Shown: positions 1 through 64,000 of the stretch, one piece after another
Layout of the letters: each line of letters starts with the position of its first letter
How positions within the stretch are numbered: the stretch's first letter is position 1
DNA from: Terricaulis silvestris
GTDB lineage: Bacteria; Pseudomonadota; Alphaproteobacteria; Caulobacterales; Aquidulcibacteraceae
NCBI RefSeq assembly: GCF_009792355.1
Contig: NZ_CP047045.1
Location: 1,700,501-1,764,500 of the forward strand
DNA: 64,000 nucleotides
Direction: 5' to 3'
Translations under genes and position numbers: made by a program
Notes under the pieces: model-generated
What the model was told of the DNA's origin: nothing
Databases searched by the model: none
Seen by the model: the letters and a program-made list of their open reading frames with translations, nothing else

Positions 1-60
1 CGCTGATCTCGGGATGGCGATGTGACCGATGCTTCTGGCAGAATTGGGCGAGGGCGTTTC

Positions 61-3000
61 CTAATCGCTGACCCTGAAGTGATATGTGCCGGACCCGATG
101 CTGATTTCTATCTCGTGATCGAGGCGACGCTCAATACGCATGTCGGTTCGTCGATCAACGAGGCGGCCGCCTTCTCGCACGATCGCACTTGGTCGCGCGG
201 GTACCGAGACGACAGCTTCGGTGTTTGCCGGAATGGTTACATCGAGATGGAGTGTCAAATCGGAATGTTGCCACCAAGCGGTGGAGATCCTCCCGACGAC
301 AGAGTCATAATCCGCGCCGCCGCGCCTCACGCGAGGGTTCAGCACTGGGCGAACGGCGATTTTCTTAAAGCCGGGCTCCAATGCGTGGACGCCCGCAACG
401 CGGCGAAAAAGAAATCCGCACACAGACCCTAGAGCGGGGTGATTGTAGGAGTTCATGGCGAGATTGCCTTGGTCTCCGTTCCAGCGCTCCCAAATGGTCG
501 TGGCGCCTTTTGCGATCATGTATCCCCACGATGGGTAATCGGTGCGGAGTAAAAGGTCATAGGCGAGATCAGAGTAACCCGCGTCGACGAGTACGTCTAA
601 AATGTGCGCCGTTCCGAAAATGCCAGTCGTCATCAGCGTGCCGCGCACGCGTATGTTGTCAGCCAATCGTTCCGCCGCAATCGCCCTCAGCCCCTCTGGT
701 ACAAGCCCGTATTGGAGCGCCAGGACATAGCTAGTTTGGCTCCCATTGCCGATTATACCGTCAGGCCCCACAAAGGCGGCGATGAATGCGGAGCGGATAT
801 GCGCGTGTAGGCGTTGAAGGTTGTCGGCGTCATCGATGCGTCCAATGGCTGTCGCCATGCGGCCCATGCGCTCCGTAGCGCTTGCCCAATTGGCGGTGGC
901 GACGAGGTCGTAAGGGGTGGTGGGAACGTTGTCCTTTGTCGCATCCACTGCCAGCCAGTCGCCCATGTTGAATTGGGACCTCCAGATGTAGTCTGGGTTG
1001 GCTTGTTCGAGATACTGGAGGAAACGCGTCATGGCGCTCCAGTTTTCACGAATGATGTCGTTGTCGCCGTAACGACGCCAATTGGACCAGACGAATGTAA
1101 TGCTGGCGTCCGCCCAACCAGGCGCGCCCTCGACGAGCGTGTTGAACCTCGGGATCGCGCCGGGCGACAAAGCCGGAAGGTTGCCGTTTGGAGATTGATC
1201 TGTTCTGACGTCATCCAGTTGGCGGCGCGTGAACGCAGCGACGTCCATGTTGAACGCGGCAGCGTCATAGAAGACACTCGGGTCGGCCAACCAAGGCAGG
1301 CGCTCGTCGCGTTGGGGACAATCGGTGAAGACCCCCATGAGATTTGAACGCTGCGTCCACACCGCATTGCGCCAAATCTGTTGGATGAGTGCGTTGTCGG
1401 TGAAGAGGCGTCCCGTCACCGCGAGATCGCTGTGAACGACAATGCCTTCGACCGAATTCAGCGTCGGCAGCGTGGGCAGGCCGACTATCTGCACATACCG
1501 AAAACCATGATAGGTGAACTTGGGCTCGAAGGTTTCTCCGTTTGTATGCCCCGCCAATATGAAGACATCCAGCGCCTCAGCGCCACGGAGATTGGATTGA
1601 TCGACCTCGCCAGTTGCCGTGAGAAGTTCCGCAAAGCGAAGCTCAACACGTGCGCCGACCGGGCCTTTGGTGCGCAGGCGGCACCAACCTGCAAAATTCT
1701 GTCCGAAGTCGAATACGTAGACGCCCGGCGCCGGATTGGTCAGCTGCGTGGCCTTTAGTGTTTGCGTGGCGCGGATGGGTGGGCTGCATTGCGCCGCCAG
1801 CTCGCATGTCGGGCGATCGGCGGCCTCGGCGTAGGCCCAACGAGTATCGTCGAAATCAATTGTGTCCCATCCGGCTTGTTCGTAACGGCCGTCATAGACT
1901 TCCCCGTTATAGATTTCGGACCGGCGAATGGCGGAGTCGGAGGTACGCCAGTCGCAATCGGTATTGATCGTTTCTCGCAAGCCATCGTCATAGGTAAGCT
2001 CAAGCTGCGCCAAGATCCGGGATGGCGGCGCGCCCCACGGGTAACGTCCTCCAGGTGTGATCGGGCCAGCATACCAACCATCTCCAACGATGACGCCAAG
2101 GACATTAGAGCCGTCGTTGATCAACGGCGTGACGTCATAGGTGCGATATAACAAGCGCTTTCGGAAATCCGAGACCTCAGGCGTTAGCACTGCGTCGCCG
2201 ACGCGTTGGCCGTTAAGGCGAGCCTCAAGGAACCCGAGCGCTGTAGCGTAGAGGCGTGCGGATCGGATTGGCTTTTCGACGCGGAATTCCTTGCGCAGTA
2301 GAGCGGCCGGTTTAGCAGGCCAAGGCTCTCCCGCATTTTCCGACGAGGGGCGCGCAGGCATCCATGAAGCGTCGTCATAATCGAACCCGAACCAGCCGGG
2401 TTCCGCTTCGAGGTTTGTCGTCCAACCTGATGCGCCCGTCAGCCGAACCACGCTCCCGTCTATCGCATGGATCCGGACAAAGGGCGCCATGGCGGCGGCG
2501 CTGGATGATATCGATCCACTCATGCGATCATCAGTCGGCGCCATTTCGATCGCGAGAACGTGCTCGCCTGGCGACATTGGTCCGAGCGCCAATTCTTGCA
2601 TCGCCGGTCGCGTCGCTGCATATTGTTTTGGCGCAGTAAGGTCGACCGACGTCCCGTCAACCCGAACGCTGCGGAGCTGTTCGGTTATGCCCGTCCCAAC
2701 ATAGAACACGCCGTCCGATGAGGGCGTTCTGAGCGAGAATTTCAAACGGAAATAGCGAGGACGTTGATCGCGGGAGGTGTCTCCCCAAATCCAATGCAAG
2801 CCTGCGCGCCGATCAGCTCGGGCTACTTCGTCTTCGGCCGCAAGCCATGTGGCCGTCCAATCGGCAGGTTCGATTAAACCCATTTCCCACCAGCTTGCGG
2901 CGCTTGTTCTTGGCGGATCCTCCGCGCTTTCCCAAACCTGGACACGCCACCAGCATCGATCGCGTGAAGAGAGCGGGCGGCCCTCATATCTCACATCAAA

Positions 3001-3207
3001 GGAGCTGCTCGAATGGATGCGCCCGCTATCCCAAAAATCGCCATTATCCGCCATCAACGCCGCTTCGCTGCTGGCTACGACGATGCGATATGCGTATTGA
3101 TGAACATTGCGCCTATCCGACAGTAACTGCCAGGATAGGCGGGGGCGCGTGTTCGCTAAGCCCAGGGGGCAGTCTTGCAGGTCTACCTGGAGGCCGAGGA
3201 CTTTCAT
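61..3207 (-). CDS. GH78 alpha-L-rhamnosidase, cytoplasmic
   Basis: Inverting glycosidase that removes terminal alpha-L-rhamnose from glycosides or pectic oligosaccharides and so supplies the rhamnose pathway encoded just upstream. The 1048-residue product has the bacterial rhamnosidase N-terminal region (residues 1-300, beta-sandwich type), then the (alpha/alpha)6 barrel. The family signature DCPQRDERLPWLAD is at 629-642, giving the conserved acidic residues D629, E635 and D642. The GATTIWERW motif at 901-909 carries the second catalytic Glu (E907). A longer reading frame is open to 3495, but its first 96 codons overlap rhaI antisense-like composition and lack homology; family similarity begins at the ATG at 3207 (MKVLGLQVDL), 52 bases after the rhaI stop. 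No signal peptide. Last gene of the rhaEW-rhaI-GH78 unit. Assignment is firm; substrate is inferred. Confidence 0.93.
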   Translation of the reverse strand: MKVLGLQVDLQDCPLGLANTRPRLSWQLLSDRRNVHQYAYRIVVASSEAALMADNGDFWDSGRIHSSSSFDVRYEGRPLSSRDRCWWRVQVWESAEDPPRTSAASWWEMGLIEPADWTATWLAAEDEVARADRRAGLHWIWGDTSRDQRPRYFRLKFSLRTPSSDGVFYVGTGITEQLRSVRVDGTSVDLTAPKQYAATRPAMQELALGPMSPGEHVLAIEMAPTDDRMSGSISSSAAAMAPFVRIHAIDGSVVRLTGASGWTTNLEAEPGWFGFDYDDASWMPARPSSENAGEPWPAKPAALLRKEFRVEKPIRSARLYATALGFLEARLNGQRVGDAVLTPEVSDFRKRLLYRTYDVTPLINDGSNVLGVIVGDGWYAGPITPGGRYPWGAPPSRILAQLELTYDDGLRETINTDCDWRTSDSAIRRSEIYNGEVYDGRYEQAGWDTIDFDDTRWAYAEAADRPTCELAAQCSPPIRATQTLKATQLTNPAPGVYVFDFGQNFAGWCRLRTKGPVGARVELRFAELLTATGEVDQSNLRGAEALDVFILAGHTNGETFEPKFTYHGFRYVQIVGLPTLPTLNSVEGIVVHSDLAVTGRLFTDNALIQQIWRNAVWTQRSNLMGVFTDCPQRDERLPWLADPSVFYDAAAFNMDVAAFTRRQLDDVRTDQSPNGNLPALSPGAIPRFNTLVEGAPGWADASITFVWSNWRRYGDNDIIRENWSAMTRFLQYLEQANPDYIWRSQFNMGDWLAVDATKDNVPTTPYDLVATANWASATERMGRMATAIGRIDDADNLQRLHAHIRSAFIAAFVGPDGIIGNGSQTSYVLALQYGLVPEGLRAIAAERLADNIRVRGTLMTTGIFGTAHILDVLVDAGYSDLAYDLLLRTDYPSWGYMIAKGATTIWERWNGDQGNLAMNSYNHPALGSVCGFLFRRVAGVHALEPGFKKIAVRPVLNPRVRRGGADYDSVVGRISTAWWQHSDLTLHLDVTIPANTEAVVSVPARPSAIVREGGRLVDRRTDMRIERRLDHEIEISIGSGTYHFRVSD

Positions 3208-3259
3208 GTCTGCCGATCGTTGGTCTAGCGGCGACCGCGTCACCCAATTTCTCCCGCTC

Positions 3260-4558
3260 TCATACGATACCTGGTGCGGCGGACGCACGTCGCCGTTCTT
3301 GCGCCTTGCGATCGCGCCAACCGCTTTTGCGGTAGAGCGCGATTGGATCAGCGGCGCCGCCGGCTTCCACGCGGGCGAGCGCGAGCAGTGGCCTGACATC
3401 ATGGTTGTAGGCGCGCCGCAGGGTTTGGAAGGCGGCCATGACGTCGTTTGCGTCTTGCGCGGCGGCCAGCTCATCACGATTGACGACGAGCGCATGTGTG
3501 AAGGCGGCGGCGATAGCTTCCGCGCTCGAGAGCAGGCTTTCTATCGGATCAGTTATATTGTGCGATTGATCGATCATGTAGGCCGGATGAAAACGCGCGC
3601 TATTGCGTGCTTCGGCTTCCACGAGTTCATTGAAGATTAGAAAGAGCTGGTGGGGATTGATCGAGCCGGAATCCAGGTCGTCATCGCCATACTTCGAATC
3701 ATTGAAATGGAAACCGCCGAGTTTTCCCGCGGCATCCAGCCGGGCGACGATTTGCTCGATGTTGACGTTGGGAGCGTGGTGTCCGAGATCAATGAGGCAT
3801 TGCGCTTTGGGCCCGAGTTCTTGAGCAGCGAGGAGGCTTGAGCCCCAATCAGAGATGACGGTGGAATAGAACGCCGGTTCGTAAAGTTTGTGCTCCAGCA
3901 GCATGAACCAATCGTTTGGCAGCGCACTGTAGATCTGGGCGGCGCTGTCGAGATAGCGGTCGAAGGATTTCGAGAGGCTTTGCTGGCCTGGGAAATTGGC
4001 GCCATCGCCGATCCAGACGGTGAGCGCCTTAGAGCCGAGTTTCCGGCCAATCTCTATGCATGCGAGATTGTGTTCGATGGCTTGGTCACGCGTTGGCGCT
4101 TGCGTGTGTGTAAGCGAACCGTAACGATAGGAACGCTTCTGATCGGATTGATCCTGAAAAGTATTTGAATTTACCGCGTCGAAGCCTAGGCCGAGCGCGG
4201 CGGCTTTGTCTTTTAGCGCGGCCGGGTCTTCGGTCCAGTCCCACGGAAAATGCGGTGAGACGCGCGGGGTGTTGCGGCCAAGTTGTTGAACTACGGCGCA
4301 ATCTTCGAGCTTCTCGTCGATGTTGGTCGGTTCGCCGGGCATCGGAAATTTCGCAAAGCGCGTGCCGCCGACGCCCGCGCCCCACGTCGGCGTTGCAAGT
4401 TCCAGTCGTTTGACGCGTTGTTTGATCTTGTCGGCATCAACGCCGCTGCGGCTCAGGCGGCGCTTCAGATGATCGTAATCGTCTTCCAGCACTTCCCTAT
4501 GCGCTGTGTTGTGGCTTTCGATCAGTTCCATGGCGATGGGCAGATCGGGCGCGATCAT
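3260..4558 (-). CDS. rhaI: L-rhamnose isomerase, RhaI type
   Basis: Converts L-rhamnose to L-rhamnulose in the cytoplasm. The 432-residue length and sequence fit the Pseudomonas stutzeri/Gram-positive-type isomerase (RhaI), a xylose-isomerase-like TIM barrel, not E. coli RhaA. Visible active-site blocks are LLEHKLYEPAFY, CLIDLGHHAPN and GFHFNDSKYGDDDLDSGSINP-like segments, which supply the Glu, Asp, His and Asp metal ligands of this family. The ATG at 4558 is preceded by a strong GGGAGG ribosome site that lies in the 11-base gap after rhaEW, so the two genes are co-transcribed. The operon is probably controlled from the motif at 6711-6723. Confidence 0.93.
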   Translation of the reverse strand: MIAPDLPIAMELIESHNTAHREVLEDDYDHLKRRLSRSGVDADKIKQRVKRLELATPTWGAGVGGTRFAKFPMPGEPTNIDEKLEDCAVVQQLGRNTPRVSPHFPWDWTEDPAALKDKAAALGLGFDAVNSNTFQDQSDQKRSYRYGSLTHTQAPTRDQAIEHNLACIEIGRKLGSKALTVWIGDGANFPGQQSLSKSFDRYLDSAAQIYSALPNDWFMLLEHKLYEPAFYSTVISDWGSSLLAAQELGPKAQCLIDLGHHAPNVNIEQIVARLDAAGKLGGFHFNDSKYGDDDLDSGSINPHQLFLIFNELVEAEARNSARFHPAYMIDQSHNITDPIESLLSSAEAIAAAFTHALVVNRDELAAAQDANDVMAAFQTLRRAYNHDVRPLLALARVEAGGAADPIALYRKSGWRDRKAQERRRASAAPGIV

Positions 4559-4569
4559 GTACGCCTCCC

Positions 4570-6672
4570 TTACCGAACGAACGCTTGCGCGTTGCCGGCG
4601 TCAACATTGATCACGTTGCCGGTGGATTTTGCTGAGGCGTCTCCCGCGAAGAACAATACAGCCTCCGCAATGTCTTCGGGTAATACGTTGAGTTTCAGCA
4701 TTGAACGTTTGCGGTAATGCTCTTCCAATTCCTCGCCGGAATCGACGCCGTAGGCGGCCGCACGTTGCTGGCGCCACTCGCCATCCCAAATGCGTGAGCC
4801 GCGGATCACCGCGTCGGGATTGACGACGTTGACCCGAATACCGGCTTCGGCGCCCTCCAGCGCCAAGCAGCGAGCCAAATGCACCGCAGCGGCTTTAGCC
4901 GAAGCATAAGCGGATGCATTAGGCGTCGCCGCCAATGCATTCTTTGAACCGATGAAAATGATCGATCCCCGATTTCGGCGCATCAAGGGGAAGGCGGCGC
5001 GCGCGGACAGAAAATAGCCCTGGGCGAGGACGTCGTAATTCTGTTTCCAGAGCGCCACACTTGTCTCTTCGATCGGTGCGGAGGAGGCGAGGCCCGCGTT
5101 CGCGACCATAATGTCGAGGCCGCCGAAAGCGCGCACCGCCACGTCGAAGGCCGCCTGTACCTGAAGTTCATCAGTGACGTCGCAAACGGCGGAAGCGACG
5201 ACATCTTTGCCGAATTGTTGTACGAGAGCGGCGTGCATCGCCTCTAGCGCTGTTGCGTCGCGGTCGACGAGCGTGACGCATGCGCCTTCGTCTAAAAGCC
5301 GTGTTGCGGTCGCAGCGCCGATGCCACCGGCTGCGCCCGTGACGAGCGCCGCTTTGCCGGCCAGCGGCTTAGGTTTTGGCATACGCTGCAGCTTGGCTTC
5401 TTCTAGCGTCCAATATTCGATGGCGTAGGCTTCGCTTTCAGGCAGGCCCACATACACACCGGTGGCCTCGGCGCCGCGCATCACATTGATAGCGTTGGCG
5501 TAGAATTCACCCGCTAAGCGCGCGGTGGTTTTGTCGCCGGCGAACGTGAAGCGCCCAACGCCCGGTAACAAAATCACCACCGGATTTGGATCGCGCATGG
5601 CCGGATCGCCTGGCTTGGCGTTGCGGTCATAATAAGCGCGATAGTTGCAGCGATAGGCTTCCAAGGCTTCATTCAAATAGCCCTCTGAATCGGCCTTCGC
5701 CGGATCAAGCGCGAGCGGGGCAATCTTCGTGCGCAGAAAATGATCAGGGCAGGATGTGCCGACTGCAGCGAGGCGCTGGAATTCCTTTGAGCCCACGAAT
5801 TCCAAGGTTTCCGCATCGTCGCTGAAATGACCAATGCGACCACGTGCGCCAGCCATCAGGCCGCGTAGTCGCGGCATCAACTTTATGGCGGCGGCCTCGC
5901 GCTCCGCCGGTCCCAGCGCGGTCACAACTTCGCCGCCGAACGCGGGTGCCTTGGCGAGCTTGGCGTTCAAATACGTCGCGGCGCGCGCAATGAGGTCGAT
6001 CGTATTTTCGTAGCACGTCTTGGCGCTGTCGCCCCAGCAGATGATGCCGTGCCCGGCGAGCATGACGCCGCGCAGGTGCGGGTGGTATCGCACATAGTCA
6101 CGCAGATCGACACCCAGCTGGAACCCTGGCCTACGCCAAGCAAGCCAGCCAACTTGGCCCTCATATATCTCCTCAGTGGATTGTTCGCCGCCGGATGACG
6201 CCGCCAGCGCAATCACAGCATCGGGATGGACATGATCCACATGTTCAAAAGGCAATAGCGCGTGCAAAGGCGTATCGATCGATGCGGCACGCGTATTCAA
6301 ATTGAAGGTGCAGTGCGGCAGCAGGGCCACCATCTCGTCCTCCAAATGGAAGCCACGATAGAGCCCTTCGAGCTGCACGAGTTTGTCGAGGTAGAGCGTC
6401 GCGAAGCCGTCTCGCTTCATCGATCCGATGTCGCCGCCCGAACCCTTCACCCAAAGGACACGGGCGTTCGCGCCTGTCAGGGGATCGGTATTGGTAAGTT
6501 TCGCCGACGTGTTGCCGCCGCCGAAATTTGTGACCGTGAGATCCGAGCCAAGCAGGTTGGAGCGGTAAAGCAGCAAGTCTGCCGCGGAAAGTGAAGCGGC
6601 CTTCTCGTCGGACCAGCGACTAGTGGGGACGGCGAAGGCAATACCTCCGCGGCATCGAGCGGTATCGGACAT
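4570..6672 (-). CDS. rhaEW: Bifunctional rhamnulose-1-phosphate aldolase / lactaldehyde dehydrogenase
   Basis: A 700-residue fusion. The N-terminal two thirds is a class II (zinc) aldolase that splits L-rhamnulose 1-phosphate into dihydroxyacetone phosphate and L-lactaldehyde; the zinc site shows as HVDHVHPDA and a later GHGIICWGD. The C-terminal third is a short-chain dehydrogenase with TGAAGGIGAA cofactor loop, VANAGLA and YASAK catalytic motif, which oxidises lactaldehyde to L-lactate. This aldolase-SDR fusion is known from alphaproteobacteria and Bacillus (also called RhaD in rhizobia). It begins at the ATG at 6672, divergent from the kinase at 6755, with a candidate operator at 6711-6723 between them. 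The L-lactate product can be used by the dehydrogenase at 8176. Confidence 0.94.
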   Translation of the reverse strand: MSDTARCRGGIAFAVPTSRWSDEKAASLSAADLLLYRSNLLGSDLTVTNFGGGNTSAKLTNTDPLTGANARVLWVKGSGGDIGSMKRDGFATLYLDKLVQLEGLYRGFHLEDEMVALLPHCTFNLNTRAASIDTPLHALLPFEHVDHVHPDAVIALAASSGGEQSTEEIYEGQVGWLAWRRPGFQLGVDLRDYVRYHPHLRGVMLAGHGIICWGDSAKTCYENTIDLIARAATYLNAKLAKAPAFGGEVVTALGPAEREAAAIKLMPRLRGLMAGARGRIGHFSDDAETLEFVGSKEFQRLAAVGTSCPDHFLRTKIAPLALDPAKADSEGYLNEALEAYRCNYRAYYDRNAKPGDPAMRDPNPVVILLPGVGRFTFAGDKTTARLAGEFYANAINVMRGAEATGVYVGLPESEAYAIEYWTLEEAKLQRMPKPKPLAGKAALVTGAAGGIGAATATRLLDEGACVTLVDRDATALEAMHAALVQQFGKDVVASAVCDVTDELQVQAAFDVAVRAFGGLDIMVANAGLASSAPIEETSVALWKQNYDVLAQGYFLSARAAFPLMRRNRGSIIFIGSKNALAATPNASAYASAKAAAVHLARCLALEGAEAGIRVNVVNPDAVIRGSRIWDGEWRQQRAAAYGVDSGEELEEHYRKRSMLKLNVLPEDIAEAVLFFAGDASAKSTGNVINVDAGNAQAFVR

Positions 6673-6710
6673 ATGTTTCGTCTACCAAGCGGACAGCCAT
6701 GATGACAAGC

Positions 6711-6723
6711 ATCTAAGATATCA
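6711..6723 (-). promoter_or_regulatory. Candidate GntR operator in the rhaEW / rhamnulokinase divergent promoter
   Basis: ATCTAAGATATCA on the plus strand, which reads TGATATCTTAGAT on the minus strand. It is one of five near-identical sites in the window (others at 12063, 18606, 37606 and 45289). The core ATCTNAGAT is palindromic. It lies 39 bases before the rhaEW start and 31 bases before the kinase start, a position suited to controlling both. Binding by the GntR protein encoded at 36835-37623 is inferred from the copy at that gene's own start. Confidence 0.6.
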
Positions 6724-6754
6724 GTAAGGAAGGGGGTGTTGTAAAGGATGCTGT

Positions 6755-8179
6755 ATGGCCGGGGACTGCGTGCTCGTCCTCGACGTGGGTAAGAGCAACA
6801 CGAAGCTCACCCTTTGGACCGCAGCGGGACGCCGTCTGGCAGGTCGCGTTCGGCCAAATTCGAGCGTGCGGGCGCCGACCCATGCCGCCCTTGATGTTGA
6901 GGGTATCGAGAGCTGGCTCGAGGGCTCGCTCGCCGAGCTTTCCGAAATCGCCGATGTCGGGTTCATCGTTCCTGTTGCGCATGGCGCGGCGGCCGCTCTG
7001 CTCGACGGTGATCAATTGGCGTTGCCGCCGGCGTGCTATGAGGAGTTTCCCCCGCCGCCGCTTTACGCCGAATATGATGCGCTGCGCGATCCCTTCGTCG
7101 ACACCGGATCCCCACGATTCCCTGAAGGGCTGAACCTCGGCGCTCAGCTCTATCGGTTGGAAACCCTCGCGCCGCAGATTTGGCCGAGCGCGGGCGTACT
7201 TGTCACCTATCCGCAGTATTGGGCTTGGCGCCTATCAGGTATTGCTTCGACGGAGGTCACCAGTCTCGGCTGTCACTCGGATTTGTGGCGCCCCTTTGAG
7301 CGTCGCTTTTCCAATCTCGCGGTGAAGCGCGGATGGGCGGAGCGATTTGCGCCCCTCCGTGACGCGCGCGAAATATTAGGTCCAATCACGCGTGAGTGGG
7401 CGCATCGCACGGGTTTGCCTTCCGATTGCCAAGTGCTGTGTGGGGTTCACGATAGCAATGCCGCTTTCCACGGAGCGCGCGCGCATAGCGAACTCGCCGG
7501 CCGGGATGTCACGGTGATTTCGACGGGCACTTGGTTTGTCGCGATGCGCGCCCCGGCCCCGGAATCACCATTTGACCCTGGGCGGCTCTGCCCCGAGCGC
7601 GACACGCTGCTCAATGTGGATATCGACGGCAATCCAGCGCCTTCCGCCCGCTTCATGGGCGGCCGCGAGGTCGAGTTCTTAGTTGGTGGAGACGACAGTC
7701 CGCTCCGCGCCCCGGACTTTGTCCGCGATGTGGCGCCTAAAGCCATCTGCGACGTGCTGGTTAGCGGCAGCATGATAGCGCCCACTTTTGCACGCGGCGT
7801 GGGACCCTTCCCTAAACGGGAGGGACGCTGGGAAGGCCCAGAACTCAAGGGCGCAGCGCGTCGCGCTGCCGTCGGGCTCTATCTCGCACTCGTCGCGGAC
7901 GCCTCGCTTTCGCTCATTGGTGCGTGCGATGCGATCGTGGTGGAGGGGCGCTTTGCAGAAGATGCAAGTTTTATCGGCATGCTCGCATCGCTTCGTTCCG
8001 ATGCCGACGTGTACATCACGACTTCCAACGATGCGCTGGCGTTTGGAGCGCAACGCCTCGTCAATGACGCTCTAACGCCGCCTGAAGCGCTCAAAAAAGC
8101 GTCGCCTCTGCCCTATGAGGTGGGCGCTTATGCGTCGAGATGGAAGCATGCGCTCGTGGGGGGCAGAGAACGGGCATGA
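6755..8179 (+). CDS. FGGY-family kinase, probable L-rhamnulokinase
   Basis: Probably phosphorylates L-rhamnulose with ATP to give the substrate of RhaEW. The 474-residue protein has the FGGY N-terminal phosphate loop DVGKSNTK (residues 10-17), the catalytic-Asp motif GVHDSNAAF near residue 230, and an STGTW ATP-binding segment typical of sugar kinases. The start at 6755 is supported by AAAGGA seven bases upstream; an ATG at 6748 is out of frame. Rhamnulokinase is chosen over fuculokinase because of the divergent rhaEW-rhaI genes, not from sequence alone. Its stop overlaps the next start (ATGA at 8176). Confidence 0.85.
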
Positions 8180-9432
8180 TAGCGGCATCGATCTCGGATT
8201 ATCGCGAACTCGCCCGTAGAAGGCTGCCACGCTTCCTTTTCGACTATATCGACGGTGGCTCATGCGGCGAGGAGACGCTTCGGCGCAATCGTCAAGACCT
8301 CATGGAGGTCACGCTCCGCCAGCGCGTGCTGCGGGACGTCTCCCAAATCGACTTGAGCACGACATTGCTTGGCCAACATTTGTCCTTGCCGGTTGCCTTG
8401 GGGCCGATCGGGCTTGCGGGGATAAACGCAAGACGTGGCGAAGTGCAGGCTGCGCGCGCCGCGGAGGCCGCTGGCGTACCATTTACACTCTCAACCGTCG
8501 GCGTCTGTTCATTGCAAGAGGTCAGCGCCGGGATCGCTAAGCCCTTCTGGTTTCAGCTCTACATGATCCGCGATCGCGGTTTCATGAGCGAATTGCTGGC
8601 GCAAGCGGAAACGGCGCAATGCAGTGCGCTGGTGTTCACCGTCGACATGCCCGTGCCGGGCGCGCGTTATCGCGATGTGCGTTCAGGCCTTGCTGGTGCG
8701 CCGGGCCTTCGAGGTCAGTTGCGCCGGTTCGCCCAGGCCATGACGCGTCCATCGTGGGCATGGGACGTGGGGGTGTGCGGAGGCCCCCACAACCTTGGCA
8801 ATGTCGCACCAGTTCTCGAAGGCCGGAGCGGCGTGGAAGACTTCTTTACGTGGATGCGCGACAATTTCGATCCTTCCGTCAACTGGTCGGACCTCGAATG
8901 GGTGCGGGCACGATGGCGCGGACCGCTGATACTGAAGGGTATCCTCGATCCAGAAGATGCGGCGGCGGCCGCGCACATGGGCGCTGACGCTATCGTTGTC
9001 TCCAATCATGGCGGCCGCCAACTGGACGGCGTGAGTTCAAGCGCACGCGCACTTCCACGCATTGCTGATAAAGTTGGAGACAGCCTCACAATCCTGGCCG
9101 ATGGCGGCGTCCGTTCTGGCCTTGATGTCGTGCGTATGCTCGCTCTCGGCGCTAGGTGCGTCTTGCTCGGTCGCGCTTGGGCACATGCGTTAGGCGCGCG
9201 CGGCGAGCGAGGCGTCGCTCATGTGTTGGACATCATCGGCAAGGAAATGCGTGTGGCAATGTCCCTATCCGGGGTGACCCGTGTCGACCAAATCACGTGC
9301 GAGATCGTCGACGACGTCGCGCGGTGTGACATGCGGCGCGAGATCACGAAGCGCCTGAGAGACGTGCGTAGAGGGGAACCTTGGGCAGGGCGCGCGTCGC
9401 GGCCCGAGAGTTCGAACGATACTGATGCTTGA
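8176..9432 (+). CDS. lldD: FMN-dependent L-lactate / 2-hydroxyacid dehydrogenase
   Basis: Oxidises an L-2-hydroxyacid, most likely L-lactate, to the ketoacid. The 418-residue protein starts at the ATG overlapping the kinase stop; a longer frame is open upstream but lies inside the kinase gene. Family landmarks are FDYIDGG near the N-terminus, [12 protein letters not shown], the active-site [10 protein letters not shown] with the catalytic His at about residue 278, and [10 protein letters not shown] for FMN phosphate binding. Co-transcription with the kinase and the production of L-lactate by RhaEW make L-lactate to pyruvate the obvious role. A paralogue lies at 21646-22905. Confidence 0.88.
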
Positions 9433-9443
9433 AAGGGTGTAAT

Positions 9444-10550
9444 ATGCATTCGAACGGCAAAGAGGCGTCCGCAATGGCGGCAAGCGGATCCGGCTCACCG
9501 CCGTCAGGAATTGTTGGGCCGTCCACACAAGCTTCGGCGGATATATGTATCCAGAATACCGACTGGGGCCGGATTCGCGGTTTCAATTACCACCCAAGTT
9601 ACGCAACAAATCTGATCGAAATTTGGGATCGATTTGATCCGGCAATTATCGCCATCGAGTTGGCGCGAGGGAAGCAGTATTTTCCCAGCATCAATGCGTT
9701 GCGATGGTGGTTGTCATGGGACGCGTTTTTGCGCGACCCGTCGGCTTTCCTCGAGAAGGTCCGAGACATCATTGCATTGTCCGAAGCGATCGGATGCCGC
9801 GTGATGCCCGTGCTTTTCAATCGGACGCATTTGCCGCCGCTGGATTTTGGAAGCATTTATATCGACCATTTCCTTCCAGGCAGCTTCCTCAACCAAGAAG
9901 GCATGTTCAACGACTACATCGACAGTCTGGTCGGAGAGTTCGCGGGCGATCCACGCATTTTGGCGTGGGACTTATGCAATGAGCCGTTTTGGTATGCAGA
10001 TCGGCCGATGCAAAAGCGCGATGGAACGATGTTTCCTGGTGTCCACCACAGCATCGCGGACGCCGAAGCGAGCTGGCTCTCATCCATTTTTGAGAGATGC
10101 AAACGCCAACAACCGAGCGCGCCTTTGACAGTCGGGGCATGGGCGAATGCATCATTGCACCGTGTGAACGATTATTCGGATGTGCTCTCCATGCATTGCT
10201 ATTACAATCCCGGTGAGGAGAGCGCAGCCCAAACGAGCGTGGATCAATCCGCCTTTGAGCAGAGCTTGGATGATAGCCTTGCATTTGCGAAAAAGGTTGG
10301 AAAACCGCTGTTCGTAACAGAGTGCTGCTGGGGCAATCTGAATGACGCGATGCGTGTCCGCCGCGCCGGCGTTGAGCTCGCCCAGTTAAGCAGGCGAGGG
10401 CTCGGGTTCATGGCTTACGTAATGCATCATTCGCGGATGCCAGATTCCCATGGTCGGGACGGAGGCCCCGTGGGTATGCCGCAGGATCTGAGCTTTATTG
10501 ATGCAAATGGACGCCTGCGCCCAGGGCACGAGTTTTTTAATGCCTTCTAG
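9444..10550 (+). CDS. GH5-like clan GH-A glycoside hydrolase
   Basis: A 368-residue TIM-barrel protein resembling cellulase/mannanase-type GH5 relatives. The two expected glutamates are visible: the acid/base in WDLCNEPFW and the nucleophile in FVTECCWG. GFNYHPSYA near the N-terminus and the C-terminal LRPGHEFF also suit this clan. The ATG at 9444 follows GAAAGGG with good spacing; the frame opens earlier at a TTG. The first 35 residues are Ser/Gly/Pro-rich and show no hydrophobic signal core, so a cytoplasmic location is likely. Substrate cannot be told. It is the third gene of the kinase-lldD unit. Confidence 0.75.
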   Translation: MHSNGKEASAMAASGSGSPPSGIVGPSTQASADICIQNTDWGRIRGFNYHPSYATNLIEIWDRFDPAIIAIELARGKQYFPSINALRWWLSWDAFLRDPSAFLEKVRDIIALSEAIGCRVMPVLFNRTHLPPLDFGSIYIDHFLPGSFLNQEGMFNDYIDSLVGEFAGDPRILAWDLCNEPFWYADRPMQKRDGTMFPGVHHSIADAEASWLSSIFERCKRQQPSAPLTVGAWANASLHRVNDYSDVLSMHCYYNPGEESAAQTSVDQSAFEQSLDDSLAFAKKVGKPLFVTECCWGNLNDAMRVRRAGVELAQLSRRGLGFMAYVMHHSRMPDSHGRDGGPVGMPQDLSFIDANGRLRPGHEFFNAF

Positions 10551-10565
10551 CTTCTTGTGGAAGCT
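10549..10565 (+). terminator. Short stem-loop after the GH5-like gene
   Basis: AGCTTC TTGTG GAAGCT forms a six-pair hairpin starting at the stop codon of the GH5-like gene. There is no T-run, so it is only a weak terminator candidate. The remaining bases to 10682 hold nothing else recognisable. Confidence 0.3.
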
Positions 10566-10682
10566 CTCGAACCTTCCCCTCCGCTGAGCTGAGCGATAGA
10601 GCTTGTAGGACGGTCTTTCTATCTTTCTTGCATTCTCACTGGACCGAAGTTTGCGCGGGCGCGCGTTGCCAGTTGTCAGTGA

Positions 10683-12005
10683 CTAAGGCGTCGCTTCGCG
10701 TGCAGCGTTAAGGATGGAATGCTGGCGGTGTTCAGCTGCCCTCTGGTCTAAATCGGCTGAAGCCGTCGTGCTCGCGTTCCAAGCGAGAACTGCTGCCGCA
10801 AAGCTGCCTGGTGCGAGGAGCATTAGAGCAAGCTGGAGAGATCCTTCTCCCGCCACGCCATGCAAGGCATCGCTCAGCGCCCCAGTAGCGAGAGGTCCCA
10901 ATCCGCCCCCGACGATACTCAGCAACACATACAAAGCGGCGATCGCTCTGGCGCGCTGCCGCGGCGCGACTAAGCCATGCATGATCGACATAGTCGGCGC
11001 AGATTGAAGAGAGAAGACGAACGAATTTAGCACCATGGCAGCGAGAATAATGTCAGTGCGGGGTATAAACAGAATCGACGTGGTCAACACGCTGCCGAAA
11101 GCTATGCAAACAGCCGCCGCCCTTAGTTGGAGCGTTTCTCGATTGGTCGCATAGCGCGAAGCCAACTCGCCACCTAAATATGTGCCGAGGAGAAATCCCA
11201 AACTGGCCATACCGAACCAGGTACCGGTTTCTCCGACGCTCCATTCGTAACGTCTAATGAAATAGGTCGGCATCCAACCGCCGATTGCGGATCCAAAGAA
11301 GGATGCGGTTGTCGCTGTGAGCGCGAGGTATCTGTACGTCTTGACGCGCCACAATGTCGTCAACACGCTAAGCCAGCTGGCCGTGGCGATTTCGGTCTCC
11401 TGCTGTTCCTCCAACGACGCGGTCGAGGGGCCTTGCTCACGGATTCTACGAGGTTCGCGCAACGACAACCAAGCGAGAGCCGCAAGCGCAATTCCTGGAG
11501 CAGCTAAGATAACAAACATCAGTCGCCATCCAAAAAATTGGGCTAGCCATCCGCATAGGATACTGCCCGCGACAAGGCAGACGGCGTTGCCGGACATATA
11601 TACTCCGACCGCTCTTGCCCGCTCAGTGCGATCGTAGTGATCAGCAATGAGAGAATGTGCGGGAGGATTAAGACCCGCATCGCCAATTGCTGCAGCGCCT
11701 CGCAGCATCAGCAACGGCAAGAAGCTTGTGACGAATGCGCTTGAGGCGACTCCGATGCTCCAGATGATAGTTGTCAACGATACAATCCGGGGTCGATCGC
11801 CACGGTCCGCCCAGCGGCCAACGAATACGCCGGCGATGGAATAAACCAGGGCAAACACAAGGCCGCTCAGCAAACCAATCTGGGTGTCGCTAATGTTGAG
11901 GTCGACCTTGATCTCTTGCAGCACCAGAACGAGTGCAGTGCGGTCCATTGAGTTGACGGCCGTGAGGACCGTCAGGAGCGCCAGCATGTACGATCGGTAT
12001 TTCAT
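10683..12005 (-). CDS. MFS transporter, Spinster-like
   Basis: Inner-membrane carrier of 440 residues with about twelve hydrophobic segments. The N-terminal pattern (NSMDRTALVLVLQEI, then GLLSGLVFALVYSIAGVFVG and GRWADRGDRPR between helices 2 and 3) is that of the proteobacterial Spinster-like MFS group, often found beside sugar-acid and aromatic catabolic genes. The ATG at 12005 follows GCGAGG. It is monocistronic, with its own operator copy 58 bases upstream at 12063-12075, which argues that it imports or exports a compound of the rhamnose locus. The substrate is unknown. Confidence 0.85.
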   Translation of the reverse strand: MKYRSYMLALLTVLTAVNSMDRTALVLVLQEIKVDLNISDTQIGLLSGLVFALVYSIAGVFVGRWADRGDRPRIVSLTTIIWSIGVASSAFVTSFLPLLMLRGAAAIGDAGLNPPAHSLIADHYDRTERARAVGVYMSGNAVCLVAGSILCGWLAQFFGWRLMFVILAAPGIALAALAWLSLREPRRIREQGPSTASLEEQQETEIATASWLSVLTTLWRVKTYRYLALTATTASFFGSAIGGWMPTYFIRRYEWSVGETGTWFGMASLGFLLGTYLGGELASRYATNRETLQLRAAAVCIAFGSVLTTSILFIPRTDIILAAMVLNSFVFSLQSAPTMSIMHGLVAPRQRARAIAALYVLLSIVGGGLGPLATGALSDALHGVAGEGSLQLALMLLAPGSFAAAVLAWNASTTASADLDQRAAEHRQHSILNAAREATP

Positions 12006-12062
12006 CGAGCCTCGCGATTTTCTTCAGCCGTGAGGCGCTTTCCGAGTGCGCGTTATGTGAAC

Positions 12063-12075
12063 TGATATCTGAGAT
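12063..12075 (+). promoter_or_regulatory. Candidate GntR operator upstream of the MFS gene
   Basis: TGATATCTGAGAT, followed by G as in the other copies. It lies between the GH106 stop and the MFS start, so it most likely serves the MFS promoter. Confidence 0.6.
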
Positions 12076-12102
12076 GTCTTAGAGGGTCAACGCGCGCCCT
12101 TT

Positions 12103-15393
<3,291 letters not shown>

Positions 15394-15458
15394 TCAGCCC
15401 CCAACACGGCCGCTTGTTTCTTCACATCGCACGCCAGTCGTGGCGTCCGTTTGCAGGC

Positions 15459-16328
15459 TCATGCATTGACTTCGCCCTGCACCCGTCCGGGCTTCTCAAC
15501 TTCGAAAGCGAAGAGCCCGCCCGCGAGGGGCTGGGCTTGCTTGTCGTCCGCTGAGAAGTCTAGTTGCGCGGTGGTGACATAAAGCGTCTTCAAATCCTTG
15601 CCGCCGAAGGCGGGCTTCGTCACTTGCGCGCAGGGCAATGCAATTTGGTCAATGCGTTCGCCGGCGGGGGAAATTAAGTCCAGCCGCCAGCCATTGAAGA
15701 GCGCTACCCAGATTTCTCCTCGCTCGTTCATCGCCATGCCATCTGGAAAGACGTTGGGCTCGAATTGAACGAATACGCGCTTAGCTGAAAGATCGCCCTC
15801 AGCGTTCACATCGAACGCATAAATCGCGCCTTCCACGGAATTGCAGTGATAGAGCGTTCGCCCGTCTGGGCTGATCACGGGACCATTTGTGACGACATAG
15901 CCGCTGTCACAGGTAACGATGCTGCTTTCTCGTCCATTCCACCGAAACAGTTTACCCGTCGCCATGGTGTTGGATTCGTTCAACGTGCCAAACCAGAGTT
16001 GGCCCTTGGTATCGGCATAACCGTCATTGATGCGGTCGCCGGGCGGGTGGTTGGGGATCGAGGCCCGGGTCGTCACCGCGTTTGTGTCGGGATCCCAAAC
16101 GGCGAGCTTGTTGCCCATCCCAATCACGAACCCGCCTCCGCGTCGCGGCAGCACGAAGCCGGGCGGTCCGGGCGTCACCCAAGACGTTCGCCCGTCAGTG
16201 GCGGGCTTATAGCGGTGGATGGCGTGGCCTTTGATGTCGACGAAATAGAGCGCTTGTTCCCGCTCGATCCACACAGGGCCTTCGCCAAGGTGGCAGCGCG
16301 CCTGCCATACGCATTGGGGCGTGGTCAT
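15459..16328 (-). CDS. SMP-30/regucalcin-family sugar lactonase
   Basis: A six-bladed propeller of 289 residues predicted to hydrolyse an aldonolactone to the aldonate in the cytoplasm. The metal-binding residues of the family are visible: Glu in HLGEGPVW near residue 15, Asn in DRINDGYAD, Asn in VVTNGPVISPDG and Asp in VFPDGMAMN. L-rhamnono-1,4-lactone is a plausible substrate because of the neighbouring FAH hydrolase, but arabino- or galactono-lactone is equally possible on sequence. The start overlaps the stop of the FAD oxidoreductase gene by four bases, so they are translationally coupled. Confidence 0.85.
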   Translation of the reverse strand: MTTPQCVWQARCHLGEGPVWIEREQALYFVDIKGHAIHRYKPATDGRTSWVTPGPPGFVLPRRGGGFVIGMGNKLAVWDPDTNAVTTRASIPNHPPGDRINDGYADTKGQLWFGTLNESNTMATGKLFRWNGRESSIVTCDSGYVVTNGPVISPDGRTLYHCNSVEGAIYAFDVNAEGDLSAKRVFVQFEPNVFPDGMAMNERGEIWVALFNGWRLDLISPAGERIDQIALPCAQVTKPAFGGKDLKTLYVTTAQLDFSADDKQAQPLAGGLFAFEVEKPGRVQGEVNA

Positions 16329-17746
16329 GGGCGTGCTCCGCCGTCGACAAAAATCTTGCCCGGATTGAGAATGTTGGCGGGATCGAGTGCTGCCTTGATG
16401 GTGCGCATCAGAGTGACATTAGTCTCGCCGCGCTCGGCGATCAGTTTGTCGCGTTTGCCAATGCCGATGCCATGTTCGCCGGTGCAGGTGCCGCCGGCTT
16501 CGATCGCGCGCGATATCATGCGCTCATTGATGCGAGAAGCGCGCGCCATATGGGTCGGGTTTTGCGGGTCGATCGCGAACATGACGTGGTAATTGCCGTC
16601 ACCGACGTGGCCGACAATGGTGGCAAGCGCGCCTTCCGCTTCAATATCCGCGCGCGTCTTCAAGATGCTGTCGGCAAGAGCCGCAATCGGCACGCAAACG
16701 TCGGTGGTCCAGACGACGGCGCCTGGCAGCAACGCCTTTGCCGCGAAATAGGCGTCATGGCGGGCCTTCCAAAGCCGTGAGCGTTCTTCTGGCGTGCGGG
16801 CGATGATGAGCGCGCCGCCGCGATGGCCAGCGGCGATGTCAGCGAATTGCAAGGCTTGCTCTTCAACCCCTGCAGGCGAGCCGTGAAATTCGAGCAGGAG
16901 CGTGGGTTGTTCGACGAGCCTAAGCTTCGAAAACGCGTTCGACGCACGCACCTGAGTTTCGTCGAGCAATTCAATGCGCGCGACACCCAGACCCAATTGA
17001 ATGGTCTCAATGACGGCTGAGACCGCGCCATCCAGGTCCTTGAAGACGCAGGTGGCTGAGAGGATTTTCTCCGGTATGCCATAAAGGCGAAGCGTGACCT
17101 CGGTGATGACGCCAAGCGTTCCTTCGGACCCAACGAAGAGCCCGGTCAAATCGTATCCCGCTGACGACTTTGCTGCTCGAACGCCTGTCTCAATGACGGC
17201 GCCGTTGGCCAGCACGACTTTCGCCGTCAGCACATTGTCGCGCATGGTCCCGTAGCGCACCGCGTTCGTGCCCGACGCGCGCGTCGCTGTCATGCCGCCC
17301 AAGGTGGCGTTAGCGCCAGGATCGATCGGAAAGAAGAGGCCAAGGTCGCGCAAATGATGGTTGAGCTGCTCGCGGGTGACGCCGGCCTGCACGGTGGCCA
17401 ACAGGTTTTCGGCGCTTACGTCCAGAATCGCGTTCATGCGCGTTAGGTCGAGCGAGACGCCGCCGTGGATGGCTGACAAATGGCCTTCGAGCGAAGTGCC
17501 TGCGCCATGCGCTATAACCGGTAGGTCATTGTCAGCGCACCAGCGGATGGCGTCAGCGACGTCTTCATTGCTCTCCGCGTAGATCACAGCATCGGGCGCA
17601 AGCGAGGCGTGATGGCCTTCGAGCCCGCTATGTTGCGAGACGATAGCGTGGGCTGTGGAAAGGCGTTCGCCAAAGCGTTCGCGCAGCGCGTTGAGCGCTG
17701 CGTCGCCGGCGTCATCGAATTCGCGCCTAATCTTAGGCTCGCTCAT
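16325..17746 (-). CDS. FAD-linked D-lactate / 2-hydroxyacid dehydrogenase
   Basis: A 473-residue flavoprotein of the GlcD/Dld/LDHD family that oxidises a 2-hydroxyacid to the ketoacid. The FAD domain shows VIAHGAGTSLEGH and FPIDPGANATLGGMTATRASG, with VGSEGTLGVITEVTLRL after it. The C-terminal metal and substrate site shows GHVGDGNYHVMF and TCTGEHGIGIGK. Starts at the ATG at 17746, 14 bases inside the end of the FAH gene. In this operon it may act on lactate released by the diketo-acid hydrolase or on a sugar-derived 2-hydroxyacid. The stereospecificity is inferred from the family. Confidence 0.88.
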   Translation of the reverse strand: MSEPKIRREFDDAGDAALNALRERFGERLSTAHAIVSQHSGLEGHHASLAPDAVIYAESNEDVADAIRWCADNDLPVIAHGAGTSLEGHLSAIHGGVSLDLTRMNAILDVSAENLLATVQAGVTREQLNHHLRDLGLFFPIDPGANATLGGMTATRASGTNAVRYGTMRDNVLTAKVVLANGAVIETGVRAAKSSAGYDLTGLFVGSEGTLGVITEVTLRLYGIPEKILSATCVFKDLDGAVSAVIETIQLGLGVARIELLDETQVRASNAFSKLRLVEQPTLLLEFHGSPAGVEEQALQFADIAAGHRGGALIIARTPEERSRLWKARHDAYFAAKALLPGAVVWTTDVCVPIAALADSILKTRADIEAEGALATIVGHVGDGNYHVMFAIDPQNPTHMARASRINERMISRAIEAGGTCTGEHGIGIGKRDKLIAERGETNVTLMRTIKAALDPANILNPGKIFVDGGARP

Positions 17747-18584
17747 AAGCTTTGACCGTTTGGCGTTGTTCGCCGAGGCCGCTAATGCCCAAGCTCATGG
17801 TGTCGCCGGCCTTCAAGAATGTTGGAGGTTTGCGCCCCATGCCTACTCCAGGCGGGGTGCCCGTGGTAATGACGTCCCCGGGCATCAGCGTCATGAACCG
17901 CGACACGTAGGCTACGATCTCAGCGCACGAGAAGATCATCGTCGACGTGTTGCCGCGTTGGGCGGGCGCGCCGTTCAGATCCAGCCAAAGGTCGAGATTT
18001 TGCGGGTCGCCGATTTCGTCGCGCGTCACAAGCCAGGGGCCTAGCGGCCCAAAGGTGTCGCAGCCCTTGCCTTTATCCCAAGTCCCGCCGCGCTCATTTT
18101 GAAAGGCGCGTTCGGACACATCGTTGACGACGAGATAACCGGCGACATGATCGAGCGCTTTGCCTTCGCTCACATAGCTTGCGCGTTCGCCGATGACGAT
18201 CCCAAGTTCGACTTCCCAATCTGTTTTTTGCGATTCAAGCGGAAGCATGACATCGTCGTTCGGTCCTACGATGCAGGAGGGCGCCTTCATGAAGACGACC
18301 GGCTCGGTCGGAATGGGGAGGCCCGATTCTTCGGCGTGGTCGCGATAATTGAGCCCGATGGCTATGAACTTGCTGGGCGTAGGTACGGGTGGTCCGAGCT
18401 GCGGAGAGTCAGTGACGATCGGCAATGTCTCCGCGTTGAACGATGAGGCGCGGGAGAGGGTGCGAAGATCGAACCCGCCTTGCAGCGAGGCCTGAATGTC
18501 TGCGGGCAGGGTGCGAAGCCCGCCCGCATCGTCCACGGAGGCAAAATTTAAGCGGCCAGATGTGCGATACGTTGCGAGCTTCAC
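17733..18584 (-). CDS. FAH-family hydrolase, probable 2,4-diketo-3-deoxy-L-rhamnonate hydrolase
   Basis: A 283-residue fumarylacetoacetate-hydrolase-fold enzyme. The acidic metal site is seen in TDWEVELGIVIG (about 121-132) and the later VVNDVSERAFQ; GLNYRDHAEE and TGTPPGVGMG are typical of the bacterial subgroup that includes LRA6 of the non-phosphorylative rhamnose pathway, which yields pyruvate and L-lactate. That function is suggested by the rhamnose context, but related enzymes act on other acylpyruvates. It is the first gene of the unit FAH, FAD dehydrogenase, SMP-30, GH106. Its start is 22 bases from the operator at 18606. Confidence 0.85.
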   Translation of the reverse strand: MKLATYRTSGRLNFASVDDAGGLRTLPADIQASLQGGFDLRTLSRASSFNAETLPIVTDSPQLGPPVPTPSKFIAIGLNYRDHAEESGLPIPTEPVVFMKAPSCIVGPNDDVMLPLESQKTDWEVELGIVIGERASYVSEGKALDHVAGYLVVNDVSERAFQNERGGTWDKGKGCDTFGPLGPWLVTRDEIGDPQNLDLWLDLNGAPAQRGNTSTMIFSCAEIVAYVSRFMTLMPGDVITTGTPPGVGMGRKPPTFLKAGDTMSLGISGLGEQRQTVKAYERA

Positions 18585-18605
18585 GCCTTTTCCCCACTTC
18601 AGAAA

Positions 18606-18618
18606 TGATATCTGAGAT
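18606..18618 (+). promoter_or_regulatory. Candidate GntR operator between FAH and GH127 genes
   Basis: TGATATCTGAGAT followed by G, identical over its core to the site at 12063. It lies in the divergent interval between the FAH start (18584) and the GH127 gene and could control both. Confidence 0.6.
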
Positions 18619-18701
18619 GGTAGATGTTTCGTCAGCGTGCATCAAGCCGTCTGTCGCGGCTATGTTCGCATAGGATTTGGATATTGGACCGTCCCACAAG
18701 C

Positions 18702-20495
18702 GTGCCGATTATCTCAGAAGTACCCGCCGTGAGGTTATTCGTGCTGCAAAGGCTCCCAGTTCGCGCCGTGAGCTTGAGCGGCGAGTTTGGGCGTCGGATC
18801 GACGCCATCATCAATCAAAACATCCTGGCTCTGAACTTGGACGAGGTGTTCCTCGCGCCTTTTCGTGACCGTGGGGACAAAGGCTATATCGGCTTTGGCA
18901 AATTCATCGACGCTGTCTGTCACCTGGCAGCAACGACAAATGATCCTCGCCTTGTCGAGTTGAAGCGGAGAGCGGTCGACGGTTTGATCGCGACCCAAGA
19001 ACCGGACGGCTATATCGGCATCATCAAGGAGCCGGCGCAGCGCGTGCAAAGCCTGTGGGACCTCCACGAGGGCGCTTATCTCATCTGGGGGCTGCTCTCT
19101 GATTACATTCTCTACGAAAATGCCGCGGCGCTCGACACCGCAACGCGGCTCGCTGATTTCCTCATAGACCAGATCTCCGACCCTTCTGTCGTGATCGACA
19201 GCCGAGATGGTCTTCTCGGTTTTGAAATTGCGGCGCTGGGGTTGGATCGCGCCTTGATCCGGCTATTCAAACTGACCGGTGACGAGAAGTATCTGGACTT
19301 CGCAAAACGCAGCTACGAAACGGGTGCGCGCGAGATAGCGGTGCAGCACGACCTTCGCGATTGTAACGGCCACGCTTACACGTTTCTCTCAAATAGACTT
19401 GCCGAATTGGATCTGTTCGAACTTTCGCACGACGCAAGACTTCTTTCGAACTCTTACAGCCTCATCGAGTTTTTGACGAAGCAAGACGGCCTTCTCGTTA
19501 CGGGCTCGTGCAGCCTCTGGGAGAGCTTCCACAACACGCAAGTTGGCGTCGGCAACGTCAGCGAAACCTGCGCCGGCACATATGTCGCGCGCTTCATGGA
19601 CGCGATGGTCCGCATAGCCGGCGACAGTCTCTACGGAGACATCCTCGAGCGCGACATTTACAACGCACTTTTCGCCGCAACCACGCCGGATGGACGATTC
19701 AGTCGATACCACACTCCGTTCGAAGGAGAACGTTGTCTAGATCCGCACGCTCCGCGGTTTTGCTGCGCCAACAACAATAAGCGATTTTTGGCCGATTTGA
19801 GCAGCTGGATTTACTATCTCGATCCCGATGAAAAGACGGTGGTCGTGAATTTGTACTCGGCCTCACGGGCGAAAATAGAACTCGACGGCGTAAGCCTCGT
19901 CGTCGAGCAAGATACTGCATATCCGCGCAATGGAGACGTTCGCATCAAGGTCGATCCTTCGACCGAAGTAGAGTTCACGTTGAAGCTGCGCATCCCGCGA
20001 TGGTGCAAAAGCGCAAGTTTTTCCATTAACGGCGGCGCAGCAACCGAAGCGGCCAGCGGCGCTTTCCACGCAATCAAACGCGTTTGGAAAACTGGCGATA
20101 CGATTGAGCTCAGACTGCCAATGGCCATTCGTTTTGTCCGCGGTCGCCGCGCTCAATTCGGACGCGTAGCCGTGATGCGAGGGCCGGTGATCTATACCTA
20201 TAACCCCGAGCAAAACACGATCGCGGAGCAACTCCCGAATTTTGACATCCGCGCCGCGGCTATTAATCCAGACGAGGCCGAGATGCAGATTGCGTCGCGT
20301 GATCTATCCGGCGCGACTGCGTGCAACATTGCGGCTTGGCCGCCATCGCCAATCATCAATCCTTATCCTCAAGTCCCGCAGACCACGCTCACACTGACCG
20401 AATATCCAGACCCCGGCGGGCGAGCCATCTACTTTCTCGTTCCCAATCTATCCTCCTCCGCACTGGTCGACGATGAGCTGATCTCGGCGCGTTAG
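18702..20495 (+). CDS. GH127-family glycosidase (beta-L-arabinofuranosidase-like)
   Basis: About 597 residues from the chosen GTG. The family's zinc-cysteine catalytic centre is complete: the Glu and Cys of VSETCAGTY and the adjacent Cys pair of PRFCCANNN correspond to the Glu-Cys-Cys-Cys zinc ligands known from HypBA1, in which one Cys is the nucleophile. HEGAYLIWGLLSDY and GSCSLWESFHN are further family blocks. Known members cleave beta-L-arabinofuranosides or, in rhamnogalacturonan II breakdown, aceric acid linkages. The start is uncertain: the frame is open from 18624, but residues before about 18702 look non-coding; a GTG at 18729 is another option. No ribosome site or signal peptide is evident. 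Confidence 0.85.
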   Translation: MPIISEVPAVRLFVLQRLPVRAVSLSGEFGRRIDAIINQNILALNLDEVFLAPFRDRGDKGYIGFGKFIDAVCHLAATTNDPRLVELKRRAVDGLIATQEPDGYIGIIKEPAQRVQSLWDLHEGAYLIWGLLSDYILYENAAALDTATRLADFLIDQISDPSVVIDSRDGLLGFEIAALGLDRALIRLFKLTGDEKYLDFAKRSYETGAREIAVQHDLRDCNGHAYTFLSNRLAELDLFELSHDARLLSNSYSLIEFLTKQDGLLVTGSCSLWESFHNTQVGVGNVSETCAGTYVARFMDAMVRIAGDSLYGDILERDIYNALFAATTPDGRFSRYHTPFEGERCLDPHAPRFCCANNNKRFLADLSSWIYYLDPDEKTVVVNLYSASRAKIELDGVSLVVEQDTAYPRNGDVRIKVDPSTEVEFTLKLRIPRWCKSASFSINGGAATEAASGAFHAIKRVWKTGDTIELRLPMAIRFVRGRRAQFGRVAVMRGPVIYTYNPEQNTIAEQLPNFDIRAAAINPDEAEMQIASRDLSGATACNIAAWPPSPIINPYPQVPQTTLTLTEYPDPGGRAIYFLVPNLSSSALVDDELISAR

Positions 20496-20690
20496 CAGCC
20501 GTTATCACGGGAAGTGGCAAACAACATTTTGCAATGGTGCGCGCGCTCGATCGGATCGACCGCCTCGAAAGGTCGTATCGGATTTGGCCAGACGAGGTGC
20601 GCGAGACGGGATTCCAAGCTTCATGTTGGGAATGCGGGTCGTCTTTCTTGGCCCCACGTGCAAAGCCCTACCTCAGTCACTTCGAACGCA

Positions 20691-21611
20691 TTAGCGATCG
20701 TCCCGCGCCGCGTGGGAGAACATTGCAAGCCCAGGGGCCGGCAAATCCGCCGTTTGAATGGTCCCGCTTTCAGATTCTGTGATGAAGAGGCGCCTGCCGT
20801 CTGGTCCGCCGAAAGCGATATTGGTCCCAAGCTTGCCGCGGCACATATTGATCCGCAGTTGCGGTTGTCCGATTGCATCAAACAGCCAGACCGCTCCCAT
20901 CATCGGGTGAGCGACCGCAAGTCCGCCGTCGCGATCGATGGCCAAGCCGTCAGGGCCTCCGCCGCCTGAGAGCTGGATATAGGTTTGCACGCGCACAGCG
21001 CGTCCATCGATGAGGGTGGCGCGGATGACGCTGTTAGCGCGCGTCAACGCCACAAAGAGTTCGCGTCCCTCCGCGTCGAGCGCGATGCCGTTGGGACTGG
21101 GTAATTCGTCGAGTACGACCTCCAGTTTGCCGCTAGGCTTCAGCCGCAACACACGCCCCGTGCGCTGGGCAAGGTCGGACATGCCTTGGTCAGTGAAATA
21201 GAGATCGCCATTGGGCGCAAATACGAGATCATTGGGCCCCCTGAACCGCTCAACGTCCAACTGATCTGCGATCACCTCCATTTTTGTCGCGTCGCGGTCG
21301 ATGACGAGAATGCCGAGCCTTCGATCGGCGACGAAGATCCGGCCATCGGCGTGAATCTTCAGTCCGTTTGGCGAACCGTCATAGGCGATGACAGTGTCAA
21401 AATGGCCGGATGCGTCGACGCGAAAAATTCGTCCGTGCGCCAGGTCCACGCAAAAGAGATTGCCGTCGCGATCGAAGGAGGGGCCTTCAAGGAATGAGTC
21501 GATTGGACGTCCCAATAGGCGCGACATCGTTGTGGTTGCCTCGGCGCGCCGCAAGGTCTTGGGCAAGCTCGCAAAAATGCTGGTCTCAACGGCTGGCGGC
21601 GGTGCAAACAT
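20691..21611 (-). CDS. SMP-30/gluconolactonase-family protein
   Basis: A 306-residue six-bladed propeller, likely a sugar lactonase acting in the cytoplasm. The family's metal residues appear in FLEGPSFDRDG (Glu), FRGPNDLVFAPNG (Asn), LPSPNGIALD (Asn) and GGGPDGLAID (Asp). It belongs to the gluconolactonase branch and is clearly different from the regucalcin-like protein at 15459. It follows the FMN dehydrogenase gene (21646-22905) after 34 bases on the same strand, so the pair probably oxidise and hydrolyse related sugar derivatives. The 195 bases between its stop and the GH127 stop hold nothing recognisable. Confidence 0.8.
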   Translation of the reverse strand: MFAPPPAVETSIFASLPKTLRRAEATTTMSRLLGRPIDSFLEGPSFDRDGNLFCVDLAHGRIFRVDASGHFDTVIAYDGSPNGLKIHADGRIFVADRRLGILVIDRDATKMEVIADQLDVERFRGPNDLVFAPNGDLYFTDQGMSDLAQRTGRVLRLKPSGKLEVVLDELPSPNGIALDAEGRELFVALTRANSVIRATLIDGRAVRVQTYIQLSGGGGPDGLAIDRDGGLAVAHPMMGAVWLFDAIGQPQLRINMCRGKLGTNIAFGGPDGRRLFITESESGTIQTADLPAPGLAMFSHAARDDR

Positions 21612-21645
21612 TCAATCGCCTTTCGCGCGCCGTTGGAGTTCAGGT

Positions 21646-22905
21646 TTAGATTCGAGCACGGCGCTGCAATCCTTCCGGCGAAGGTTCTGCGAGGCGGACG
21701 GCTGAATCAGATTTCGGCTGGCGTGGCATGCGCCATTCGGCAGGACTTTGGACGAAATCGGACCCAAGCTCGTCCAGGCTAGCGCAGCCGAGGCCTGCGA
21801 GACTTCTCGTCAAATCTTCTTGCAACAAAGTGAGCAGCCGGGCGACCCCCGCGGGGCCAGACGCCAAACCATACAGATATGGCCGACCGATCAGGACGGC
21901 GCGTGCGCCAAGCGCCAGTGCCTTGAGCACGTCGGTTCCGCGGCGAACGCCGCCATCCAGCATGACGACCGCCGCGTCCCCGACCGCGTCAACGATTTCG
22001 GGCAGGGCGCGCAAACTGGGCGCGACGCCGTCCAGGCCGCGCCCGCCATGATTGGACACGATGATGCCTTGCGCGCCGCACGTGACCGCAAGTTCTGCAT
22101 CTGCCGCCGTCAGCACGCCTTTGACGACGATAGAGCCGGGCCAGGCCTCGCGGAGCCAGCCAAAATCATCCCAATTGAAATACGACGTGCTCTGCTTGCC
22201 CAAAGTGGCGATGTCGCTTGCGTTCATGCTGCGGCCATCGGGGAGTCGCGCGTTGGGGACAGCGCGGCGGCCGCCTTCGCTCAAGAACCGCAACACCCAA
22301 CCCGGGCGCGCCAGCATTTGCGGCAAATAGGGCGCGCCTTCAATCCAGTCGTGATCAAGCAGGACGTCAAGGCCGTTACGGACATCGCGTTCAAGCAGTG
22401 CGCGCGTATTGTCGATGGTGACAACGAGAACGCGGAAGCCTGCGTCCCAAGCCCGCTTCAGCGCGGGCTCCAAGACGTCGCGGCCGCCATATTTGTAGAC
22501 TTGATACCAGAGTACGCCGTCACTTACGGCGGCGACGTCCTCGCTCGCGGTGCCGCCGAGGTGCGGGACCACATAGCCAACGCCGGCGCGCGCCGCTTCA
22601 CGCGCCACCACGCGCTCGCCATCCGGATAGACCACGCGTGTCGATCCACATGGCGCAAGCAGGATCGGGGATAGCAAACGATCGCCAAAGAGTTCGATGC
22701 TGGTGTCGATGCTGGCAGGCGGATTGGCCTGACGCGGGCGAAGCATGACCGCTTCGAACGCGCTCCGATTTGCGCGCAGCGTCGTCTCATCGCCGGCGCC
22801 GCCGTCGATTGAGTCGAACACAACTTGAGGGAGCCTTCGGCGTGCGAGCGCGCGTAGATCATCTACGCTGCTCGCCCGGCGCAGCGCCCAACCCCACCTC
22901 GTCAA
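21646..22905 (-). CDS. FMN-dependent alpha-hydroxyacid dehydrogenase, second paralogue
   Basis: About 419 residues of the L-lactate dehydrogenase/glycolate oxidase family. Seen are VVFDSIDGGAGDE, LLAPCGSTRVVYPDGE, VVTIDN, the active-site SNHGGRGLDG and DGGVRRGTDVLKALALGA. It is distinct from the copy at 8176, so a different hydroxyacid is likely. The reading frame is open to 22980, but a TTG at 22905 has a near-perfect GGGAGG ribosome site five bases before it, and family similarity starts just after it; I prefer that start. This leaves an intergenic region to the divergent lysR that contains repeats, suggesting LysR control. Confidence 0.82.
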   Translation of the reverse strand: MTRWGWALRRASSVDDLRALARRRLPQVVFDSIDGGAGDETTLRANRSAFEAVMLRPRQANPPASIDTSIELFGDRLLSPILLAPCGSTRVVYPDGERVVAREAARAGVGYVVPHLGGTASEDVAAVSDGVLWYQVYKYGGRDVLEPALKRAWDAGFRVLVVTIDNTRALLERDVRNGLDVLLDHDWIEGAPYLPQMLARPGWVLRFLSEGGRRAVPNARLPDGRSMNASDIATLGKQSTSYFNWDDFGWLREAWPGSIVVKGVLTAADAELAVTCGAQGIIVSNHGGRGLDGVAPSLRALPEIVDAVGDAAVVMLDGGVRRGTDVLKALALGARAVLIGRPYLYGLASGPAGVARLLTLLQEDLTRSLAGLGCASLDELGSDFVQSPAEWRMPRQPKSDSAVRLAEPSPEGLQRRARI

Positions 22906-22960
22906 GGCATCCTCCCGTGCGCCGACGATTAATGTTGGCGTAGCGACGATACGGTGGACG

Positions 22961-22983
22961 CCAGTCCATATCCAGTCCAATAT
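22961..22983. repeat. Tandem 11/12-bp direct repeat upstream of lysR
   Basis: CCAGTCCATAT at 22961-22971 is followed at once by CCAGTCCAATAT at 22972-22983. If the FMN dehydrogenase starts at 22905, the repeat is in the divergent promoter and may be a regulator-binding element. If it starts at 22980, the repeat is coding. Confidence 0.4.
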
Positions 22984-23000
22984 CCGATGGCTATAGTTTA

Positions 23001-23010
23001 ATATCTAAGG
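23001..23010 (+). promoter_or_regulatory. Weak half-copy of the GntR-type motif before lysR
   Basis: ATATCTAAGG shares the core ATATCTNAG with the strong sites and matches the copy at 37691-37704 closely, but the flanks differ. It ends ten bases before the lysR start. Confidence 0.3.
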
Positions 23011-23020
23011 GTTATGGAGC

Positions 23021-23935
23021 ATGGAGCTTCGCCACTTACGCTATTTCGCCGCCCTGGCCGAGGAATTGAGCTTTACCCGCGCCGCTGCGCGGCTGCGGAT
23101 CGCGCAACCGGCGCTCAGCGTCCAGATCAGAAAACTCGAGATCGAGGTGGGCGCCGAATTGGTTTCGCGGGAGGGGCGAAGCGTAACCTTGACCGAGGCG
23201 GGCAAGGTGTTTTTAGAGCAGGCGCGGCAAATGCTGGCGCAGGCAAGTCATAGCGTCGCCTTGGCGCGTCGCGCCGCCAACGGCGAATTGGGCAATCTCT
23301 CAATTGGATATGCAACGGCGGCCGAATTTCGTGTTTTTCCGCGCGTGTTGCCGGCGTTCTTGGCGCGGCGTCCCGGTGTTCACGTCGCCTTCAAAGCGCT
23401 CAAAGTGGTCGAGCAAATCGAGGCGCTCCGGCGCGACGAGCTCGATGTCAGCCTGGTCTGGCTGCCTATCCCAAGTGATGAGTTTGACGTGCAGCCGCTC
23501 ACCCAAGAGCCTTTGATGGTGGCGGTGCCCGCAGAACATCGGCTGGCCAAATCGGCTGTTGTGGCCATACGCGACCTATCACGCGAGCCGCTCATTTTGT
23601 TTGCGCGCGCACAAGACCCAGAAACCTATCACCAGATTGAACAACTCTTCCTCAATGAGGGCGCCACCATGAACGTGGCGCACGAACTAGAGACATTGCT
23701 CTCCGCGATCAATTTCGTCGCTATGGGCGCGGGCTGCGCGCTCTTACCGGATTATGCCCGGGGCAATCCAAAGGCGGGCGTTGTCTATAAGGCGTTGAAG
23801 CCAACTTTCTCCAAGACGCTCGCGATCGCCAAAAAAAAGCGCGGTTCGCAGCTTGCCGAGGCATTCTACCGCTTCGCCATCGACGAGCTTGCGCCCACCT
23901 CTAAGGCCCGCGCGAAGAGCAAGGATGCAGGCTGA
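23021..23935 (+). CDS. LysR-type transcriptional regulator
   Basis: A 304-residue LTTR. The N-terminal winged helix-turn-helix is textbook: MELRHLRYFAALAEELSFTR, then RLRIAQPALSVQIRKLE and LTEAGKVFLEQAR. The rest is the periplasmic-binding-like effector domain. GGAG lies just before the ATG. It is divergent from the FMN dehydrogenase/SMP-30 pair and precedes the TonB receptor gene, so either or both are likely targets. The effector is unknown; a 2-hydroxyacid or aldonate derived from the glycan is a reasonable guess. Confidence 0.92.
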   Translation: MELRHLRYFAALAEELSFTRAAARLRIAQPALSVQIRKLEIEVGAELVSREGRSVTLTEAGKVFLEQARQMLAQASHSVALARRAANGELGNLSIGYATAAEFRVFPRVLPAFLARRPGVHVAFKALKVVEQIEALRRDELDVSLVWLPIPSDEFDVQPLTQEPLMVAVPAEHRLAKSAVVAIRDLSREPLILFARAQDPETYHQIEQLFLNEGATMNVAHELETLLSAINFVAMGAGCALLPDYARGNPKAGVVYKALKPTFSKTLAIAKKKRGSQLAEAFYRFAIDELAPTSKARAKSKDAG

Positions 23936-23939
23936 CAGC

Positions 23940-23978
23940 TCATATCTTTGAATTATGCCAAAATAGCCAATCGCTATT
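23940..23978 (+). promoter_or_regulatory. Possible control region of the TonB receptor gene
   Basis: Two elements lie here. AATAGC CAATC GCTATT at 23962-23978 is an inverted repeat whose minus-strand reading CGATTGGCTATT resembles CGATGGCTATAG at 22985-22996 before lysR, so it could be a LysR site. TCATATCTTTGAAT at 23940-23953 is a degenerate version of the GntR-type motif, with four mismatches. Both are about 150-190 bases before the receptor start. Confidence 0.3.
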
Positions 23979-24126
23979 GGACGGGTTATTACAAGCAGGT
24001 GAATGTTCCCCGTCGCGCTACGTAAGGGATTGCGCAGAGGCGACGGGTTGGCGCGTTCGCAGATATTCGGCGCGCCTGCCCCAACACGCGAGGCCATGCA
24101 GTTTCGCGCACCAAGGGGGAGGAATT

Positions 24127-26361
24127 ATGAAGTCGCGAGCGTTCGATACCAGAAGTGTGTTCAGCCGCAACCGCACGGCGCGCGCAGCGCTGCTTGCTGG
24201 CGCCGCACTGTTCTTGCCCGGCGTCGCGCTGGCTCAAGAGGAGCCGCAGGACGACGACTCCCGCGTTGAAGAGATCGTCGTAACCGCACAGCGTTACGAA
24301 CAGAATCTCCAAGACGTGCCGATTTCAGTCAGCGTATTTAGTGGCGACGACATCGAAGAACGCTCGACCGAGGGTTTGCAAGCGTTTTCTCAGTTCGTTC
24401 CGAACTTGCAGTTCTCGAATGCACCATCGTCCGGGGCGAGCGGTAACGTCATCTACTTGCGCGGCGTGGGCAACAACGACAGCGGTGTAGAGTTCAGTCC
24501 AGGCGTCGGTGTGTATGTTGACGGCGTCTATATCGGCGTTATGCGCGGTCTCGATCTCGACCTCGTTGGCGCAGAACGAATGGAGGTGTTGCGCGGTCCG
24601 CAGGGCACTTTGTTTGGGCGCAACACGACGGGCGGTGCGATCAACATTGTTTCGCGGCGGCCGAGTGACGAGTTTGAAGGTGACTTCTCGCTCACCGCAG
24701 GCAGCTTTGATCGGCTGGATGCGCGAGCCAACCTCAACATTCCGATCATTCCCGGCGAGTTCGCCGCGAGAGTGGGTATCGCCTCTCGGAATCAGTCGGG
24801 TTACGGGCAGAGCTTGGACCTAACCACTGGCGACACTATTGCGGAACTCGGAGACGTAGAGGCGACGTCGGGCCGCGTGCAATTCTTGGTGACGCCGACG
24901 GACGATCTTGAATTCCAAATCTCGGTGGACGCTACGCGTTCGCGCGGTGGAGTGCCTCCATATCATATCATTGCTATGAATCCGGGAGCGTTTTTCGCGT
25001 CTCCTGGTCTGAACCCCGCCTACATCTCGAATGATCCGTTGACGAACTATTCTAACGGTCCGAACACAAATGATCTTGATTCCTTTGGCGCAAGTCTCGT
25101 TGCGACTTTGGACCTCAACGAGCATTGGACTCTCAGGTCCATTAGCAGCCACCGCGAGGTGCAAACACGCTATGAGATCGATGTCGACGGCACGCCCTGG
25201 CAGATTTTGCATTCGTGGCAAGAGACCGAGCAATCGCAGAGTTCACAAGAGTTTCTGCTGACGGGGGAGTCCTTTGACGAGCGATTGCACACGGTGTTGG
25301 GCGTCTTCTATTACAAGGATGAAGCATTCAGTTTACGTCCATCGGCAAGCACTGCGAATCCCGGAGCGACCGTAACACCCGGATCGCCGACGGCGCCAAA
25401 CTGGAATCCTGCAGGTGGGCAAGTTGGCGAGAACGTCTCGCGCGCTGTTTACGGCCAGGGCACATTCGCACTCACCGACCAATTGAGTGTTACAGGCGGG
25501 CTTCGCTATACCGAAGACGAGGTGACGGCTGCTGGTCCGTTTCACGCAGCTGATACCTTTAGTTGGGACGCTCTAACCGGCCGGGCGGGTCTGGAGTATC
25601 GGTGGAACGATGACGTCATGACTTATGTCTCGGCCGCGAGAGGCTATAAGAGCGGCGGGGTAAATTCGATTGGTTCGGGTCTTGCGTTCGCACCATTTGA
25701 TCCTGAGTTTTTATGGACCTACGAAGTTGGGCTGAAGTCGGAGTGGTTTGATAACCGTCTGCGGCTGAACGCGGCTTTGTTCCAGAGTGACTTTCAGGAT
25801 ATGCAGTTCCGGCAACGCATAGTTTTGAGCGACGGGACCTTCATAGCTGTAATCGGCAACGCGGCGGCTGCAGAAATTAGTGGCGCAGAGTTGGAGGTTG
25901 AAGCTGTCCCAGTTGAGGACCTCACACTCAACCTTTCAGTCGGTTACCTCGATGCCGCGTATAGTGAGGTCGATCCTCTGGTCACGGTGGCTACGGGGCT
26001 AACGGCGGACAAGCATCTGGTTGAAACGCCAGAATGGACGGCGTCAGCGGGGGCAGAGTATGCCTTTCACTTGAGCGAGGACTCTGAGCTGACAGCGCGG
26101 GTCGATTACAGTTATCGAACGGCGATTGAACATGAGATTACGAACAATCCGCTGCTGCGCCAACCGGCCTATGGCCTGCTCAACGCGCGGCTTACGTACA
26201 ATTATGAGCCTGGTGGTTGGTCGTTAGCGATATTTGGCACGAATCTCACGGACGAAGAATACATCCTTAACGGCATTGATTTCCGGGCTGCCTTTGGTGT
26301 CGCCGTCTCACAATACGCGCGCCCAGCCGAGTGGGGTGTAACGTTGCGCAAATCGTTCTGA
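24127..26361 (+). CDS. TonB-dependent outer-membrane receptor
   Basis: A 744-residue outer-membrane importer. The ATG at 24127 follows an excellent GGGGGAGGAATT; the frame opens earlier, but that part is not homologous. A Sec signal ends at about GVALAQ, followed by the TonB box EEIVVTAQRYEQ. The plug shows VEVLRGPQGTLFGRNTTGGAINIV-like sequence (here MEVLRGPQGTLFGRN) and the barrel ends in the usual aromatic residue (KSF). No SusD-like partner is present, as is normal for proteobacterial glycan loci. It presumably takes up the rhamnose-containing oligosaccharide or glycoside; an MFS gene follows directly. Confidence 0.95.
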   Translation: MKSRAFDTRSVFSRNRTARAALLAGAALFLPGVALAQEEPQDDDSRVEEIVVTAQRYEQNLQDVPISVSVFSGDDIEERSTEGLQAFSQFVPNLQFSNAPSSGASGNVIYLRGVGNNDSGVEFSPGVGVYVDGVYIGVMRGLDLDLVGAERMEVLRGPQGTLFGRNTTGGAINIVSRRPSDEFEGDFSLTAGSFDRLDARANLNIPIIPGEFAARVGIASRNQSGYGQSLDLTTGDTIAELGDVEATSGRVQFLVTPTDDLEFQISVDATRSRGGVPPYHIIAMNPGAFFASPGLNPAYISNDPLTNYSNGPNTNDLDSFGASLVATLDLNEHWTLRSISSHREVQTRYEIDVDGTPWQILHSWQETEQSQSSQEFLLTGESFDERLHTVLGVFYYKDEAFSLRPSASTANPGATVTPGSPTAPNWNPAGGQVGENVSRAVYGQGTFALTDQLSVTGGLRYTEDEVTAAGPFHAADTFSWDALTGRAGLEYRWNDDVMTYVSAARGYKSGGVNSIGSGLAFAPFDPEFLWTYEVGLKSEWFDNRLRLNAALFQSDFQDMQFRQRIVLSDGTFIAVIGNAAAAEISGAELEVEAVPVEDLTLNLSVGYLDAAYSEVDPLVTVATGLTADKHLVETPEWTASAGAEYAFHLSEDSELTARVDYSYRTAIEHEITNNPLLRQPAYGLLNARLTYNYEPGGWSLAIFGTNLTDEEYILNGIDFRAAFGVAVSQYARPAEWGVTLRKSF

Positions 26362-26456
26362 AACCAGTCGGGTTGAACGAGACTACGACGGGCGTCGCAC
26401 TGGTAGAGGTATGGCCTCTGCGTGCGGCGCCTGAATGCGCGAGCAAGGCACGGGCA

Positions 26457-27818
26457 ATGGGCGCTCAGGCGACGGTCAATGCGAGCCAAGGGTGGACGCA
26501 GACTTGGCCGCCAGCGCGTGCTGCGTGGTGGGCCGTCGCTGTGTTGACGACAGCCTACATTGTTTCGTTTGTCGATCGGCAGATTCTATCGTTGCTGATC
26601 GAACCTATCCGCGCCGATCTAGCCATCAGCGACACGCAAGTGAGTTTGCTGGGCGGCTTTGCATTCGCGCTACTTTATACCTTCGCTGGAATTCCCTTGG
26701 CCTGGGTCGGTGACCATCATAGCCGGCGCTGGCTCATTGCCGCTGGCGCGGCGTTTTGGAGTGTGATGACCGCGCTCTGTGGCTTGTCACAGACGTTTTG
26801 GCAAATGTTCTGGGCGCGCGTCGGCGTGGGCGTCGGCGAAGCGTCACTTACACCATCTGCCTATTCGTTGATGGGTGACTATTTTCCCCCCGATAAGCTG
26901 GGCCGTCCGATGGGTGTCTACATGGCGGGCGGCGCTGTTGGTTCAGGTGTCGCGCTCGTCGTGGGCGGAGCGGTGATCGCGGCGACAGCGACGCTCCCCA
27001 GCATCAGCGTGCCGCTCGTCGGCGCGCTCAAGCCATGGCAACTCGTGTTCGTAATTGTCGCTATCCCTGGCCTTGTCGTTGCGCTTCTGGCGCTGACGGT
27101 CAGAGAGCCCAAGCGGGTGCGCGAGCCTTTGCAACCAGCGCCCGCACAGCGCGAAGGGCGCAAGATCGGGCCGAACGCCGCCCGCTATCTTGGGCGCAAC
27201 TGGCGGCTCTATCTTCCCTTGTTCGGCGGCTTTGCGCTCATCTCTTTGATGAAGAACGCGATCCTTATCTGGACGCCTACCATGTTTATGCGCGCGCATG
27301 GCTGGGATGCGAGTTCAATTGGATATTGGTACGGCGCTTTCTTGCTGACACTGGGGCCATTGGGCGCGATCGGCGGGGGATGGATCGCTGATCATTTGAG
27401 GGGGAGGGGGATTCGGGAAGGCGCGCTTTGGGTTGTCGTTGTCGCTACGTGCGCGAGCGCGCCAATTGCTGTGTCCATGCCCCTTGTTCAGTCGTCATCA
27501 TTGGCGCTCGTGCTCCTGGCGTTGCTCACATTTGTGCTTTTCGTTGTCGGGTCCGTTACGCCGACGGCGTTTCAGCTTGCGACGCCCAATCAAATGCGCG
27601 CGCAGGTGTCCGCGGTGGCGCTCTTTGTCAACAATCTCCTGGGCATCGGCTTTGGTCCGACCTTAGTGGCCTTGATCACCGACTATGTCTTCGGCGCCGA
27701 TAGCGCGCTGTCTTATTCGATCGCCATCGTCGCGCTTGTTTTTGCTCCACTCAGCGCGCTTGCTTTTTGGCTTGCGTTGAGTTGTTACCGCGCCGCGGCG
27801 CCGGGAGAAGCAACATGA
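26457..27818 (+). CDS. MFS transporter, Spinster-like
   Basis: About 453 residues and twelve hydrophobic segments. The signature VDRQILSLLIEPIRADL followed by DTQVSLLGGFAFALLYTFAG and a basic loop (GDHHSRRW) places it with the MFS carrier at 10683. The frame is open from 26331, but the first 42 codons overlap the receptor gene end and lack hydrophobic or conserved content, so the ATG at 26457 is preferred. The stop overlaps the aldolase start (ATGA at 27815). It may carry the imported oligosaccharide or a sugar acid across the inner membrane. Confidence 0.85.
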   Translation: MGAQATVNASQGWTQTWPPARAAWWAVAVLTTAYIVSFVDRQILSLLIEPIRADLAISDTQVSLLGGFAFALLYTFAGIPLAWVGDHHSRRWLIAAGAAFWSVMTALCGLSQTFWQMFWARVGVGVGEASLTPSAYSLMGDYFPPDKLGRPMGVYMAGGAVGSGVALVVGGAVIAATATLPSISVPLVGALKPWQLVFVIVAIPGLVVALLALTVREPKRVREPLQPAPAQREGRKIGPNAARYLGRNWRLYLPLFGGFALISLMKNAILIWTPTMFMRAHGWDASSIGYWYGAFLLTLGPLGAIGGGWIADHLRGRGIREGALWVVVVATCASAPIAVSMPLVQSSSLALVLLALLTFVLFVVGSVTPTAFQLATPNQMRAQVSAVALFVNNLLGIGFGPTLVALITDYVFGADSALSYSIAIVALVFAPLSALAFWLALSCYRAAAPGEAT

Positions 27819-28576
27819 GCCCTCCTTCGACGGCAAGCGCGCTTTCGCGCCTTCGCGCTGGCGGGCACGTCCATGGCGTGCTGCAGACAATGCCCAGCTC
27901 TGCGATCAGCGAGCTTGCGATCCTGGTTGGCTTTGATTTCGTCATCCTGGATTGCGAACACGGGCTTATTGATGCTGGAGCGCATCTCTCCTGCCTTCAG
28001 GTCATCTCTGCGACACCGGCGTTCTCGGCCGTGCGCGTGCGGCCGCATGACCTGCACGCCGTCGGTCGCTATCTCGACCTCGGCGCGGACGCCATTCTCA
28101 TGCCGAATGTTCGTAATACGCAAGAAGCGAAGGCGTTTGTCGCTGCCGCGACGCATGGACCGCGCGGGACACGCTCTTCGACCGGGAGCGGGGCGCGCGC
28201 GTCACGCTATGGCTTAGGCGCGGAGGGCGAGCGCGCTGAACCATTGTTGCTTGCAATGATTGAGAGCCGCGAAGCGGTCAACGACATTGAAGCGATTGCG
28301 AACACGCTCGGCCTCGGTGGCTTCGTCATTGGCCCGCATGATTTGTCGTCGGATCTGGGATGCGAGAAAAGCACGCTGGCCTATTTGGAGGCCGTGACCG
28401 CAATCGAGGGCGCCGCCAAGCGCGCGCATCTTGTGCTGGGGACGGGCGCCTATGCCGGCGCCGGGCTCGATGCGCTCAAAGAACGAGGCTATCGTTTCAT
28501 CCTGTCCAGTGTTGACGTGCTTGCGCTGCGCGATGGCCTTGGCGCGCACCTGGCCGCTGCTTGTGGGGTGTCGTGA
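27815..28576 (+). CDS. HpcH/HpaI-family class II 2-keto-acid aldolase
   Basis: A 253-residue metal-dependent aldolase, cleaving a 2-keto-3-deoxy acid into pyruvate and an aldehyde. Family residues are visible: DCEHGLIDA, the pyruvate-binding Arg in VRVRPHD, metal ligands in MIESREAV and GPHDLSSDLG. The E. coli relative RhmA/YfaU acts on 2-keto-3-deoxy-L-rhamnonate, a good candidate substrate here. The start overlaps the MFS stop; GGGAGAAG lies just upstream. A sugar-acid dehydratase that would produce its substrate is not in the window. Confidence 0.88.
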   Translation: MSPPSTASALSRLRAGGHVHGVLQTMPSSAISELAILVGFDFVILDCEHGLIDAGAHLSCLQVISATPAFSAVRVRPHDLHAVGRYLDLGADAILMPNVRNTQEAKAFVAAATHGPRGTRSSTGSGARASRYGLGAEGERAEPLLLAMIESREAVNDIEAIANTLGLGGFVIGPHDLSSDLGCEKSTLAYLEAVTAIEGAAKRAHLVLGTGAYAGAGLDALKERGYRFILSSVDVLALRDGLGAHLAAACGVS

Positions 28577-28582
28577 AACCCA

Positions 28583-29860
28583 ATGCAGAAAGCCAATATT
28601 CGACCCATGCCTAAGCATCAGCCACGAGACCCGATCCGTGTGCGGCGATTGATTTTTCGAGACGAGACGATCGTGCGCACCAATGTTGTGGGCGATTGTC
28701 TGCACATGAGCTGGACTGCCGATGATCGGCAATTGGCGGCGCTCTGCGATGGCTACGGCATCGCCGAAGATCCCAGGCACACATTCAACAGCCGCCTGCT
28801 TGAGATCAACGGGGGACCGGAAACACCAGTGTTTCAGGAAGTGGCGGGCTATCCTTTGCTCGAGCCCGCGACCGACGCGCCGCGCTATTACGGGTTCGGG
28901 ACACTCGCGCTCGACGGCAAGGTATTTCAGTTCTTGAATACGTTAAACAACCAGTTCGTGGGCGGTTCGGGCGACACCGCGGCGGGTACTGGTTTTGTCG
29001 GCGCCAAGCTCATCTATTCGCCGGACAATGGACGAACCTGGTGCAATCAAGACGGTTCGTCGCCGGTGCATTGGGAGCGCTGGGAGGAGCGCAATCGCGA
29101 TACGATGGCATTCTTCAACGAACCCCAGGATGCCTTCTGTCTCCTCAGTATCCTTCAGATGGGACGCAACTACGAAGCTAATCGCGATGGGTACATTTAC
29201 GTTTACGGGCCTAACGGCAATCTCGAAGGAACGATGAATGAGCTCGTGATGTTCAGAGTGGAGCGCGACCGTCTGCTTGATCGTTCAGCGTATGAATATT
29301 GCACCGGCGTGGATAGCGAGGGCGCGGCCAGCTGGGCGAGCGAATTCGACGCGCGTAAGCCGGTACATCGCTTTCCTAGCGGATGGGTGAACACGAAAAA
29401 GTTCGCGCATGCCTGGCAACCGAGCCTTGCTTACAATGAGCCCCTCGGCCTCTACATGATGGCCAATTACGGCATCGGCTCGGCCCCCGACGGCAACTGG
29501 TTTGGCAAGCCCAGCTATTTCGGCTTCTGGACCGCTCCCAATCCGTGGGGGCCCTGGACGCAAGTCCATGAGGAAAAGGCCTGGGCGCCAGGCGGCGACA
29601 CGAAGGCGCGAGGCTACCAGCCGCAAATCGCGCCCAAATGGATCGCGGCCGACGGCAAGTCATTCTGGCTGGTCTGGGGCGATTTCCAGGGCGTCACCGA
29701 CATACCGGCCGACGACGCGAATCGTCTGCTTGAGATGAGGCGCGCCAGCGACATGGTAGGTGCGACCAAGTTCGGCGCCGAAGTGATTGCCCGCTACATG
29801 CCGCACTATTCGTTCAATGCGCAACGCGTCGACCTCGAACTCGAACTCGAACTCGGCTGA
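28583..29860 (+). CDS. Beta-propeller protein resembling DUF4185 / GH43-like folds
   Basis: A 425-residue protein with no signal peptide, rich in Trp and aromatic blades such as YYGFGTLALDGKVFQF, GAKLIYSPDNGRTWCNQDG and YFGFWTAPNPWGPWTQV. These features resemble DUF4185 proteins, which have a five-bladed propeller like glycosidases or lyases of the GH43/32 type. I see no confirmed catalytic residues, so no activity is assigned. The C-terminus is a run of Leu-Glu repeats encoded by three tandem CTCGAA hexamers (29834-29851). It follows the aldolase after six bases and belongs to the same operon. Confidence 0.6.
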   Translation: MQKANIRPMPKHQPRDPIRVRRLIFRDETIVRTNVVGDCLHMSWTADDRQLAALCDGYGIAEDPRHTFNSRLLEINGGPETPVFQEVAGYPLLEPATDAPRYYGFGTLALDGKVFQFLNTLNNQFVGGSGDTAAGTGFVGAKLIYSPDNGRTWCNQDGSSPVHWERWEERNRDTMAFFNEPQDAFCLLSILQMGRNYEANRDGYIYVYGPNGNLEGTMNELVMFRVERDRLLDRSAYEYCTGVDSEGAASWASEFDARKPVHRFPSGWVNTKKFAHAWQPSLAYNEPLGLYMMANYGIGSAPDGNWFGKPSYFGFWTAPNPWGPWTQVHEEKAWAPGGDTKARGYQPQIAPKWIAADGKSFWLVWGDFQGVTDIPADDANRLLEMRRASDMVGATKFGAEVIARYMPHYSFNAQRVDLELELELG

Positions 29861-29865
29861 AGCGG

Positions 29866-30072
29866 ATGACGTCACACTTCCGCACGCCCAGAGTGTTCGC
29901 CAGCGAAAGCCCAGCTCATGCGCGCCGCGTCTGGAGCGATGACGGGTGCGCGATCACCACTGTCACCATTGGCGCGCCTTATGAAGCAAACGGGCGTCGT
30001 GGGTATCTGGTCGGGAGCATTTCTGACCGCCACATGCTTGCCTGCGCGCCGAGGGATACTGATGATACGTAA
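29866..30072 (+). pseudogene. C-terminal remnant of a paraoxonase/arylesterase-like gene
   Basis: The 68-codon open frame encodes RVWSDDGCAITTVTIGAPYE and LVGSISDRHMLACAP, which align directly with the last 45 residues of the complete propeller protein at 31490-32620 (RVWSDDGQMITSVTSGAPYA and LISGISDAYAMACAP). Nothing homologous to the first 85 percent of that protein precedes it, so this is the stump of a lost paralogue. It is too short to fold as a propeller. Its end overlaps the next MFS gene by eleven bases. A short translated product cannot be ruled out. Confidence 0.7.
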
Positions 30073-31387
30073 CTCAGAACATCAAGGCCGCATGCTCGAG
30101 GATCGCGTAATCCGCGCGATCACGTGGCGCGTCTTGCCGCTGGTCTGCCTCATCGTTTTCTTCAGCGCGCTCGACCGGAGCAACATCGCCTACGGCGCGG
30201 TGACGATGCTCCACGACCTTTCGATGACGAATACGGGTCTGGGTTGGGCCTCGGGGGCGTTCGCGCTGGGCTATGTCCTGTTCGGCGTCCCGAGCACGTT
30301 GATGTTTCAACGCATTGGCGCACGGCGCTGGCTAAGTCTGATCATGATTGTTTGGGGTGCGTTGTCGGCGGCGACGGCGTTTGTTTCGACCCCCCACGAG
30401 CTTGCAGTGGTGAGGTTCCTGTTAGGCGCTGCCGAGGCTGGGGCAAATCCCGGCCTCGTCATCTACATCGGCCGTTGGTTTCCCGAGAACGTACGCGGTC
30501 GCGCGTTTTCGATAATGTTTTTTGCAATGGGGCTTACGACGATCTTGGGCGGGCCCTTCGCCAGCGTGTTGATGTCTCTCGATGGTGTTGGCGGCTTTGC
30601 AGGATGGCAGTGGCTCTTTGTCGTCGAAGGACTGCCGACAATCATGCTCGCGCTCATCGTTCTGTTTGCGTTGCCCGACACACTTGAAGACACCAAGTGG
30701 ATGGCAGCTCCCGAGAAGGATTGGCTCAGCGCTCAGGTTAAGTCGGGGGAGGAGCGTCAAAGCGACGGGTTGTGGAGCGCATTTAGCAATGCGCGTATTT
30801 GGCCGTTGCTGCTCATCAATGTCCTTGCGGGTTCAGCAATCGCAGGCACAACCGCGTTTACGCCGCTGGTCATTGGATCGATGGGGTTTGCGCCGACGCA
30901 GATCGGCTGGGTGAACACTGCGCCTGCGCTTCTTTCGGTGTGTTTCCTCCCGCTTTGGGGATACCTTACCGACAAACATCACGATCGCGCGCAGGTGGCG
31001 GCCGGGGCCTGTGTTGTGATGTGCATAGGGTTGATAGGGGTTTCGCTTCTTCTGCCTTCGCCATGGGCGCTTGTGCCGCTTGCTGTCTTGATGATTGGCA
31101 TGTTGGGTTACTATTCCCCGTTCTGGACGCTGCCCACGACGTTTCTGCGCGGTTACGGCGCTGCGGCCGGTGTTTCACTCATCAATCTTGTCGGAACGCT
31201 CGGCGCCTTTTTCGGCCCCATTGTGATCGGGGCTCTGGCCGACCGGACACAATCTTATGCGGCGGGTCTCCTGGCCTGCGCCGGCATGGCAGGGGCCGGG
31301 GCGATACTCTTGCTCATGCAGAATGAGCGCCGGCGGCTGCGTCGATTAGAGAGCAAAGCGGCGCTAGAAGGGGCGGGCCGTGACTAA
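30062..31387 (+). CDS. MFS transporter, anion:cation symporter family
   Basis: A 441-residue carrier. FSALDRSNIAYGAVTML in helix 1, WASGAFALGYVLFGVPSTLMFQR and ARRWLS are typical of the ACS family (hexuronate, tartrate, galactonate and phthalate transporters), which move organic acids with protons. The ATG at 30062 is chosen because the frame upstream runs through the pseudogene stump and lacks hydrophobic content. A sugar acid or uronic acid is the likely cargo, complementing the two Spinster-like carriers. Confidence 0.87.
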   Translation: MIRNSEHQGRMLEDRVIRAITWRVLPLVCLIVFFSALDRSNIAYGAVTMLHDLSMTNTGLGWASGAFALGYVLFGVPSTLMFQRIGARRWLSLIMIVWGALSAATAFVSTPHELAVVRFLLGAAEAGANPGLVIYIGRWFPENVRGRAFSIMFFAMGLTTILGGPFASVLMSLDGVGGFAGWQWLFVVEGLPTIMLALIVLFALPDTLEDTKWMAAPEKDWLSAQVKSGEERQSDGLWSAFSNARIWPLLLINVLAGSAIAGTTAFTPLVIGSMGFAPTQIGWVNTAPALLSVCFLPLWGYLTDKHHDRAQVAAGACVVMCIGLIGVSLLLPSPWALVPLAVLMIGMLGYYSPFWTLPTTFLRGYGAAAGVSLINLVGTLGAFFGPIVIGALADRTQSYAAGLLACAGMAGAGAILLLMQNERRRLRRLESKAALEGAGRD

Positions 31388-31489
31388 CATGCCATGTGCG
31401 ACCTGCGCCTCTGCAGGCGGCCTTCGGCAGAACCGAGGCCGGCCAGCGACGACACAGACACGGGGCGCACCAGATTGTGTGGAGCGTTC

Positions 31490-32620
31490 ATGAACAAGGG
31501 CGTGATGACGCGGGGACGGCGCTTCCCGGCCTGGGTGTCTCGAATGCTATGGGGCGCGGTGGTGATTGGTCTCACTGCATTGCTCTCGCTCGGCGGTGTT
31601 GAAGTCTTCCTCGCCGCGAAATTCGGTCAGTTTGAGCACATACCTGCTGACACACGTTTTGCCTGCCAGCGCATCAGCGGCATGCCGCCGAGTGCGAAGG
31701 CCGCAGTGGATTGGGATTTACGCCGCGCGTTTTTACCTGCCGCGAACTTTTTCGATACGACCGCCGATCCTCGCCAGAATGGAATCTATCTTCTTGATCT
31801 CGAAACTCTCGTCGCGAGGAACGTGACGCCCGCCGACGTCACGATGAAGCCGTTGTCGGCGTCGCTCTATGTTGGACCCGATGGCAGTCGGCGCCTTTTT
31901 GTTCTTGATGTCACGGCCGATGGGCCTTTGGTTGTCATTTTCGATGTTGACGAAGCGGGGGGGCTCTCGCTTGTCGACCGCGTCGGAGGCCCTGAACTGT
32001 TCGCCGCCGACGACTTGGTCGCAGTGGGTCCCCGGCAATTCTACTATGTCAATTCTTCGCGGATGACGGGATTTGACTCGCCGCAAAATAGGTGGCGCAT
32101 TCTGCTTGGCCTCGACGCCTCCGGCACCGTGTTGTTCTACGATGGCGCACAATTTCAGACGTTAGCCACGGAGGTGACATATCCAAATGGTGTTGCGATC
32201 TCACCCAACGGTGAAGAAGTCTACATTACGCAGACTTACCCAATGCGCGTTGCGATTTTTGACCGCGACGCAGCCACGAACGGGCTCACGTTCCGCGAGT
32301 ACGTGCCGGTGCCCGGCGCCCCCGATAAGGTGTTCGTCGCGCCAGATGGCGCGGTGTTCGTGACGGCGCTGCCGCATATGCTGAGCAATTTAGAATACGT
32401 GCTCAAGCCAAACCAGCCGCGCGCGCCGGCGCAGATTGTAAGGCTCAACCCAGCTGGGGCCTCGCCACGCGTGGAACGGGTCTGGAGCGATGACGGACAG
32501 ATGATCACGTCGGTGACGAGCGGCGCGCCCTATGCCCACACAAATGCGGGCTACAGCTTCCTGATTAGCGGCATTAGTGACGCTTACGCGATGGCGTGCG
32601 CGCCCGGCGAAGCGCACTGA
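31490..32620 (+). CDS. Membrane-anchored paraoxonase/arylesterase-like lactonase
   Basis: A 376-residue propeller with an uncleaved-looking N-terminal hydrophobic helix (about residues 16-40), so probably anchored with the domain in the periplasm. Blocks such as ADDLVAVGPRQFYYVN, YPNGVAISPNGEEVYIT and a later PDKVFVAPDG line up by eye with serum paraoxonase (NDIVAVGP.HFY.TN, FANGINISPDGKYVYI and the DN pair). The calcium-site Asn in YPNG is kept, but the Asp-Asn pair reads Asp-Lys, so activity may differ. GGAG precedes the ATG at 31490; the open frame begins at 31394. It could open a sugar lactone or hydrolyse an aryl ester. A broken paralogue is at 29866. Confidence 0.7.
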   Translation: MNKGVMTRGRRFPAWVSRMLWGAVVIGLTALLSLGGVEVFLAAKFGQFEHIPADTRFACQRISGMPPSAKAAVDWDLRRAFLPAANFFDTTADPRQNGIYLLDLETLVARNVTPADVTMKPLSASLYVGPDGSRRLFVLDVTADGPLVVIFDVDEAGGLSLVDRVGGPELFAADDLVAVGPRQFYYVNSSRMTGFDSPQNRWRILLGLDASGTVLFYDGAQFQTLATEVTYPNGVAISPNGEEVYITQTYPMRVAIFDRDAATNGLTFREYVPVPGAPDKVFVAPDGAVFVTALPHMLSNLEYVLKPNQPRAPAQIVRLNPAGASPRVERVWSDDGQMITSVTSGAPYAHTNAGYSFLISGISDAYAMACAPGEAH

Positions 32621-32677
32621 CGACGTCGCCCGGGTGGGGGCGCCAAAGCATGACGCGTAAAGCGCAAGGCGGACACA

Positions 32678-34999
32678 ATGTTTGAAGCCACTTTTGAGTC
32701 AGCCAAGAGCTACGAGAACCCGTTCCGCGACGTCGACCTTGATGTTCACTTCACTGACGGAACACAAAGCTGGCGCGTGCCCGCCTTTTGGCGTGGGGCA
32801 AATCGCTGGGGCGTGCGGTTCGCGCCCCCGTCCGCGGGACGCTACTCGTACCGCATCCAATGCAGCGATCTCAAAAATGGGGACCTCAACCAATCTGACC
32901 AGATCGTGGAGGTCGACGCGTATGAAGGCCCCAACAGGTTGTTGAAACGCGGGCCGTTTCGCGTGAGCGCGAGCGGGCGATTTTTTGAGCACCGGGACGG
33001 CACGCCGTTCTACTGGTTGGGTGACACCTGGTACACCGGACTTTCGGATCGTCTCTCCTGGGAAGCGTTTCAGACGCTCACCGCCGATCGCAAGGCGAAG
33101 GGATATTCCGCCGTTCACATCGCGGTGATGACAGTATCGAACGAGGAAGACGCCCCGTTCGATCCGGGCTTTTGCAATGAAGGCGGCAGAGCGTGGGACG
33201 CTGGGTTTGAGCGTTTGAACCCGGCGTTTTTCGACTACGCGGACCGGCGCATCGCGCATCTGGTGGAGGCCGAGATCGCGCCCGTTATTTTCGGCGCCTG
33301 GCGCCAAGCGCTGGCGCAGATGGGCCTTGAGACAGCAAAGAAGTTCTGGCGCTACATCATCGCGCGCTATGGGGCTTACCCAGTCTTCTGGGTAGCCGGC
33401 GGCGAGGTCTACGACAACGTCAATGACCCACGAAGGGGCGTTGTCGGCTGGACCGATCTGGTCCGCTATATCCGGGAGACAGACCCTTATCATCATCCGC
33501 TCGCGGTGCACGAGCTACCGCCCTCCATGGACACTGCGATAACAGACGAGTCGCTGAGCGACTTTGATCTCTTCCAGCCAAGCCATTCGGGATGGGCAAG
33601 CATTCGCGCCGAGATAGTGCAGCTCAACATGCACTACGCGCGAACGCATGTGAAAAAGCCGCTCATCGTCGGTGAAGTCGGGTGGGAGACGTTGGGCGGC
33701 CATCATTACGAGGACCTCCAGCGCATGGCATTTTGGCTGGCCATGCTGAACGGGGCGGCGGGCTTCGCCTACGGCAACGCGATCACTGGTCTCGCATACG
33801 ATGTCGATAAGCCATTCCACCGTATCCGCTTCTCGTTTTTGCGATGGGACGAGGCGATGAATTTTCCCGCCTCCAACCAATTGGGCATCGCCGCGGCATT
33901 GCTGCAAGGATATCCATGGCAGCGCCTTGAGCCTCGTCCAGATTGGATCTCTCCCGGCGGTCCGACTTTTCTCGACCCGCAGAGCGAAGTCGGCGGCTTC
34001 GACATCGATCTCATTGGATCACTAGGCAAACGTCCAGAAGCGCTCGATCGGGAATTCCCGAGTGGCGCGTGGCAAACGCGCGATGCGGATTTCCGCTTGC
34101 CATACGCGGCAGGAATTCCTGGCACGCTTCGCATCATCTATATCCCATCGACCGGTTTCCCCGGCGTCGGAAGTCCAACCGTGCTCAAGCTCGAGCCTGG
34201 CATTGTTTATCGTGCCTATTATTGGGAACCCACGCTGGGCGTAAAGGTGGACTTAGGGAAGGTGGAGGCAGGAAAGGCCGGAGAGGTCGTGCACACGGAC
34301 ACGTTTGAAGCGGGGTCCGTAAACTGGGACCACGCCCTTGGGCGCAGTGAATGCACCGCCCGCGGACTTCTAACGCGTGAGAAGACACTGCTTGTACTTC
34401 GTAACGTGTGGGAAACCGATGCCTTGGTGTCGGTCGAGGCGGAAACGAACGCGGATGTGGGCTTGGTTCTTCGCTACCGAGATTCGGACAACTACACTGT
34501 CGCGACCTACTATGCTCGAACACAATCGATAGGCGTCGTTGTTCGCCGGGATGGAACGGACAGTGGATTGCTTGGCCGCACACCTATTCCTTTTAAGGTC
34601 GATGCGCGCGCGCGCCTTTGCGTTGAGGTGAAAGGCAATTCAGCGATTGTCTCGCTAGTCGATGAGCGGGAGATAGCGACTTCGCCTATTGTCGACATTG
34701 CACCGCTCCATGCCCCAAGCGATGTGGCCCCTGCGTTCAAACCGGGACGAGTAGGGTTGCTCGCATCGGATGACCAGAGTCAATGCTTCACCAAGTTTGA
34801 AGTGCGCCGCTGCGCGGTTCGCGATAGCGACGAAACGCTTGATCGCGAACTCTACGATGCGCGAGGGACATATCGTGGCGCGCTACGAGGGAAGAACTGG
34901 GACGCCTATGGCCGGAACAAAGACATCTTGTTGGATGCCTACCGCCCTGAGCGGCCGCCATTCCCGCAAGATTGGGTTTTGGTGCTGGAAGCCATTTAG
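32678..34999 (+). CDS. DUF5060-DUF4038 apiosidase-like glycoside hydrolase
   Basis: A 773-residue multidomain protein. Residues 1-80 are a DUF5060-type beta-sandwich (WRGANRWGVRFAPPSAGRYSY). Residues about 95-440 form a DUF4038 TIM barrel as in GH140 apiosidases (FYWLGDTWYTGLSDRLSWEAF, FWVAGGEVYDN and LIVGEVGWETLGGHHY, the latter two carrying candidate catalytic acidic residues). After a small beta domain, residues about 545-700 resemble a laminin-G/concanavalin-like module that may bind carbohydrate. No signal peptide. GH140 members release apiose side chains in rhamnogalacturonan II, which would suit a pectin side-chain locus, but the substrate is inferred. Confidence 0.75.
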   Translation: MFEATFESAKSYENPFRDVDLDVHFTDGTQSWRVPAFWRGANRWGVRFAPPSAGRYSYRIQCSDLKNGDLNQSDQIVEVDAYEGPNRLLKRGPFRVSASGRFFEHRDGTPFYWLGDTWYTGLSDRLSWEAFQTLTADRKAKGYSAVHIAVMTVSNEEDAPFDPGFCNEGGRAWDAGFERLNPAFFDYADRRIAHLVEAEIAPVIFGAWRQALAQMGLETAKKFWRYIIARYGAYPVFWVAGGEVYDNVNDPRRGVVGWTDLVRYIRETDPYHHPLAVHELPPSMDTAITDESLSDFDLFQPSHSGWASIRAEIVQLNMHYARTHVKKPLIVGEVGWETLGGHHYEDLQRMAFWLAMLNGAAGFAYGNAITGLAYDVDKPFHRIRFSFLRWDEAMNFPASNQLGIAAALLQGYPWQRLEPRPDWISPGGPTFLDPQSEVGGFDIDLIGSLGKRPEALDREFPSGAWQTRDADFRLPYAAGIPGTLRIIYIPSTGFPGVGSPTVLKLEPGIVYRAYYWEPTLGVKVDLGKVEAGKAGEVVHTDTFEAGSVNWDHALGRSECTARGLLTREKTLLVLRNVWETDALVSVEAETNADVGLVLRYRDSDNYTVATYYARTQSIGVVVRRDGTDSGLLGRTPIPFKVDARARLCVEVKGNSAIVSLVDEREIATSPIVDIAPLHAPSDVAPAFKPGRVGLLASDDQSQCFTKFEVRRCAVRDSDETLDRELYDARGTYRGALRGKNWDAYGRNKDILLDAYRPERPPFPQDWVLVLEAI

Positions 35000-35039
35000 A
35001 ATCGGGATTGGCGTTCCGTTGAAAAGTTTTGGAGGGACG

Positions 35040-36818
35040 GTGCGGAAGCTCTGCCTGCTCATATGTTTCTTATTCGCAGGATGGGACTGTGCGAATTGTA
35101 ATGCATCGGCGCAGCAGATGTCGGTCCATCGTGATGATCAACCTGCGCTCGGCCAAAACTCCCTCCGCCAGCCCAACGTCCCCGAAGGCGAGTGGTTGGA
35201 GTTCAGCCTCGGTTCGTCGCGGTTTTATCCAGGTTCGCTCAGGCGCGTGGAAGTCTACATTCCGGCGCAATATCGGGCAGAGCACCCGGCCTGCGTGATG
35301 ATCATGTTCGACGGGATCGGCTTTGAAGCGCCCGTAGTGGTCGACAATCTGATTCATCGCGGCGAGATGCCGGTGACCGTTGTGATCGGCATCAGACACG
35401 GAACCACGCCTGCGCCGCTCGAAAACGCCGGCCGCCATGATCGCAGTCTCGGCTACGACACCTTGAACGGCGATATGGCTCGGTTCATCCTTGAGGAAGT
35501 GTTGCCAGAAGTCGAACGGCGCCGCACGGTCGCAGGCTTGCCCATCGTACTTTCGCGAGACCCAAACGACCGCGCGGCAGTTGGCGGAAGCTCCGGCGGC
35601 ATCGCGGCGTTCACTTTGGCCTGGGAGCGCCCAGACGCGTTTCGACGGGTCTTCTCAGCGGTCGGAAGTTTCGTGGATCTCCGCGGCGGCGACGTGTATC
35701 CCTCGCTGATCCGGAAGACAGAGCCGAAGCCGATCCGCGTATTCTTGCAGGACGGGACGAATGACAATCTGGATACGCTCCTAGGAGAGATGGGGCAGTG
35801 GCATCTAAGCAATGTCATGATGCTGAGCGCCCTGGAATTCGCCGGCTATGACGTCGCCCACGTCTGGGGTGACGGTGGGCATAGCGGCCGTCACGCCACC
35901 AACATCTTCCCGGAAGTCATGCGCTTCCTGTGGCGCGATTACCCGATGCCAATAGAAGCTCGACCTTCGCGCAATGTCGCGTTGGGAGAGATATTGGCGC
36001 CTGATGAAGCCTGGGAAATGGTCCAAGGAGACTATGGCGCTGCCGTCGCGCTTGCCGTGGCGCCCTCTGGCGATCTGGCGATGAGTGACGGAGCGAGTAT
36101 TTGGCGCGTAAGTCAAACAGATCTGCGGCGCGAACCAATGTCCGCGCGGGGGGGCCATGCATTGGCGTATGGGTCGGATTCACGTTTGAGCGTAGCATCG
36201 GCGGGCGGCCTAACGCGCTACGATGTCAGCGGTAGCCCCCGTGAAGATCTAGCGCGGATTGCCGCAACGCGGTTCGTCGTCACCGCGGAAGGCGATGCTT
36301 ATGCTCTTGAACCACGGACTCGCGACCATAGCGGAAGGCTCTGGCTACTGCGCGCCAGCGGCGTGCGCGTCTTGCTTGATGATGAACTAGATGATCCTTC
36401 GGCCATTGCGATATCACCTGACGGGTTTTGGCTTGCAGTGGCCCAGCGGCATTCACCCTGGGGCTATAATTATGCGATCACGCCGGACGGCGGCGTAGCA
36501 CACCGAATGCGGTTTTATTTGTTCGACATCGGCGGCGATGGCGAGAACGCCAGCGTGACTGATATGGCGATGGATCGCTTCGGTTATCTCTATGCGGCGA
36601 CGCGACTGGGTGTCCAAGTGCTTGATCGCAATGGGCGAACGCGGGCCATAATTCCAGCACCGGGTGGAGTAGTGCGTGCGCTTTCATTTGCGGACGCGGA
36701 TTTTGGTTCACTCTATGTCGCAGGTGGCGATGGGCGCCTCTATCGTCGACGCATGCGAACTCGCGGTGCGCCCGCATGGCACGAAGCGATCGAGCTTCCC
36801 GAGAACCCTTGGTGGTGA
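35040..36818 (+). CDS. Secreted esterase fused to an SMP-30-like beta-propeller
   Basis: A 592-residue exported protein. The GTG at 35040 follows GGAGGG and opens a signal peptide (MRKLCLLICFLFAGW, cleavage near ASAQQ). Residues about 45-300 are an esterase-D/CE1-like alpha/beta hydrolase with the nucleophile elbow GGSSGG (Ser185) and the histidine in DGGHSGRHA (His281). Residues about 310-592 form a propeller with SMP-30-like repeats (AVAPSGDLAMSDG, IAISPDGFWLAVAQ, MAMDRFGYLYAATRLGVQVLD). It may remove an acyl or aryl ester from the glycan or glycoside in the periplasm. The reading frame is open from 34770 inside the previous gene, but that part is not plausible protein. Confidence 0.8.
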   Translation: MRKLCLLICFLFAGWDCANCNASAQQMSVHRDDQPALGQNSLRQPNVPEGEWLEFSLGSSRFYPGSLRRVEVYIPAQYRAEHPACVMIMFDGIGFEAPVVVDNLIHRGEMPVTVVIGIRHGTTPAPLENAGRHDRSLGYDTLNGDMARFILEEVLPEVERRRTVAGLPIVLSRDPNDRAAVGGSSGGIAAFTLAWERPDAFRRVFSAVGSFVDLRGGDVYPSLIRKTEPKPIRVFLQDGTNDNLDTLLGEMGQWHLSNVMMLSALEFAGYDVAHVWGDGGHSGRHATNIFPEVMRFLWRDYPMPIEARPSRNVALGEILAPDEAWEMVQGDYGAAVALAVAPSGDLAMSDGASIWRVSQTDLRREPMSARGGHALAYGSDSRLSVASAGGLTRYDVSGSPREDLARIAATRFVVTAEGDAYALEPRTRDHSGRLWLLRASGVRVLLDDELDDPSAIAISPDGFWLAVAQRHSPWGYNYAITPDGGVAHRMRFYLFDIGGDGENASVTDMAMDRFGYLYAATRLGVQVLDRNGRTRAIIPAPGGVVRALSFADADFGSLYVAGGDGRLYRRRMRTRGAPAWHEAIELPENPWW

Positions 36819-36834
36819 GCGGAGTTCACGTTGT

Positions 36835-37623
36835 CTAAGCGCCTGCGCGCCGGCGTCGAGGCCGCTTACCCGAACCAAACTTGGCATCGCCCACCGCGCG
36901 CGAGTGTACCTCCTGGGTGCGGGAGATGTGTTCGCGCAGCAACTGGAGCGCGGTGCCGAGGTCGTTATTCTTAACGAGATCGACCATGAGCCCGTGCTCT
37001 TCGAGCGAGCGCTTCAGCAAGTAGGGCTCAGGTGTTGAAAGATGAGTGCGGAGGGCAGCAACGCGCGGATTAATCGCTTCATAGGCCTTCGCCAGCAACG
37101 AATTGCCGCAATAGACGAAGAACGAATTGTGGAACGAGTTGTCCAATTGCTGGTAGGCCACGGGCTTCTTTAAGTCGAAGCAGACGCGCATGTCGTCGAC
37201 GATACTCGCCAGAAGTGCGGCCAGCTGGGCGCGATCACGCTGCATCGAAAAGCGGAGCCCCGCTTGTTCAAGTTCGAGGCGCACTTCGCAGAGTTCTCGC
37301 ACTTGCTCAGCGTCCGGCTTGAACACAAGGCCGCCCCGTTGGGGCAGGATCTGCACAAGCCCAATCGCCTGAAGCTGCAGGAGCGCCTCCCGCACAGGCG
37401 ATTTACTGACGCCGAAGGTCAGGGCCAGGGACTTTTCGCTGAGCAGCTCGCCCAATGGGTAGGAGCCGTCGATGATGCCCGTGCGCAGCCGGTCGGCGAT
37501 CACCGCCGATAGTGTCCGAGCGCGCTCGACCTGCTGCACAACGGGCAAGGCCGGGGCCGGGGCAAATGGCGCCACTGGCTTTCGACCCTTGTCCCGTGGC
37601 TTGACTGATATCTTAGATGGCAT
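36835..37623 (-). CDS. GntR-family regulator, FCD/FadR subfamily; probable master regulator
   Basis: A 262-residue repressor or activator. The winged helix-turn-helix is at about 35-105 (IADRLRTGIIDGSYPLGELL, then EKSLALTFGVSKSPVREALLQLQ). The C-terminal FCD domain keeps the metal-site pattern: Asp and His in LDNSFHNSFF and later His residues in EEHGLMV and LREHISR. The ATG at 37623 is preferred; the frame is open to 37674. A copy of the window's recurrent operator occupies codons 2-6, so either the gene is controlled by an operator at its very start or translation begins further in. Convergent with the esterase gene and divergent from the hydroxyacid dehydrogenase gene. Confidence 0.9.
   Translation of the reverse strand: MPSKISVKPRDKGRKPVAPFAPAPALPVVQQVERARTLSAVIADRLRTGIIDGSYPLGELLSEKSLALTFGVSKSPVREALLQLQAIGLVQILPQRGGLVFKPDAEQVRELCEVRLELEQAGLRFSMQRDRAQLAALLASIVDDMRVCFDLKKPVAYQQLDNSFHNSFFVYCGNSLLAKAYEAINPRVAALRTHLSTPEPYLLKRSLEEHGLMVDLVKNNDLGTALQLLREHISRTQEVHSRAVGDAKFGSGKRPRRRRAGA
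37606..37618 (+). promoter_or_regulatory. Candidate GntR operator at the gntR start (autoregulation)
   Basis: TGATATCTTAGAT followed by G. It overlaps the first codons of the GntR gene as annotated, encoding Ser-Lys-Ile-Ser on the minus strand. Its match to sites before four other transcription units ties the regulator to the regulon. Confidence 0.6.
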
Positions 37624-37690
37624 ATTGCTCTGTTGGTCCGCACTTTGTGGGCATAGTCTAGTCCCGCCTGTCATCCAGGGCGAGGCCTTG

Positions 37691-37704
37691 CACCTTAGAT
37701 ATGA
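37691..37704 (-). promoter_or_regulatory. Second candidate GntR site at the hydroxyacid dehydrogenase start
   Basis: CACCTTAGATATGA reads TCATATCTAAGGTG on the minus strand, matching 11 of the 13 fixed bases of the motif TGATATCTNAGATG. It overlaps the ATG at 37701. With the site at 37606 it brackets the divergent promoter. Confidence 0.45.
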
Positions 37705-38669
37705 GAGTTAAAGACTTGCGCAAAATCCTGGTGACAGACGCCACCTTCCCGTCGTTTGACCACGAGAAAGCAGTGGCGGCGCGCCACGGCGCCTCTTTTC
37801 ACGTGTGCCAATGCAAGGGCGCCGAGGAGGTGGCGGCGGCTGCCCAGGGCGTCGATGTGTTGGTGGTCCAGTTCGCCCAAGTGGGCGCAGACGCCATTGC
37901 AAAGCTCAATGATGGCGCCGCGATCGTCCGCTACGGCATCGGCCTCGACAATATCGATCTCAAAGCCGCCCAGGCCCGCGGCGTGCCGGTCGCCTACGTG
38001 CCCGACTACGCCACCGGCGAAGTGGCCGATCACACGGCCGCACTCATCTTGGCGGCGAGCCGAAAGATCATCGCGCTCGATCAATCCGTTCGTGCCGGAA
38101 GGTGGGATCCGGTCGGCGTCGCGCGGCCGATGAAGGCCTATTCGGAATCGGTTGTTGGTTTTGTCGGCTTTGGGCGGATTGGGCGCGGGGTTTATGCGCG
38201 TCTGGCGCCCTTCGGTTTCAAGGCGGTTGCCTATGATCCATTTGCGGACAAGGTTGAGCTTGCCGAACTCGGCGTCGAAGCGGTCGATCTCGACACGGTG
38301 TTCAAACGCGCCGATGTGCTGACGCTCCATAGTCCGCTGACCGACGAGACCCGCCACGTGGTCAACGCAAAGCGTCTGGCTTCGATGAAGCGGGACGCCT
38401 TTATTGTGAACACAGCGCGCGGCCCCCTGGTTGACCCAATCGCCCTCGCCGACGCCCTCGACCAGGGCCTTATCGCGGGTGCGGCGCTTGATGTGTTCCA
38501 AACGGAGCCTCTGGCGCAAGATTCACCGCTCAGAACCTGTCCAAATCTAATCCTCTCGCCGCACGTGGCTTGGTATTCCGCAGGCTCGGCGATCCGCGTT
38601 CAGGAGCTGGCGGCTGATGAGATCGAGCGTCACCTGACTGGCCGCGCCGCGCGAAGGCCGGCTTACTAG
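37701..38669 (+). CDS. NAD-dependent D-2-hydroxyacid dehydrogenase
   Basis: A 322-residue member of the phosphoglycerate-dehydrogenase/CtBP-like family. The Rossmann motif is GFVGFGRIGRG; the catalytic Arg is in VNTARGPLVD, the Glu in DVFQTEP and the His in LSPHVAWYS. It interconverts a 2-ketoacid and a D-2-hydroxyacid in the cytoplasm. It heads the long plus-strand unit that ends with the GH36 gene, and its start is overlaid by a candidate operator. Its substrate in the locus (glyoxylate, hydroxypyruvate, or a sugar-derived ketoacid) is unknown. Confidence 0.87.
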   Translation: MRVKDLRKILVTDATFPSFDHEKAVAARHGASFHVCQCKGAEEVAAAAQGVDVLVVQFAQVGADAIAKLNDGAAIVRYGIGLDNIDLKAAQARGVPVAYVPDYATGEVADHTAALILAASRKIIALDQSVRAGRWDPVGVARPMKAYSESVVGFVGFGRIGRGVYARLAPFGFKAVAYDPFADKVELAELGVEAVDLDTVFKRADVLTLHSPLTDETRHVVNAKRLASMKRDAFIVNTARGPLVDPIALADALDQGLIAGAALDVFQTEPLAQDSPLRTCPNLILSPHVAWYSAGSAIRVQELAADEIERHLTGRAARRPAY

Positions 38670-38680
38670 GAACGCCAGCG

Positions 38681-39754
38681 ATGTCGCGCCGATTTTCGAT
38701 TGTTCTGATGCTTCTGGTGCTGAGTATGACGTCTTCGGCCGCTTCTTTCGAGACTGAGCAGGACATTGACGAGGCTGCTGTGGAATTCCCTGCGGCGGTC
38801 GTCCCTTACTCGGGAATCGCAAGCGCGGAGGCGCGAGCAAACTACATCGAGAACAGGGCTGCTTCTGATCGCGCATTTTCTCCGGCAAGCAGCGTGTCGC
38901 TTCGCCAGAGCGTCGATAACGAGTTACTGATCCCTGGGCTCGTGCGGTTGCGGGAAACGTTTGCCGTCGACATCACGCCGCAGCTGATCAACAACGTGCA
39001 CACCGATGTGGTGACGCCTCAATCTGGCGTCTCCTCGCGCAATCAGCACCGGGTGCTGATCAATCTACATGGTGGGGCCTTCATGTTCGGCGCGCGCCTT
39101 GGCGGGCAGATGGAATCCGTGCCGATCGCTAGCCTTGGCCGGTTCAAGATCATCACGATCGACTATCGGATGGCGCCGGAGGCGTCATTTCCGGCGGCGA
39201 GCGAGGATGTCGCCTCGGTGTATCAAGCGCTCCTTGAGGACTATCGTCCCGAGAATATCGGGATCTTTGGGTGTTCAGCGGGCGCAATTCTTGGCGCGGA
39301 AAGCGTCGCTTGGTTTCAGCGCCATGGCTTGCCGCGGCCCGGCGCTCTGGGCATGTTTGGCGCGGGCGCTGGTTACGGTCGCCTTGGCGACGGCGATGCC
39401 ATCGGTGCGCTTTGGCAAGGGCGAGCGCCGTCCCGGGCCGGCGTCTTGCCGTACTTCGCCAACGCTGATCTAGCTGATCCCTTAGTGTCGCCCGTTGGCG
39501 ACGACACCGTGCTGCGCGCGTTTCCGCCTTCGCTTCTAATCAGCGGCACGCGTGATTTTTCGCTCTCGAACGTCGTTCACACCCACGCGCGCCTCGTATC
39601 GCTCGGCGGGGATGCTGACCTTCATGTGTGGGAGGGGGCGACACATTGTTCTTTCGCTCAAGGCATCGTCGATCCAAGCGTTCCAGAACATCAACAGGCG
39701 TGGCGCGTAATCGTGAATTTCTTTGACCAAAGGCTGGGTGCGCGCCGCAGGTAG
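38681..39754 (+). CDS. Secreted alpha/beta hydrolase, HSL-like esterase
   Basis: A 357-residue esterase with an N-terminal signal peptide (SIVLMLLVLSMTSSA, residues 6-20). The hormone-sensitive-lipase oxyanion motif LHGGAF is at 129-134, the nucleophile elbow GCSAG gives Ser199, and the acid and base are probably Asp292 (GTRDFS) and His322 (GATHCSF). It acts in the periplasm or outside, perhaps removing acetyl or other acyl groups from the substrate before cytoplasmic glycosidases act. It lies 11 bases after the dehydrogenase gene. Confidence 0.85.
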   Translation: MSRRFSIVLMLLVLSMTSSAASFETEQDIDEAAVEFPAAVVPYSGIASAEARANYIENRAASDRAFSPASSVSLRQSVDNELLIPGLVRLRETFAVDITPQLINNVHTDVVTPQSGVSSRNQHRVLINLHGGAFMFGARLGGQMESVPIASLGRFKIITIDYRMAPEASFPAASEDVASVYQALLEDYRPENIGIFGCSAGAILGAESVAWFQRHGLPRPGALGMFGAGAGYGRLGDGDAIGALWQGRAPSRAGVLPYFANADLADPLVSPVGDDTVLRAFPPSLLISGTRDFSLSNVVHTHARLVSLGGDADLHVWEGATHCSFAQGIVDPSVPEHQQAWRVIVNFFDQRLGARRR

Positions 39755-39824
39755 CAAGACAACTTTCGAGAGGTTTAGAAAGTCGTGCGCAAGACACGGC
39801 GATGAGCAGAATAGGGAGGCCGGC

Positions 39825-40598
39825 GTGAAGCGACTGAAAGGTAAGACGGCGATTGTAACAGGCGCCGCCCAAGGTATTGGGCGGGCGATCGCGCAGTGCT
39901 TCGTCACTGAGGGCGCGCGCGTCGCCTTGGTCGACATCAACACCAAACGCGGGCGCGAAGCCGCCGATGAATTGGCGGCGTCGGGCGCTCAGGTGTGCTT
40001 CGTCGAGGTCGATGTCGCCGATCCCGCTTCCGTCAACACCATGGTTGCCGAGGTGGTGAAACAGCTTGGGCCGCCCAACCTGCTCGTGAACAACGCCGGC
40101 ATCGCCGTCTTCCGCGACCCGCTCGAAACCAGTGTGGAAGATTGGCGTCACTGCTTTGCCGTCGACACCGATGGTGTCTGGCATTGCAGCCGCGCAGTGC
40201 TGCCTCACCTCTTGGAACTGGGGAAGGGCGATATCATCAATATCGCTTCGGTGCATGCGTCCCAGATCATCCCGAAATGCTTTCCGTATCCGGTGGCAAA
40301 GCATGCGGTCGTAGGTCTGACGCGCGCGCTGGCTATTGAGTATGCCGACCGCAACATTCGCGTGAATGCGATTTCACCGGGCTATATTGGCACCGAGATC
40401 GTCGAGAAAATCTTCGCCGATGCCCCCGATCCAGAAAAAATGCGCGCGGAGACCGATGCGCTCCATCCTGTCAAACGCATCGGGCGTCCCGAAGAGATCG
40501 GCTGGGCGGCTGTCTTCTTGGCGTCCGACGAAGCGCGATTTTTGACCGCGCAGAACATTGTCATCGATGGCGGCCGCTCTGTCGTATTTCATCAATGA
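39825..40598 (+). CDS. Short-chain dehydrogenase, possible sugar 1-dehydrogenase
   Basis: A 257-residue classical SDR with TGAAQGIGRA cofactor loop, VNNAGIAV and the YPVAK catalytic pair. The GTG at 39825 is preceded by GGGAGG with five-base spacing; the open frame begins at 39723. It resembles SDRs of the kind that oxidise L-rhamnose, L-fucose or D-xylose at C1. A role as L-rhamnose 1-dehydrogenase feeding the lactonases is possible but not provable from sequence. Its stop overlaps the next start. Confidence 0.85.
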   Translation: MKRLKGKTAIVTGAAQGIGRAIAQCFVTEGARVALVDINTKRGREAADELAASGAQVCFVEVDVADPASVNTMVAEVVKQLGPPNLLVNNAGIAVFRDPLETSVEDWRHCFAVDTDGVWHCSRAVLPHLLELGKGDIINIASVHASQIIPKCFPYPVAKHAVVGLTRALAIEYADRNIRVNAISPGYIGTEIVEKIFADAPDPEKMRAETDALHPVKRIGRPEEIGWAAVFLASDEARFLTAQNIVIDGGRSVVFHQ

Positions 40599-41662
40599 GA
40601 AGCTTCGCCGCAACCGTTGCAGCCCTTGAGCGGGCGAATATCCCGGTCGAGGCGGCGTGCGATCAGGGCTGCATGGCGCTGACCACGCACGGTGCGCGCC
40701 TCATCGGCCTCAGTCTTAGCGAGCGCGATGAAAACCTACTCTACACCCATCCCCGTCTCGAAGAGACTGAGGTTGTGATCCATCGTCCTGAGGTGCTTGC
40801 GGCGGGTATTGGCGGTGACAGGCTCTGGTTTGCGCCCGAGCTTCGCTATCATTGGCGCGGCGCGCCCGATTGGGTCAGTTTTTCCAACAACAGCGTCCCC
40901 AAAGAATCCGATCCGGGCGCCTACGTGTTCGTGGACGCTGGCGCCAATGCCCTCAGTGTTGCGGGCGCCGTGAGTTTGCCTACAACCACGGACGCGCCGC
41001 CATTGCCCATCCGCGTCGGCCGCACAATCTCCTTTGCGCCGCCGCCGCTCCCACACGGCCACGCCCTCATGCGGCCTGTTGATTATGTCGGCGTACGATC
41101 GGATTGGCGGCTCGATATTGAAGAAGGCGCAAAGGTTGGCCGCGTCGACCTCTGGCACATTCTGCAGGCAGAGGTCGATGCCCGCGCGATCGCGCCGGTC
41201 AACCCAGGCAGGGGCAAAGATCTACTTCTATATAGCCCGAACCACAGCGACTGGACCGTCCGTGATGATCACGTGCATTGGCGTTTTCGTGGAGCAGCGA
41301 ACGCTAAGTTAGGCTTGAGCGCAAAGGCCACAACGGGGCGCGCAGGCTTCGTGCGCCGTCTGAGCGATGGCCGCACCTCCCTTATCGTGCGCGATTTTCC
41401 CGTGCGGCATGATCGCGAATATGGCGACCATCCTCATGGCGCCCCGCGCAATGACCAGGTGCTGCAGCTGTGGGACGGCTTCGGCTTCGGTGAAGTTGAG
41501 TATCACAGCCCGGTGCTCGACGCGGCAGAGGGCGCGCGCAGCCTCGAAGAGAGTGATCACATCTGGGCCTTTGCGAGCTCCGCGACAGCGATCGCCGCGC
41601 TTGGGTCCGCTCTGCTCGCCGTCGACATCCATTCCTACGTTACAAAGGAAATGCGGGCATGA
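40595..41662 (+). CDS. Galactose-mutarotase-like protein of unknown function
   Basis: A 355-residue protein of mostly beta character, without a signal. ALTTHGARLIGLSLSERDEN and the following GGDRLWFAPELRYHW resemble the N-terminal strands of aldose-epimerase-fold proteins, including DUF4380/DUF6786-like groups often found in glycan loci. A possible active-site region is DREYGDHPHGAPR. I do not recognise a described enzyme. It is translationally coupled at both ends (four-base overlaps) with SDR genes, so it probably acts on the same sugar or sugar acid. Confidence 0.55.
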   Translation: MRSFAATVAALERANIPVEAACDQGCMALTTHGARLIGLSLSERDENLLYTHPRLEETEVVIHRPEVLAAGIGGDRLWFAPELRYHWRGAPDWVSFSNNSVPKESDPGAYVFVDAGANALSVAGAVSLPTTTDAPPLPIRVGRTISFAPPPLPHGHALMRPVDYVGVRSDWRLDIEEGAKVGRVDLWHILQAEVDARAIAPVNPGRGKDLLLYSPNHSDWTVRDDHVHWRFRGAANAKLGLSAKATTGRAGFVRRLSDGRTSLIVRDFPVRHDREYGDHPHGAPRNDQVLQLWDGFGFGEVEYHSPVLDAAEGARSLEESDHIWAFASSATAIAALGSALLAVDIHSYVTKEMRA

Positions 41663-42423
41663 GCGCGCTCGAAAGCCAACGCTTCAGAAATCAAGTCGCT
41701 ATTATTTCCGGCGGCGCGCGCGGGTTGGGCTTGGCGACGGCGAAGCGGCTTGCCGCGGGTGGCGCGCGGCTTGCGCTGTGGGATCTTGATGAAGCTGCAC
41801 TCGCTGCAGCGTCGGCAGAATTTATGCTGCAAGGCGTCAAAGTTCTTGTCCGCAAGCTCGACGTAACCGATGCCGATGCCGTTGAAGCGGCCGCAAAGGA
41901 GGTCGCGGACGCCTTCGGCAGGATCGACATCCTCGTGGCGAGCGCAGGGATTACCGGACCCACGGCCAACGCCTGGGAATACCCGCTGAACAGCTGGCGC
42001 GCGGTCATGAACATCAATCTTGATGGCGTCTTCCACTGCTGCAAGGCGGTGGTGCCGCACATGATCGCCAATGGCTACGGACGCATCGTCAATGTGTCCT
42101 CGATCGGCGGCAAGGAGGGCAATGCGAAAGCCTCCGCTTACGCGGCCTCGAAGGGCGCCGTGATCGCGTTCACCAAAGCGCTGGGCAAAGAGCTCGCCAA
42201 GGAAAACATCCGCGCCAATTGCATCTGTCCAGCCTCAATCGAGACCGAACTTCTAAGGCAAATGGACGACGCGTTCGTGAAGGAGCTCCAAGCGAAGATA
42301 CCAATGGGCCGTCCCGGACAACCCGAAGAGGTTGCAGCCTTGATGGCGTGGATGTGTTCGGAAGAGTGTTCCTATTGTACCGGCGCGGTGTTTGACTGTT
42401 CCGGCGGCAGAGCGACCTATTGA
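41659..42423 (+). CDS. Short-chain dehydrogenase, second copy
   Basis: A 254-residue classical SDR: SGGARGLGLA cofactor loop, VASAGITGP and YAASK catalytic motif. It differs clearly from the SDR at 39825. By analogy with non-phosphorylative rhamnose pathways, in which one SDR oxidises the sugar and another oxidises 2-keto-3-deoxy-rhamnonate at C4, this could be the latter and supply the FAH hydrolase at 17733. That pairing is inference. The stop TGA shares a base with the following ATG. Confidence 0.83.
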   Translation: MSALESQRFRNQVAIISGGARGLGLATAKRLAAGGARLALWDLDEAALAAASAEFMLQGVKVLVRKLDVTDADAVEAAAKEVADAFGRIDILVASAGITGPTANAWEYPLNSWRAVMNINLDGVFHCCKAVVPHMIANGYGRIVNVSSIGGKEGNAKASAYAASKGAVIAFTKALGKELAKENIRANCICPASIETELLRQMDDAFVKELQAKIPMGRPGQPEEVAALMAWMCSEECSYCTGAVFDCSGGRATY

Positions 42424-44519
42424 TGAATTCGATCCGCGCCAGGGAGACAATAGATCGCGCCAACTTAGGCCCCGCTTGGGCAAAGTCCGAGACGCGTTTT
42501 TCGCGCTTGCTCTCGCCTGGCGTGGGCTTTTCCTTCTTCTATCAAGGCAAGGCTCATGGCCCCGAGCTCGATGCGGCATGGAGCGCCGGCGAACACCAGG
42601 CAACCGGCGACGGCGACGCCTATGTGTTTGACCATGTGAGCGGCCTGCGCGTCACGAGAACCGTTCGCGCAGTGGGGCCTAGAGCTATCGAGTATCAGCT
42701 CACCCTGCAGAATTTGAGCGAACAGCTGCTTGATCCAATCAGCTCCTTTCAACCGCTCAACATCGTATTTGTCGAAGCGGAGCGCACCAGCACGACGGTT
42801 CATTCGTTCGGCGGCGGCGCATCGGATGGCTGCTTGCCGCCCAGGGCGTTTGCATTGCGCAAGCAGGTGCTGACGCCGTCCATGGTCGAACACGGCATGG
42901 TCGAACTGGGTGCTGAGGGCGGGCGATCCTCGGGCAAGGATATGCCGTTCTTCTTCGTGCACAAGGACGATCTCCACGAAGGGCTCTTCGCCGCCCTCGG
43001 ATGGTCGGGACAATGGGGTGCCGTGGTGCGCGCAAACCCTATGCAGCAGACGCTCAACATTCGTGGCAAGATTGCGGATCTCAATCTGTCGCTTGAAGCC
43101 GGTGAGGAGATTGTAGGTCCCACGATATTGCTGGGCTTTTATCAGGGCGAACTCAGCGAGGGATCAAACCAATTGCGGCGCTTGATCCGCGAACACTACG
43201 CGCCGCGCCTTAGCGATGCGGAGTACACGCCGATCGCCACCTACGACACGTTCTTTGGCTTGGGCGGGTCATTCGATGAAGAGCTGCTGACACGGGTTGC
43301 CGATGAGGCGGCGGCGCTCGGTCAGGAATGTTTTCTGCTCGATGCGGGCTGGTACAAGGGTGACGATTGGTTCGTAAGCCTGGGTAACTGGGACGTAAAC
43401 GAGAAGAGATTTCCCAGCGGCCTTCGCGCCTTCGCCGATCACGTGCGCAACAAGGGCATGAAGTTTGGCTTGTGGTTCGAGCCAGAGCGCGTCGCGGAGG
43501 GCTCAGCCCTTGCCAGCGTGCATCCTGAGTGGGTGCTTTGGGACTATGGGCGCGGCAATGGCGAGGATGGCCGCCCGCCTTGGTTTGGGCACGTGCCTTG
43601 GACGGAAGACTTTCGCACGTCGCTCCCAGAGAGCTGGTTTTCGACGCGCTTTGGTCTCCTCAATTTCGCGCGCAGCGACGTGCAAGATTACGTTGTCGAA
43701 CTCATCTCACGCTACATCCGAGACTTCGGCGTTGGCTACATTCGCTACGATTGCAATCTGGACCCGCTGCCTTATTGGAACGCTACTGACGAGCCGGGTC
43801 GGCGCGGCATCACGCAGCTCAAATACATCCAAGGTTTCTACGCCGCGTTCGATCTCCTGCGCACACTCCATCCGGACGTGATTCTCGAAGGATGTTCAAG
43901 CGGAGGGCGGCGCATTGATTTGGAGACCGTGCGGCGCTTTCACACCATGTGGATCAGCGATTGCACAGTGGATTCCGCGATCGTCCGTTTCCATCTGTTT
44001 GGGCTGAGCCACCTCTTGCCGGGCAGCTACAATTACGTGGCTTACGCGCCGCCTGTGCAGCATCCGGTCGAGACGGATAGGATCAGCACCCAACACATGT
44101 TCGCCGGCGCGATTGGTACGGGCGGGCGGCTCGACCTCTGGCCGCCGGCCATGAGAGCCAACGCCATGCGCGACTTTGACGTGTGGAAGCGCCTTAGGCT
44201 CTATCTCATGGAGGATTACTACGCGCTCACGGACCAGCCGGGTGATCTCAACAGCTGGAGCGCTTGGCAATTTCACGACCCAGACGATCAATCGGGATTT
44301 GTGCAAACATTCAGAGGAGTTGACGCAAAAGAAAATCGCCACTTCAATTTGCGCGGTCTCGACGCGCACGCTCGCTACCGTTTCGTCGACGCCTTCAGCG
44401 GCGATACTTTCGAAACCACGGGCGCGGACGCGCTCGAAGCGGGCATCGAAACCAGACAAGCGCAGAACGCGTCTCGTGTCTTTCAGTACTCGCGAACGGC
44501 CGGACCGGCATCGCCATGA
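42423..44519 (+). CDS. GH36-family alpha-galactosidase
   Basis: A 698-residue retaining alpha-galactosidase without a signal peptide. The N-terminal supersandwich domain ends near residue 290. The barrel shows FLLDAGWYKGDDW, RFPSGLRAFADHVRNKGMKFG-type sequence and HPEWVL. The nucleophile Asp is in IRYDCNLD and the acid/base Asp in MWISDCT, preceded by ILEGCSSGGRRID, all standard GH36 positions. The ATG at 42423 is taken instead of the TTG three bases earlier. It ends the plus-strand unit; a broken paralogue follows directly. Confidence 0.9.
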   Translation: MNSIRARETIDRANLGPAWAKSETRFSRLLSPGVGFSFFYQGKAHGPELDAAWSAGEHQATGDGDAYVFDHVSGLRVTRTVRAVGPRAIEYQLTLQNLSEQLLDPISSFQPLNIVFVEAERTSTTVHSFGGGASDGCLPPRAFALRKQVLTPSMVEHGMVELGAEGGRSSGKDMPFFFVHKDDLHEGLFAALGWSGQWGAVVRANPMQQTLNIRGKIADLNLSLEAGEEIVGPTILLGFYQGELSEGSNQLRRLIREHYAPRLSDAEYTPIATYDTFFGLGGSFDEELLTRVADEAAALGQECFLLDAGWYKGDDWFVSLGNWDVNEKRFPSGLRAFADHVRNKGMKFGLWFEPERVAEGSALASVHPEWVLWDYGRGNGEDGRPPWFGHVPWTEDFRTSLPESWFSTRFGLLNFARSDVQDYVVELISRYIRDFGVGYIRYDCNLDPLPYWNATDEPGRRGITQLKYIQGFYAAFDLLRTLHPDVILEGCSSGGRRIDLETVRRFHTMWISDCTVDSAIVRFHLFGLSHLLPGSYNYVAYAPPVQHPVETDRISTQHMFAGAIGTGGRLDLWPPAMRANAMRDFDVWKRLRLYLMEDYYALTDQPGDLNSWSAWQFHDPDDQSGFVQTFRGVDAKENRHFNLRGLDAHARYRFVDAFSGDTFETTGADALEAGIETRQAQNASRVFQYSRTAGPASP

Positions 44520-45113
44520 CGGCGGCGATAAACATCAAAGGAGCGTGGCTGCCCGGGGATGGGCGCCTCCAGCATGCATTCGGTGCGGGCCCGGGTTTCT
44601 CATTCAAGCTCGATGGCGTTCGCCTGAGTGCGGAGTTCGGCGAGGACTGGACGATCACGCGCAGGGGCGGCGGCGCGAACGGGCGGGTTGAGATGAGACA
44701 CAAGAGGGGCCTCACCGTCACGCGGGAGGTCCGCACGTTCGGCGCGAGTGGCGCTTTTTGAGCACACAACAACATTCAAGAACACCGGAGCGGAACTGGC
44801 GCCGGTCAGCATGGGCGAAGCGATCATGCCGCCCAAGGCGCTCACGATTGCGCGGCATGCGTTCTCAGAGATTTTCGACTACACTGCCTCTGTTGATCTC
44901 ACCACCGAGGGCGGGCGGGCGTCGAACCGAGATCTGCCGTTCTTCTTCCTGCACAACGCTCCACTTGAGGAGGGGTTCTTCTTCGGCTTTGGCTGGTCGG
45001 GTCAGTGGGAGGCGGCAGTTGTTCGAGACCCGCGCGCCGTCAAGCGCACGCAGGCGGTCGCCTATGCGATCTACACGCGTGCGATCAATCTCGAAGACAT
45101 CTTTGGAGCTTGA
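44516..45113 (+). pseudogene. Truncated, frameshifted GH36 paralogue fused to a luxR 3' end
   Basis: The first part (44516-44761) and the second frame (44748-45035) together match the N-terminal 175 or so residues of the intact GH36 protein, for example DLPFFFLHNAPLEEGFFFG and GWSGQWEAAVVRDP against DMPFFFVHKDDLHEGLFAA and GWSGQWGAVVRANP. The frame changes in a five-T run at about 44753-44757; one T fewer restores a continuous match. At 45036 the GH36 homology stops and 78 bases follow that are 86 percent identical to the 3' end of the luxR gene at 46071-46148 (24 of 25 residues the same). No active site remains, so this is a scar. Confidence 0.85.
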
Positions 45114-45288
45114 GGATGGAAATCGCGAAGCTGTTTGATGTTTTCTTGGCCTTTGTTTTGGTCGCGTGCTCCACCGAAGCCCGTGAGGGGCTTCTAGCTG
45201 TTTTGAGGTTAGGCGTGGGCCCCACCCACGGGTTGGCATTCAAGCCATCGAGCCTCAAAATCGACCGGCTGCAATGCGTCCCTATTCT

Positions 45289-45301
45289 ATCTGAGATATC
45301 A
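45289..45301 (-). promoter_or_regulatory. Fifth candidate GntR operator, 71 bases before luxR
   Basis: ATCTGAGATATCA on the plus strand reads TGATATCTCAGAT on the minus strand, a full match to the motif. It is outside the catabolic genes, in the promoter region of the conjugation-module luxR, and on the far side of the recombination scar. Confidence 0.55.
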
Positions 45302-45316
45302 GTTATGCATTTTCGG

Positions 45317-45328
45317 GGTTGTACAACC
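45317..45328. promoter_or_regulatory. 12-bp palindrome before luxR, possible LuxR box
   Basis: GGTTGTACAACC is perfectly self-complementary and ends 43 bases before the luxR GTG. LuxR/TraR-type proteins bind palindromes of about 18-20 bp, so this may be the core of an autoregulatory site. No second copy was found before traG. Confidence 0.35.
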
Positions 45329-45371
45329 TGGACTTGAGGGAGTTAGTCTACTCGCCTCGCCACCATCTCAC

Positions 45372-46148
45372 GTGGTCAGGCTATGGTCGCGGGAGAGGGC
45401 GTTGGGGTCCGGATCCAAACTCGATTGGTGGTTTTCCGACCAGTGCGCCCGCGCTCGGATCCTGGAGGATCTCGCCGATCTGCTGGAGGTAGAGTTTCAA
45501 CGCCTTGGCTTTCGCTATTTCGCGCTCGTCTCGCACGTCAATCCCGCTGCGCCGCCAAAGGGCGCAGTAATGCTGCACAATTACCCAAAGCCTTGGATCA
45601 TCCGCTTTGCCTCAAGCAAATATTGGCGCCGCGACGCCGTCTATCTGTTTGCACGCGAAACCGCGCAGCCGTTCCTCTGGACCGACCCGAAGTTCTTGAA
45701 ATCCATTGACCCGGATCAGCGGCTCATTCTGGAGGAGGCGGCTCAACACGGATTGAAGTATGGCGTGACCATTCCGCTGCATGGCCCAAACCGCTTTTCG
45801 GCCTCATGCTCTCTAGTCTCCGAATATGACGATATCGACTTCGATCGCGTCCAACGTGCCGGCGCATTAGCCGCATGCGCATACGAGGCCGGCCGAAGAA
45901 TACAGGGGCCGATGGAGGATCTCCGCCCAATGATCAAGCTGGCGAGACGAGAGCGGCAGTGCCTCGTGTGGGTCGCCCGTGGCAAAGACGACGAGGCCAT
46001 CGCTATCATCCTCGGCATTTCATCTGAAACCGTGAACGGCTACATCGAGGGCGCCAAACGCAAACTCAACGCGGTCAAGCGGACGCAAGCGGTCGCCTAC
46101 GCGATCTATACGGGGGCGATCAACCTGGAAGACATCTTTGGCGCATGA
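45372..46148 (+). CDS. LuxR-type regulator with autoinducer-binding domain
   Basis: A 258-residue regulator. Residues about 25-185 resemble the acyl-homoserine-lactone-binding domain: HNYPKPWIIRF, KYWRRDAVYLF and PFLW hold the aromatic and Asp residues that line the ligand pocket in TraR and LuxR. Residues about 190-250 are the LuxR helix-turn-helix (LARRERQCLVWVARGKDDEAIA, then SSETVNGYIEGAKRKLN). It starts with GTG at 45372. No luxI synthase is in the window. Its place before traG-trb suggests control of conjugative transfer. The last 78 bases recur, diverged, at 45036-45113. Confidence 0.85.
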   Translation: MVRLWSRERALGSGSKLDWWFSDQCARARILEDLADLLEVEFQRLGFRYFALVSHVNPAAPPKGAVMLHNYPKPWIIRFASSKYWRRDAVYLFARETAQPFLWTDPKFLKSIDPDQRLILEEAAQHGLKYGVTIPLHGPNRFSASCSLVSEYDDIDFDRVQRAGALAACAYEAGRRIQGPMEDLRPMIKLARRERQCLVWVARGKDDEAIAIILGISSETVNGYIEGAKRKLNAVKRTQAVAYAIYTGAINLEDIFGA

Positions 46149-46203
46149 TGCCTCAACGCATGAAACATGTTCGCGCCTTAAGTCTCCGCAAAAAATCGCC
46201 CAT

Positions 46204-46222
46204 TGCGCGTGTGACACGCGCA
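46204..46222. promoter_or_regulatory. 19-bp perfect inverted repeat upstream of traG
   Basis: TGCGCGTGTGACACGCGCA, nine-base arms about a central G. It lies between luxR and traG and may be an operator, an oriT-type stem or the luxR terminator (no T-run). Confidence 0.4.
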
Positions 46223-46304
46223 TCACTCACATCGAACGAGAAATAGATACACCCGCGCCCCTGCTTTCCCGCCGCTCGACTGCGCCGCAACGCTCGGCTT
46301 TTCT

Positions 46305-46320
46305 GCGAGTGTGCACTCGC
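46305..46320. promoter_or_regulatory. Inverted repeat 32 bases before traG start
   Basis: GCGAGTG TG CACTCGC, with seven-base arms. Its placement suits a promoter operator. The sequence differs from the other two palindromes near luxR. Confidence 0.35.
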
Positions 46321-46352
46321 CGTCACGGCGCTTGTGCGACGGCGAATGGGAT

Positions 46353-48392
46353 ATGCGCGCGATTGTCATCATTGCGATATCGATCGGCGTATGCGTGCTT
46401 GGCGCGAGTCTGGCAACGCAGTTCATCGCAGACGCCTTCAACGCTCAGCCCGCGCTAGGCGCGCCGCTGTTTTCGCTCAACGGGGTGAAGGTCTACGCCC
46501 CCTGGTCGGTGTTCAGCTGGACTGAGCGTTGGAGCGACAACTTCCCCAAGCCGTTTGCGATCGCGCGGCTGATTGTGCTCCTTGGGTTCATAGCTGGCGT
46601 CGTGATCGCCGCGCTCGCGTTCAATGTAAAGCGCTCGCTCCCCACCTTTGGCGAACAGGCCTGGGCCAAGTTCGCGGATCTCGAAGATGCTGATCTATTC
46701 GATCAGACCGGTTGTGTGCTTGGAAAATTCGAAGGCGAGATCCTGGCCTACAACGGACCGGGCCATCAATTGCTCATTGGCGCCTCCCGCTCGGGAAAGG
46801 GGCGCGGCCACATCGTGCCGACACTATTCGCGTGGGATGGATCCGCGGTCGTGCTCGACATCAAGGGCGAGCTTGACCGCGGCGACCCGCGGCATGGGTT
46901 TCCGGGCACTTCGGGATTCCGCGCCACTTTTGGCCACGTCATACGCTTCTCGCCGACCGATCCCGCTTCCGCCTACTTCAATCCTCTGTTCGAAGTCCGC
47001 CCGGGTTCCAACGAAGTCCGTGACGTACAAAACATTGTCGACATCATTGTCGATAGCCGTGGCGAGGCGCGTGGCGCGGAAGCGTTCTGGAACGAAACCG
47101 CCAAGGCCATTCTGACTGGCTCAATACTTGACACGCTCTATTCAGAGCCGCCCGAACGAAAGACGTTCGCGGTGGTTCGAGAGAAGCTCCGCGACCTCGA
47201 TCGCACGGCCGAGCTGATGCGCACGACTCTGCATCGGCGCAATCCGAAGACGAACGAGCTGGAGGTGCATCCCGAGGTGCGCCACGCCGCGGAATCTTAC
47301 CTCGCCGGTGAGGAGCGATTGAGGTCGAGCATCAAGGCGACGGCGGAATCGTTCTTCGGGCTCTTCGCCGATCCATTGGTGGCGGAAAAGACGTCACGTT
47401 CCGATTTCCGCATTGGCGATCTCATGTGTGACGAGAAGCCGGTCACGCTTTATCTGCAGCCTCCGCCAGGCGATGCGCCGCGCCTTATGCTGCTCATGCG
47501 CCTGATGATCTCGCAAATCGCGCGTTCGCTTATGGAGCATCAGACGGAAGACAGTGCGGGCCGGCCGAAGAAGCATCGGCTGCTGCTGATGTTGGATGAA
47601 TTCCCGCAACTCGGGCGCATCGATTTCTTTGAAAAAATGATGAGCGCCATGGCAAGCTATGGCTTCAAGGTGTCGATTGCATGCCAATCGCTCAATCACA
47701 TCACGCGCGCTTATGGGCGTGAGAATGTCATCATCGACAATTGTCATTTGGTGACGGCGTTTTCCGCGGCGGATCCCGAGACCGCGGAGCGCATTGCCAA
47801 GATGACTGGTGAAGTCTGGGAAGTCCGTCCGGTGCGCACCGAACAGCGTCCACGCTCGCTGTTCGGTCCTCATAAGGGCACGATGACCTATCGTGAGGAG
47901 CGCCGACCGTTATTGCTCCCGGCCGACGTGCGCAAATTGCCGCGCGATGAGCAGCTCATTTTCGTCGCGGGCGCAAAACCCATCCGCGCGAAGAAGTTGC
48001 GTTTCGACACCGAGCCGTTGTTCGCCAAACGCATGCGCCCAGCGGCTTCAGGCACGCCGACCCTGACCGTGACGCATGATTGGGAGAACGTCGCTCCAAT
48101 CGGACGCCTGCCGACCGCACGGAAGCCTGCGACCGGTGGTCAGGCCGAAAAGGGCGCTCGTGCGCGCCCCGCGAAGCCGGCCGCGCCGACGCAGCCTGAA
48201 CTCTTCATCACTGAACCGGCGGCAGGCGGCCAACCGCGTGCGCCGAAGATTTCCGAGATCGCACTCAGCGGCTTTCGTGCCCCAGACAGGCAAACGCCGT
48301 CGCCGGTTGAACCTGCCGTGACGACCGAGATCACGCCTGCACAAGCGGTCCATGCGCCGCCGCAGCGTCGGCTTCGTGCGGAGGGCCTCTAG
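46353..48392 (+). CDS. traG: Type IV coupling protein TraG/VirD4
   Basis: A 679-residue inner-membrane ATPase that couples the relaxase-DNA complex to the mating channel. Two N-terminal membrane segments (AIVIIAISIGVCVLGASL and LIVLLGFIAGVVIAALAF), Walker A GASRSGKGRG and Walker B LLLMLDEFPQLG are visible. The C-terminal 90 residues are Pro/Ala-rich and poorly conserved. The ATG at 46353 is preferred to the GTG at 46311 because the first membrane segment starts there. It leads directly into the ribbon-helix-helix gene. Confidence 0.93.
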   Translation: MRAIVIIAISIGVCVLGASLATQFIADAFNAQPALGAPLFSLNGVKVYAPWSVFSWTERWSDNFPKPFAIARLIVLLGFIAGVVIAALAFNVKRSLPTFGEQAWAKFADLEDADLFDQTGCVLGKFEGEILAYNGPGHQLLIGASRSGKGRGHIVPTLFAWDGSAVVLDIKGELDRGDPRHGFPGTSGFRATFGHVIRFSPTDPASAYFNPLFEVRPGSNEVRDVQNIVDIIVDSRGEARGAEAFWNETAKAILTGSILDTLYSEPPERKTFAVVREKLRDLDRTAELMRTTLHRRNPKTNELEVHPEVRHAAESYLAGEERLRSSIKATAESFFGLFADPLVAEKTSRSDFRIGDLMCDEKPVTLYLQPPPGDAPRLMLLMRLMISQIARSLMEHQTEDSAGRPKKHRLLLMLDEFPQLGRIDFFEKMMSAMASYGFKVSIACQSLNHITRAYGRENVIIDNCHLVTAFSAADPETAERIAKMTGEVWEVRPVRTEQRPRSLFGPHKGTMTYREERRPLLLPADVRKLPRDEQLIFVAGAKPIRAKKLRFDTEPLFAKRMRPAASGTPTLTVTHDWENVAPIGRLPTARKPATGGQAEKGARARPAKPAAPTQPELFITEPAAGGQPRAPKISEIALSGFRAPDRQTPSPVEPAVTTEITPAQAVHAPPQRRLRAEGL

Positions 48393-48848
48393 ATGTCGCT
48401 GGTGCCGATGAAGACCTATCTTGAGCCTGACCTGGCGCAATCTGTTTCGCGGATGGCGGCGAGCCAGAGCCGGTCGGAATCAGCCATCATCGCCGACTTC
48501 ATCCGTGCGCGCGTCGCGTCGGGTTCGGACGAGGCGATCAAGGCTGAGAACGCAACAAACAAGCGCCAGCTCAATCGCATTGAGGCGCGGCTGGATAAAC
48601 TGATCTGGGAGCAAACGCAGTTCAAGGCAGCTTTGCTGCTGTTTGTGCATGTGTGGCTGAAACACAATCCACCGCTCGACGCCGATCTAGAAGAGAGCGC
48701 GACGTTGAGCGCCGAAGCACGCTTCGCACGGTTCATCGACGCATTGGCCAACGAGCTGGCCGCAACCGGCGGTGGCGATGATCTGGGCCAGCGGTTGAGC
48801 GAGATTGCACTCAACCATGCCGGACAGGACGCGGAGATGGCGCCGTGA
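48393..48848 (+). CDS. CopG-like ribbon-helix-helix protein of the tra/trb operon
   Basis: A 151-residue protein. The N-terminus MKTYLEPDLAQSVSRMAASQSRSESAIIADFIRA-like region (strand, then two helices) is a ribbon-helix-helix DNA-binding fold. The remainder is helical with a possible coiled coil (residues 50-75) and a hydrophobic stretch AALLLFVHVWL. Such genes are regularly found between traG and trbB in alphaproteobacterial ICEs; regulation of the operon or accessory relaxosome function is likely. It abuts traG and overlaps trbB. Confidence 0.8.
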   Translation: MSLVPMKTYLEPDLAQSVSRMAASQSRSESAIIADFIRARVASGSDEAIKAENATNKRQLNRIEARLDKLIWEQTQFKAALLLFVHVWLKHNPPLDADLEESATLSAEARFARFIDALANELAATGGGDDLGQRLSEIALNHAGQDAEMAP

Positions 48849-49813
48849 GCGGCGCGCGTACCATCGGCCTTGAGCGGCGCCGCTCGGCGCTCGCCCGCGC
48901 GCTGGGTCCAGCGATCGCGGATGCGTTGGCTGCTCCCGACGTCGTCGAAGCGCTCATCAATGCCGACGGCCGCGTGTGGCTCGATCGGGTGGGCCACGGC
49001 CTGGTGACGACCGAGCATGTGCTGCCGGCCTCTGATCGGGAAACCGCGATCCGACTGCTGGCGCATGAAGCAGGTGACGCGGTGGGCGCCGATCGGGCCG
49101 CGCTCGCGGCGATCCTGCCAGACTCGTCCGCGCGCGTTCAGGCGCTCTTGCCGCCTCTGGTCGAGGCGCCAGTGCTCGCCATCCGCAAGCGTCCGTCGCG
49201 CATTTACACGCTGCAAGACTATGTGGCGGACGCCATCGCTTCGCCGCAGCAGGCCGAGCGGCTCGCCCGCGCAGTCGAAGCGCGGCGCAACATTATCGTC
49301 GCCGGCGGCACGGGTTCGGGGAAGACAACGCTGCTGAACGCGCTTTTGGCCGAGAGCGCATTCCTCCAGGCCCGCATCCTCATCCTGGAAGACACCGCTG
49401 AGCTTCAATGCGCCAGCCCCAACAGTGTGCAACTTCTGACCAAGCGCACCGACCCTCATGTCACCATGCGCGATCTCGTGCAGATGACGCTTCGCTTGCG
49501 TCCGGACCGCATCGTCGTCGGTGAAGTGCGCGATGGCGCGGCGCTCGAAGTCTTGAAAGCGTGGAATACAGGCCACCCCGGTGGGCTTCTCACACTGCAC
49601 GCCAATTCCGCTGCCGATGCGCTCGCGCGGTTGGAGGATTTGGCGATGGAAGCCACGGCGCATCCGCCGCGCCGGCTCATCGCCAGCGCCGTGGACATGA
49701 TCGTCTTTATCGCTCGCACGGCCACAGGTCGCGCCATCGCCGAAATTATCGAGGTCAAGGGCGTCGTGGGCGACACCTACGAGCTTCAGTCGTTGGAAGG
49801 GGGAGCAACATGA
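48845..49813 (+). CDS. trbB: Conjugal transfer ATPase TrbB (VirB11-like)
   Basis: A 322-residue hexameric secretion ATPase. Walker A GGTGSGKTTLLNALL, Asp box ILEDTAELQ, Walker B region RPDRIVVGEVRDGAALE and the His box GHPGGLLTLHANSA are all present. It powers pilus assembly and substrate transfer. Starts with a GTG overlapping the previous stop; the end overlaps trbC by four bases. Confidence 0.95.
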   Translation: MSGARTIGLERRRSALARALGPAIADALAAPDVVEALINADGRVWLDRVGHGLVTTEHVLPASDRETAIRLLAHEAGDAVGADRAALAAILPDSSARVQALLPPLVEAPVLAIRKRPSRIYTLQDYVADAIASPQQAERLARAVEARRNIIVAGGTGSGKTTLLNALLAESAFLQARILILEDTAELQCASPNSVQLLTKRTDPHVTMRDLVQMTLRLRPDRIVVGEVRDGAALEVLKAWNTGHPGGLLTLHANSAADALARLEDLAMEATAHPPRRLIASAVDMIVFIARTATGRAIAEIIEVKGVVGDTYELQSLEGGAT

Positions 49814-50142
49814 GAATGAATAGGTGGGGCGCTGTTGCGCGCGCAGTGAGGCTTGGCGGGGCGGCGCTGCTGCTGCTCGCCCTGGCGGGCCCAGCTTATG
49901 CCTCCGGCTCCGGGATGCCGTGGGAAGGTCCGCTCGAACAGATCCTCGACTCGATGACCGGTCCCGTTGCGCGCGCCGCGGCAGTGATCGCCATCGTTGT
50001 CGCTGGCATCGGCATCATGTTCTCCGAAGGCGGCAGCGGCATCAGGAAGTTGATGTTCGTTGGGCTTGGTATTGCCGTCATGTTCGCGGCCGTGTCGTTC
50101 TTTCTGGACTTCTTTGGTTTCGCCGGCGGCGCGGTGATCTGA
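49810..50142 (+). CDS. trbC: Prepilin TrbC (VirB2-like)
   Basis: A 110-residue pilin precursor with a signal peptide (LGGAALLLLALAGPAYA), then two membrane segments (AAAVIAIVVAGIGIMF and LMFVGLGIAVMFAAVSFFLDFFG). In RP4 the mature pilin is cyclised. The start is the ATG overlapping the trbB stop; the longer open frame from 49561 is trbB read in another phase. Confidence 0.9.
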   Translation: MRMNRWGAVARAVRLGGAALLLLALAGPAYASGSGMPWEGPLEQILDSMTGPVARAAAVIAIVVAGIGIMFSEGGSGIRKLMFVGLGIAVMFAAVSFFLDFFGFAGGAVI

Positions 50143-50145
50143 TCG

Positions 50146-50409
50146 ATGGAGAACACGCCCGAAACCTATCGCCTGCCACTGCGCGTGTCGTTGACGCGCC
50201 CGATTCTGATGGGCGGCGTGCCGCGCGCCTTTGCGATCCTGAACGCCACAATCGGCGCTGCGATTGGTCTGGGGCTGCAGCAGCCTTTCATCGGCTTGCC
50301 GTTGTGGGCCGCGCTGCAAGCGGGCGCGGCTTGGGCTGCCACGCGCGATCCTTGGTTTTTGGAGACTTGGCCGCGTCACTTGGCCAAGCCGAAATATTTC
50401 AGCGTGTGA
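50146..50409 (+). CDS. trbD: Conjugal transfer protein TrbD (VirB3-like)
   Basis: An 87-residue inner-membrane protein with a hydrophobic hairpin (AFAILNATIGAAIGLGL and LPLWAALQAGAAWAA) and the typical C-terminal DPWFLETWPRHL. It partners TrbE in the mating-pair formation channel. Three bases separate it from trbC. Confidence 0.9.
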   Translation: MENTPETYRLPLRVSLTRPILMGGVPRAFAILNATIGAAIGLGLQQPFIGLPLWAALQAGAAWAATRDPWFLETWPRHLAKPKYFSV

Positions 50410-50420
50410 AGGGATGAGCG

Positions 50421-52868
50421 ATGCTTGAACTCTCGCACTATCGCCAAACAGGCGCCGCCCTCGCGGACTACTTACCGTGGGCCGCTCTCATCGCGCCGGG
50501 CATCGTCCTCAACAAAGACGGCGCGTTTCAACGCACGCTCGCGTTTCGCGGGCCCGATCTCGATTCCTCGACATTGGCCGAGCTGGATGGCGCGAGCCGA
50601 CGCATCAACAATGCGCTGCGCCGGTTTCAGTCAGGGTGGTGTCTCCATGTGGAAGCGCGCCGCGGTCCAGCGCTCGGCTATCCTGAGAGCCGCTGGCCCG
50701 ATCCGCTATCTTGGCTGATCGATGAAGAACGGCGTGCTGTGTTCGAAACCGCAGGCGCGCGGTTTGAGAGCCAGTATTTTCTCACCATAACCTGGCTGCC
50801 GCCGGCGGAGCGCCAAGGCAAACTCGAAAGCCTCTTGTTTGAGGGCGGCGAGACACGCGCCGAGGCCGTTGACTATCGGCGTCACCTCGAACGGTTTCAG
50901 CAGGAGACCGATCAGCTCCTGTCCTTGCTTGAAATCATCATGCCGCATGCAACGTGGCTCAGTGATGAGGAGACGCTGACCTATCTGCACGATTGCGTCT
51001 CCGATCGTCCGCACCGCGTGGCTGTGCCGACCACACCGTTTCATCTCGACACGTTCTTGCCGGATGCGCCTTTGCTGGGCGGGCTCGCCCCGATGCTTGG
51101 GCGGCGCCATCTCCGGATCATTTCGGTGCGCTCGTTCGTCACCGAGACCGAGCCAGGTTTGCTAGATGCGCTGAATCGGCTGCCGATCTCCTATCGCTGG
51201 GTGACGCGCTTCCTGCCGCTCGACCGGGAAGAAGCGCGCCGCGAATTGGAAAAAATCCGCAAGCGCTGGTTCTCGAAGCGCAAAGGCTTTCTCACCATGT
51301 TGCGCGAGGCGCTCTTTCGCGAAGAGAGCACGCTGCAAGACAATGACGCGGCCAACCAAGCCGAAGACGCAGACATGGCGCTGCAGGAGCTTGGAGCCGA
51401 CGCCGTCGCCGCCGGTTACGCCACGCTCACCATCACGATTGCCGAGGAATGCGAAGAAGCGGCCAACGAAGCCGTACGGCAAGTGCAGCAAGTTGCCGAC
51501 GGCATGGGCTTCGTCACGCACGTGGAGACCGTGAATGCGGTAGAGGCGTGGTTTGGCTCCTTGCCAGGCCAGCCTTACGCCGATGTGCGTCGGCCGATCC
51601 TGATGACGCCCTCTCTGGCGCACCTGATGCCAACCAGCGCGGTATGGGCGGGACCACTCAAGAACAACCATCTCAACGCGCCGCCGTTGATGATGACCGC
51701 CACTGATGGCGCCACGCCCTTTCGGCTCGATCTGCATGCAGGCGATGTCGGTCACACCATGGTGGTTGGTCCAACCGGGGCGGGTAAATCCGTGTTGCTG
51801 GCCACGCTCGCGGCTCAATGGCTGCGCTACGCCGATGCGCAAGTTTATATCTTCGACAAGGGACGCTCCTGCCGCGCTGCCGTTTTGGGCCTTAGCGGCG
51901 ACTTCTTCGACTTGGGCGAAGAAGATGCGCTTGGCTTGCAGCCGCTTGAGGCGGTGGATGACGATGGCGAGCGGGCTTGGGCGCTCGACTGGCTGGGAGA
52001 TCTCCTGGTCGCGGCGAACGTGCCCGTGACGCCCGAGCTTCGCGCCGAGTTGTGGCGTGCGCTAGACATCCTCGCCAGCCGTCCCCGCGAAGACCGCACG
52101 CTCACCATGTTCACGGCCTTGGTGCAAGACGCGCGCGTACGCGCGGCGCTGCAGCCCTTCACCCATGCGGGGCCGTACGGCCGATTGTTGGACCGCGATC
52201 AGTCGAGCTTGGGCTTTGGCCGGGTGCAGGCGTTCGAGATGGAAGATCTGATGCGGCGCCCGCAAGCGGTGCGCGCTATGCTGCCGGCGCTCTTTCATGT
52301 GCTCGACCGTCGCTTCACCGGCGCCCCGACCTTGCTCATTCTCGATGAGGCCTGGCTCTTCCTGAAAGAGAGCGCGTTCGCGGCGCAAATTCAGGATTGG
52401 CTCAAGACACTGCGCAAGCGCAACGTGGCGGTCGTGTTCGCGAGCCAGGAATTGGCGGACGTGGAAGCCTCCCCGATTGCATCCACCATCATCGAAGCGT
52501 GCCTCACGCGCATCTTCCTGCCCAATGACCGCGCCAGCGAGCCGCGGTCGAAAGCGTTCTATTCGGCGCTTGGACTCAATGAACGACAGATTGATCTCAT
52601 CGCCAACAGTATCCCGAAAAGGGACTATTATCTGAGCGCGCGTGAAGGCTGCCGCGTTTTCGAGTTGGGCTTGGGCGCCGCCGCACTCGCTTTTGTCGCC
52701 GCCTCACGTCCGGAAGATCATCAAGCCATCGATGCTGTGCTTGCACGCGCGCCAGAGAGTTTTGCGGCCGCGTGGCTGGAAACCAAAGGGTTGCGCGACG
52801 CGGCTGACGCTGTTCGGCGCTTTAACGCCTCGGCTGGGCCCGCCGAGCAACTCGTGGCTGCAGAATAG
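50421..52868 (+). CDS. trbE: Conjugal transfer ATPase TrbE (VirB4-like)
   Basis: An 815-residue ATPase, the largest motor of the transfer channel. Walker A GPTGAGKSVLLATL (about 450-463), Walker B TLLILDEAWLFLKE, and the following VVFASQELADVE are standard. The N-terminal CagE/VirB4 domain spans about the first 400 residues. Length is normal for the family. Confidence 0.95.
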   Translation: MLELSHYRQTGAALADYLPWAALIAPGIVLNKDGAFQRTLAFRGPDLDSSTLAELDGASRRINNALRRFQSGWCLHVEARRGPALGYPESRWPDPLSWLIDEERRAVFETAGARFESQYFLTITWLPPAERQGKLESLLFEGGETRAEAVDYRRHLERFQQETDQLLSLLEIIMPHATWLSDEETLTYLHDCVSDRPHRVAVPTTPFHLDTFLPDAPLLGGLAPMLGRRHLRIISVRSFVTETEPGLLDALNRLPISYRWVTRFLPLDREEARRELEKIRKRWFSKRKGFLTMLREALFREESTLQDNDAANQAEDADMALQELGADAVAAGYATLTITIAEECEEAANEAVRQVQQVADGMGFVTHVETVNAVEAWFGSLPGQPYADVRRPILMTPSLAHLMPTSAVWAGPLKNNHLNAPPLMMTATDGATPFRLDLHAGDVGHTMVVGPTGAGKSVLLATLAAQWLRYADAQVYIFDKGRSCRAAVLGLSGDFFDLGEEDALGLQPLEAVDDDGERAWALDWLGDLLVAANVPVTPELRAELWRALDILASRPREDRTLTMFTALVQDARVRAALQPFTHAGPYGRLLDRDQSSLGFGRVQAFEMEDLMRRPQAVRAMLPALFHVLDRRFTGAPTLLILDEAWLFLKESAFAAQIQDWLKTLRKRNVAVVFASQELADVEASPIASTIIEACLTRIFLPNDRASEPRSKAFYSALGLNERQIDLIANSIPKRDYYLSAREGCRVFELGLGAAALAFVAASRPEDHQAIDAVLARAPESFAAAWLETKGLRDAADAVRRFNASAGPAEQLVAAE

Positions 52869-52878
52869 GAGGGTGAAG

Positions 52879-53598
52879 ATGAGAGTCTGGAGATGGATCA
52901 CCACGAGTGTCACAGTCGTTGCGCTCGCCATGGCGGCGCCAAGTCCGGCGCGTGCGCAGCTGACCGTGATCGACCCGACCAATTTGGCTCAGAACCTGCT
53001 GCAGGCGACACGCGCGTTAGAGCAGATCAATAATCAAATCCGCCAGATCGAGCAGGCGACGGCCATGTTGCGCCAGAACCCGCTGCAGCTGTCGCCGGAA
53101 TTGTCGCAATCGGTGACCGAGGCGCGCGCCTTATTTGACAGCGCGCGCGGCATTGCTTTTCAAGTCGATGGTCTGGGCGAGAATATTCGCACGCTCTATC
53201 CGGAGACCTGGGAAGACTTCGATCTCGAAGGCGTACTGTCGCAATCGCGCCACTGGGAGGCGGAGAGCCGCGAAAGCCTCGAACGCGCCATGGCCGCTGA
53301 AGCACGCGCGGCGCAATCGATCGCGACAACACGCGGCCGGATCGACCGGGCGATGCAATCGTCGACCGGCGCGGAGGGGCAGACCGGCGCCATCCAGGCC
53401 GGCAATCAGCTTCTCGGCATTCAGGCTTCCCAGCTCGCCGAGATTCACGCGTTATTGATCGCGCAAGGCCGCGCGCTTGAGACCGAGCGCATGGAGCGTC
53501 TCGCGCGAGAAGATCGCGCCCGTGAAATTCAACGTCGCGCCTTCCCCACAACAGCCAGTGCAACGACCGCGTCCGCGCGCTCGGCGTTCGACGACTAG
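52879..53598 (+). CDS. trbJ: Conjugal transfer protein TrbJ (VirB5-like)
   Basis: A 239-residue periplasmic, largely helical protein with a signal peptide (WITTSVTVVALAMAAPSPARA). Helical repeats such as LEQINNQIRQIEQ and a C-terminal Arg/Glu-rich helix are typical. It is thought to sit at the pilus tip. The ATG at 52879 follows GGAGGG; an earlier open frame lies within trbE. Confidence 0.9.
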   Translation: MRVWRWITTSVTVVALAMAAPSPARAQLTVIDPTNLAQNLLQATRALEQINNQIRQIEQATAMLRQNPLQLSPELSQSVTEARALFDSARGIAFQVDGLGENIRTLYPETWEDFDLEGVLSQSRHWEAESRESLERAMAAEARAAQSIATTRGRIDRAMQSSTGAEGQTGAIQAGNQLLGIQASQLAEIHALLIAQGRALETERMERLAREDRAREIQRRAFPTTASATTASARSAFDD

Positions 53599-53612
53599 TA
53601 GAGGCACACACC

Positions 53613-54653
53613 ATGGATCCCGCCTCGGTCAATTCGTTCCTCGACCAGTTTCTGGCCGTCGCCGATTCCGGCTTCGGGCTGATCCAGGGTGACGTAAATT
53701 ACGTGCTGAACGCGTTGATCGTCATTTCGATCACGCTGGCTGGCGCGCAATGGGCGCTCGCGGGCGAAGCGCCGATGGCGCCGTTCTTCCGCAAGGTGTT
53801 GTTCGTCGGCTTGTTCGCGTTCCTCGTGAACAATTGGGCAAGCCTCTCGAGCATCATCGTGCGCTCCGGCGCACAGCTTGGCCTCAATGCCGGCGGCGGC
53901 TCGATGACGATGGCGGAGCTCCACAATCCCGGACGCGTAGGGCAGATCGGCATCGAGATGTTCGGGCGCACGGTCGCCCTCGCCGAAGGCATGAACTTCT
54001 TCACCGACACGCTGACGATGCTGCTCATCTTCATCGCCGCCTTGTTCGTGGCGCTGGGCTTCTTTGTCCTGGCCCTGCAGCTCTTCGTGTCGCTGATCGC
54101 CTTCAAGCTTGGTGCCTTGGCCGCGTTCGTTGCGCTTCCATGGGGTGTTTTCAACGGCACCGCCTGGGTGGCGGAGCGTCCACTCGGCTGGGTGGCTGGC
54201 TGTGCCATCCGGCTTTTCGTGCTGGCGCTCATTGCCTCCGTCTCCATCACTTTCGTCGAGACGCTGCCGCCGCAATTCGTGCTCGATGATGGTGGCGGCC
54301 TGCAGGTGCTCTTCTTCGGTTTGACCGTGCTTGCGCTCGCGTGGTTTGCGCCTCAGCTCGCCAGCGAGGTGGTGTCTGGTCAACCGCATCTCTCCGGGTC
54401 AGACGCCGTTCGCGCTGGCATTGGCGCGACCTTCACCACGGCTGGCGGCGCGATGCTCGGCGGCATGATCGCCAGACCGGCGCTGAAGCTTACGGGCGCA
54501 GCCTTCGGCGCTGCTGGGAAAGCTATCGCGGGCCGGCGTCCGAATAGTCGGGGCGGTGGAGGTGGTGGCGGCGCGAGTGGCGCGCGTCCGGCGCAGATCA
54601 ATTATGCGGGCATGCAGCCCAAGCCCGCATCGAAGAGCGGGGGGAGTCCATGA
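53613..54653 (+). CDS. trbL: Conjugal transfer protein TrbL (VirB6-like)
   Basis: A 346-residue polytopic inner-membrane protein with at least five hydrophobic segments (for example VLFVGLFAFLVNNWASL and LLIFIAALFVALGFFVLALQL). The C-terminus is Gly- and Pro-rich with an eight-glycine tract interrupted by few residues, predicted disordered. It forms part of the translocation channel. Confidence 0.92.
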   Translation: MDPASVNSFLDQFLAVADSGFGLIQGDVNYVLNALIVISITLAGAQWALAGEAPMAPFFRKVLFVGLFAFLVNNWASLSSIIVRSGAQLGLNAGGGSMTMAELHNPGRVGQIGIEMFGRTVALAEGMNFFTDTLTMLLIFIAALFVALGFFVLALQLFVSLIAFKLGALAAFVALPWGVFNGTAWVAERPLGWVAGCAIRLFVLALIASVSITFVETLPPQFVLDDGGGLQVLFFGLTVLALAWFAPQLASEVVSGQPHLSGSDAVRAGIGATFTTAGGAMLGGMIARPALKLTGAAFGAAGKAIAGRRPNSRGGGGGGGASGARPAQINYAGMQPKPASKSGGSP

Positions 54654-55333
54654 ATTTTCCATTTCGTTCGCCGGCGCGGTCTTATGCGCCAGAACCGGCC
54701 GACACACCGTATCGCCGCGCCCAGCAAGAATGGGATGCACGCATGGGATCGGCCGTGCTCTCGGCGCGCGCCTGGCGCGGAATCGCCTTCTGCTCACTCG
54801 CGCTCGCCGCGATCCTAGGCGCCTCGCTTACAGCGGTGGCGCTGCAGAAGCGCACGTTTGTACACGTGGTCGAAGTGGCGCCGGAAGGCCAAGTGATGAA
54901 TGTGCGCGCCGCTGATGGCCGCTGGTCGCCCAGCAATGCGCAGGTCGCCTTCCACTTAGGCCACTTCATCCGCTTGGTGCGATCCCTGCCAACGGACGGC
55001 GTGGTGTTGCGGGAGAATTGGCTGCAAGCCTATCGCTTCCTCACGCCGCAGGCGGCGGCCCAGCTCACAGAGATTGCGCGTCAGGACGATCCGTTCCTCA
55101 GCCTCGGGCGCGTGGGCCGCACCGTGCACATCCGCTCCATCATCGCGCGGTCGAACAATGCCTGGGAAGTCTCTTGGGTCGAACGCGCCACCAATGCGAC
55201 CGGCACGACTGACCCGGAGATCTATACGGGCGTCTTCACGGTGACCACACGTGCGCCGCGCAATGCGGATGAAATCGCCAACAATCCCCTTGGACTCTTA
55301 ATCTCTGACTTTTCCTGGAGCCGTGAACGATGA
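54650..55333 (+). CDS. trbF: Conjugal transfer protein TrbF (VirB8-like)
   Basis: A 227-residue inner-membrane protein with one N-terminal membrane helix (GIAFCSLALAAILGASLTAVAL, residues about 44-65) and a periplasmic NTF2-like domain containing the conserved SWVERATNATG and NPLGLLISDFSWSRE segments. It overlaps trbL and trbG by four bases each. Confidence 0.93.
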   Translation: MNFPFRSPARSYAPEPADTPYRRAQQEWDARMGSAVLSARAWRGIAFCSLALAAILGASLTAVALQKRTFVHVVEVAPEGQVMNVRAADGRWSPSNAQVAFHLGHFIRLVRSLPTDGVVLRENWLQAYRFLTPQAAAQLTEIARQDDPFLSLGRVGRTVHIRSIIARSNNAWEVSWVERATNATGTTDPEIYTGVFTVTTRAPRNADEIANNPLGLLISDFSWSRER

Positions 55334-56181
55334 GGAGCGCTTGTGTTAGTGTCGGCTTGGCGCTCATTGCGTCTTGCGCGTTCGCCGACTTGGCGTCAGC
55401 GCAGGCGCGACGAACGCGTAGTGAGACGCCGGTCGAAGTTCTCGCTGCCGCCAATCGCGATGCGCGGCAAAGCCCAACACGGGATGGCTTTGCTCAAGCG
55501 CGTCACGTCTATGCGTACGAGCCTGGGGCGCTCTACGAGGTCTACGCCAATCCAAACTACGTCTCGACCATTTTGCTGGAGCCCGGTGAGACGCTGGCAG
55601 ACATCGCTGCTGGCGACACGTCGCGCTGGATGGTCAGTCAGGCCGAAGGCGAGAGCGAGGGCGACGCGCGCACCATCGTTCTAGTGAAGCCGAACGCAGC
55701 CGGACTTCGGACCAACATCGTCTTGATAACGGACCGCCGCACCTACCTGATCGAGGCCCTCTCACAGGCGGGCACGGCGTATTCAGCGCAGATCGCCTGG
55801 AGCTATCCGGCTACATCCGGGGGCGAAGGTGCGGCGCCGATTGACGCGATCAATCTCGCTTATCGCATCCGCACGACGCAGGGGCGGCGTCCGCCATGGA
55901 TACCGACGCGCGTGTTCGACGATGGCCGCCGGACTTGGATAGAATTCGCGGCGGACATCGTCGCGGCGGAACTGCCTCCGCTGTTCGTGGTGACCGGCGA
56001 GGGCGCCGAACTCGTGAACTACCGAGTCCAAGCGGGGCCGTCAGGCCAGCGCTACATGGTGGACCGCGTTTTTGATGTGGGCGAGCTTCGTCTCGGCGTG
56101 CGGTCTCCGATCGTCGTGCGCATTGAACGCAATCCAACCGATCCGCGCACTTCACGCGCGCGCCACGGGAGCCGCCGATGA
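55330..56181 (+). CDS. trbG: Conjugal transfer protein TrbG (VirB9-like)
   Basis: A 283-residue periplasmic and outer-membrane-complex protein with a signal peptide ending near DLASAQA. The C-terminal domain shows PTRVFDDGRRTWIEF and LVNYRVQ plus YMVDRVFDVGELRLG, hallmarks of VirB9 proteins. It forms the outer core of the channel with TrbI. Confidence 0.93.
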   Translation: MRSACVSVGLALIASCAFADLASAQARRTRSETPVEVLAAANRDARQSPTRDGFAQARHVYAYEPGALYEVYANPNYVSTILLEPGETLADIAAGDTSRWMVSQAEGESEGDARTIVLVKPNAAGLRTNIVLITDRRTYLIEALSQAGTAYSAQIAWSYPATSGGEGAAPIDAINLAYRIRTTQGRRPPWIPTRVFDDGRRTWIEFAADIVAAELPPLFVVTGEGAELVNYRVQAGPSGQRYMVDRVFDVGELRLGVRSPIVVRIERNPTDPRTSRARHGSRR

Positions 56182-57257
56182 CCACGGCGACGCAAGCCAG
56201 CGCGCAGACGCCGCCGCAACTCGCGTTGCGCTCCAAGCCGCCATCGCCAAAGCGCCTGTCGCGCAAGGTGTTGCTCGCTGGCGCGCTACTGGCGGGGACA
56301 GTGATTGTGTTTGCCTTGGTGTACGGCCTCTCGGAGCGGCCTGATCGCAGGGCGGCGCAGGAGGAGGCCGCGGTCGCGGCCGCGGGTGGGCCGCCGGAAT
56401 CCATTCGCGGCGCCAGCGACCAATATGGCGCCAACGATCTCGTGATGCCGGCCGGTTACGAAGATGGATTGTTCGCGTCCGAGGAGACGCCCGGGCTAAC
56501 GGCGCCGCAGGATGCTGTGTGGGGTGGCGGCGCGCCGGAGGCAGGCCAACACGTCGCCAGCGGCCGCGCGGAACCCGATCCTCAAACGGTGGCGCGCGCA
56601 TCTGCGATTCTGTTTACGCAGGACGGCGCGGCAGCGTCCGAGGTTGATGCGGACGCGCGGCTCAATGCGCGTCTGACGCCGCCAGGCTCGCGCTATGAGA
56701 TTAAGGCTGGCGACGTCATTCCCGCTGCTCTGTTGACGGCGCTTAATTCGGACGCGCCGGGGCGCGTCATCGCGCAAGTGACCGCTCCGGTCTATGACAC
56801 GGTGAGCGGTCAGCACCTGCTCATTCCCCAAGGCGCGCGCCTTCTTGGCACGTACGACAATGGCGTCACCTATGGAGACCGCCGCTTGGTGCTAGTTTGG
56901 AATAGGCTCATCCTGCCCAATGGGTGGTCCATCAACCTGCGGGAGATGAACGCGTCTGATCCAACCGGCGCCGCCGGTCTCCGAGACCGGACGGATCATC
57001 ATCTCGATCGTCTCGGCATCGCGATTGGTTTGTCCGCCATCATCAGCGTCATCGCCAATGAAGCCGAAGACGAAGATGAACAGGGCACGCTGGCCCAATC
57101 CGTGGGCGACGCCGCCGCACAGCAAGCTGCGCAAACCGGCGCGCGCATTGTCGACCGAGAACTGACGGTGCGTCCGACTTTGCGGGCGCGCGCCGGTGCG
57201 CCGGTCAGAGTCCTTGTAACGAGGGACGTCGAACTTAGACCTTACCGGGCGCGATGA
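56178..57257 (+). CDS. trbI: Conjugal transfer protein TrbI (VirB10-like)
   Basis: A 359-residue protein with a single membrane helix (VLLAGALLAGTVIVFALVYGL, residues about 31-51), a disordered Ala/Glu/Gly stretch and the VirB10 beta-barrel domain (EIKAGDVIPAALLTALNSD, IPQGARLLGTYDNGVTYGD, RLILPNGWSINL). It spans inner to outer membrane. A four-base overlap links it to the last gene of the operon. Confidence 0.94.
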   Translation: MTTATQASAQTPPQLALRSKPPSPKRLSRKVLLAGALLAGTVIVFALVYGLSERPDRRAAQEEAAVAAAGGPPESIRGASDQYGANDLVMPAGYEDGLFASEETPGLTAPQDAVWGGGAPEAGQHVASGRAEPDPQTVARASAILFTQDGAAASEVDADARLNARLTPPGSRYEIKAGDVIPAALLTALNSDAPGRVIAQVTAPVYDTVSGQHLLIPQGARLLGTYDNGVTYGDRRLVLVWNRLILPNGWSINLREMNASDPTGAAGLRDRTDHHLDRLGIAIGLSAIISVIANEAEDEDEQGTLAQSVGDAAAQQAAQTGARIVDRELTVRPTLRARAGAPVRVLVTRDVELRPYRAR

Positions 57258-57577
57258 AGCTTAAGGATCATCTCCCGCTCAAGGCGGTCGCGGACGATCT
57301 AGGCGTGAGCCGGTGGACGCTTTGGCGTGCAGCGCGCAGCGACATCGCCGACTTTCCAGCGCCCGTCGTGCTCCGACGTCGGGTGTATTGGAAGAAGTCG
57401 CAAATGGAGGCGCTTGAAGCGGCGCTGCTGCAATTCCAAGGGCGCTGCACCTTCGATCGGAAACGGCGCCACCAGAAACTGGCCAAGAAGGTGGCGCTGG
57501 CAAAGCGGAGCGCCGGCCCAAAACAAAAACAATCCCGACCCGAAACACTGCCCGGCCAGCGGGATCTCTTTTCATAA
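57254..57577 (+). CDS. Small helix-turn-helix protein, AlpA/excisionase-like
   Basis: A 107-residue protein. LKAVADDLGVSRWTLWRAAR followed by FPAPVVLRRRVYWKKSQMEALEAAL is the winged helix layout of AlpA/MerR-superfamily DNA-binding proteins, some of which regulate or direct excision of mobile elements. The C-terminus is very basic. It overlaps trbI by four bases, so it is expressed with the transfer genes. Confidence 0.7.
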   Translation: MKLKDHLPLKAVADDLGVSRWTLWRAARSDIADFPAPVVLRRRVYWKKSQMEALEAALLQFQGRCTFDRKRRHQKLAKKVALAKRSAGPKQKQSRPETLPGQRDLFS

Positions 57578-57578
57578 G

Positions 57579-57607
57579 CTGGGGCTAGGCGACGCCGTCG
57601 GCCCCAG
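57579..57607 (+). terminator. Stem-loop after the transfer operon
   Basis: CTGGGGC and GCCCCAG pair across a loop that itself contains CGAC GCC GTCG. It begins two bases after the last stop codon of the operon. No T-run follows, so termination is likely but unproven. Confidence 0.5.
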
Positions 57608-57667
57608 GCTCAGATCTCAAGCAATAGCCCTGTGTTCGGCCCAGCCCGGAGGGCAGGGCGAACCAAT

Positions 57668-57695
57668 TTGTCGGAGGCGCCCTGCGCCCCGACAA
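57668..57695. repeat. Strong 12-pair hairpin with one bulged base
   Basis: TTGTCGG A GGCGC, loop CCT, GCGCC CCGACAA. It is stable enough for a structured RNA, terminator or DNA-processing site such as an oriT or element-specific repeat. It has no T-run. Confidence 0.45.
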
Positions 57696-57991
57696 GCTCT
57701 GCTCGGCCATCGCGCGCAAGCGCGGGTCAAGGGCGAAGAGGCGGAGCCGTCCCTTGAGGCGCGCGAGCACGATGGCAGCTGGCACAAAGGCGACAATCGC
57801 GGGACGCGCAGGGGCCCCTGTCGCCGTTCGAACTTATTAGATCATGCCCGCGCCTTGACGATGAGGCCGCGGACGCTATCCGACATTTTGAATCCGGAAC
57901 GATGCGCAATGAGAACGTGATGCTCTGTTCAAGGCCCGCAACTAAGTCGTAACGTTATCGTTGGGGTAGAATCACTCCACCGCTGTAGATT

Positions 57992-59515
57992 ATGTCGACA
58001 ACAGGACCATCTAAGAATCTGGACGCGCCGGACGCTCGGCGTGCGCCGATAGCGCCGATCGAGGATCGTGGCGTGGTGTTTCTCAGCCATGCCAATCCGG
58101 ACGATAATGCGATCGCCGCATGGTACGGCGCTCGATTGGAGGCCGCAGGATATACGGTCTGGAGCGACCTCACGCGCCTGTTAGGCGGTGAAGAGATGTG
58201 GTTGGACATCGACAATGCGTTGCGGTTCCACGCCCGCAAGATCGTCGTCCTCCTCTCCAAAGCCTCGACCGATCCCAACAAAGAAGGCGTGCGAGCAGAG
58301 CTCGATCGCGCGCACGCGCTCCGAAAGAAACTGGGCGACAACCGGTTCGTCATTCCAGTCAAGATTGATGATGCACCTTTCGAAGATCTTCCTCCGACGA
58401 TAAGTAATCGAACGATCATTGCCGCCGGCAATCACGCCGATGCGTTGGCTCGCGTCTTGGATATTCTGGAGAAGGATGGCGTACGCCGTAGCGACGGACC
58501 GTCAACGGACGCACTGCAACGCTGGCAAACCGCGTTCGCGCCGGAGCAAGTAACGCTCGAACACGCCGAAGACATTCTTGTGTCTAACTGGCACCCAATC
58601 GTGCGATTGCCAGCCGAGCTCAAATTCTATGAGATCGGAAGACCGCTAAAGAACATCGAGACAGAGCCCGCAGCGATCGCCAAGGAGCATCCGCTTCCGA
58701 TGCTTGGATACATGCGTCGCTTGGTGACGTTCGCTGATTGGGACGAGGTCCAAGAGCCCATCGCGGACACAACACCGGTGAGCCTTCACCACGCGATGCC
58801 GATCGAGACCTTTTTGGCCGGTGGCGACGAGCGGATTCGGTTTGCAAAAGGCGTCCCGAAAAAGATGCTCGCAAGCCTGCTGCGGCAAGCCTTTGATCGT
58901 ATGGCGGCGGGACGTTCCTTGAATGCCTTTGCCTTGAGCGACAAGAAGAATGCTTGGTGGATGCCCGCAGGCGTGCTTCCGGGCGATAAACAGTCTTTCG
59001 TGCGCGCAAGCGGCACCACTGGCTATCGCAAACTCACCGGCATGTATGGACTGCGCGAGAGAGACTGGCATTTCGGCATCACGGCGACGCCGCTGACCGA
59101 TGAGCCGCTCCGTCTCAAGTTCACGCCCCACGTCATCTATACCGATCCAACAGGTATAAAGGAGCCGACCGCATCCTATCGGCGCGCGCACTGCAAATTG
59201 TGGTTCAACGCCAAATGGCGGGATTTGCTCTACGCAATGACCGCCTATCTCTCCGACGAAAAGGGCGAGATTGTCCTGCCGTTCGGACGTGATGCACTGG
59301 GCGCAGTCAGCGCCAGAGCAGTCGTCGCTTCTCTCTCAGTGCGGCCATCGACTGTACTTGAACGAAAGGCGCGGAAGGTTGCAGACACCGAGGGTGACGC
59401 GGCGGATCTAGATGTGAGCGACTTGATGAACGACCCTGCGTTCGCTCGCCTTGACGATGAAGAGCCAGACGAGGGTGAGGGCAACACCGACGACGACGCT
59501 GAAGGTGACGCATGA
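57992..59515 (+). CDS. SPARTA effector: TIR-APAZ NADase subunit
   Basis: A 507-residue partner of the adjacent short Argonaute. In SPARTA systems guide-directed recognition of invader DNA makes the complex oligomerise and the TIR domain destroys NAD, killing or arresting the cell. The TIR domain is residues about 26-165: FLSHANPDD, then YTVWSDLTRLLGGEEMW, KIVVLLSKAS, EGVRAELDRA with the probable catalytic Glu103, and FVIPVKIDDAPF. Residues about 180-480 form the APAZ region that packs against Argonaute. The last 20 residues carry 12 Asp or Glu, like the acidic tail that is inhibitory in studied SPARTA proteins. The stop overlaps the Argonaute start (ATGA). Confidence 0.92.
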   Translation: MSTTGPSKNLDAPDARRAPIAPIEDRGVVFLSHANPDDNAIAAWYGARLEAAGYTVWSDLTRLLGGEEMWLDIDNALRFHARKIVVLLSKASTDPNKEGVRAELDRAHALRKKLGDNRFVIPVKIDDAPFEDLPPTISNRTIIAAGNHADALARVLDILEKDGVRRSDGPSTDALQRWQTAFAPEQVTLEHAEDILVSNWHPIVRLPAELKFYEIGRPLKNIETEPAAIAKEHPLPMLGYMRRLVTFADWDEVQEPIADTTPVSLHHAMPIETFLAGGDERIRFAKGVPKKMLASLLRQAFDRMAAGRSLNAFALSDKKNAWWMPAGVLPGDKQSFVRASGTTGYRKLTGMYGLRERDWHFGITATPLTDEPLRLKFTPHVIYTDPTGIKEPTASYRRAHCKLWFNAKWRDLLYAMTAYLSDEKGEIVLPFGRDALGAVSARAVVASLSVRPSTVLERKARKVADTEGDAADLDVSDLMNDPAFARLDDEEPDEGEGNTDDDAEGDA

Positions 59516-61041
59516 ACATGAGAACCCTTCATGTCGAAGAACCGAAGCTCACCTTCGGGCTCGGTCAAACCGCGTTGCACCCTAAGGATGGACTTTTTCT
59601 ATATGGGCCAGCAGCGCCGCACGCCGCGCGTGAAATTCGCATTGGCGCAATTGGTTCTGCCGCCGGATTGGAGCGATTATCCCGTTGGATGGCGGCCGTG
59701 CGGGGTTTCATCCCGGCGTTCAATGACAAGGCGCACCACTCTCCGTTTCCAGGTGTGCAGGCCGCCTTTGGAATCGCGTGGCCCGACAAACCGCACCAAT
59801 CGATTGTCTTGCCCGACGGCGAACTCGAAAAGCGCATTCGCTATGACGACAAACATCGGCGGGTCTACGACACCGTCGATCTGCTTGTGAACGAATTGCT
59901 TGAGTTCAAACGCCGCTCGGATTTTCGGCCAGATCTTTGGATCGTGGTCCTGCCGGAAGATGTTTCTAAGTACGGGCGGCCCAAATCAATTGTGCCCAAG
60001 GGCCAGCGGATTCCGACACCGCAACCAGCCGACGCAGTGCAGAAGCGCAAGAGCGCCGATGCTTTCCTCTTTCCTGAAGATGAAGCGGCGCGGTTGCCGT
60101 ATCAGTATGAGCTGAATGTTCACAACCAGCTAAAGGCGAGACTGCTGGAGGCGGAGGTCGTCACCCAGGTCATTCGCGAGACGACGTTGACGCCGCACGA
60201 CTTTCTCGACAAATTCGGCGGTCTCATTCGCGGCGTTCAGGACCCAGCGACAACCGCGTGGAATCTGATCACAACGCTCTATTACAAAGTCGCTGGTCCG
60301 CCGTGGCGCCTTACCAACGTTCGTCCTGACGTTTGCTATATTGGACTTGTCTATAAAGAAGACCCAAGCCGCGCCGCGTCACAGCGTGTATGCTGCGGCG
60401 CGCAAATGTTCCTGGCGACGGGTGAGGGTGTCGTCTTTCGAGGTCACCTTGGACCCTGGGATAGCGTTCGCGCCGGCGAGCATCACCTCGACGAAGAGAC
60501 AGCCGAGCGCATCATTGCCGAGGTGGTTGAAAGCTATGCTCTCGAACACAAGCGTGCGCCGGCCGAGGTGTTCATTCACGGGCGAACGCGCTTCACGCCA
60601 GATGAGTGGCGGGGATTTCAGAGGGGCGCGAAAGGCGTTGGTATTCTAAGCGCGATCCAGATTCAAAAATCGAAGGACATTAAGTTCTTCAGAGACAAGA
60701 CCGAGGAGGTGGAGGCGACGCTAAACCTTCCCCGCGGCACAGCGCTCATTCTGGATGACCGCACAGCTTATCTGTGGACTGCCGGTTTCGTGCCGCGTCT
60801 GCAAACCTACCCCGGATGGGAAGTGCCAAACCCTTATCGAATCTCGGTGCAGCGCGGCGATGCCGATATCGAGACGGTGCTTAGTGATGTGCTTGGTCTG
60901 ACGAAGCTTAACTTCAACGCCTGCATTTATGGTGACGGTCAACCTGTGACGCTGCGCTTTGCTGACGCAATAGGCGAGATACTGACGGCGGGACACAATC
61001 TGGAAAAGCTGAAGCCGTTGCCCTTCAAGCATTACATTTGA
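59512..61041 (+). CDS. SPARTA short prokaryotic Argonaute (MID-PIWI)
   Basis: A 509-residue short pAgo lacking N and PAZ domains. The MID region shows DLWIVVLPEDVSKYGRPKS (141-159) and a helix LNVHNQLKARLL (201-212) of the kind that binds the guide 5' phosphate. The PIWI part begins at about 275 (CYIGLVYKED, where active Argonautes have a catalytic Asp) and includes AEVFIHGR and LWTAGFVPRLQTYPG. The C-terminus KPLPFKHYI is typical of short pAgos. The missing tetrad means target sensing without cleavage. Coupled to the TIR-APAZ gene; a second ATG two codons in is an alternative start. Confidence 0.93.
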   Translation: MNMRTLHVEEPKLTFGLGQTALHPKDGLFLYGPAAPHAAREIRIGAIGSAAGLERLSRWMAAVRGFIPAFNDKAHHSPFPGVQAAFGIAWPDKPHQSIVLPDGELEKRIRYDDKHRRVYDTVDLLVNELLEFKRRSDFRPDLWIVVLPEDVSKYGRPKSIVPKGQRIPTPQPADAVQKRKSADAFLFPEDEAARLPYQYELNVHNQLKARLLEAEVVTQVIRETTLTPHDFLDKFGGLIRGVQDPATTAWNLITTLYYKVAGPPWRLTNVRPDVCYIGLVYKEDPSRAASQRVCCGAQMFLATGEGVVFRGHLGPWDSVRAGEHHLDEETAERIIAEVVESYALEHKRAPAEVFIHGRTRFTPDEWRGFQRGAKGVGILSAIQIQKSKDIKFFRDKTEEVEATLNLPRGTALILDDRTAYLWTAGFVPRLQTYPGWEVPNPYRISVQRGDADIETVLSDVLGLTKLNFNACIYGDGQPVTLRFADAIGEILTAGHNLEKLKPLPFKHYI

Positions 61042-61070
61042 CGTGCTCGGCTTCTCGCAAATCGCGCGCT

Positions 61071-61655
61071 TCACTCGTTACCGAGCACCTTTTTCTCGAA
61101 GATCACAGTGCGCCAGGCGAGATAGTAAACGCCAAGCAGGGAATGACTGAGGATGTGGCCAATCAAGAAGCAGTAGACGAAGATGAATCCGCCTCGCGCC
61201 AGAGCATAAGTGCCCGCTGATAGTCCAACGGCCGGCGGCGAAACCGAAGCCAGCATCACGTTGGCGATTGCGAACACAATGTAGGTCGCAAGTGTCGCGA
61301 GCGTCAGGTAACCGAACAAAAGGCAAAGATACATCCGTCTCGTGAGCACGAGCGGCTCGCTCCGATCGGGAAGCGACAAGGTCGCGCCGTCGCCGAGCAT
61401 GGCAGCGTCCATGCCTGCGCGGTCGAAGCTCGCCACGGCCGCCAATGCGGCAATGAAGAAACCGATCAGCAGCGCCAACAGGGCGTTGAACGTCTCTACG
61501 AGGCCGTTATCGCCAACAACCGTATATTCGATCGGCGCAAAGACGAGCAGCGCCGACAGCGGCGCCGAAAACATGATCGGATAGATGACGCTATACCAGA
61601 TTTTGACTGGGTGACGGACTTTGAGATAGACGAGCGGCGTCAGAAGACGGTTCAC
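61071..61655 (-). CDS. Four-helix membrane protein of unknown function
   Basis: A 194-residue protein with four hydrophobic stretches: IYPIMFSAPLSALLVFA, ALLALLIGFFIAALAAVASF, YLCLLFGYLTLATLATYIVFAI and GGFIFVYCFLIGHILSHSLLG. The soluble loop between helices 2 and 3 is short. I do not recognise the family. It begins with a GTG overlapping the stop of the upstream gene by four bases, so the two form one operon, convergent with SPARTA. Position in a defence cluster and the soluble-plus-membrane layout suggest a membrane effector, but that is inference. Confidence 0.65.
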   Translation of the reverse strand: MNRLLTPLVYLKVRHPVKIWYSVIYPIMFSAPLSALLVFAPIEYTVVGDNGLVETFNALLALLIGFFIAALAAVASFDRAGMDAAMLGDGATLSLPDRSEPLVLTRRMYLCLLFGYLTLATLATYIVFAIANVMLASVSPPAVGLSAGTYALARGGFIFVYCFLIGHILSHSLLGVYYLAWRTVIFEKKVLGNE

Positions 61656-62602
61656 GCGGCGAGACCTGCAACGTGGCGCTGCAATAGTGCATCAAGCTTG
61701 CGGGAGACGTCTGCGCGAATTTCTGCCTCGCACTGAGCAAGATCATCCTCGACCTCGAATTGCGACGCTTTAGCCACGAAGGCCTCGAAGTTCTCAGCGC
61801 GGCTAATGTCAAACGTGGGCTGTTTGGTCTTGCCGTCTTCGTTGGTGAAGACAAACTTCGCGCTGGTATAGCCTTTGTCTCGGCCCGACTTGATCAGCCG
61901 GTTCATGAGGGCGACGACGCCCTTGCCGCTACGCTCAGCGACAGCTTGAAGCCGGTAGGTCTCTTCCTTGGGAAGGACAGCTGGCTCGTTATCAAATCCG
62001 TCGCCGAGTTGCTCATGCCGGATGAACACAATTTGGTTGAGCTGGCCTTTCGCGACCTCCGCGAAGAGGCTTTCTTGCAGACGCGTCGAGAACGACAAGA
62101 CAGGATAGGCTTGCCCGGACAGCCCATTGATATCTGCAAATCGATAGCCGGCCACTTTGCGCACGACGGACTGAAGCGCCTGTTCGACATAGTATTTGGT
62201 CAAACCCGGCACGTGCTCCAGGACCGCCTGGTAGACGTGTGGATTGCGTGCAGACGGCGTCAGATCGATGACCATGTGGGCGGACACCGCCACGCCTTCA
62301 CCCAGGCCCTTCTGCTCGGTGCGTGTCTCACCTGTCACGAGTTCGGAAAATGAAGGATCGGCGGCATCTCTGTCGCTGTGCTGAAACAGCAGCACAGCTC
62401 GCGAGCCGTTGTTGTGAATGCGAACGCGCGCGATCCGGATGACGGACTTGCCTTTGTTTCGGCGCCAGATTGCTTCGCCCTTGGACGAGAGCTCCGCGAC
62501 GGCGCGTATGATGGTCAGCAAACTCTGAGCAGGCGCGTGCGCCGGCGACGACCCGACGCCGACGTCATAATGGAGCGCAGTTCTCTCGACCCGATGGAGC
62601 AC
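61652..62602 (-). CDS. Uncharacterised 316-residue protein, partner of the membrane protein
   Basis: A soluble mixed alpha/beta protein that I cannot place. Visible parts are a central segment YVEQALQSVVRKVAGYRFAD, a beta-rich stretch (GQLNQIVFIRHEQLGDGFD), and a C-terminal charged helix (EVEDDLAQCEAEIRADVSR). No Walker, HTH, nuclease or TIR motif is seen. Starts at a GTG without a clear ribosome site, so the exact start is unsure. First gene of a two-gene unit with the membrane protein. It may sense infection and trigger its partner. Confidence 0.6.
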   Translation of the reverse strand: MLHRVERTALHYDVGVGSSPAHAPAQSLLTIIRAVAELSSKGEAIWRRNKGKSVIRIARVRIHNNGSRAVLLFQHSDRDAADPSFSELVTGETRTEQKGLGEGVAVSAHMVIDLTPSARNPHVYQAVLEHVPGLTKYYVEQALQSVVRKVAGYRFADINGLSGQAYPVLSFSTRLQESLFAEVAKGQLNQIVFIRHEQLGDGFDNEPAVLPKEETYRLQAVAERSGKGVVALMNRLIKSGRDKGYTSAKFVFTNEDGKTKQPTFDISRAENFEAFVAKASQFEVEDDLAQCEAEIRADVSRKLDALLQRHVAGLAA

Positions 62603-62733
62603 CTGCCGATTGGATGCTGCTTCGATGAACGGTTTCTAAACGGTCCGATTCAGCCAAGCCTGATTTGGGTGTATTCGGTGTCGCAATGAGGCACTGACGA
62701 CATCAATCGCCTGTTGGCTCAGGCGGCGCTAAG

Positions 62734-63852
62734 ATGATTCGTTTCGTCGGCGTGATAAGGATTGTCATCTTCAGCACTGGAGGCGCAGGCTTGGCCAAGC
62801 GGTCACCAAAGCAATCCCATTCCGCGCCACTCGGCGCTGGGCGTAAGTTCCATCAGCGCCCGGATGATGCATACTGCGCACGGTTTCGTGCTCACATTAT
62901 CAAGCACGGTACACCCGTGACTTTTCCGGGGCTCGCATGGACGAAGCCGGATCCCGACGACCCGCCTAAGCCGCTCACTGATTTCGCCACGCCTGAAACC
63001 CTTCGCAAGCGCGTGCCGAAAAGCCCATGTCCCATTTGTTCGCCGCACAGCCCGAAATACTACGAGGGAAAGCTTTGTTGGTCTGCTGGCGACAAACGTG
63101 TGCGCGCGATCGGACACGAGTGCGGTCATGACTTCTATGACGGCGACACCTACGCCGATGAGGTTCGTGAGTTTGAAGAAAAGGCTGCCGAAGACGCCGC
63201 GCGCGGCTATTTGCAGGACGCCATATCGAAGCTGCCCGAGCATGTGATCCTCGCACGATGGTCGATGAGAGACTTCGACGCCCTGTTTGCCGCCCGCGAG
63301 GATTTGGTCGCGACCGTGACGAAACGGGCGTCTCAAGAGTTATTGCGAGCGCTCGACGCCCAAGGGCGGTTGAGCGTTGAAATCGAGACCGGTGCGCGCG
63401 ATGGTCAGGGAAGGCGCGTCGCCATGCGCCAGAGCGTGACTTCGCGCGTGAGCGTGGCCGGGCTCAAAGTACGCGCCAAGGCTCGCAACGAACTTACCGA
63501 ACTGGCGCTCCTCGTCGGCGGGGCAGTTGTTCTTCGCCGCCACGCCCACCCGTTATGGCGCGATGACGTCTCGCAGGCTGAAGCGGTCGCAGCGATGGAC
63601 CGCGAACAGGTCGTGGCGCTCGAGCGGTTGTGCAGAACCTTCGAAGACACCCGCAACTGCGTGGACCAAGAGGTGGCGGACTTGCGCGCACTGCTCAGTG
63701 CGACCAACCTTACCGAGCTCTCGCGATGGGGAACCCATCTGCATTGCCCGACGCCATTTTGGATTAGTCACGGTCCGTCGGGGGTCACGGCGGGCAAGGG
63801 GCCGCATACTGGTTCGGCCGGCCGCCGCATCCGGAATCTGCCTTACTCGTAG
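62734..63852 (+). CDS. Hypothetical protein with a putative zinc-binding motif
   Basis: A protein of up to 372 residues. SPCPICSPHSPKYYEGKLCW followed by RVRAIGHECGHDFYD gives a CxxC ... HxCxH-like cluster that could bind one zinc. An alpha-helical region follows (EFEEKAAEDAARGYLQDAIS and EALRALD-like helices). The ATG at 62734 has no evident ribosome site; a TTG at 62791 is preceded by GGAGG with seven-base spacing and may be the true start. Family and function are not recognised. It lies downstream of the defence genes on the opposite strand from the two-gene unit. Confidence 0.55.
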   Translation: MIRFVGVIRIVIFSTGGAGLAKRSPKQSHSAPLGAGRKFHQRPDDAYCARFRAHIIKHGTPVTFPGLAWTKPDPDDPPKPLTDFATPETLRKRVPKSPCPICSPHSPKYYEGKLCWSAGDKRVRAIGHECGHDFYDGDTYADEVREFEEKAAEDAARGYLQDAISKLPEHVILARWSMRDFDALFAAREDLVATVTKRASQELLRALDAQGRLSVEIETGARDGQGRRVAMRQSVTSRVSVAGLKVRAKARNELTELALLVGGAVVLRRHAHPLWRDDVSQAEAVAAMDREQVVALERLCRTFEDTRNCVDQEVADLRALLSATNLTELSRWGTHLHCPTPFWISHGPSGVTAGKGPHTGSAGRRIRNLPYS

Positions 63853-63953
63853 TCGGCCACTGCTTGGTGCCGGGCGGTTCCGCTGGCCGCGCCATTCGGT
63901 ATGGTGAGCGCCGTCAGCAATGGATTCTTGACTAGAATCAGATGTTCTGTTTT

Positions 63954-63969
63954 CGTTCCACGTGGAACG
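63954..63969. promoter_or_regulatory. 16-bp palindrome resembling a ParB site (parS)
   Basis: CGTTCCACGTGGAACG is perfectly palindromic. The ParB consensus is TGTTTCACGTGAAACA with C/G tolerated beside the CACGTG core, so it matches all core bases and differs only at the outermost pair. The remaining bases from 63853 to 64000 show no gene. No parA or parB is in the window. Confidence 0.5.
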
Positions 63970-64000
63970 GACCTCCGAGCCCATGGTTGCCGCCATAGGA

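What the first reader, a model, noticed from the sequence alone, without database searches (positions are those of the whole stretch)
6711..45301. A shared operator (TGATATCTNAGATG) marks a probable GntR regulon across the locus
Five 13-bp sites with at most the central base different lie at 6711, 12063, 18606, 37606 and 45289, each in an intergenic promoter position or at a gene start; weaker copies are at 37691 and 23001. One is at the start of the only GntR/FCD regulator. The core ATCTNAGAT is palindromic, as expected for this family. The motif links rhaEW/kinase, an MFS, FAH/GH127 and gntR in one regulon.
Basis: partly seen in the sequence, partly recalled or inferred. Interest (0 to 1): 0.7.

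Follow-up and report, generated by a model that had tools for sequence, protein, structure and literature searches.

The report
Portable rhamnose regulon on mobile element
Seven near-identical DNA switches, found at no other place in this bacterium's genome, mark one set of plant-rhamnose-using genes probably controlled by a single repressor, all carried on a probable mobile element; one switch lies in front of a gene that may control the element's own transfer.

Summary
TGATATCTNAGAT occurs exactly seven times in the 3.86-Mb genome, all within 51 kb: the five given sites plus two left of the window (-721, -5790); the reversed-pattern control gives none. In a matrix scan of 124 kb the seven score at least 22.9 bits; the next sequence scores 12.4. 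The weak copy at 37691 is well placed; the one at 23001 is not supported.

The GntR/FCD protein (36835-37674, minus) is the likely binder. In 12 of 21 loci of 35-43% identical homologues from other bacteria, a matrix built only from this locus's sites finds its best match just upstream of the homologue's own gene. Binding, inducer and regulation were not tested.

Best reading: a GntR repressor of rhamnose/rhamnoside use (RhaEW, RhaI, kinase, MFS, FAH-SGL-GH106 operon, GH127, SDR, CehA/McbA enzyme, itself). The regulon lies on an 83.5-kb putative integrative conjugative element at tRNA-His. The site at 45285 precedes a LuxR gene on the conjugation side of an apparent cargo junction, so coupling of sugar use to transfer is possible. 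A published precedent exists (ICEKKS102, BphS/TraR).

The parts
6707..6723 (-). operator, between divergent rhaEW (4570-6672 -) and FGGY kinase (6755-8179 +)
   Evidence: TGATATCTTAGATGCTT, 22.9 bits
12063..12079 (+). operator, about 57 bp upstream of MFS gene 10683-12005 (-)
   Evidence: 27.0 bits; overlaps a TTGACC-N17-TATCAG promoter-like pair on the minus strand (consensus score only)
18606..18622 (+). operator, between divergent FAH operon (17733-18584 -, then FAD-oxidase, SGL, GH106) and GH127 gene (18624-20495 +)
   Evidence: 24.9 bits
37606..37622 (+). operator at the 5' end of gntR; overlaps codons 1-6 if translation starts at Met18 of the ORF
   Evidence: 26.9 bits
37688..37704 (-). 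weak operator-like copy at the start of 2-hydroxyacid dehydrogenase gene 37701-38669
   Evidence: 12.4 bits, next best in 124 kb after the seven
45285..45301 (-). operator 70 bp upstream of the luxR GTG at 45372
   Evidence: leave-one-out score 22.2 against 10.9 for the best non-site
36835..37674 (-). GntR/FCD regulator, proposed binder of the operator
   Evidence: PF00392 9.9e-17 and PF07729 5.6e-20
4570..6672 (-). RhaEW, bifunctional rhamnulose-1-phosphate aldolase/dehydrogenase
   Evidence: NF006189 and TIGR02632 above cut-off
3260..4558 (-). L-rhamnose isomerase-like protein
   Evidence: TIGR02629 3.7e-187, 622 bits, just below its cut-off of 647
61..3495 (-). GH78 alpha-L-rhamnosidase; this ORF's 5' end overlaps rhaI, so its true start is probably downstream
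   Evidence: PF17389 3.8e-105
6755..8179 (+). FGGY sugar kinase, proposed rhamnulokinase
   Evidence: PF21546 1.9e-52
10683..12005 (-). MFS transporter
   Evidence: PF07690 2e-52
12103..18584 (-). probable operon GH106 - SGL lactonase - FAD-linked oxidase - FAH-type hydrolase, read right to left from the 18606 operator
   Evidence: Pfam; FAH best fits NF053535 2,4-didehydro-3-deoxy-L-rhamnonate hydrolase, 408 bits, below its cut-off of 500; ORFs overlap at 16325-16328 and 17733-17746
18624..20495 (+). GH127-family glycosidase
   Evidence: PF07944 4.1e-34
45372..46148 (+). LuxR-type autoinducer-binding regulator upstream of traG
   Evidence: PF03472 4.7e-27, PF00196 3e-13
45035..45113 (+). 79-bp remnant of a luxR 3' end, 86% identical to 46070-46148; apparent junction of cargo and conjugation module
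46311..57257 (+). type IV secretion/conjugation genes (TraG, VirB11-like, TrbE/VirB4-like, TrbL, TrbI; the ORFs between were not all searched)

Best explanation
TGATATCTNAGATGTCA is the operator of the GntR/FCD protein encoded at 36835-37674. The protein most likely acts as a dimeric repressor: with no inducer it sits on seven sites that lie on or beside promoters and start codons, its own included. An acidic intermediate of L-rhamnose breakdown, perhaps a rhamnonate derivative, then enters the FCD domain and releases it. That opens rhaEW-rhaI, the kinase operon, the MFS gene, the FAH-oxidase-lactonase-GH106 operon, GH127, an SDR, a CehA/McbA-family enzyme and gntR. Shown here: the sites, their restriction to this locus, the gene families, and the same motif in front of distant gntR homologues. 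Inferred: dimer binding, repression rather than activation, the inducer, and operon limits. The set lies wholly inside a putative integrative conjugative element, so the regulon could travel as one package. The seventh operator lies in front of the element's luxR and may bring that gene under the same control.
For: Seven exact sites in 3.86 Mb, all within 51 kb, with 0 control matches. Clean score gap in 124 kb, 22.9 against 12.4, also with each site left out of the matrix, at least 22.2 against at most 13.5. Footprint: 12 of 21 homologue loci have their best match between -137 and -46 of the homology start; mean near-start score 10.8; none of 1000 column-permuted matrices reaches that mean, and 4 of 1000 reach the count of 12. 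Bradyrhizobium CB82 carries GACTGATATCTTAGATCTGA and Ottowia thiooxydans AACTGATATCTGAGATATCT. On a tree of 39 rows all 17 motif rows (the query, labelled so by construction, and 16 homologues) fall in one set with 4 motif-free rows: 4 changes against a shuffled mean of 12.8, 0 of 500 shuffles as low. Target genes are rhamnose and rhamnoside genes.
Against: No binding, expression or inducer data. 9 of 21 homologue loci lack the motif. Of the 80 relatives returned only 7 score 12 or more near the start (4 of the best 14, 3 of the other 66), and being merely the locus's best match near the start is no more than mildly enriched there (6 of 14, 21 of 66). The tree set that holds the query and the motif rows has weak support, 81/64. 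The closest homologue found is 43% identical, and no orthologous locus was found: 1 of 299 genomes of the order at E 1e-30, its own. Some operators overlap start codons, so start sites and repression geometry are uncertain. Cargo genes from 20.7 to 36.8 kb carry no strong site and probably follow another regulator, such as the LysR at 23021. Twelve places outside the element match the 17-mer with 3 mismatches, more than the control's 1; I take them as chance or coding bias, which is not shown.
Confidence: 0.85

Rival explanations
1. The sites belong to another regulator of the element, such as the LysR at 23021 or the LuxR at 45372.
For: Both are encoded inside or next to the 51-kb stretch, and one site lies 70 bp upstream of luxR.
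Against: The motif follows GntR homologues in other genera. 29 other luxR loci, of 47 other luxR matches listed, hold no strong match, best 11.5 bits. The LysR promoter has only a 6.2-bit sequence.
Confidence: 0.06
2. The GntR protein activates rather than represses, or does so at some of the sites.
For: GntR-family activators of catabolic operons are reported (PMC10282184, passages seen); promoter positions here are uncertain.
Against: Some sites overlap promoter-like elements or start codons. DhdR, a GntR-family protein with a similar half-site, is a repressor (PMC8651671, passages seen).
Confidence: 0.12
3. The repeats are traces of a mobile sequence or of a recombination site, not regulatory sites.
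For: They lie on a putative mobile element, and exact copies nowhere else in the genome.
Against: Identity stops at about 20 bp; flanks differ. All seven are at gene starts, and other bacteria have the same sequence in front of gntR homologues.
Confidence: 0.02

Closest known systems
DhdR of Achromobacter denitrificans (GntR family, D-2-hydroxyglutarate repressor; PMC8651671, abstract and passages seen)
   Same: GntR-family, binds a short odd-length palindrome, GTTATCAGATAAC, in its own promoter and is released by a hydroxy acid; half-site TATC...GATA as here
   Different: one base between TATC and GATA, against three here; one operon, not a seven-site set; effector here unknown. Its protein sequence was not compared
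Rhamnose regulons by RhaS/RhaR (AraC), RhaR (DeoR), RhaR/RhiR/RhmR (LacI) (PMC3870299, passages seen)
   Same: control the same kind of enzymes; that paper reports RhaEW in Alphaproteobacteria among others
   Different: regulator families named are AraC, DeoR and LacI; the word GntR occurs 0 times in its main text
ICEKKS102Tn4677 with BphS and TraR (PMC11448139 abstract and passages seen; BphS as GntR family from PMC10282184 passages)
   Same: a GntR-family repressor of the cargo's catabolic genes also governs a regulator of the element's transfer
   Different: there a LysR-type TraR is co-transcribed with cargo and the paper found no BphS-like site in the 1 kb upstream of traR; here an operator copy lies in front of a LuxR gene, and coupling is only predicted

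Membership tests
GntR family, FCD subfamily | N-terminal GntR winged helix (PF00392) and C-terminal FCD domain (PF07729) | tested here: met
   9.9e-17 and 5.6e-20, both above cut-off
GntR family, FCD subfamily | Asp/His metal-site residues of FCD domains (role recalled, not from a call) | tested here: met
   D178, H182, H227, H249 invariant in 15 of 15 aligned sequences; metal binding itself not tested
GntR family, FCD subfamily | palindromic operator in own promoter region | tested here: met
   37606-37622 at the gntR start; 12 of 21 homologue loci
GntR family, FCD subfamily | binds that operator | not testable with these tools
   needs protein-DNA assay
DhdR-type operator | TATC-N1-GATA spacing | tested here: not met
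   all seven sites have three bases (TNA) between the half-sites; some homologues have one (L037, L042: TATCTGATA)
L-rhamnose catabolic regulon | sites before isomerase, kinase, aldolase and transport genes | tested here: met
   the isomerase is just below its model's cut-off and second in its operon, the kinase is assigned by family and place only, and the MFS substrate is unknown
L-rhamnose catabolic regulon | induced by rhamnose or a derivative | not testable with these tools
   needs expression data
Integrative and conjugative element | integrase, attachment repeats at a tRNA gene, empty site in relatives | tested here: met
   tyrosine recombinase L011:2816-4285; 21-bp repeat at tRNA-His; flanking genes 84.9 kb apart here; of 17 relatives with both matches on one contig, 8 have them 1.3-5.6 kb apart and 9 have them 9 to 509 kb apart
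Integrative and conjugative element | type IV secretion and coupling protein genes | tested here: met
Integrative and conjugative element | relaxase | tested here: inconclusive
   407-aa ORF L010:5678-6901 matches PF03432 and PF11843 only below cut-off
Integrative and conjugative element | excision and transfer | not testable with these tools
   needs experiment

The most novel reading that the evidence does not exclude
A sugar-acid-sensing GntR repressor of the cargo also controls the element's luxR through a copy of its operator placed in the luxR promoter, so that the element's transfer responds to plant rhamnosides. This would be another, independently built case of cargo-induced transfer besides ICEKKS102, wired by an operator instead of by co-transcription.
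Probability: 0.35. Interest if true: 0.65.

Novelty: new variant of a known kind. Interest (0 to 1): 0.45.

Why it matters
If true, it adds a GntR/FCD regulator to the AraC, DeoR and LacI types described for rhamnose use in PMC3870299, and gives a group of GntR regulators in Alpha- and Betaproteobacteria a predicted operator. It also shows a complete regulon (regulator, sites, targets) confined to a probable mobile element, with a testable link between diet and gene transfer.

Tried and rejected

First versions of the footprint test and the first tree treated loci L039, L041 and L047 in the wrong orientation, because genome-search loci are not turned to the match. One search replaces them, with a shorter flank; the count stayed 12 of 21, L039 dropping out and L047 coming in, while the permutation control for the count rose from 0 to 4 of 1000. 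L055, L058 and L062 are three Sinorhizobium fredii records, not fully independent; all three are motif-free. L043 and L099 lie at zero distance on the tree and count as one. The plasmid homologue loci are 10 of 1048 matching records: ten of the 15 listed; H10, H11, H13, H14 and H15 were left out, which by organism and identity look like copies of H9 and H12 (not checked). The tree used 38 homologues: all 11 unnamed-genome loci, 7 of 10 plasmid loci, and 20 of the 80 loci; it is a chosen subset.

A loose search of ten homologue genomes with two mismatches gave 12 to 86 matches each, more than the reversed control in all ten; I cannot separate real sites from chance there. Exact 14-mers in other genomes: 2 of 60 family genomes and 15 of 385 class genomes, own included in both; the others have 1 to 3 each, and by my reading of the table 12 class genomes show the reversed control, so these look like chance. 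The one other family genome with a site (L012) shows, by my reading of its ORFs, no sugar genes around it. The other class loci with sites were not inspected.

tRNA-Phe as the integration site was considered and dropped: no long direct repeat. luxI search in the own genome found nothing, but no control genome rang, so no conclusion. Promoter guesses are consensus scores only. No structure was predicted.

Literature: ten searches, of which four carried motif letters. Besides the DhdR paper these four listed PMC9430930, PMC3831814 and PMC4477161, seen as listings only and not opened, so I cannot say that no paper has this operator; the library also lacks most subscription journals.
Full report
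Observation. Against shuffles of the window, 7 matches with up to 2 mismatches compare with 0.66 expected, and none of 100 shuffles reached 7. The whole genome (3,864,763 bases, one contig, 97.4% complete by the table) holds exactly seven TGATATCTNAGAT, at 1694710, 1699779, 1707211, 1712563, 1719106, 1738106 and 1745789, and none of the reversed control. The window begins at genome base 1700501, so two sites lie left of it, at window coordinates -5790 and -721. With one mismatch the genome adds one site far away (1159596) and the opposite-strand reading of a known one. The extended operator is TGATATCTNAGATGTCA, usually preceded by AC (five of seven AAC or GAC, one TAC, one AAA). With exactly 3 mismatches this 17-mer matches at 12 further places outside the element, against 1 control match; none outside has fewer mismatches. 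In a 124-kb scan with a matrix symmetrised over the seven, they score 22.9 to 29.0 bits and the next is 12.4, at 37688, between gntR and its divergent neighbour. With each site left out in turn (unsymmetrised 20-column matrix), the lowest site scores 22.2 and the highest non-site 13.5.

What the sites precede. -5790: a 790-aa ORF of the CehA/McbA metallohydrolase family (NF038032, above cut-off). -721: a short-chain dehydrogenase (-670..25; assigned from its sequence by eye, not run against Pfam). 6707: RhaEW with the rhamnose isomerase-like gene on one side and an FGGY kinase on the other. 12063: an MFS transporter. 18606: an FAH hydrolase best matched by the 2,4-didehydro-3-deoxy-L-rhamnonate hydrolase model, below its cut-off, followed by an FAD-linked oxidase, a lactonase and a GH106 rhamnosidase; and GH127 on the other side. 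37606: gntR itself; the site overlaps codons 1-6 if translation begins at Met18. 45285: luxR. The stretch from 20.7 to 36.8 kb (lactonases, FMN dehydrogenase, LysR, TonB receptor, two MFS genes, aldolase, apiosidase-like enzyme, esterase) holds no strong site and probably answers to another regulator.

Which protein binds. Footprints in relatives give the main test. A matrix made only from the seven sites was run over 21 loci with GntR homologues: 11 from the search of 385 genomes of the class (12 listed matches, own excluded) and 10 from plasmids. In 12 of 21 the best match of the locus lies upstream of the homologue, between -137 and -46 of the homology start. Of 1000 column-permuted matrices, 4 reach 12 loci and none reaches the observed mean near-start score (10.8; permuted maximum 6.7). 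Examples: Bradyrhizobium CB82 GACTGATATCTTAGATCTGA, Phyllobacterium ATATGATATCTCAGATATAA, G326 AACTGGTATCTTAGATCTAA. Among 80 named relatives from genome contigs, 4 of the best 14 and 3 of the other 66 score 12 or more, while the weaker criterion of being the locus's best match is met by 6 of 14 and 21 of 66. Ottowia thiooxydans has 29.6 bits and two overlapping copies. On a tree of 39 rows the 17 motif rows, the query being one by construction, need 4 changes against a shuffled mean of 12.8, 0 of 500 as low; the set that holds the query, all motif rows and 4 motif-free rows has support of only 81/64. Nine of 21 loci lack the motif. That fits drift of specificity in the family, but it also limits the inference.

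Setting. The sugar genes sit in a putative integrative conjugative element. A 21-bp repeat, TGCCGCCTTAGCTCAGTTGGT, lies at the 5' end of tRNA-His at the right (68386-68406) and 83.55 kb to the left (-15164 to -15144). A tyrosine recombinase lies next to tRNA-His (L011:2816-4285). The flanking AsmA-like and ATP-grasp genes are 84.9 kb apart here. Of 17 other genomes of the genus with both matches on one contig, 8 have them 1.3 to 5.6 kb apart (G050, G045, G054, G043, G032, G039, G034, G046; in G054 the AsmA match is partial) and 9 have them 9 to 509 kb apart. The close pairs suggest an empty site; the others show that the spot varies. Conjugation genes run from 46311 to 57257; the relaxase call is weak. 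All seven operators are inside these limits. Its class includes G590, whose gntR homologue lies at zero branch length from that of a Ferrovibrio MAG, an alphaproteobacterium; so by inference the host is one too.

The luxR site. Bases 45035-45113 are 86% identical to the 3' end of the intact luxR (46070-46148), and directly left of them lie broken pieces of a GH36-like gene (44516 to about 45030). I read this as the cargo joined to the remnant of a former upstream luxR; five of the fetched luxR loci in fact have two luxR genes in tandem (L192, L194, L195, L196, L199). The operator at 45285 is then on the conjugation side, in the promoter region of the intact luxR. None of 29 other luxR loci, fetched out of 47 other matches listed, has a comparable site (best 11.5 bits), including L182, whose luxR is 57% identical and also followed by traG. 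The site therefore seems to have come with, or after, the cargo. Whether GntR really controls luxR, and luxR transfer, is unknown.

Comparison with what is known. DhdR, a GntR-family repressor, binds GTTATCAGATAAC and is released by D-2-hydroxyglutarate (PMC8651671, abstract and passages): a similar half-site with another spacing. Rhamnose regulons described by comparative genomics use AraC, DeoR and LacI regulators (PMC3870299, passages). In ICEKKS102Tn4677 the cargo repressor BphS controls traR, and transfer is reported as activated in the bphS mutant (PMC11448139, abstract and passages); BphS is of the GntR family (PMC10282184, passages). The general idea of the novel case is thus in print; the wiring here would differ.

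Verdict. A real, locus-specific operator set, with the GntR/FCD protein as the probable binder (0.85). It is a new variant of a known kind; the luxR link (0.35) is what would raise its interest.

Noticed in passing
window -15164 to 68406 (genome 1685336-1768906): 83.5-kb putative integrative conjugative element at tRNA-His; the left end keeps what looks like a tRNA-His-like 5' fragment that differs from the right copy after the 21-bp repeat.
   Followed up: partly
44516-45113: Frame-broken pieces of a second GH36-like gene, joined to a 79-bp luxR 3' remnant.
   Followed up: partly
20691-36818: Second cargo module (LysR, FMN dehydrogenase, TonB receptor, MFS, HpcH aldolase, apiosidase-like enzyme) without the operator; possibly under the LysR at 23021.
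   Followed up: no
57992-59515: TIR-domain protein (PF13676, 2.5e-16) just after the conjugation genes; possible defence gene.
   Followed up: no
window -2462 to -1647 (L010:17538-18353): Partial delta-aminolevulinic acid dehydratase-like ORF covering profile positions 2-199 of 317, inside the element.
   Followed up: no
L100:9924-9955: Two overlapping copies of the operator in front of an Ottowia thiooxydans gntR homologue.
   Followed up: no
L037, L042 upstream of gntR homologues: Operator variant TGATATCTGATATACCA, with one base between TATC and GATA as in DhdR, against three in the window; spacing seems to vary within one group of regulators.
   Followed up: no
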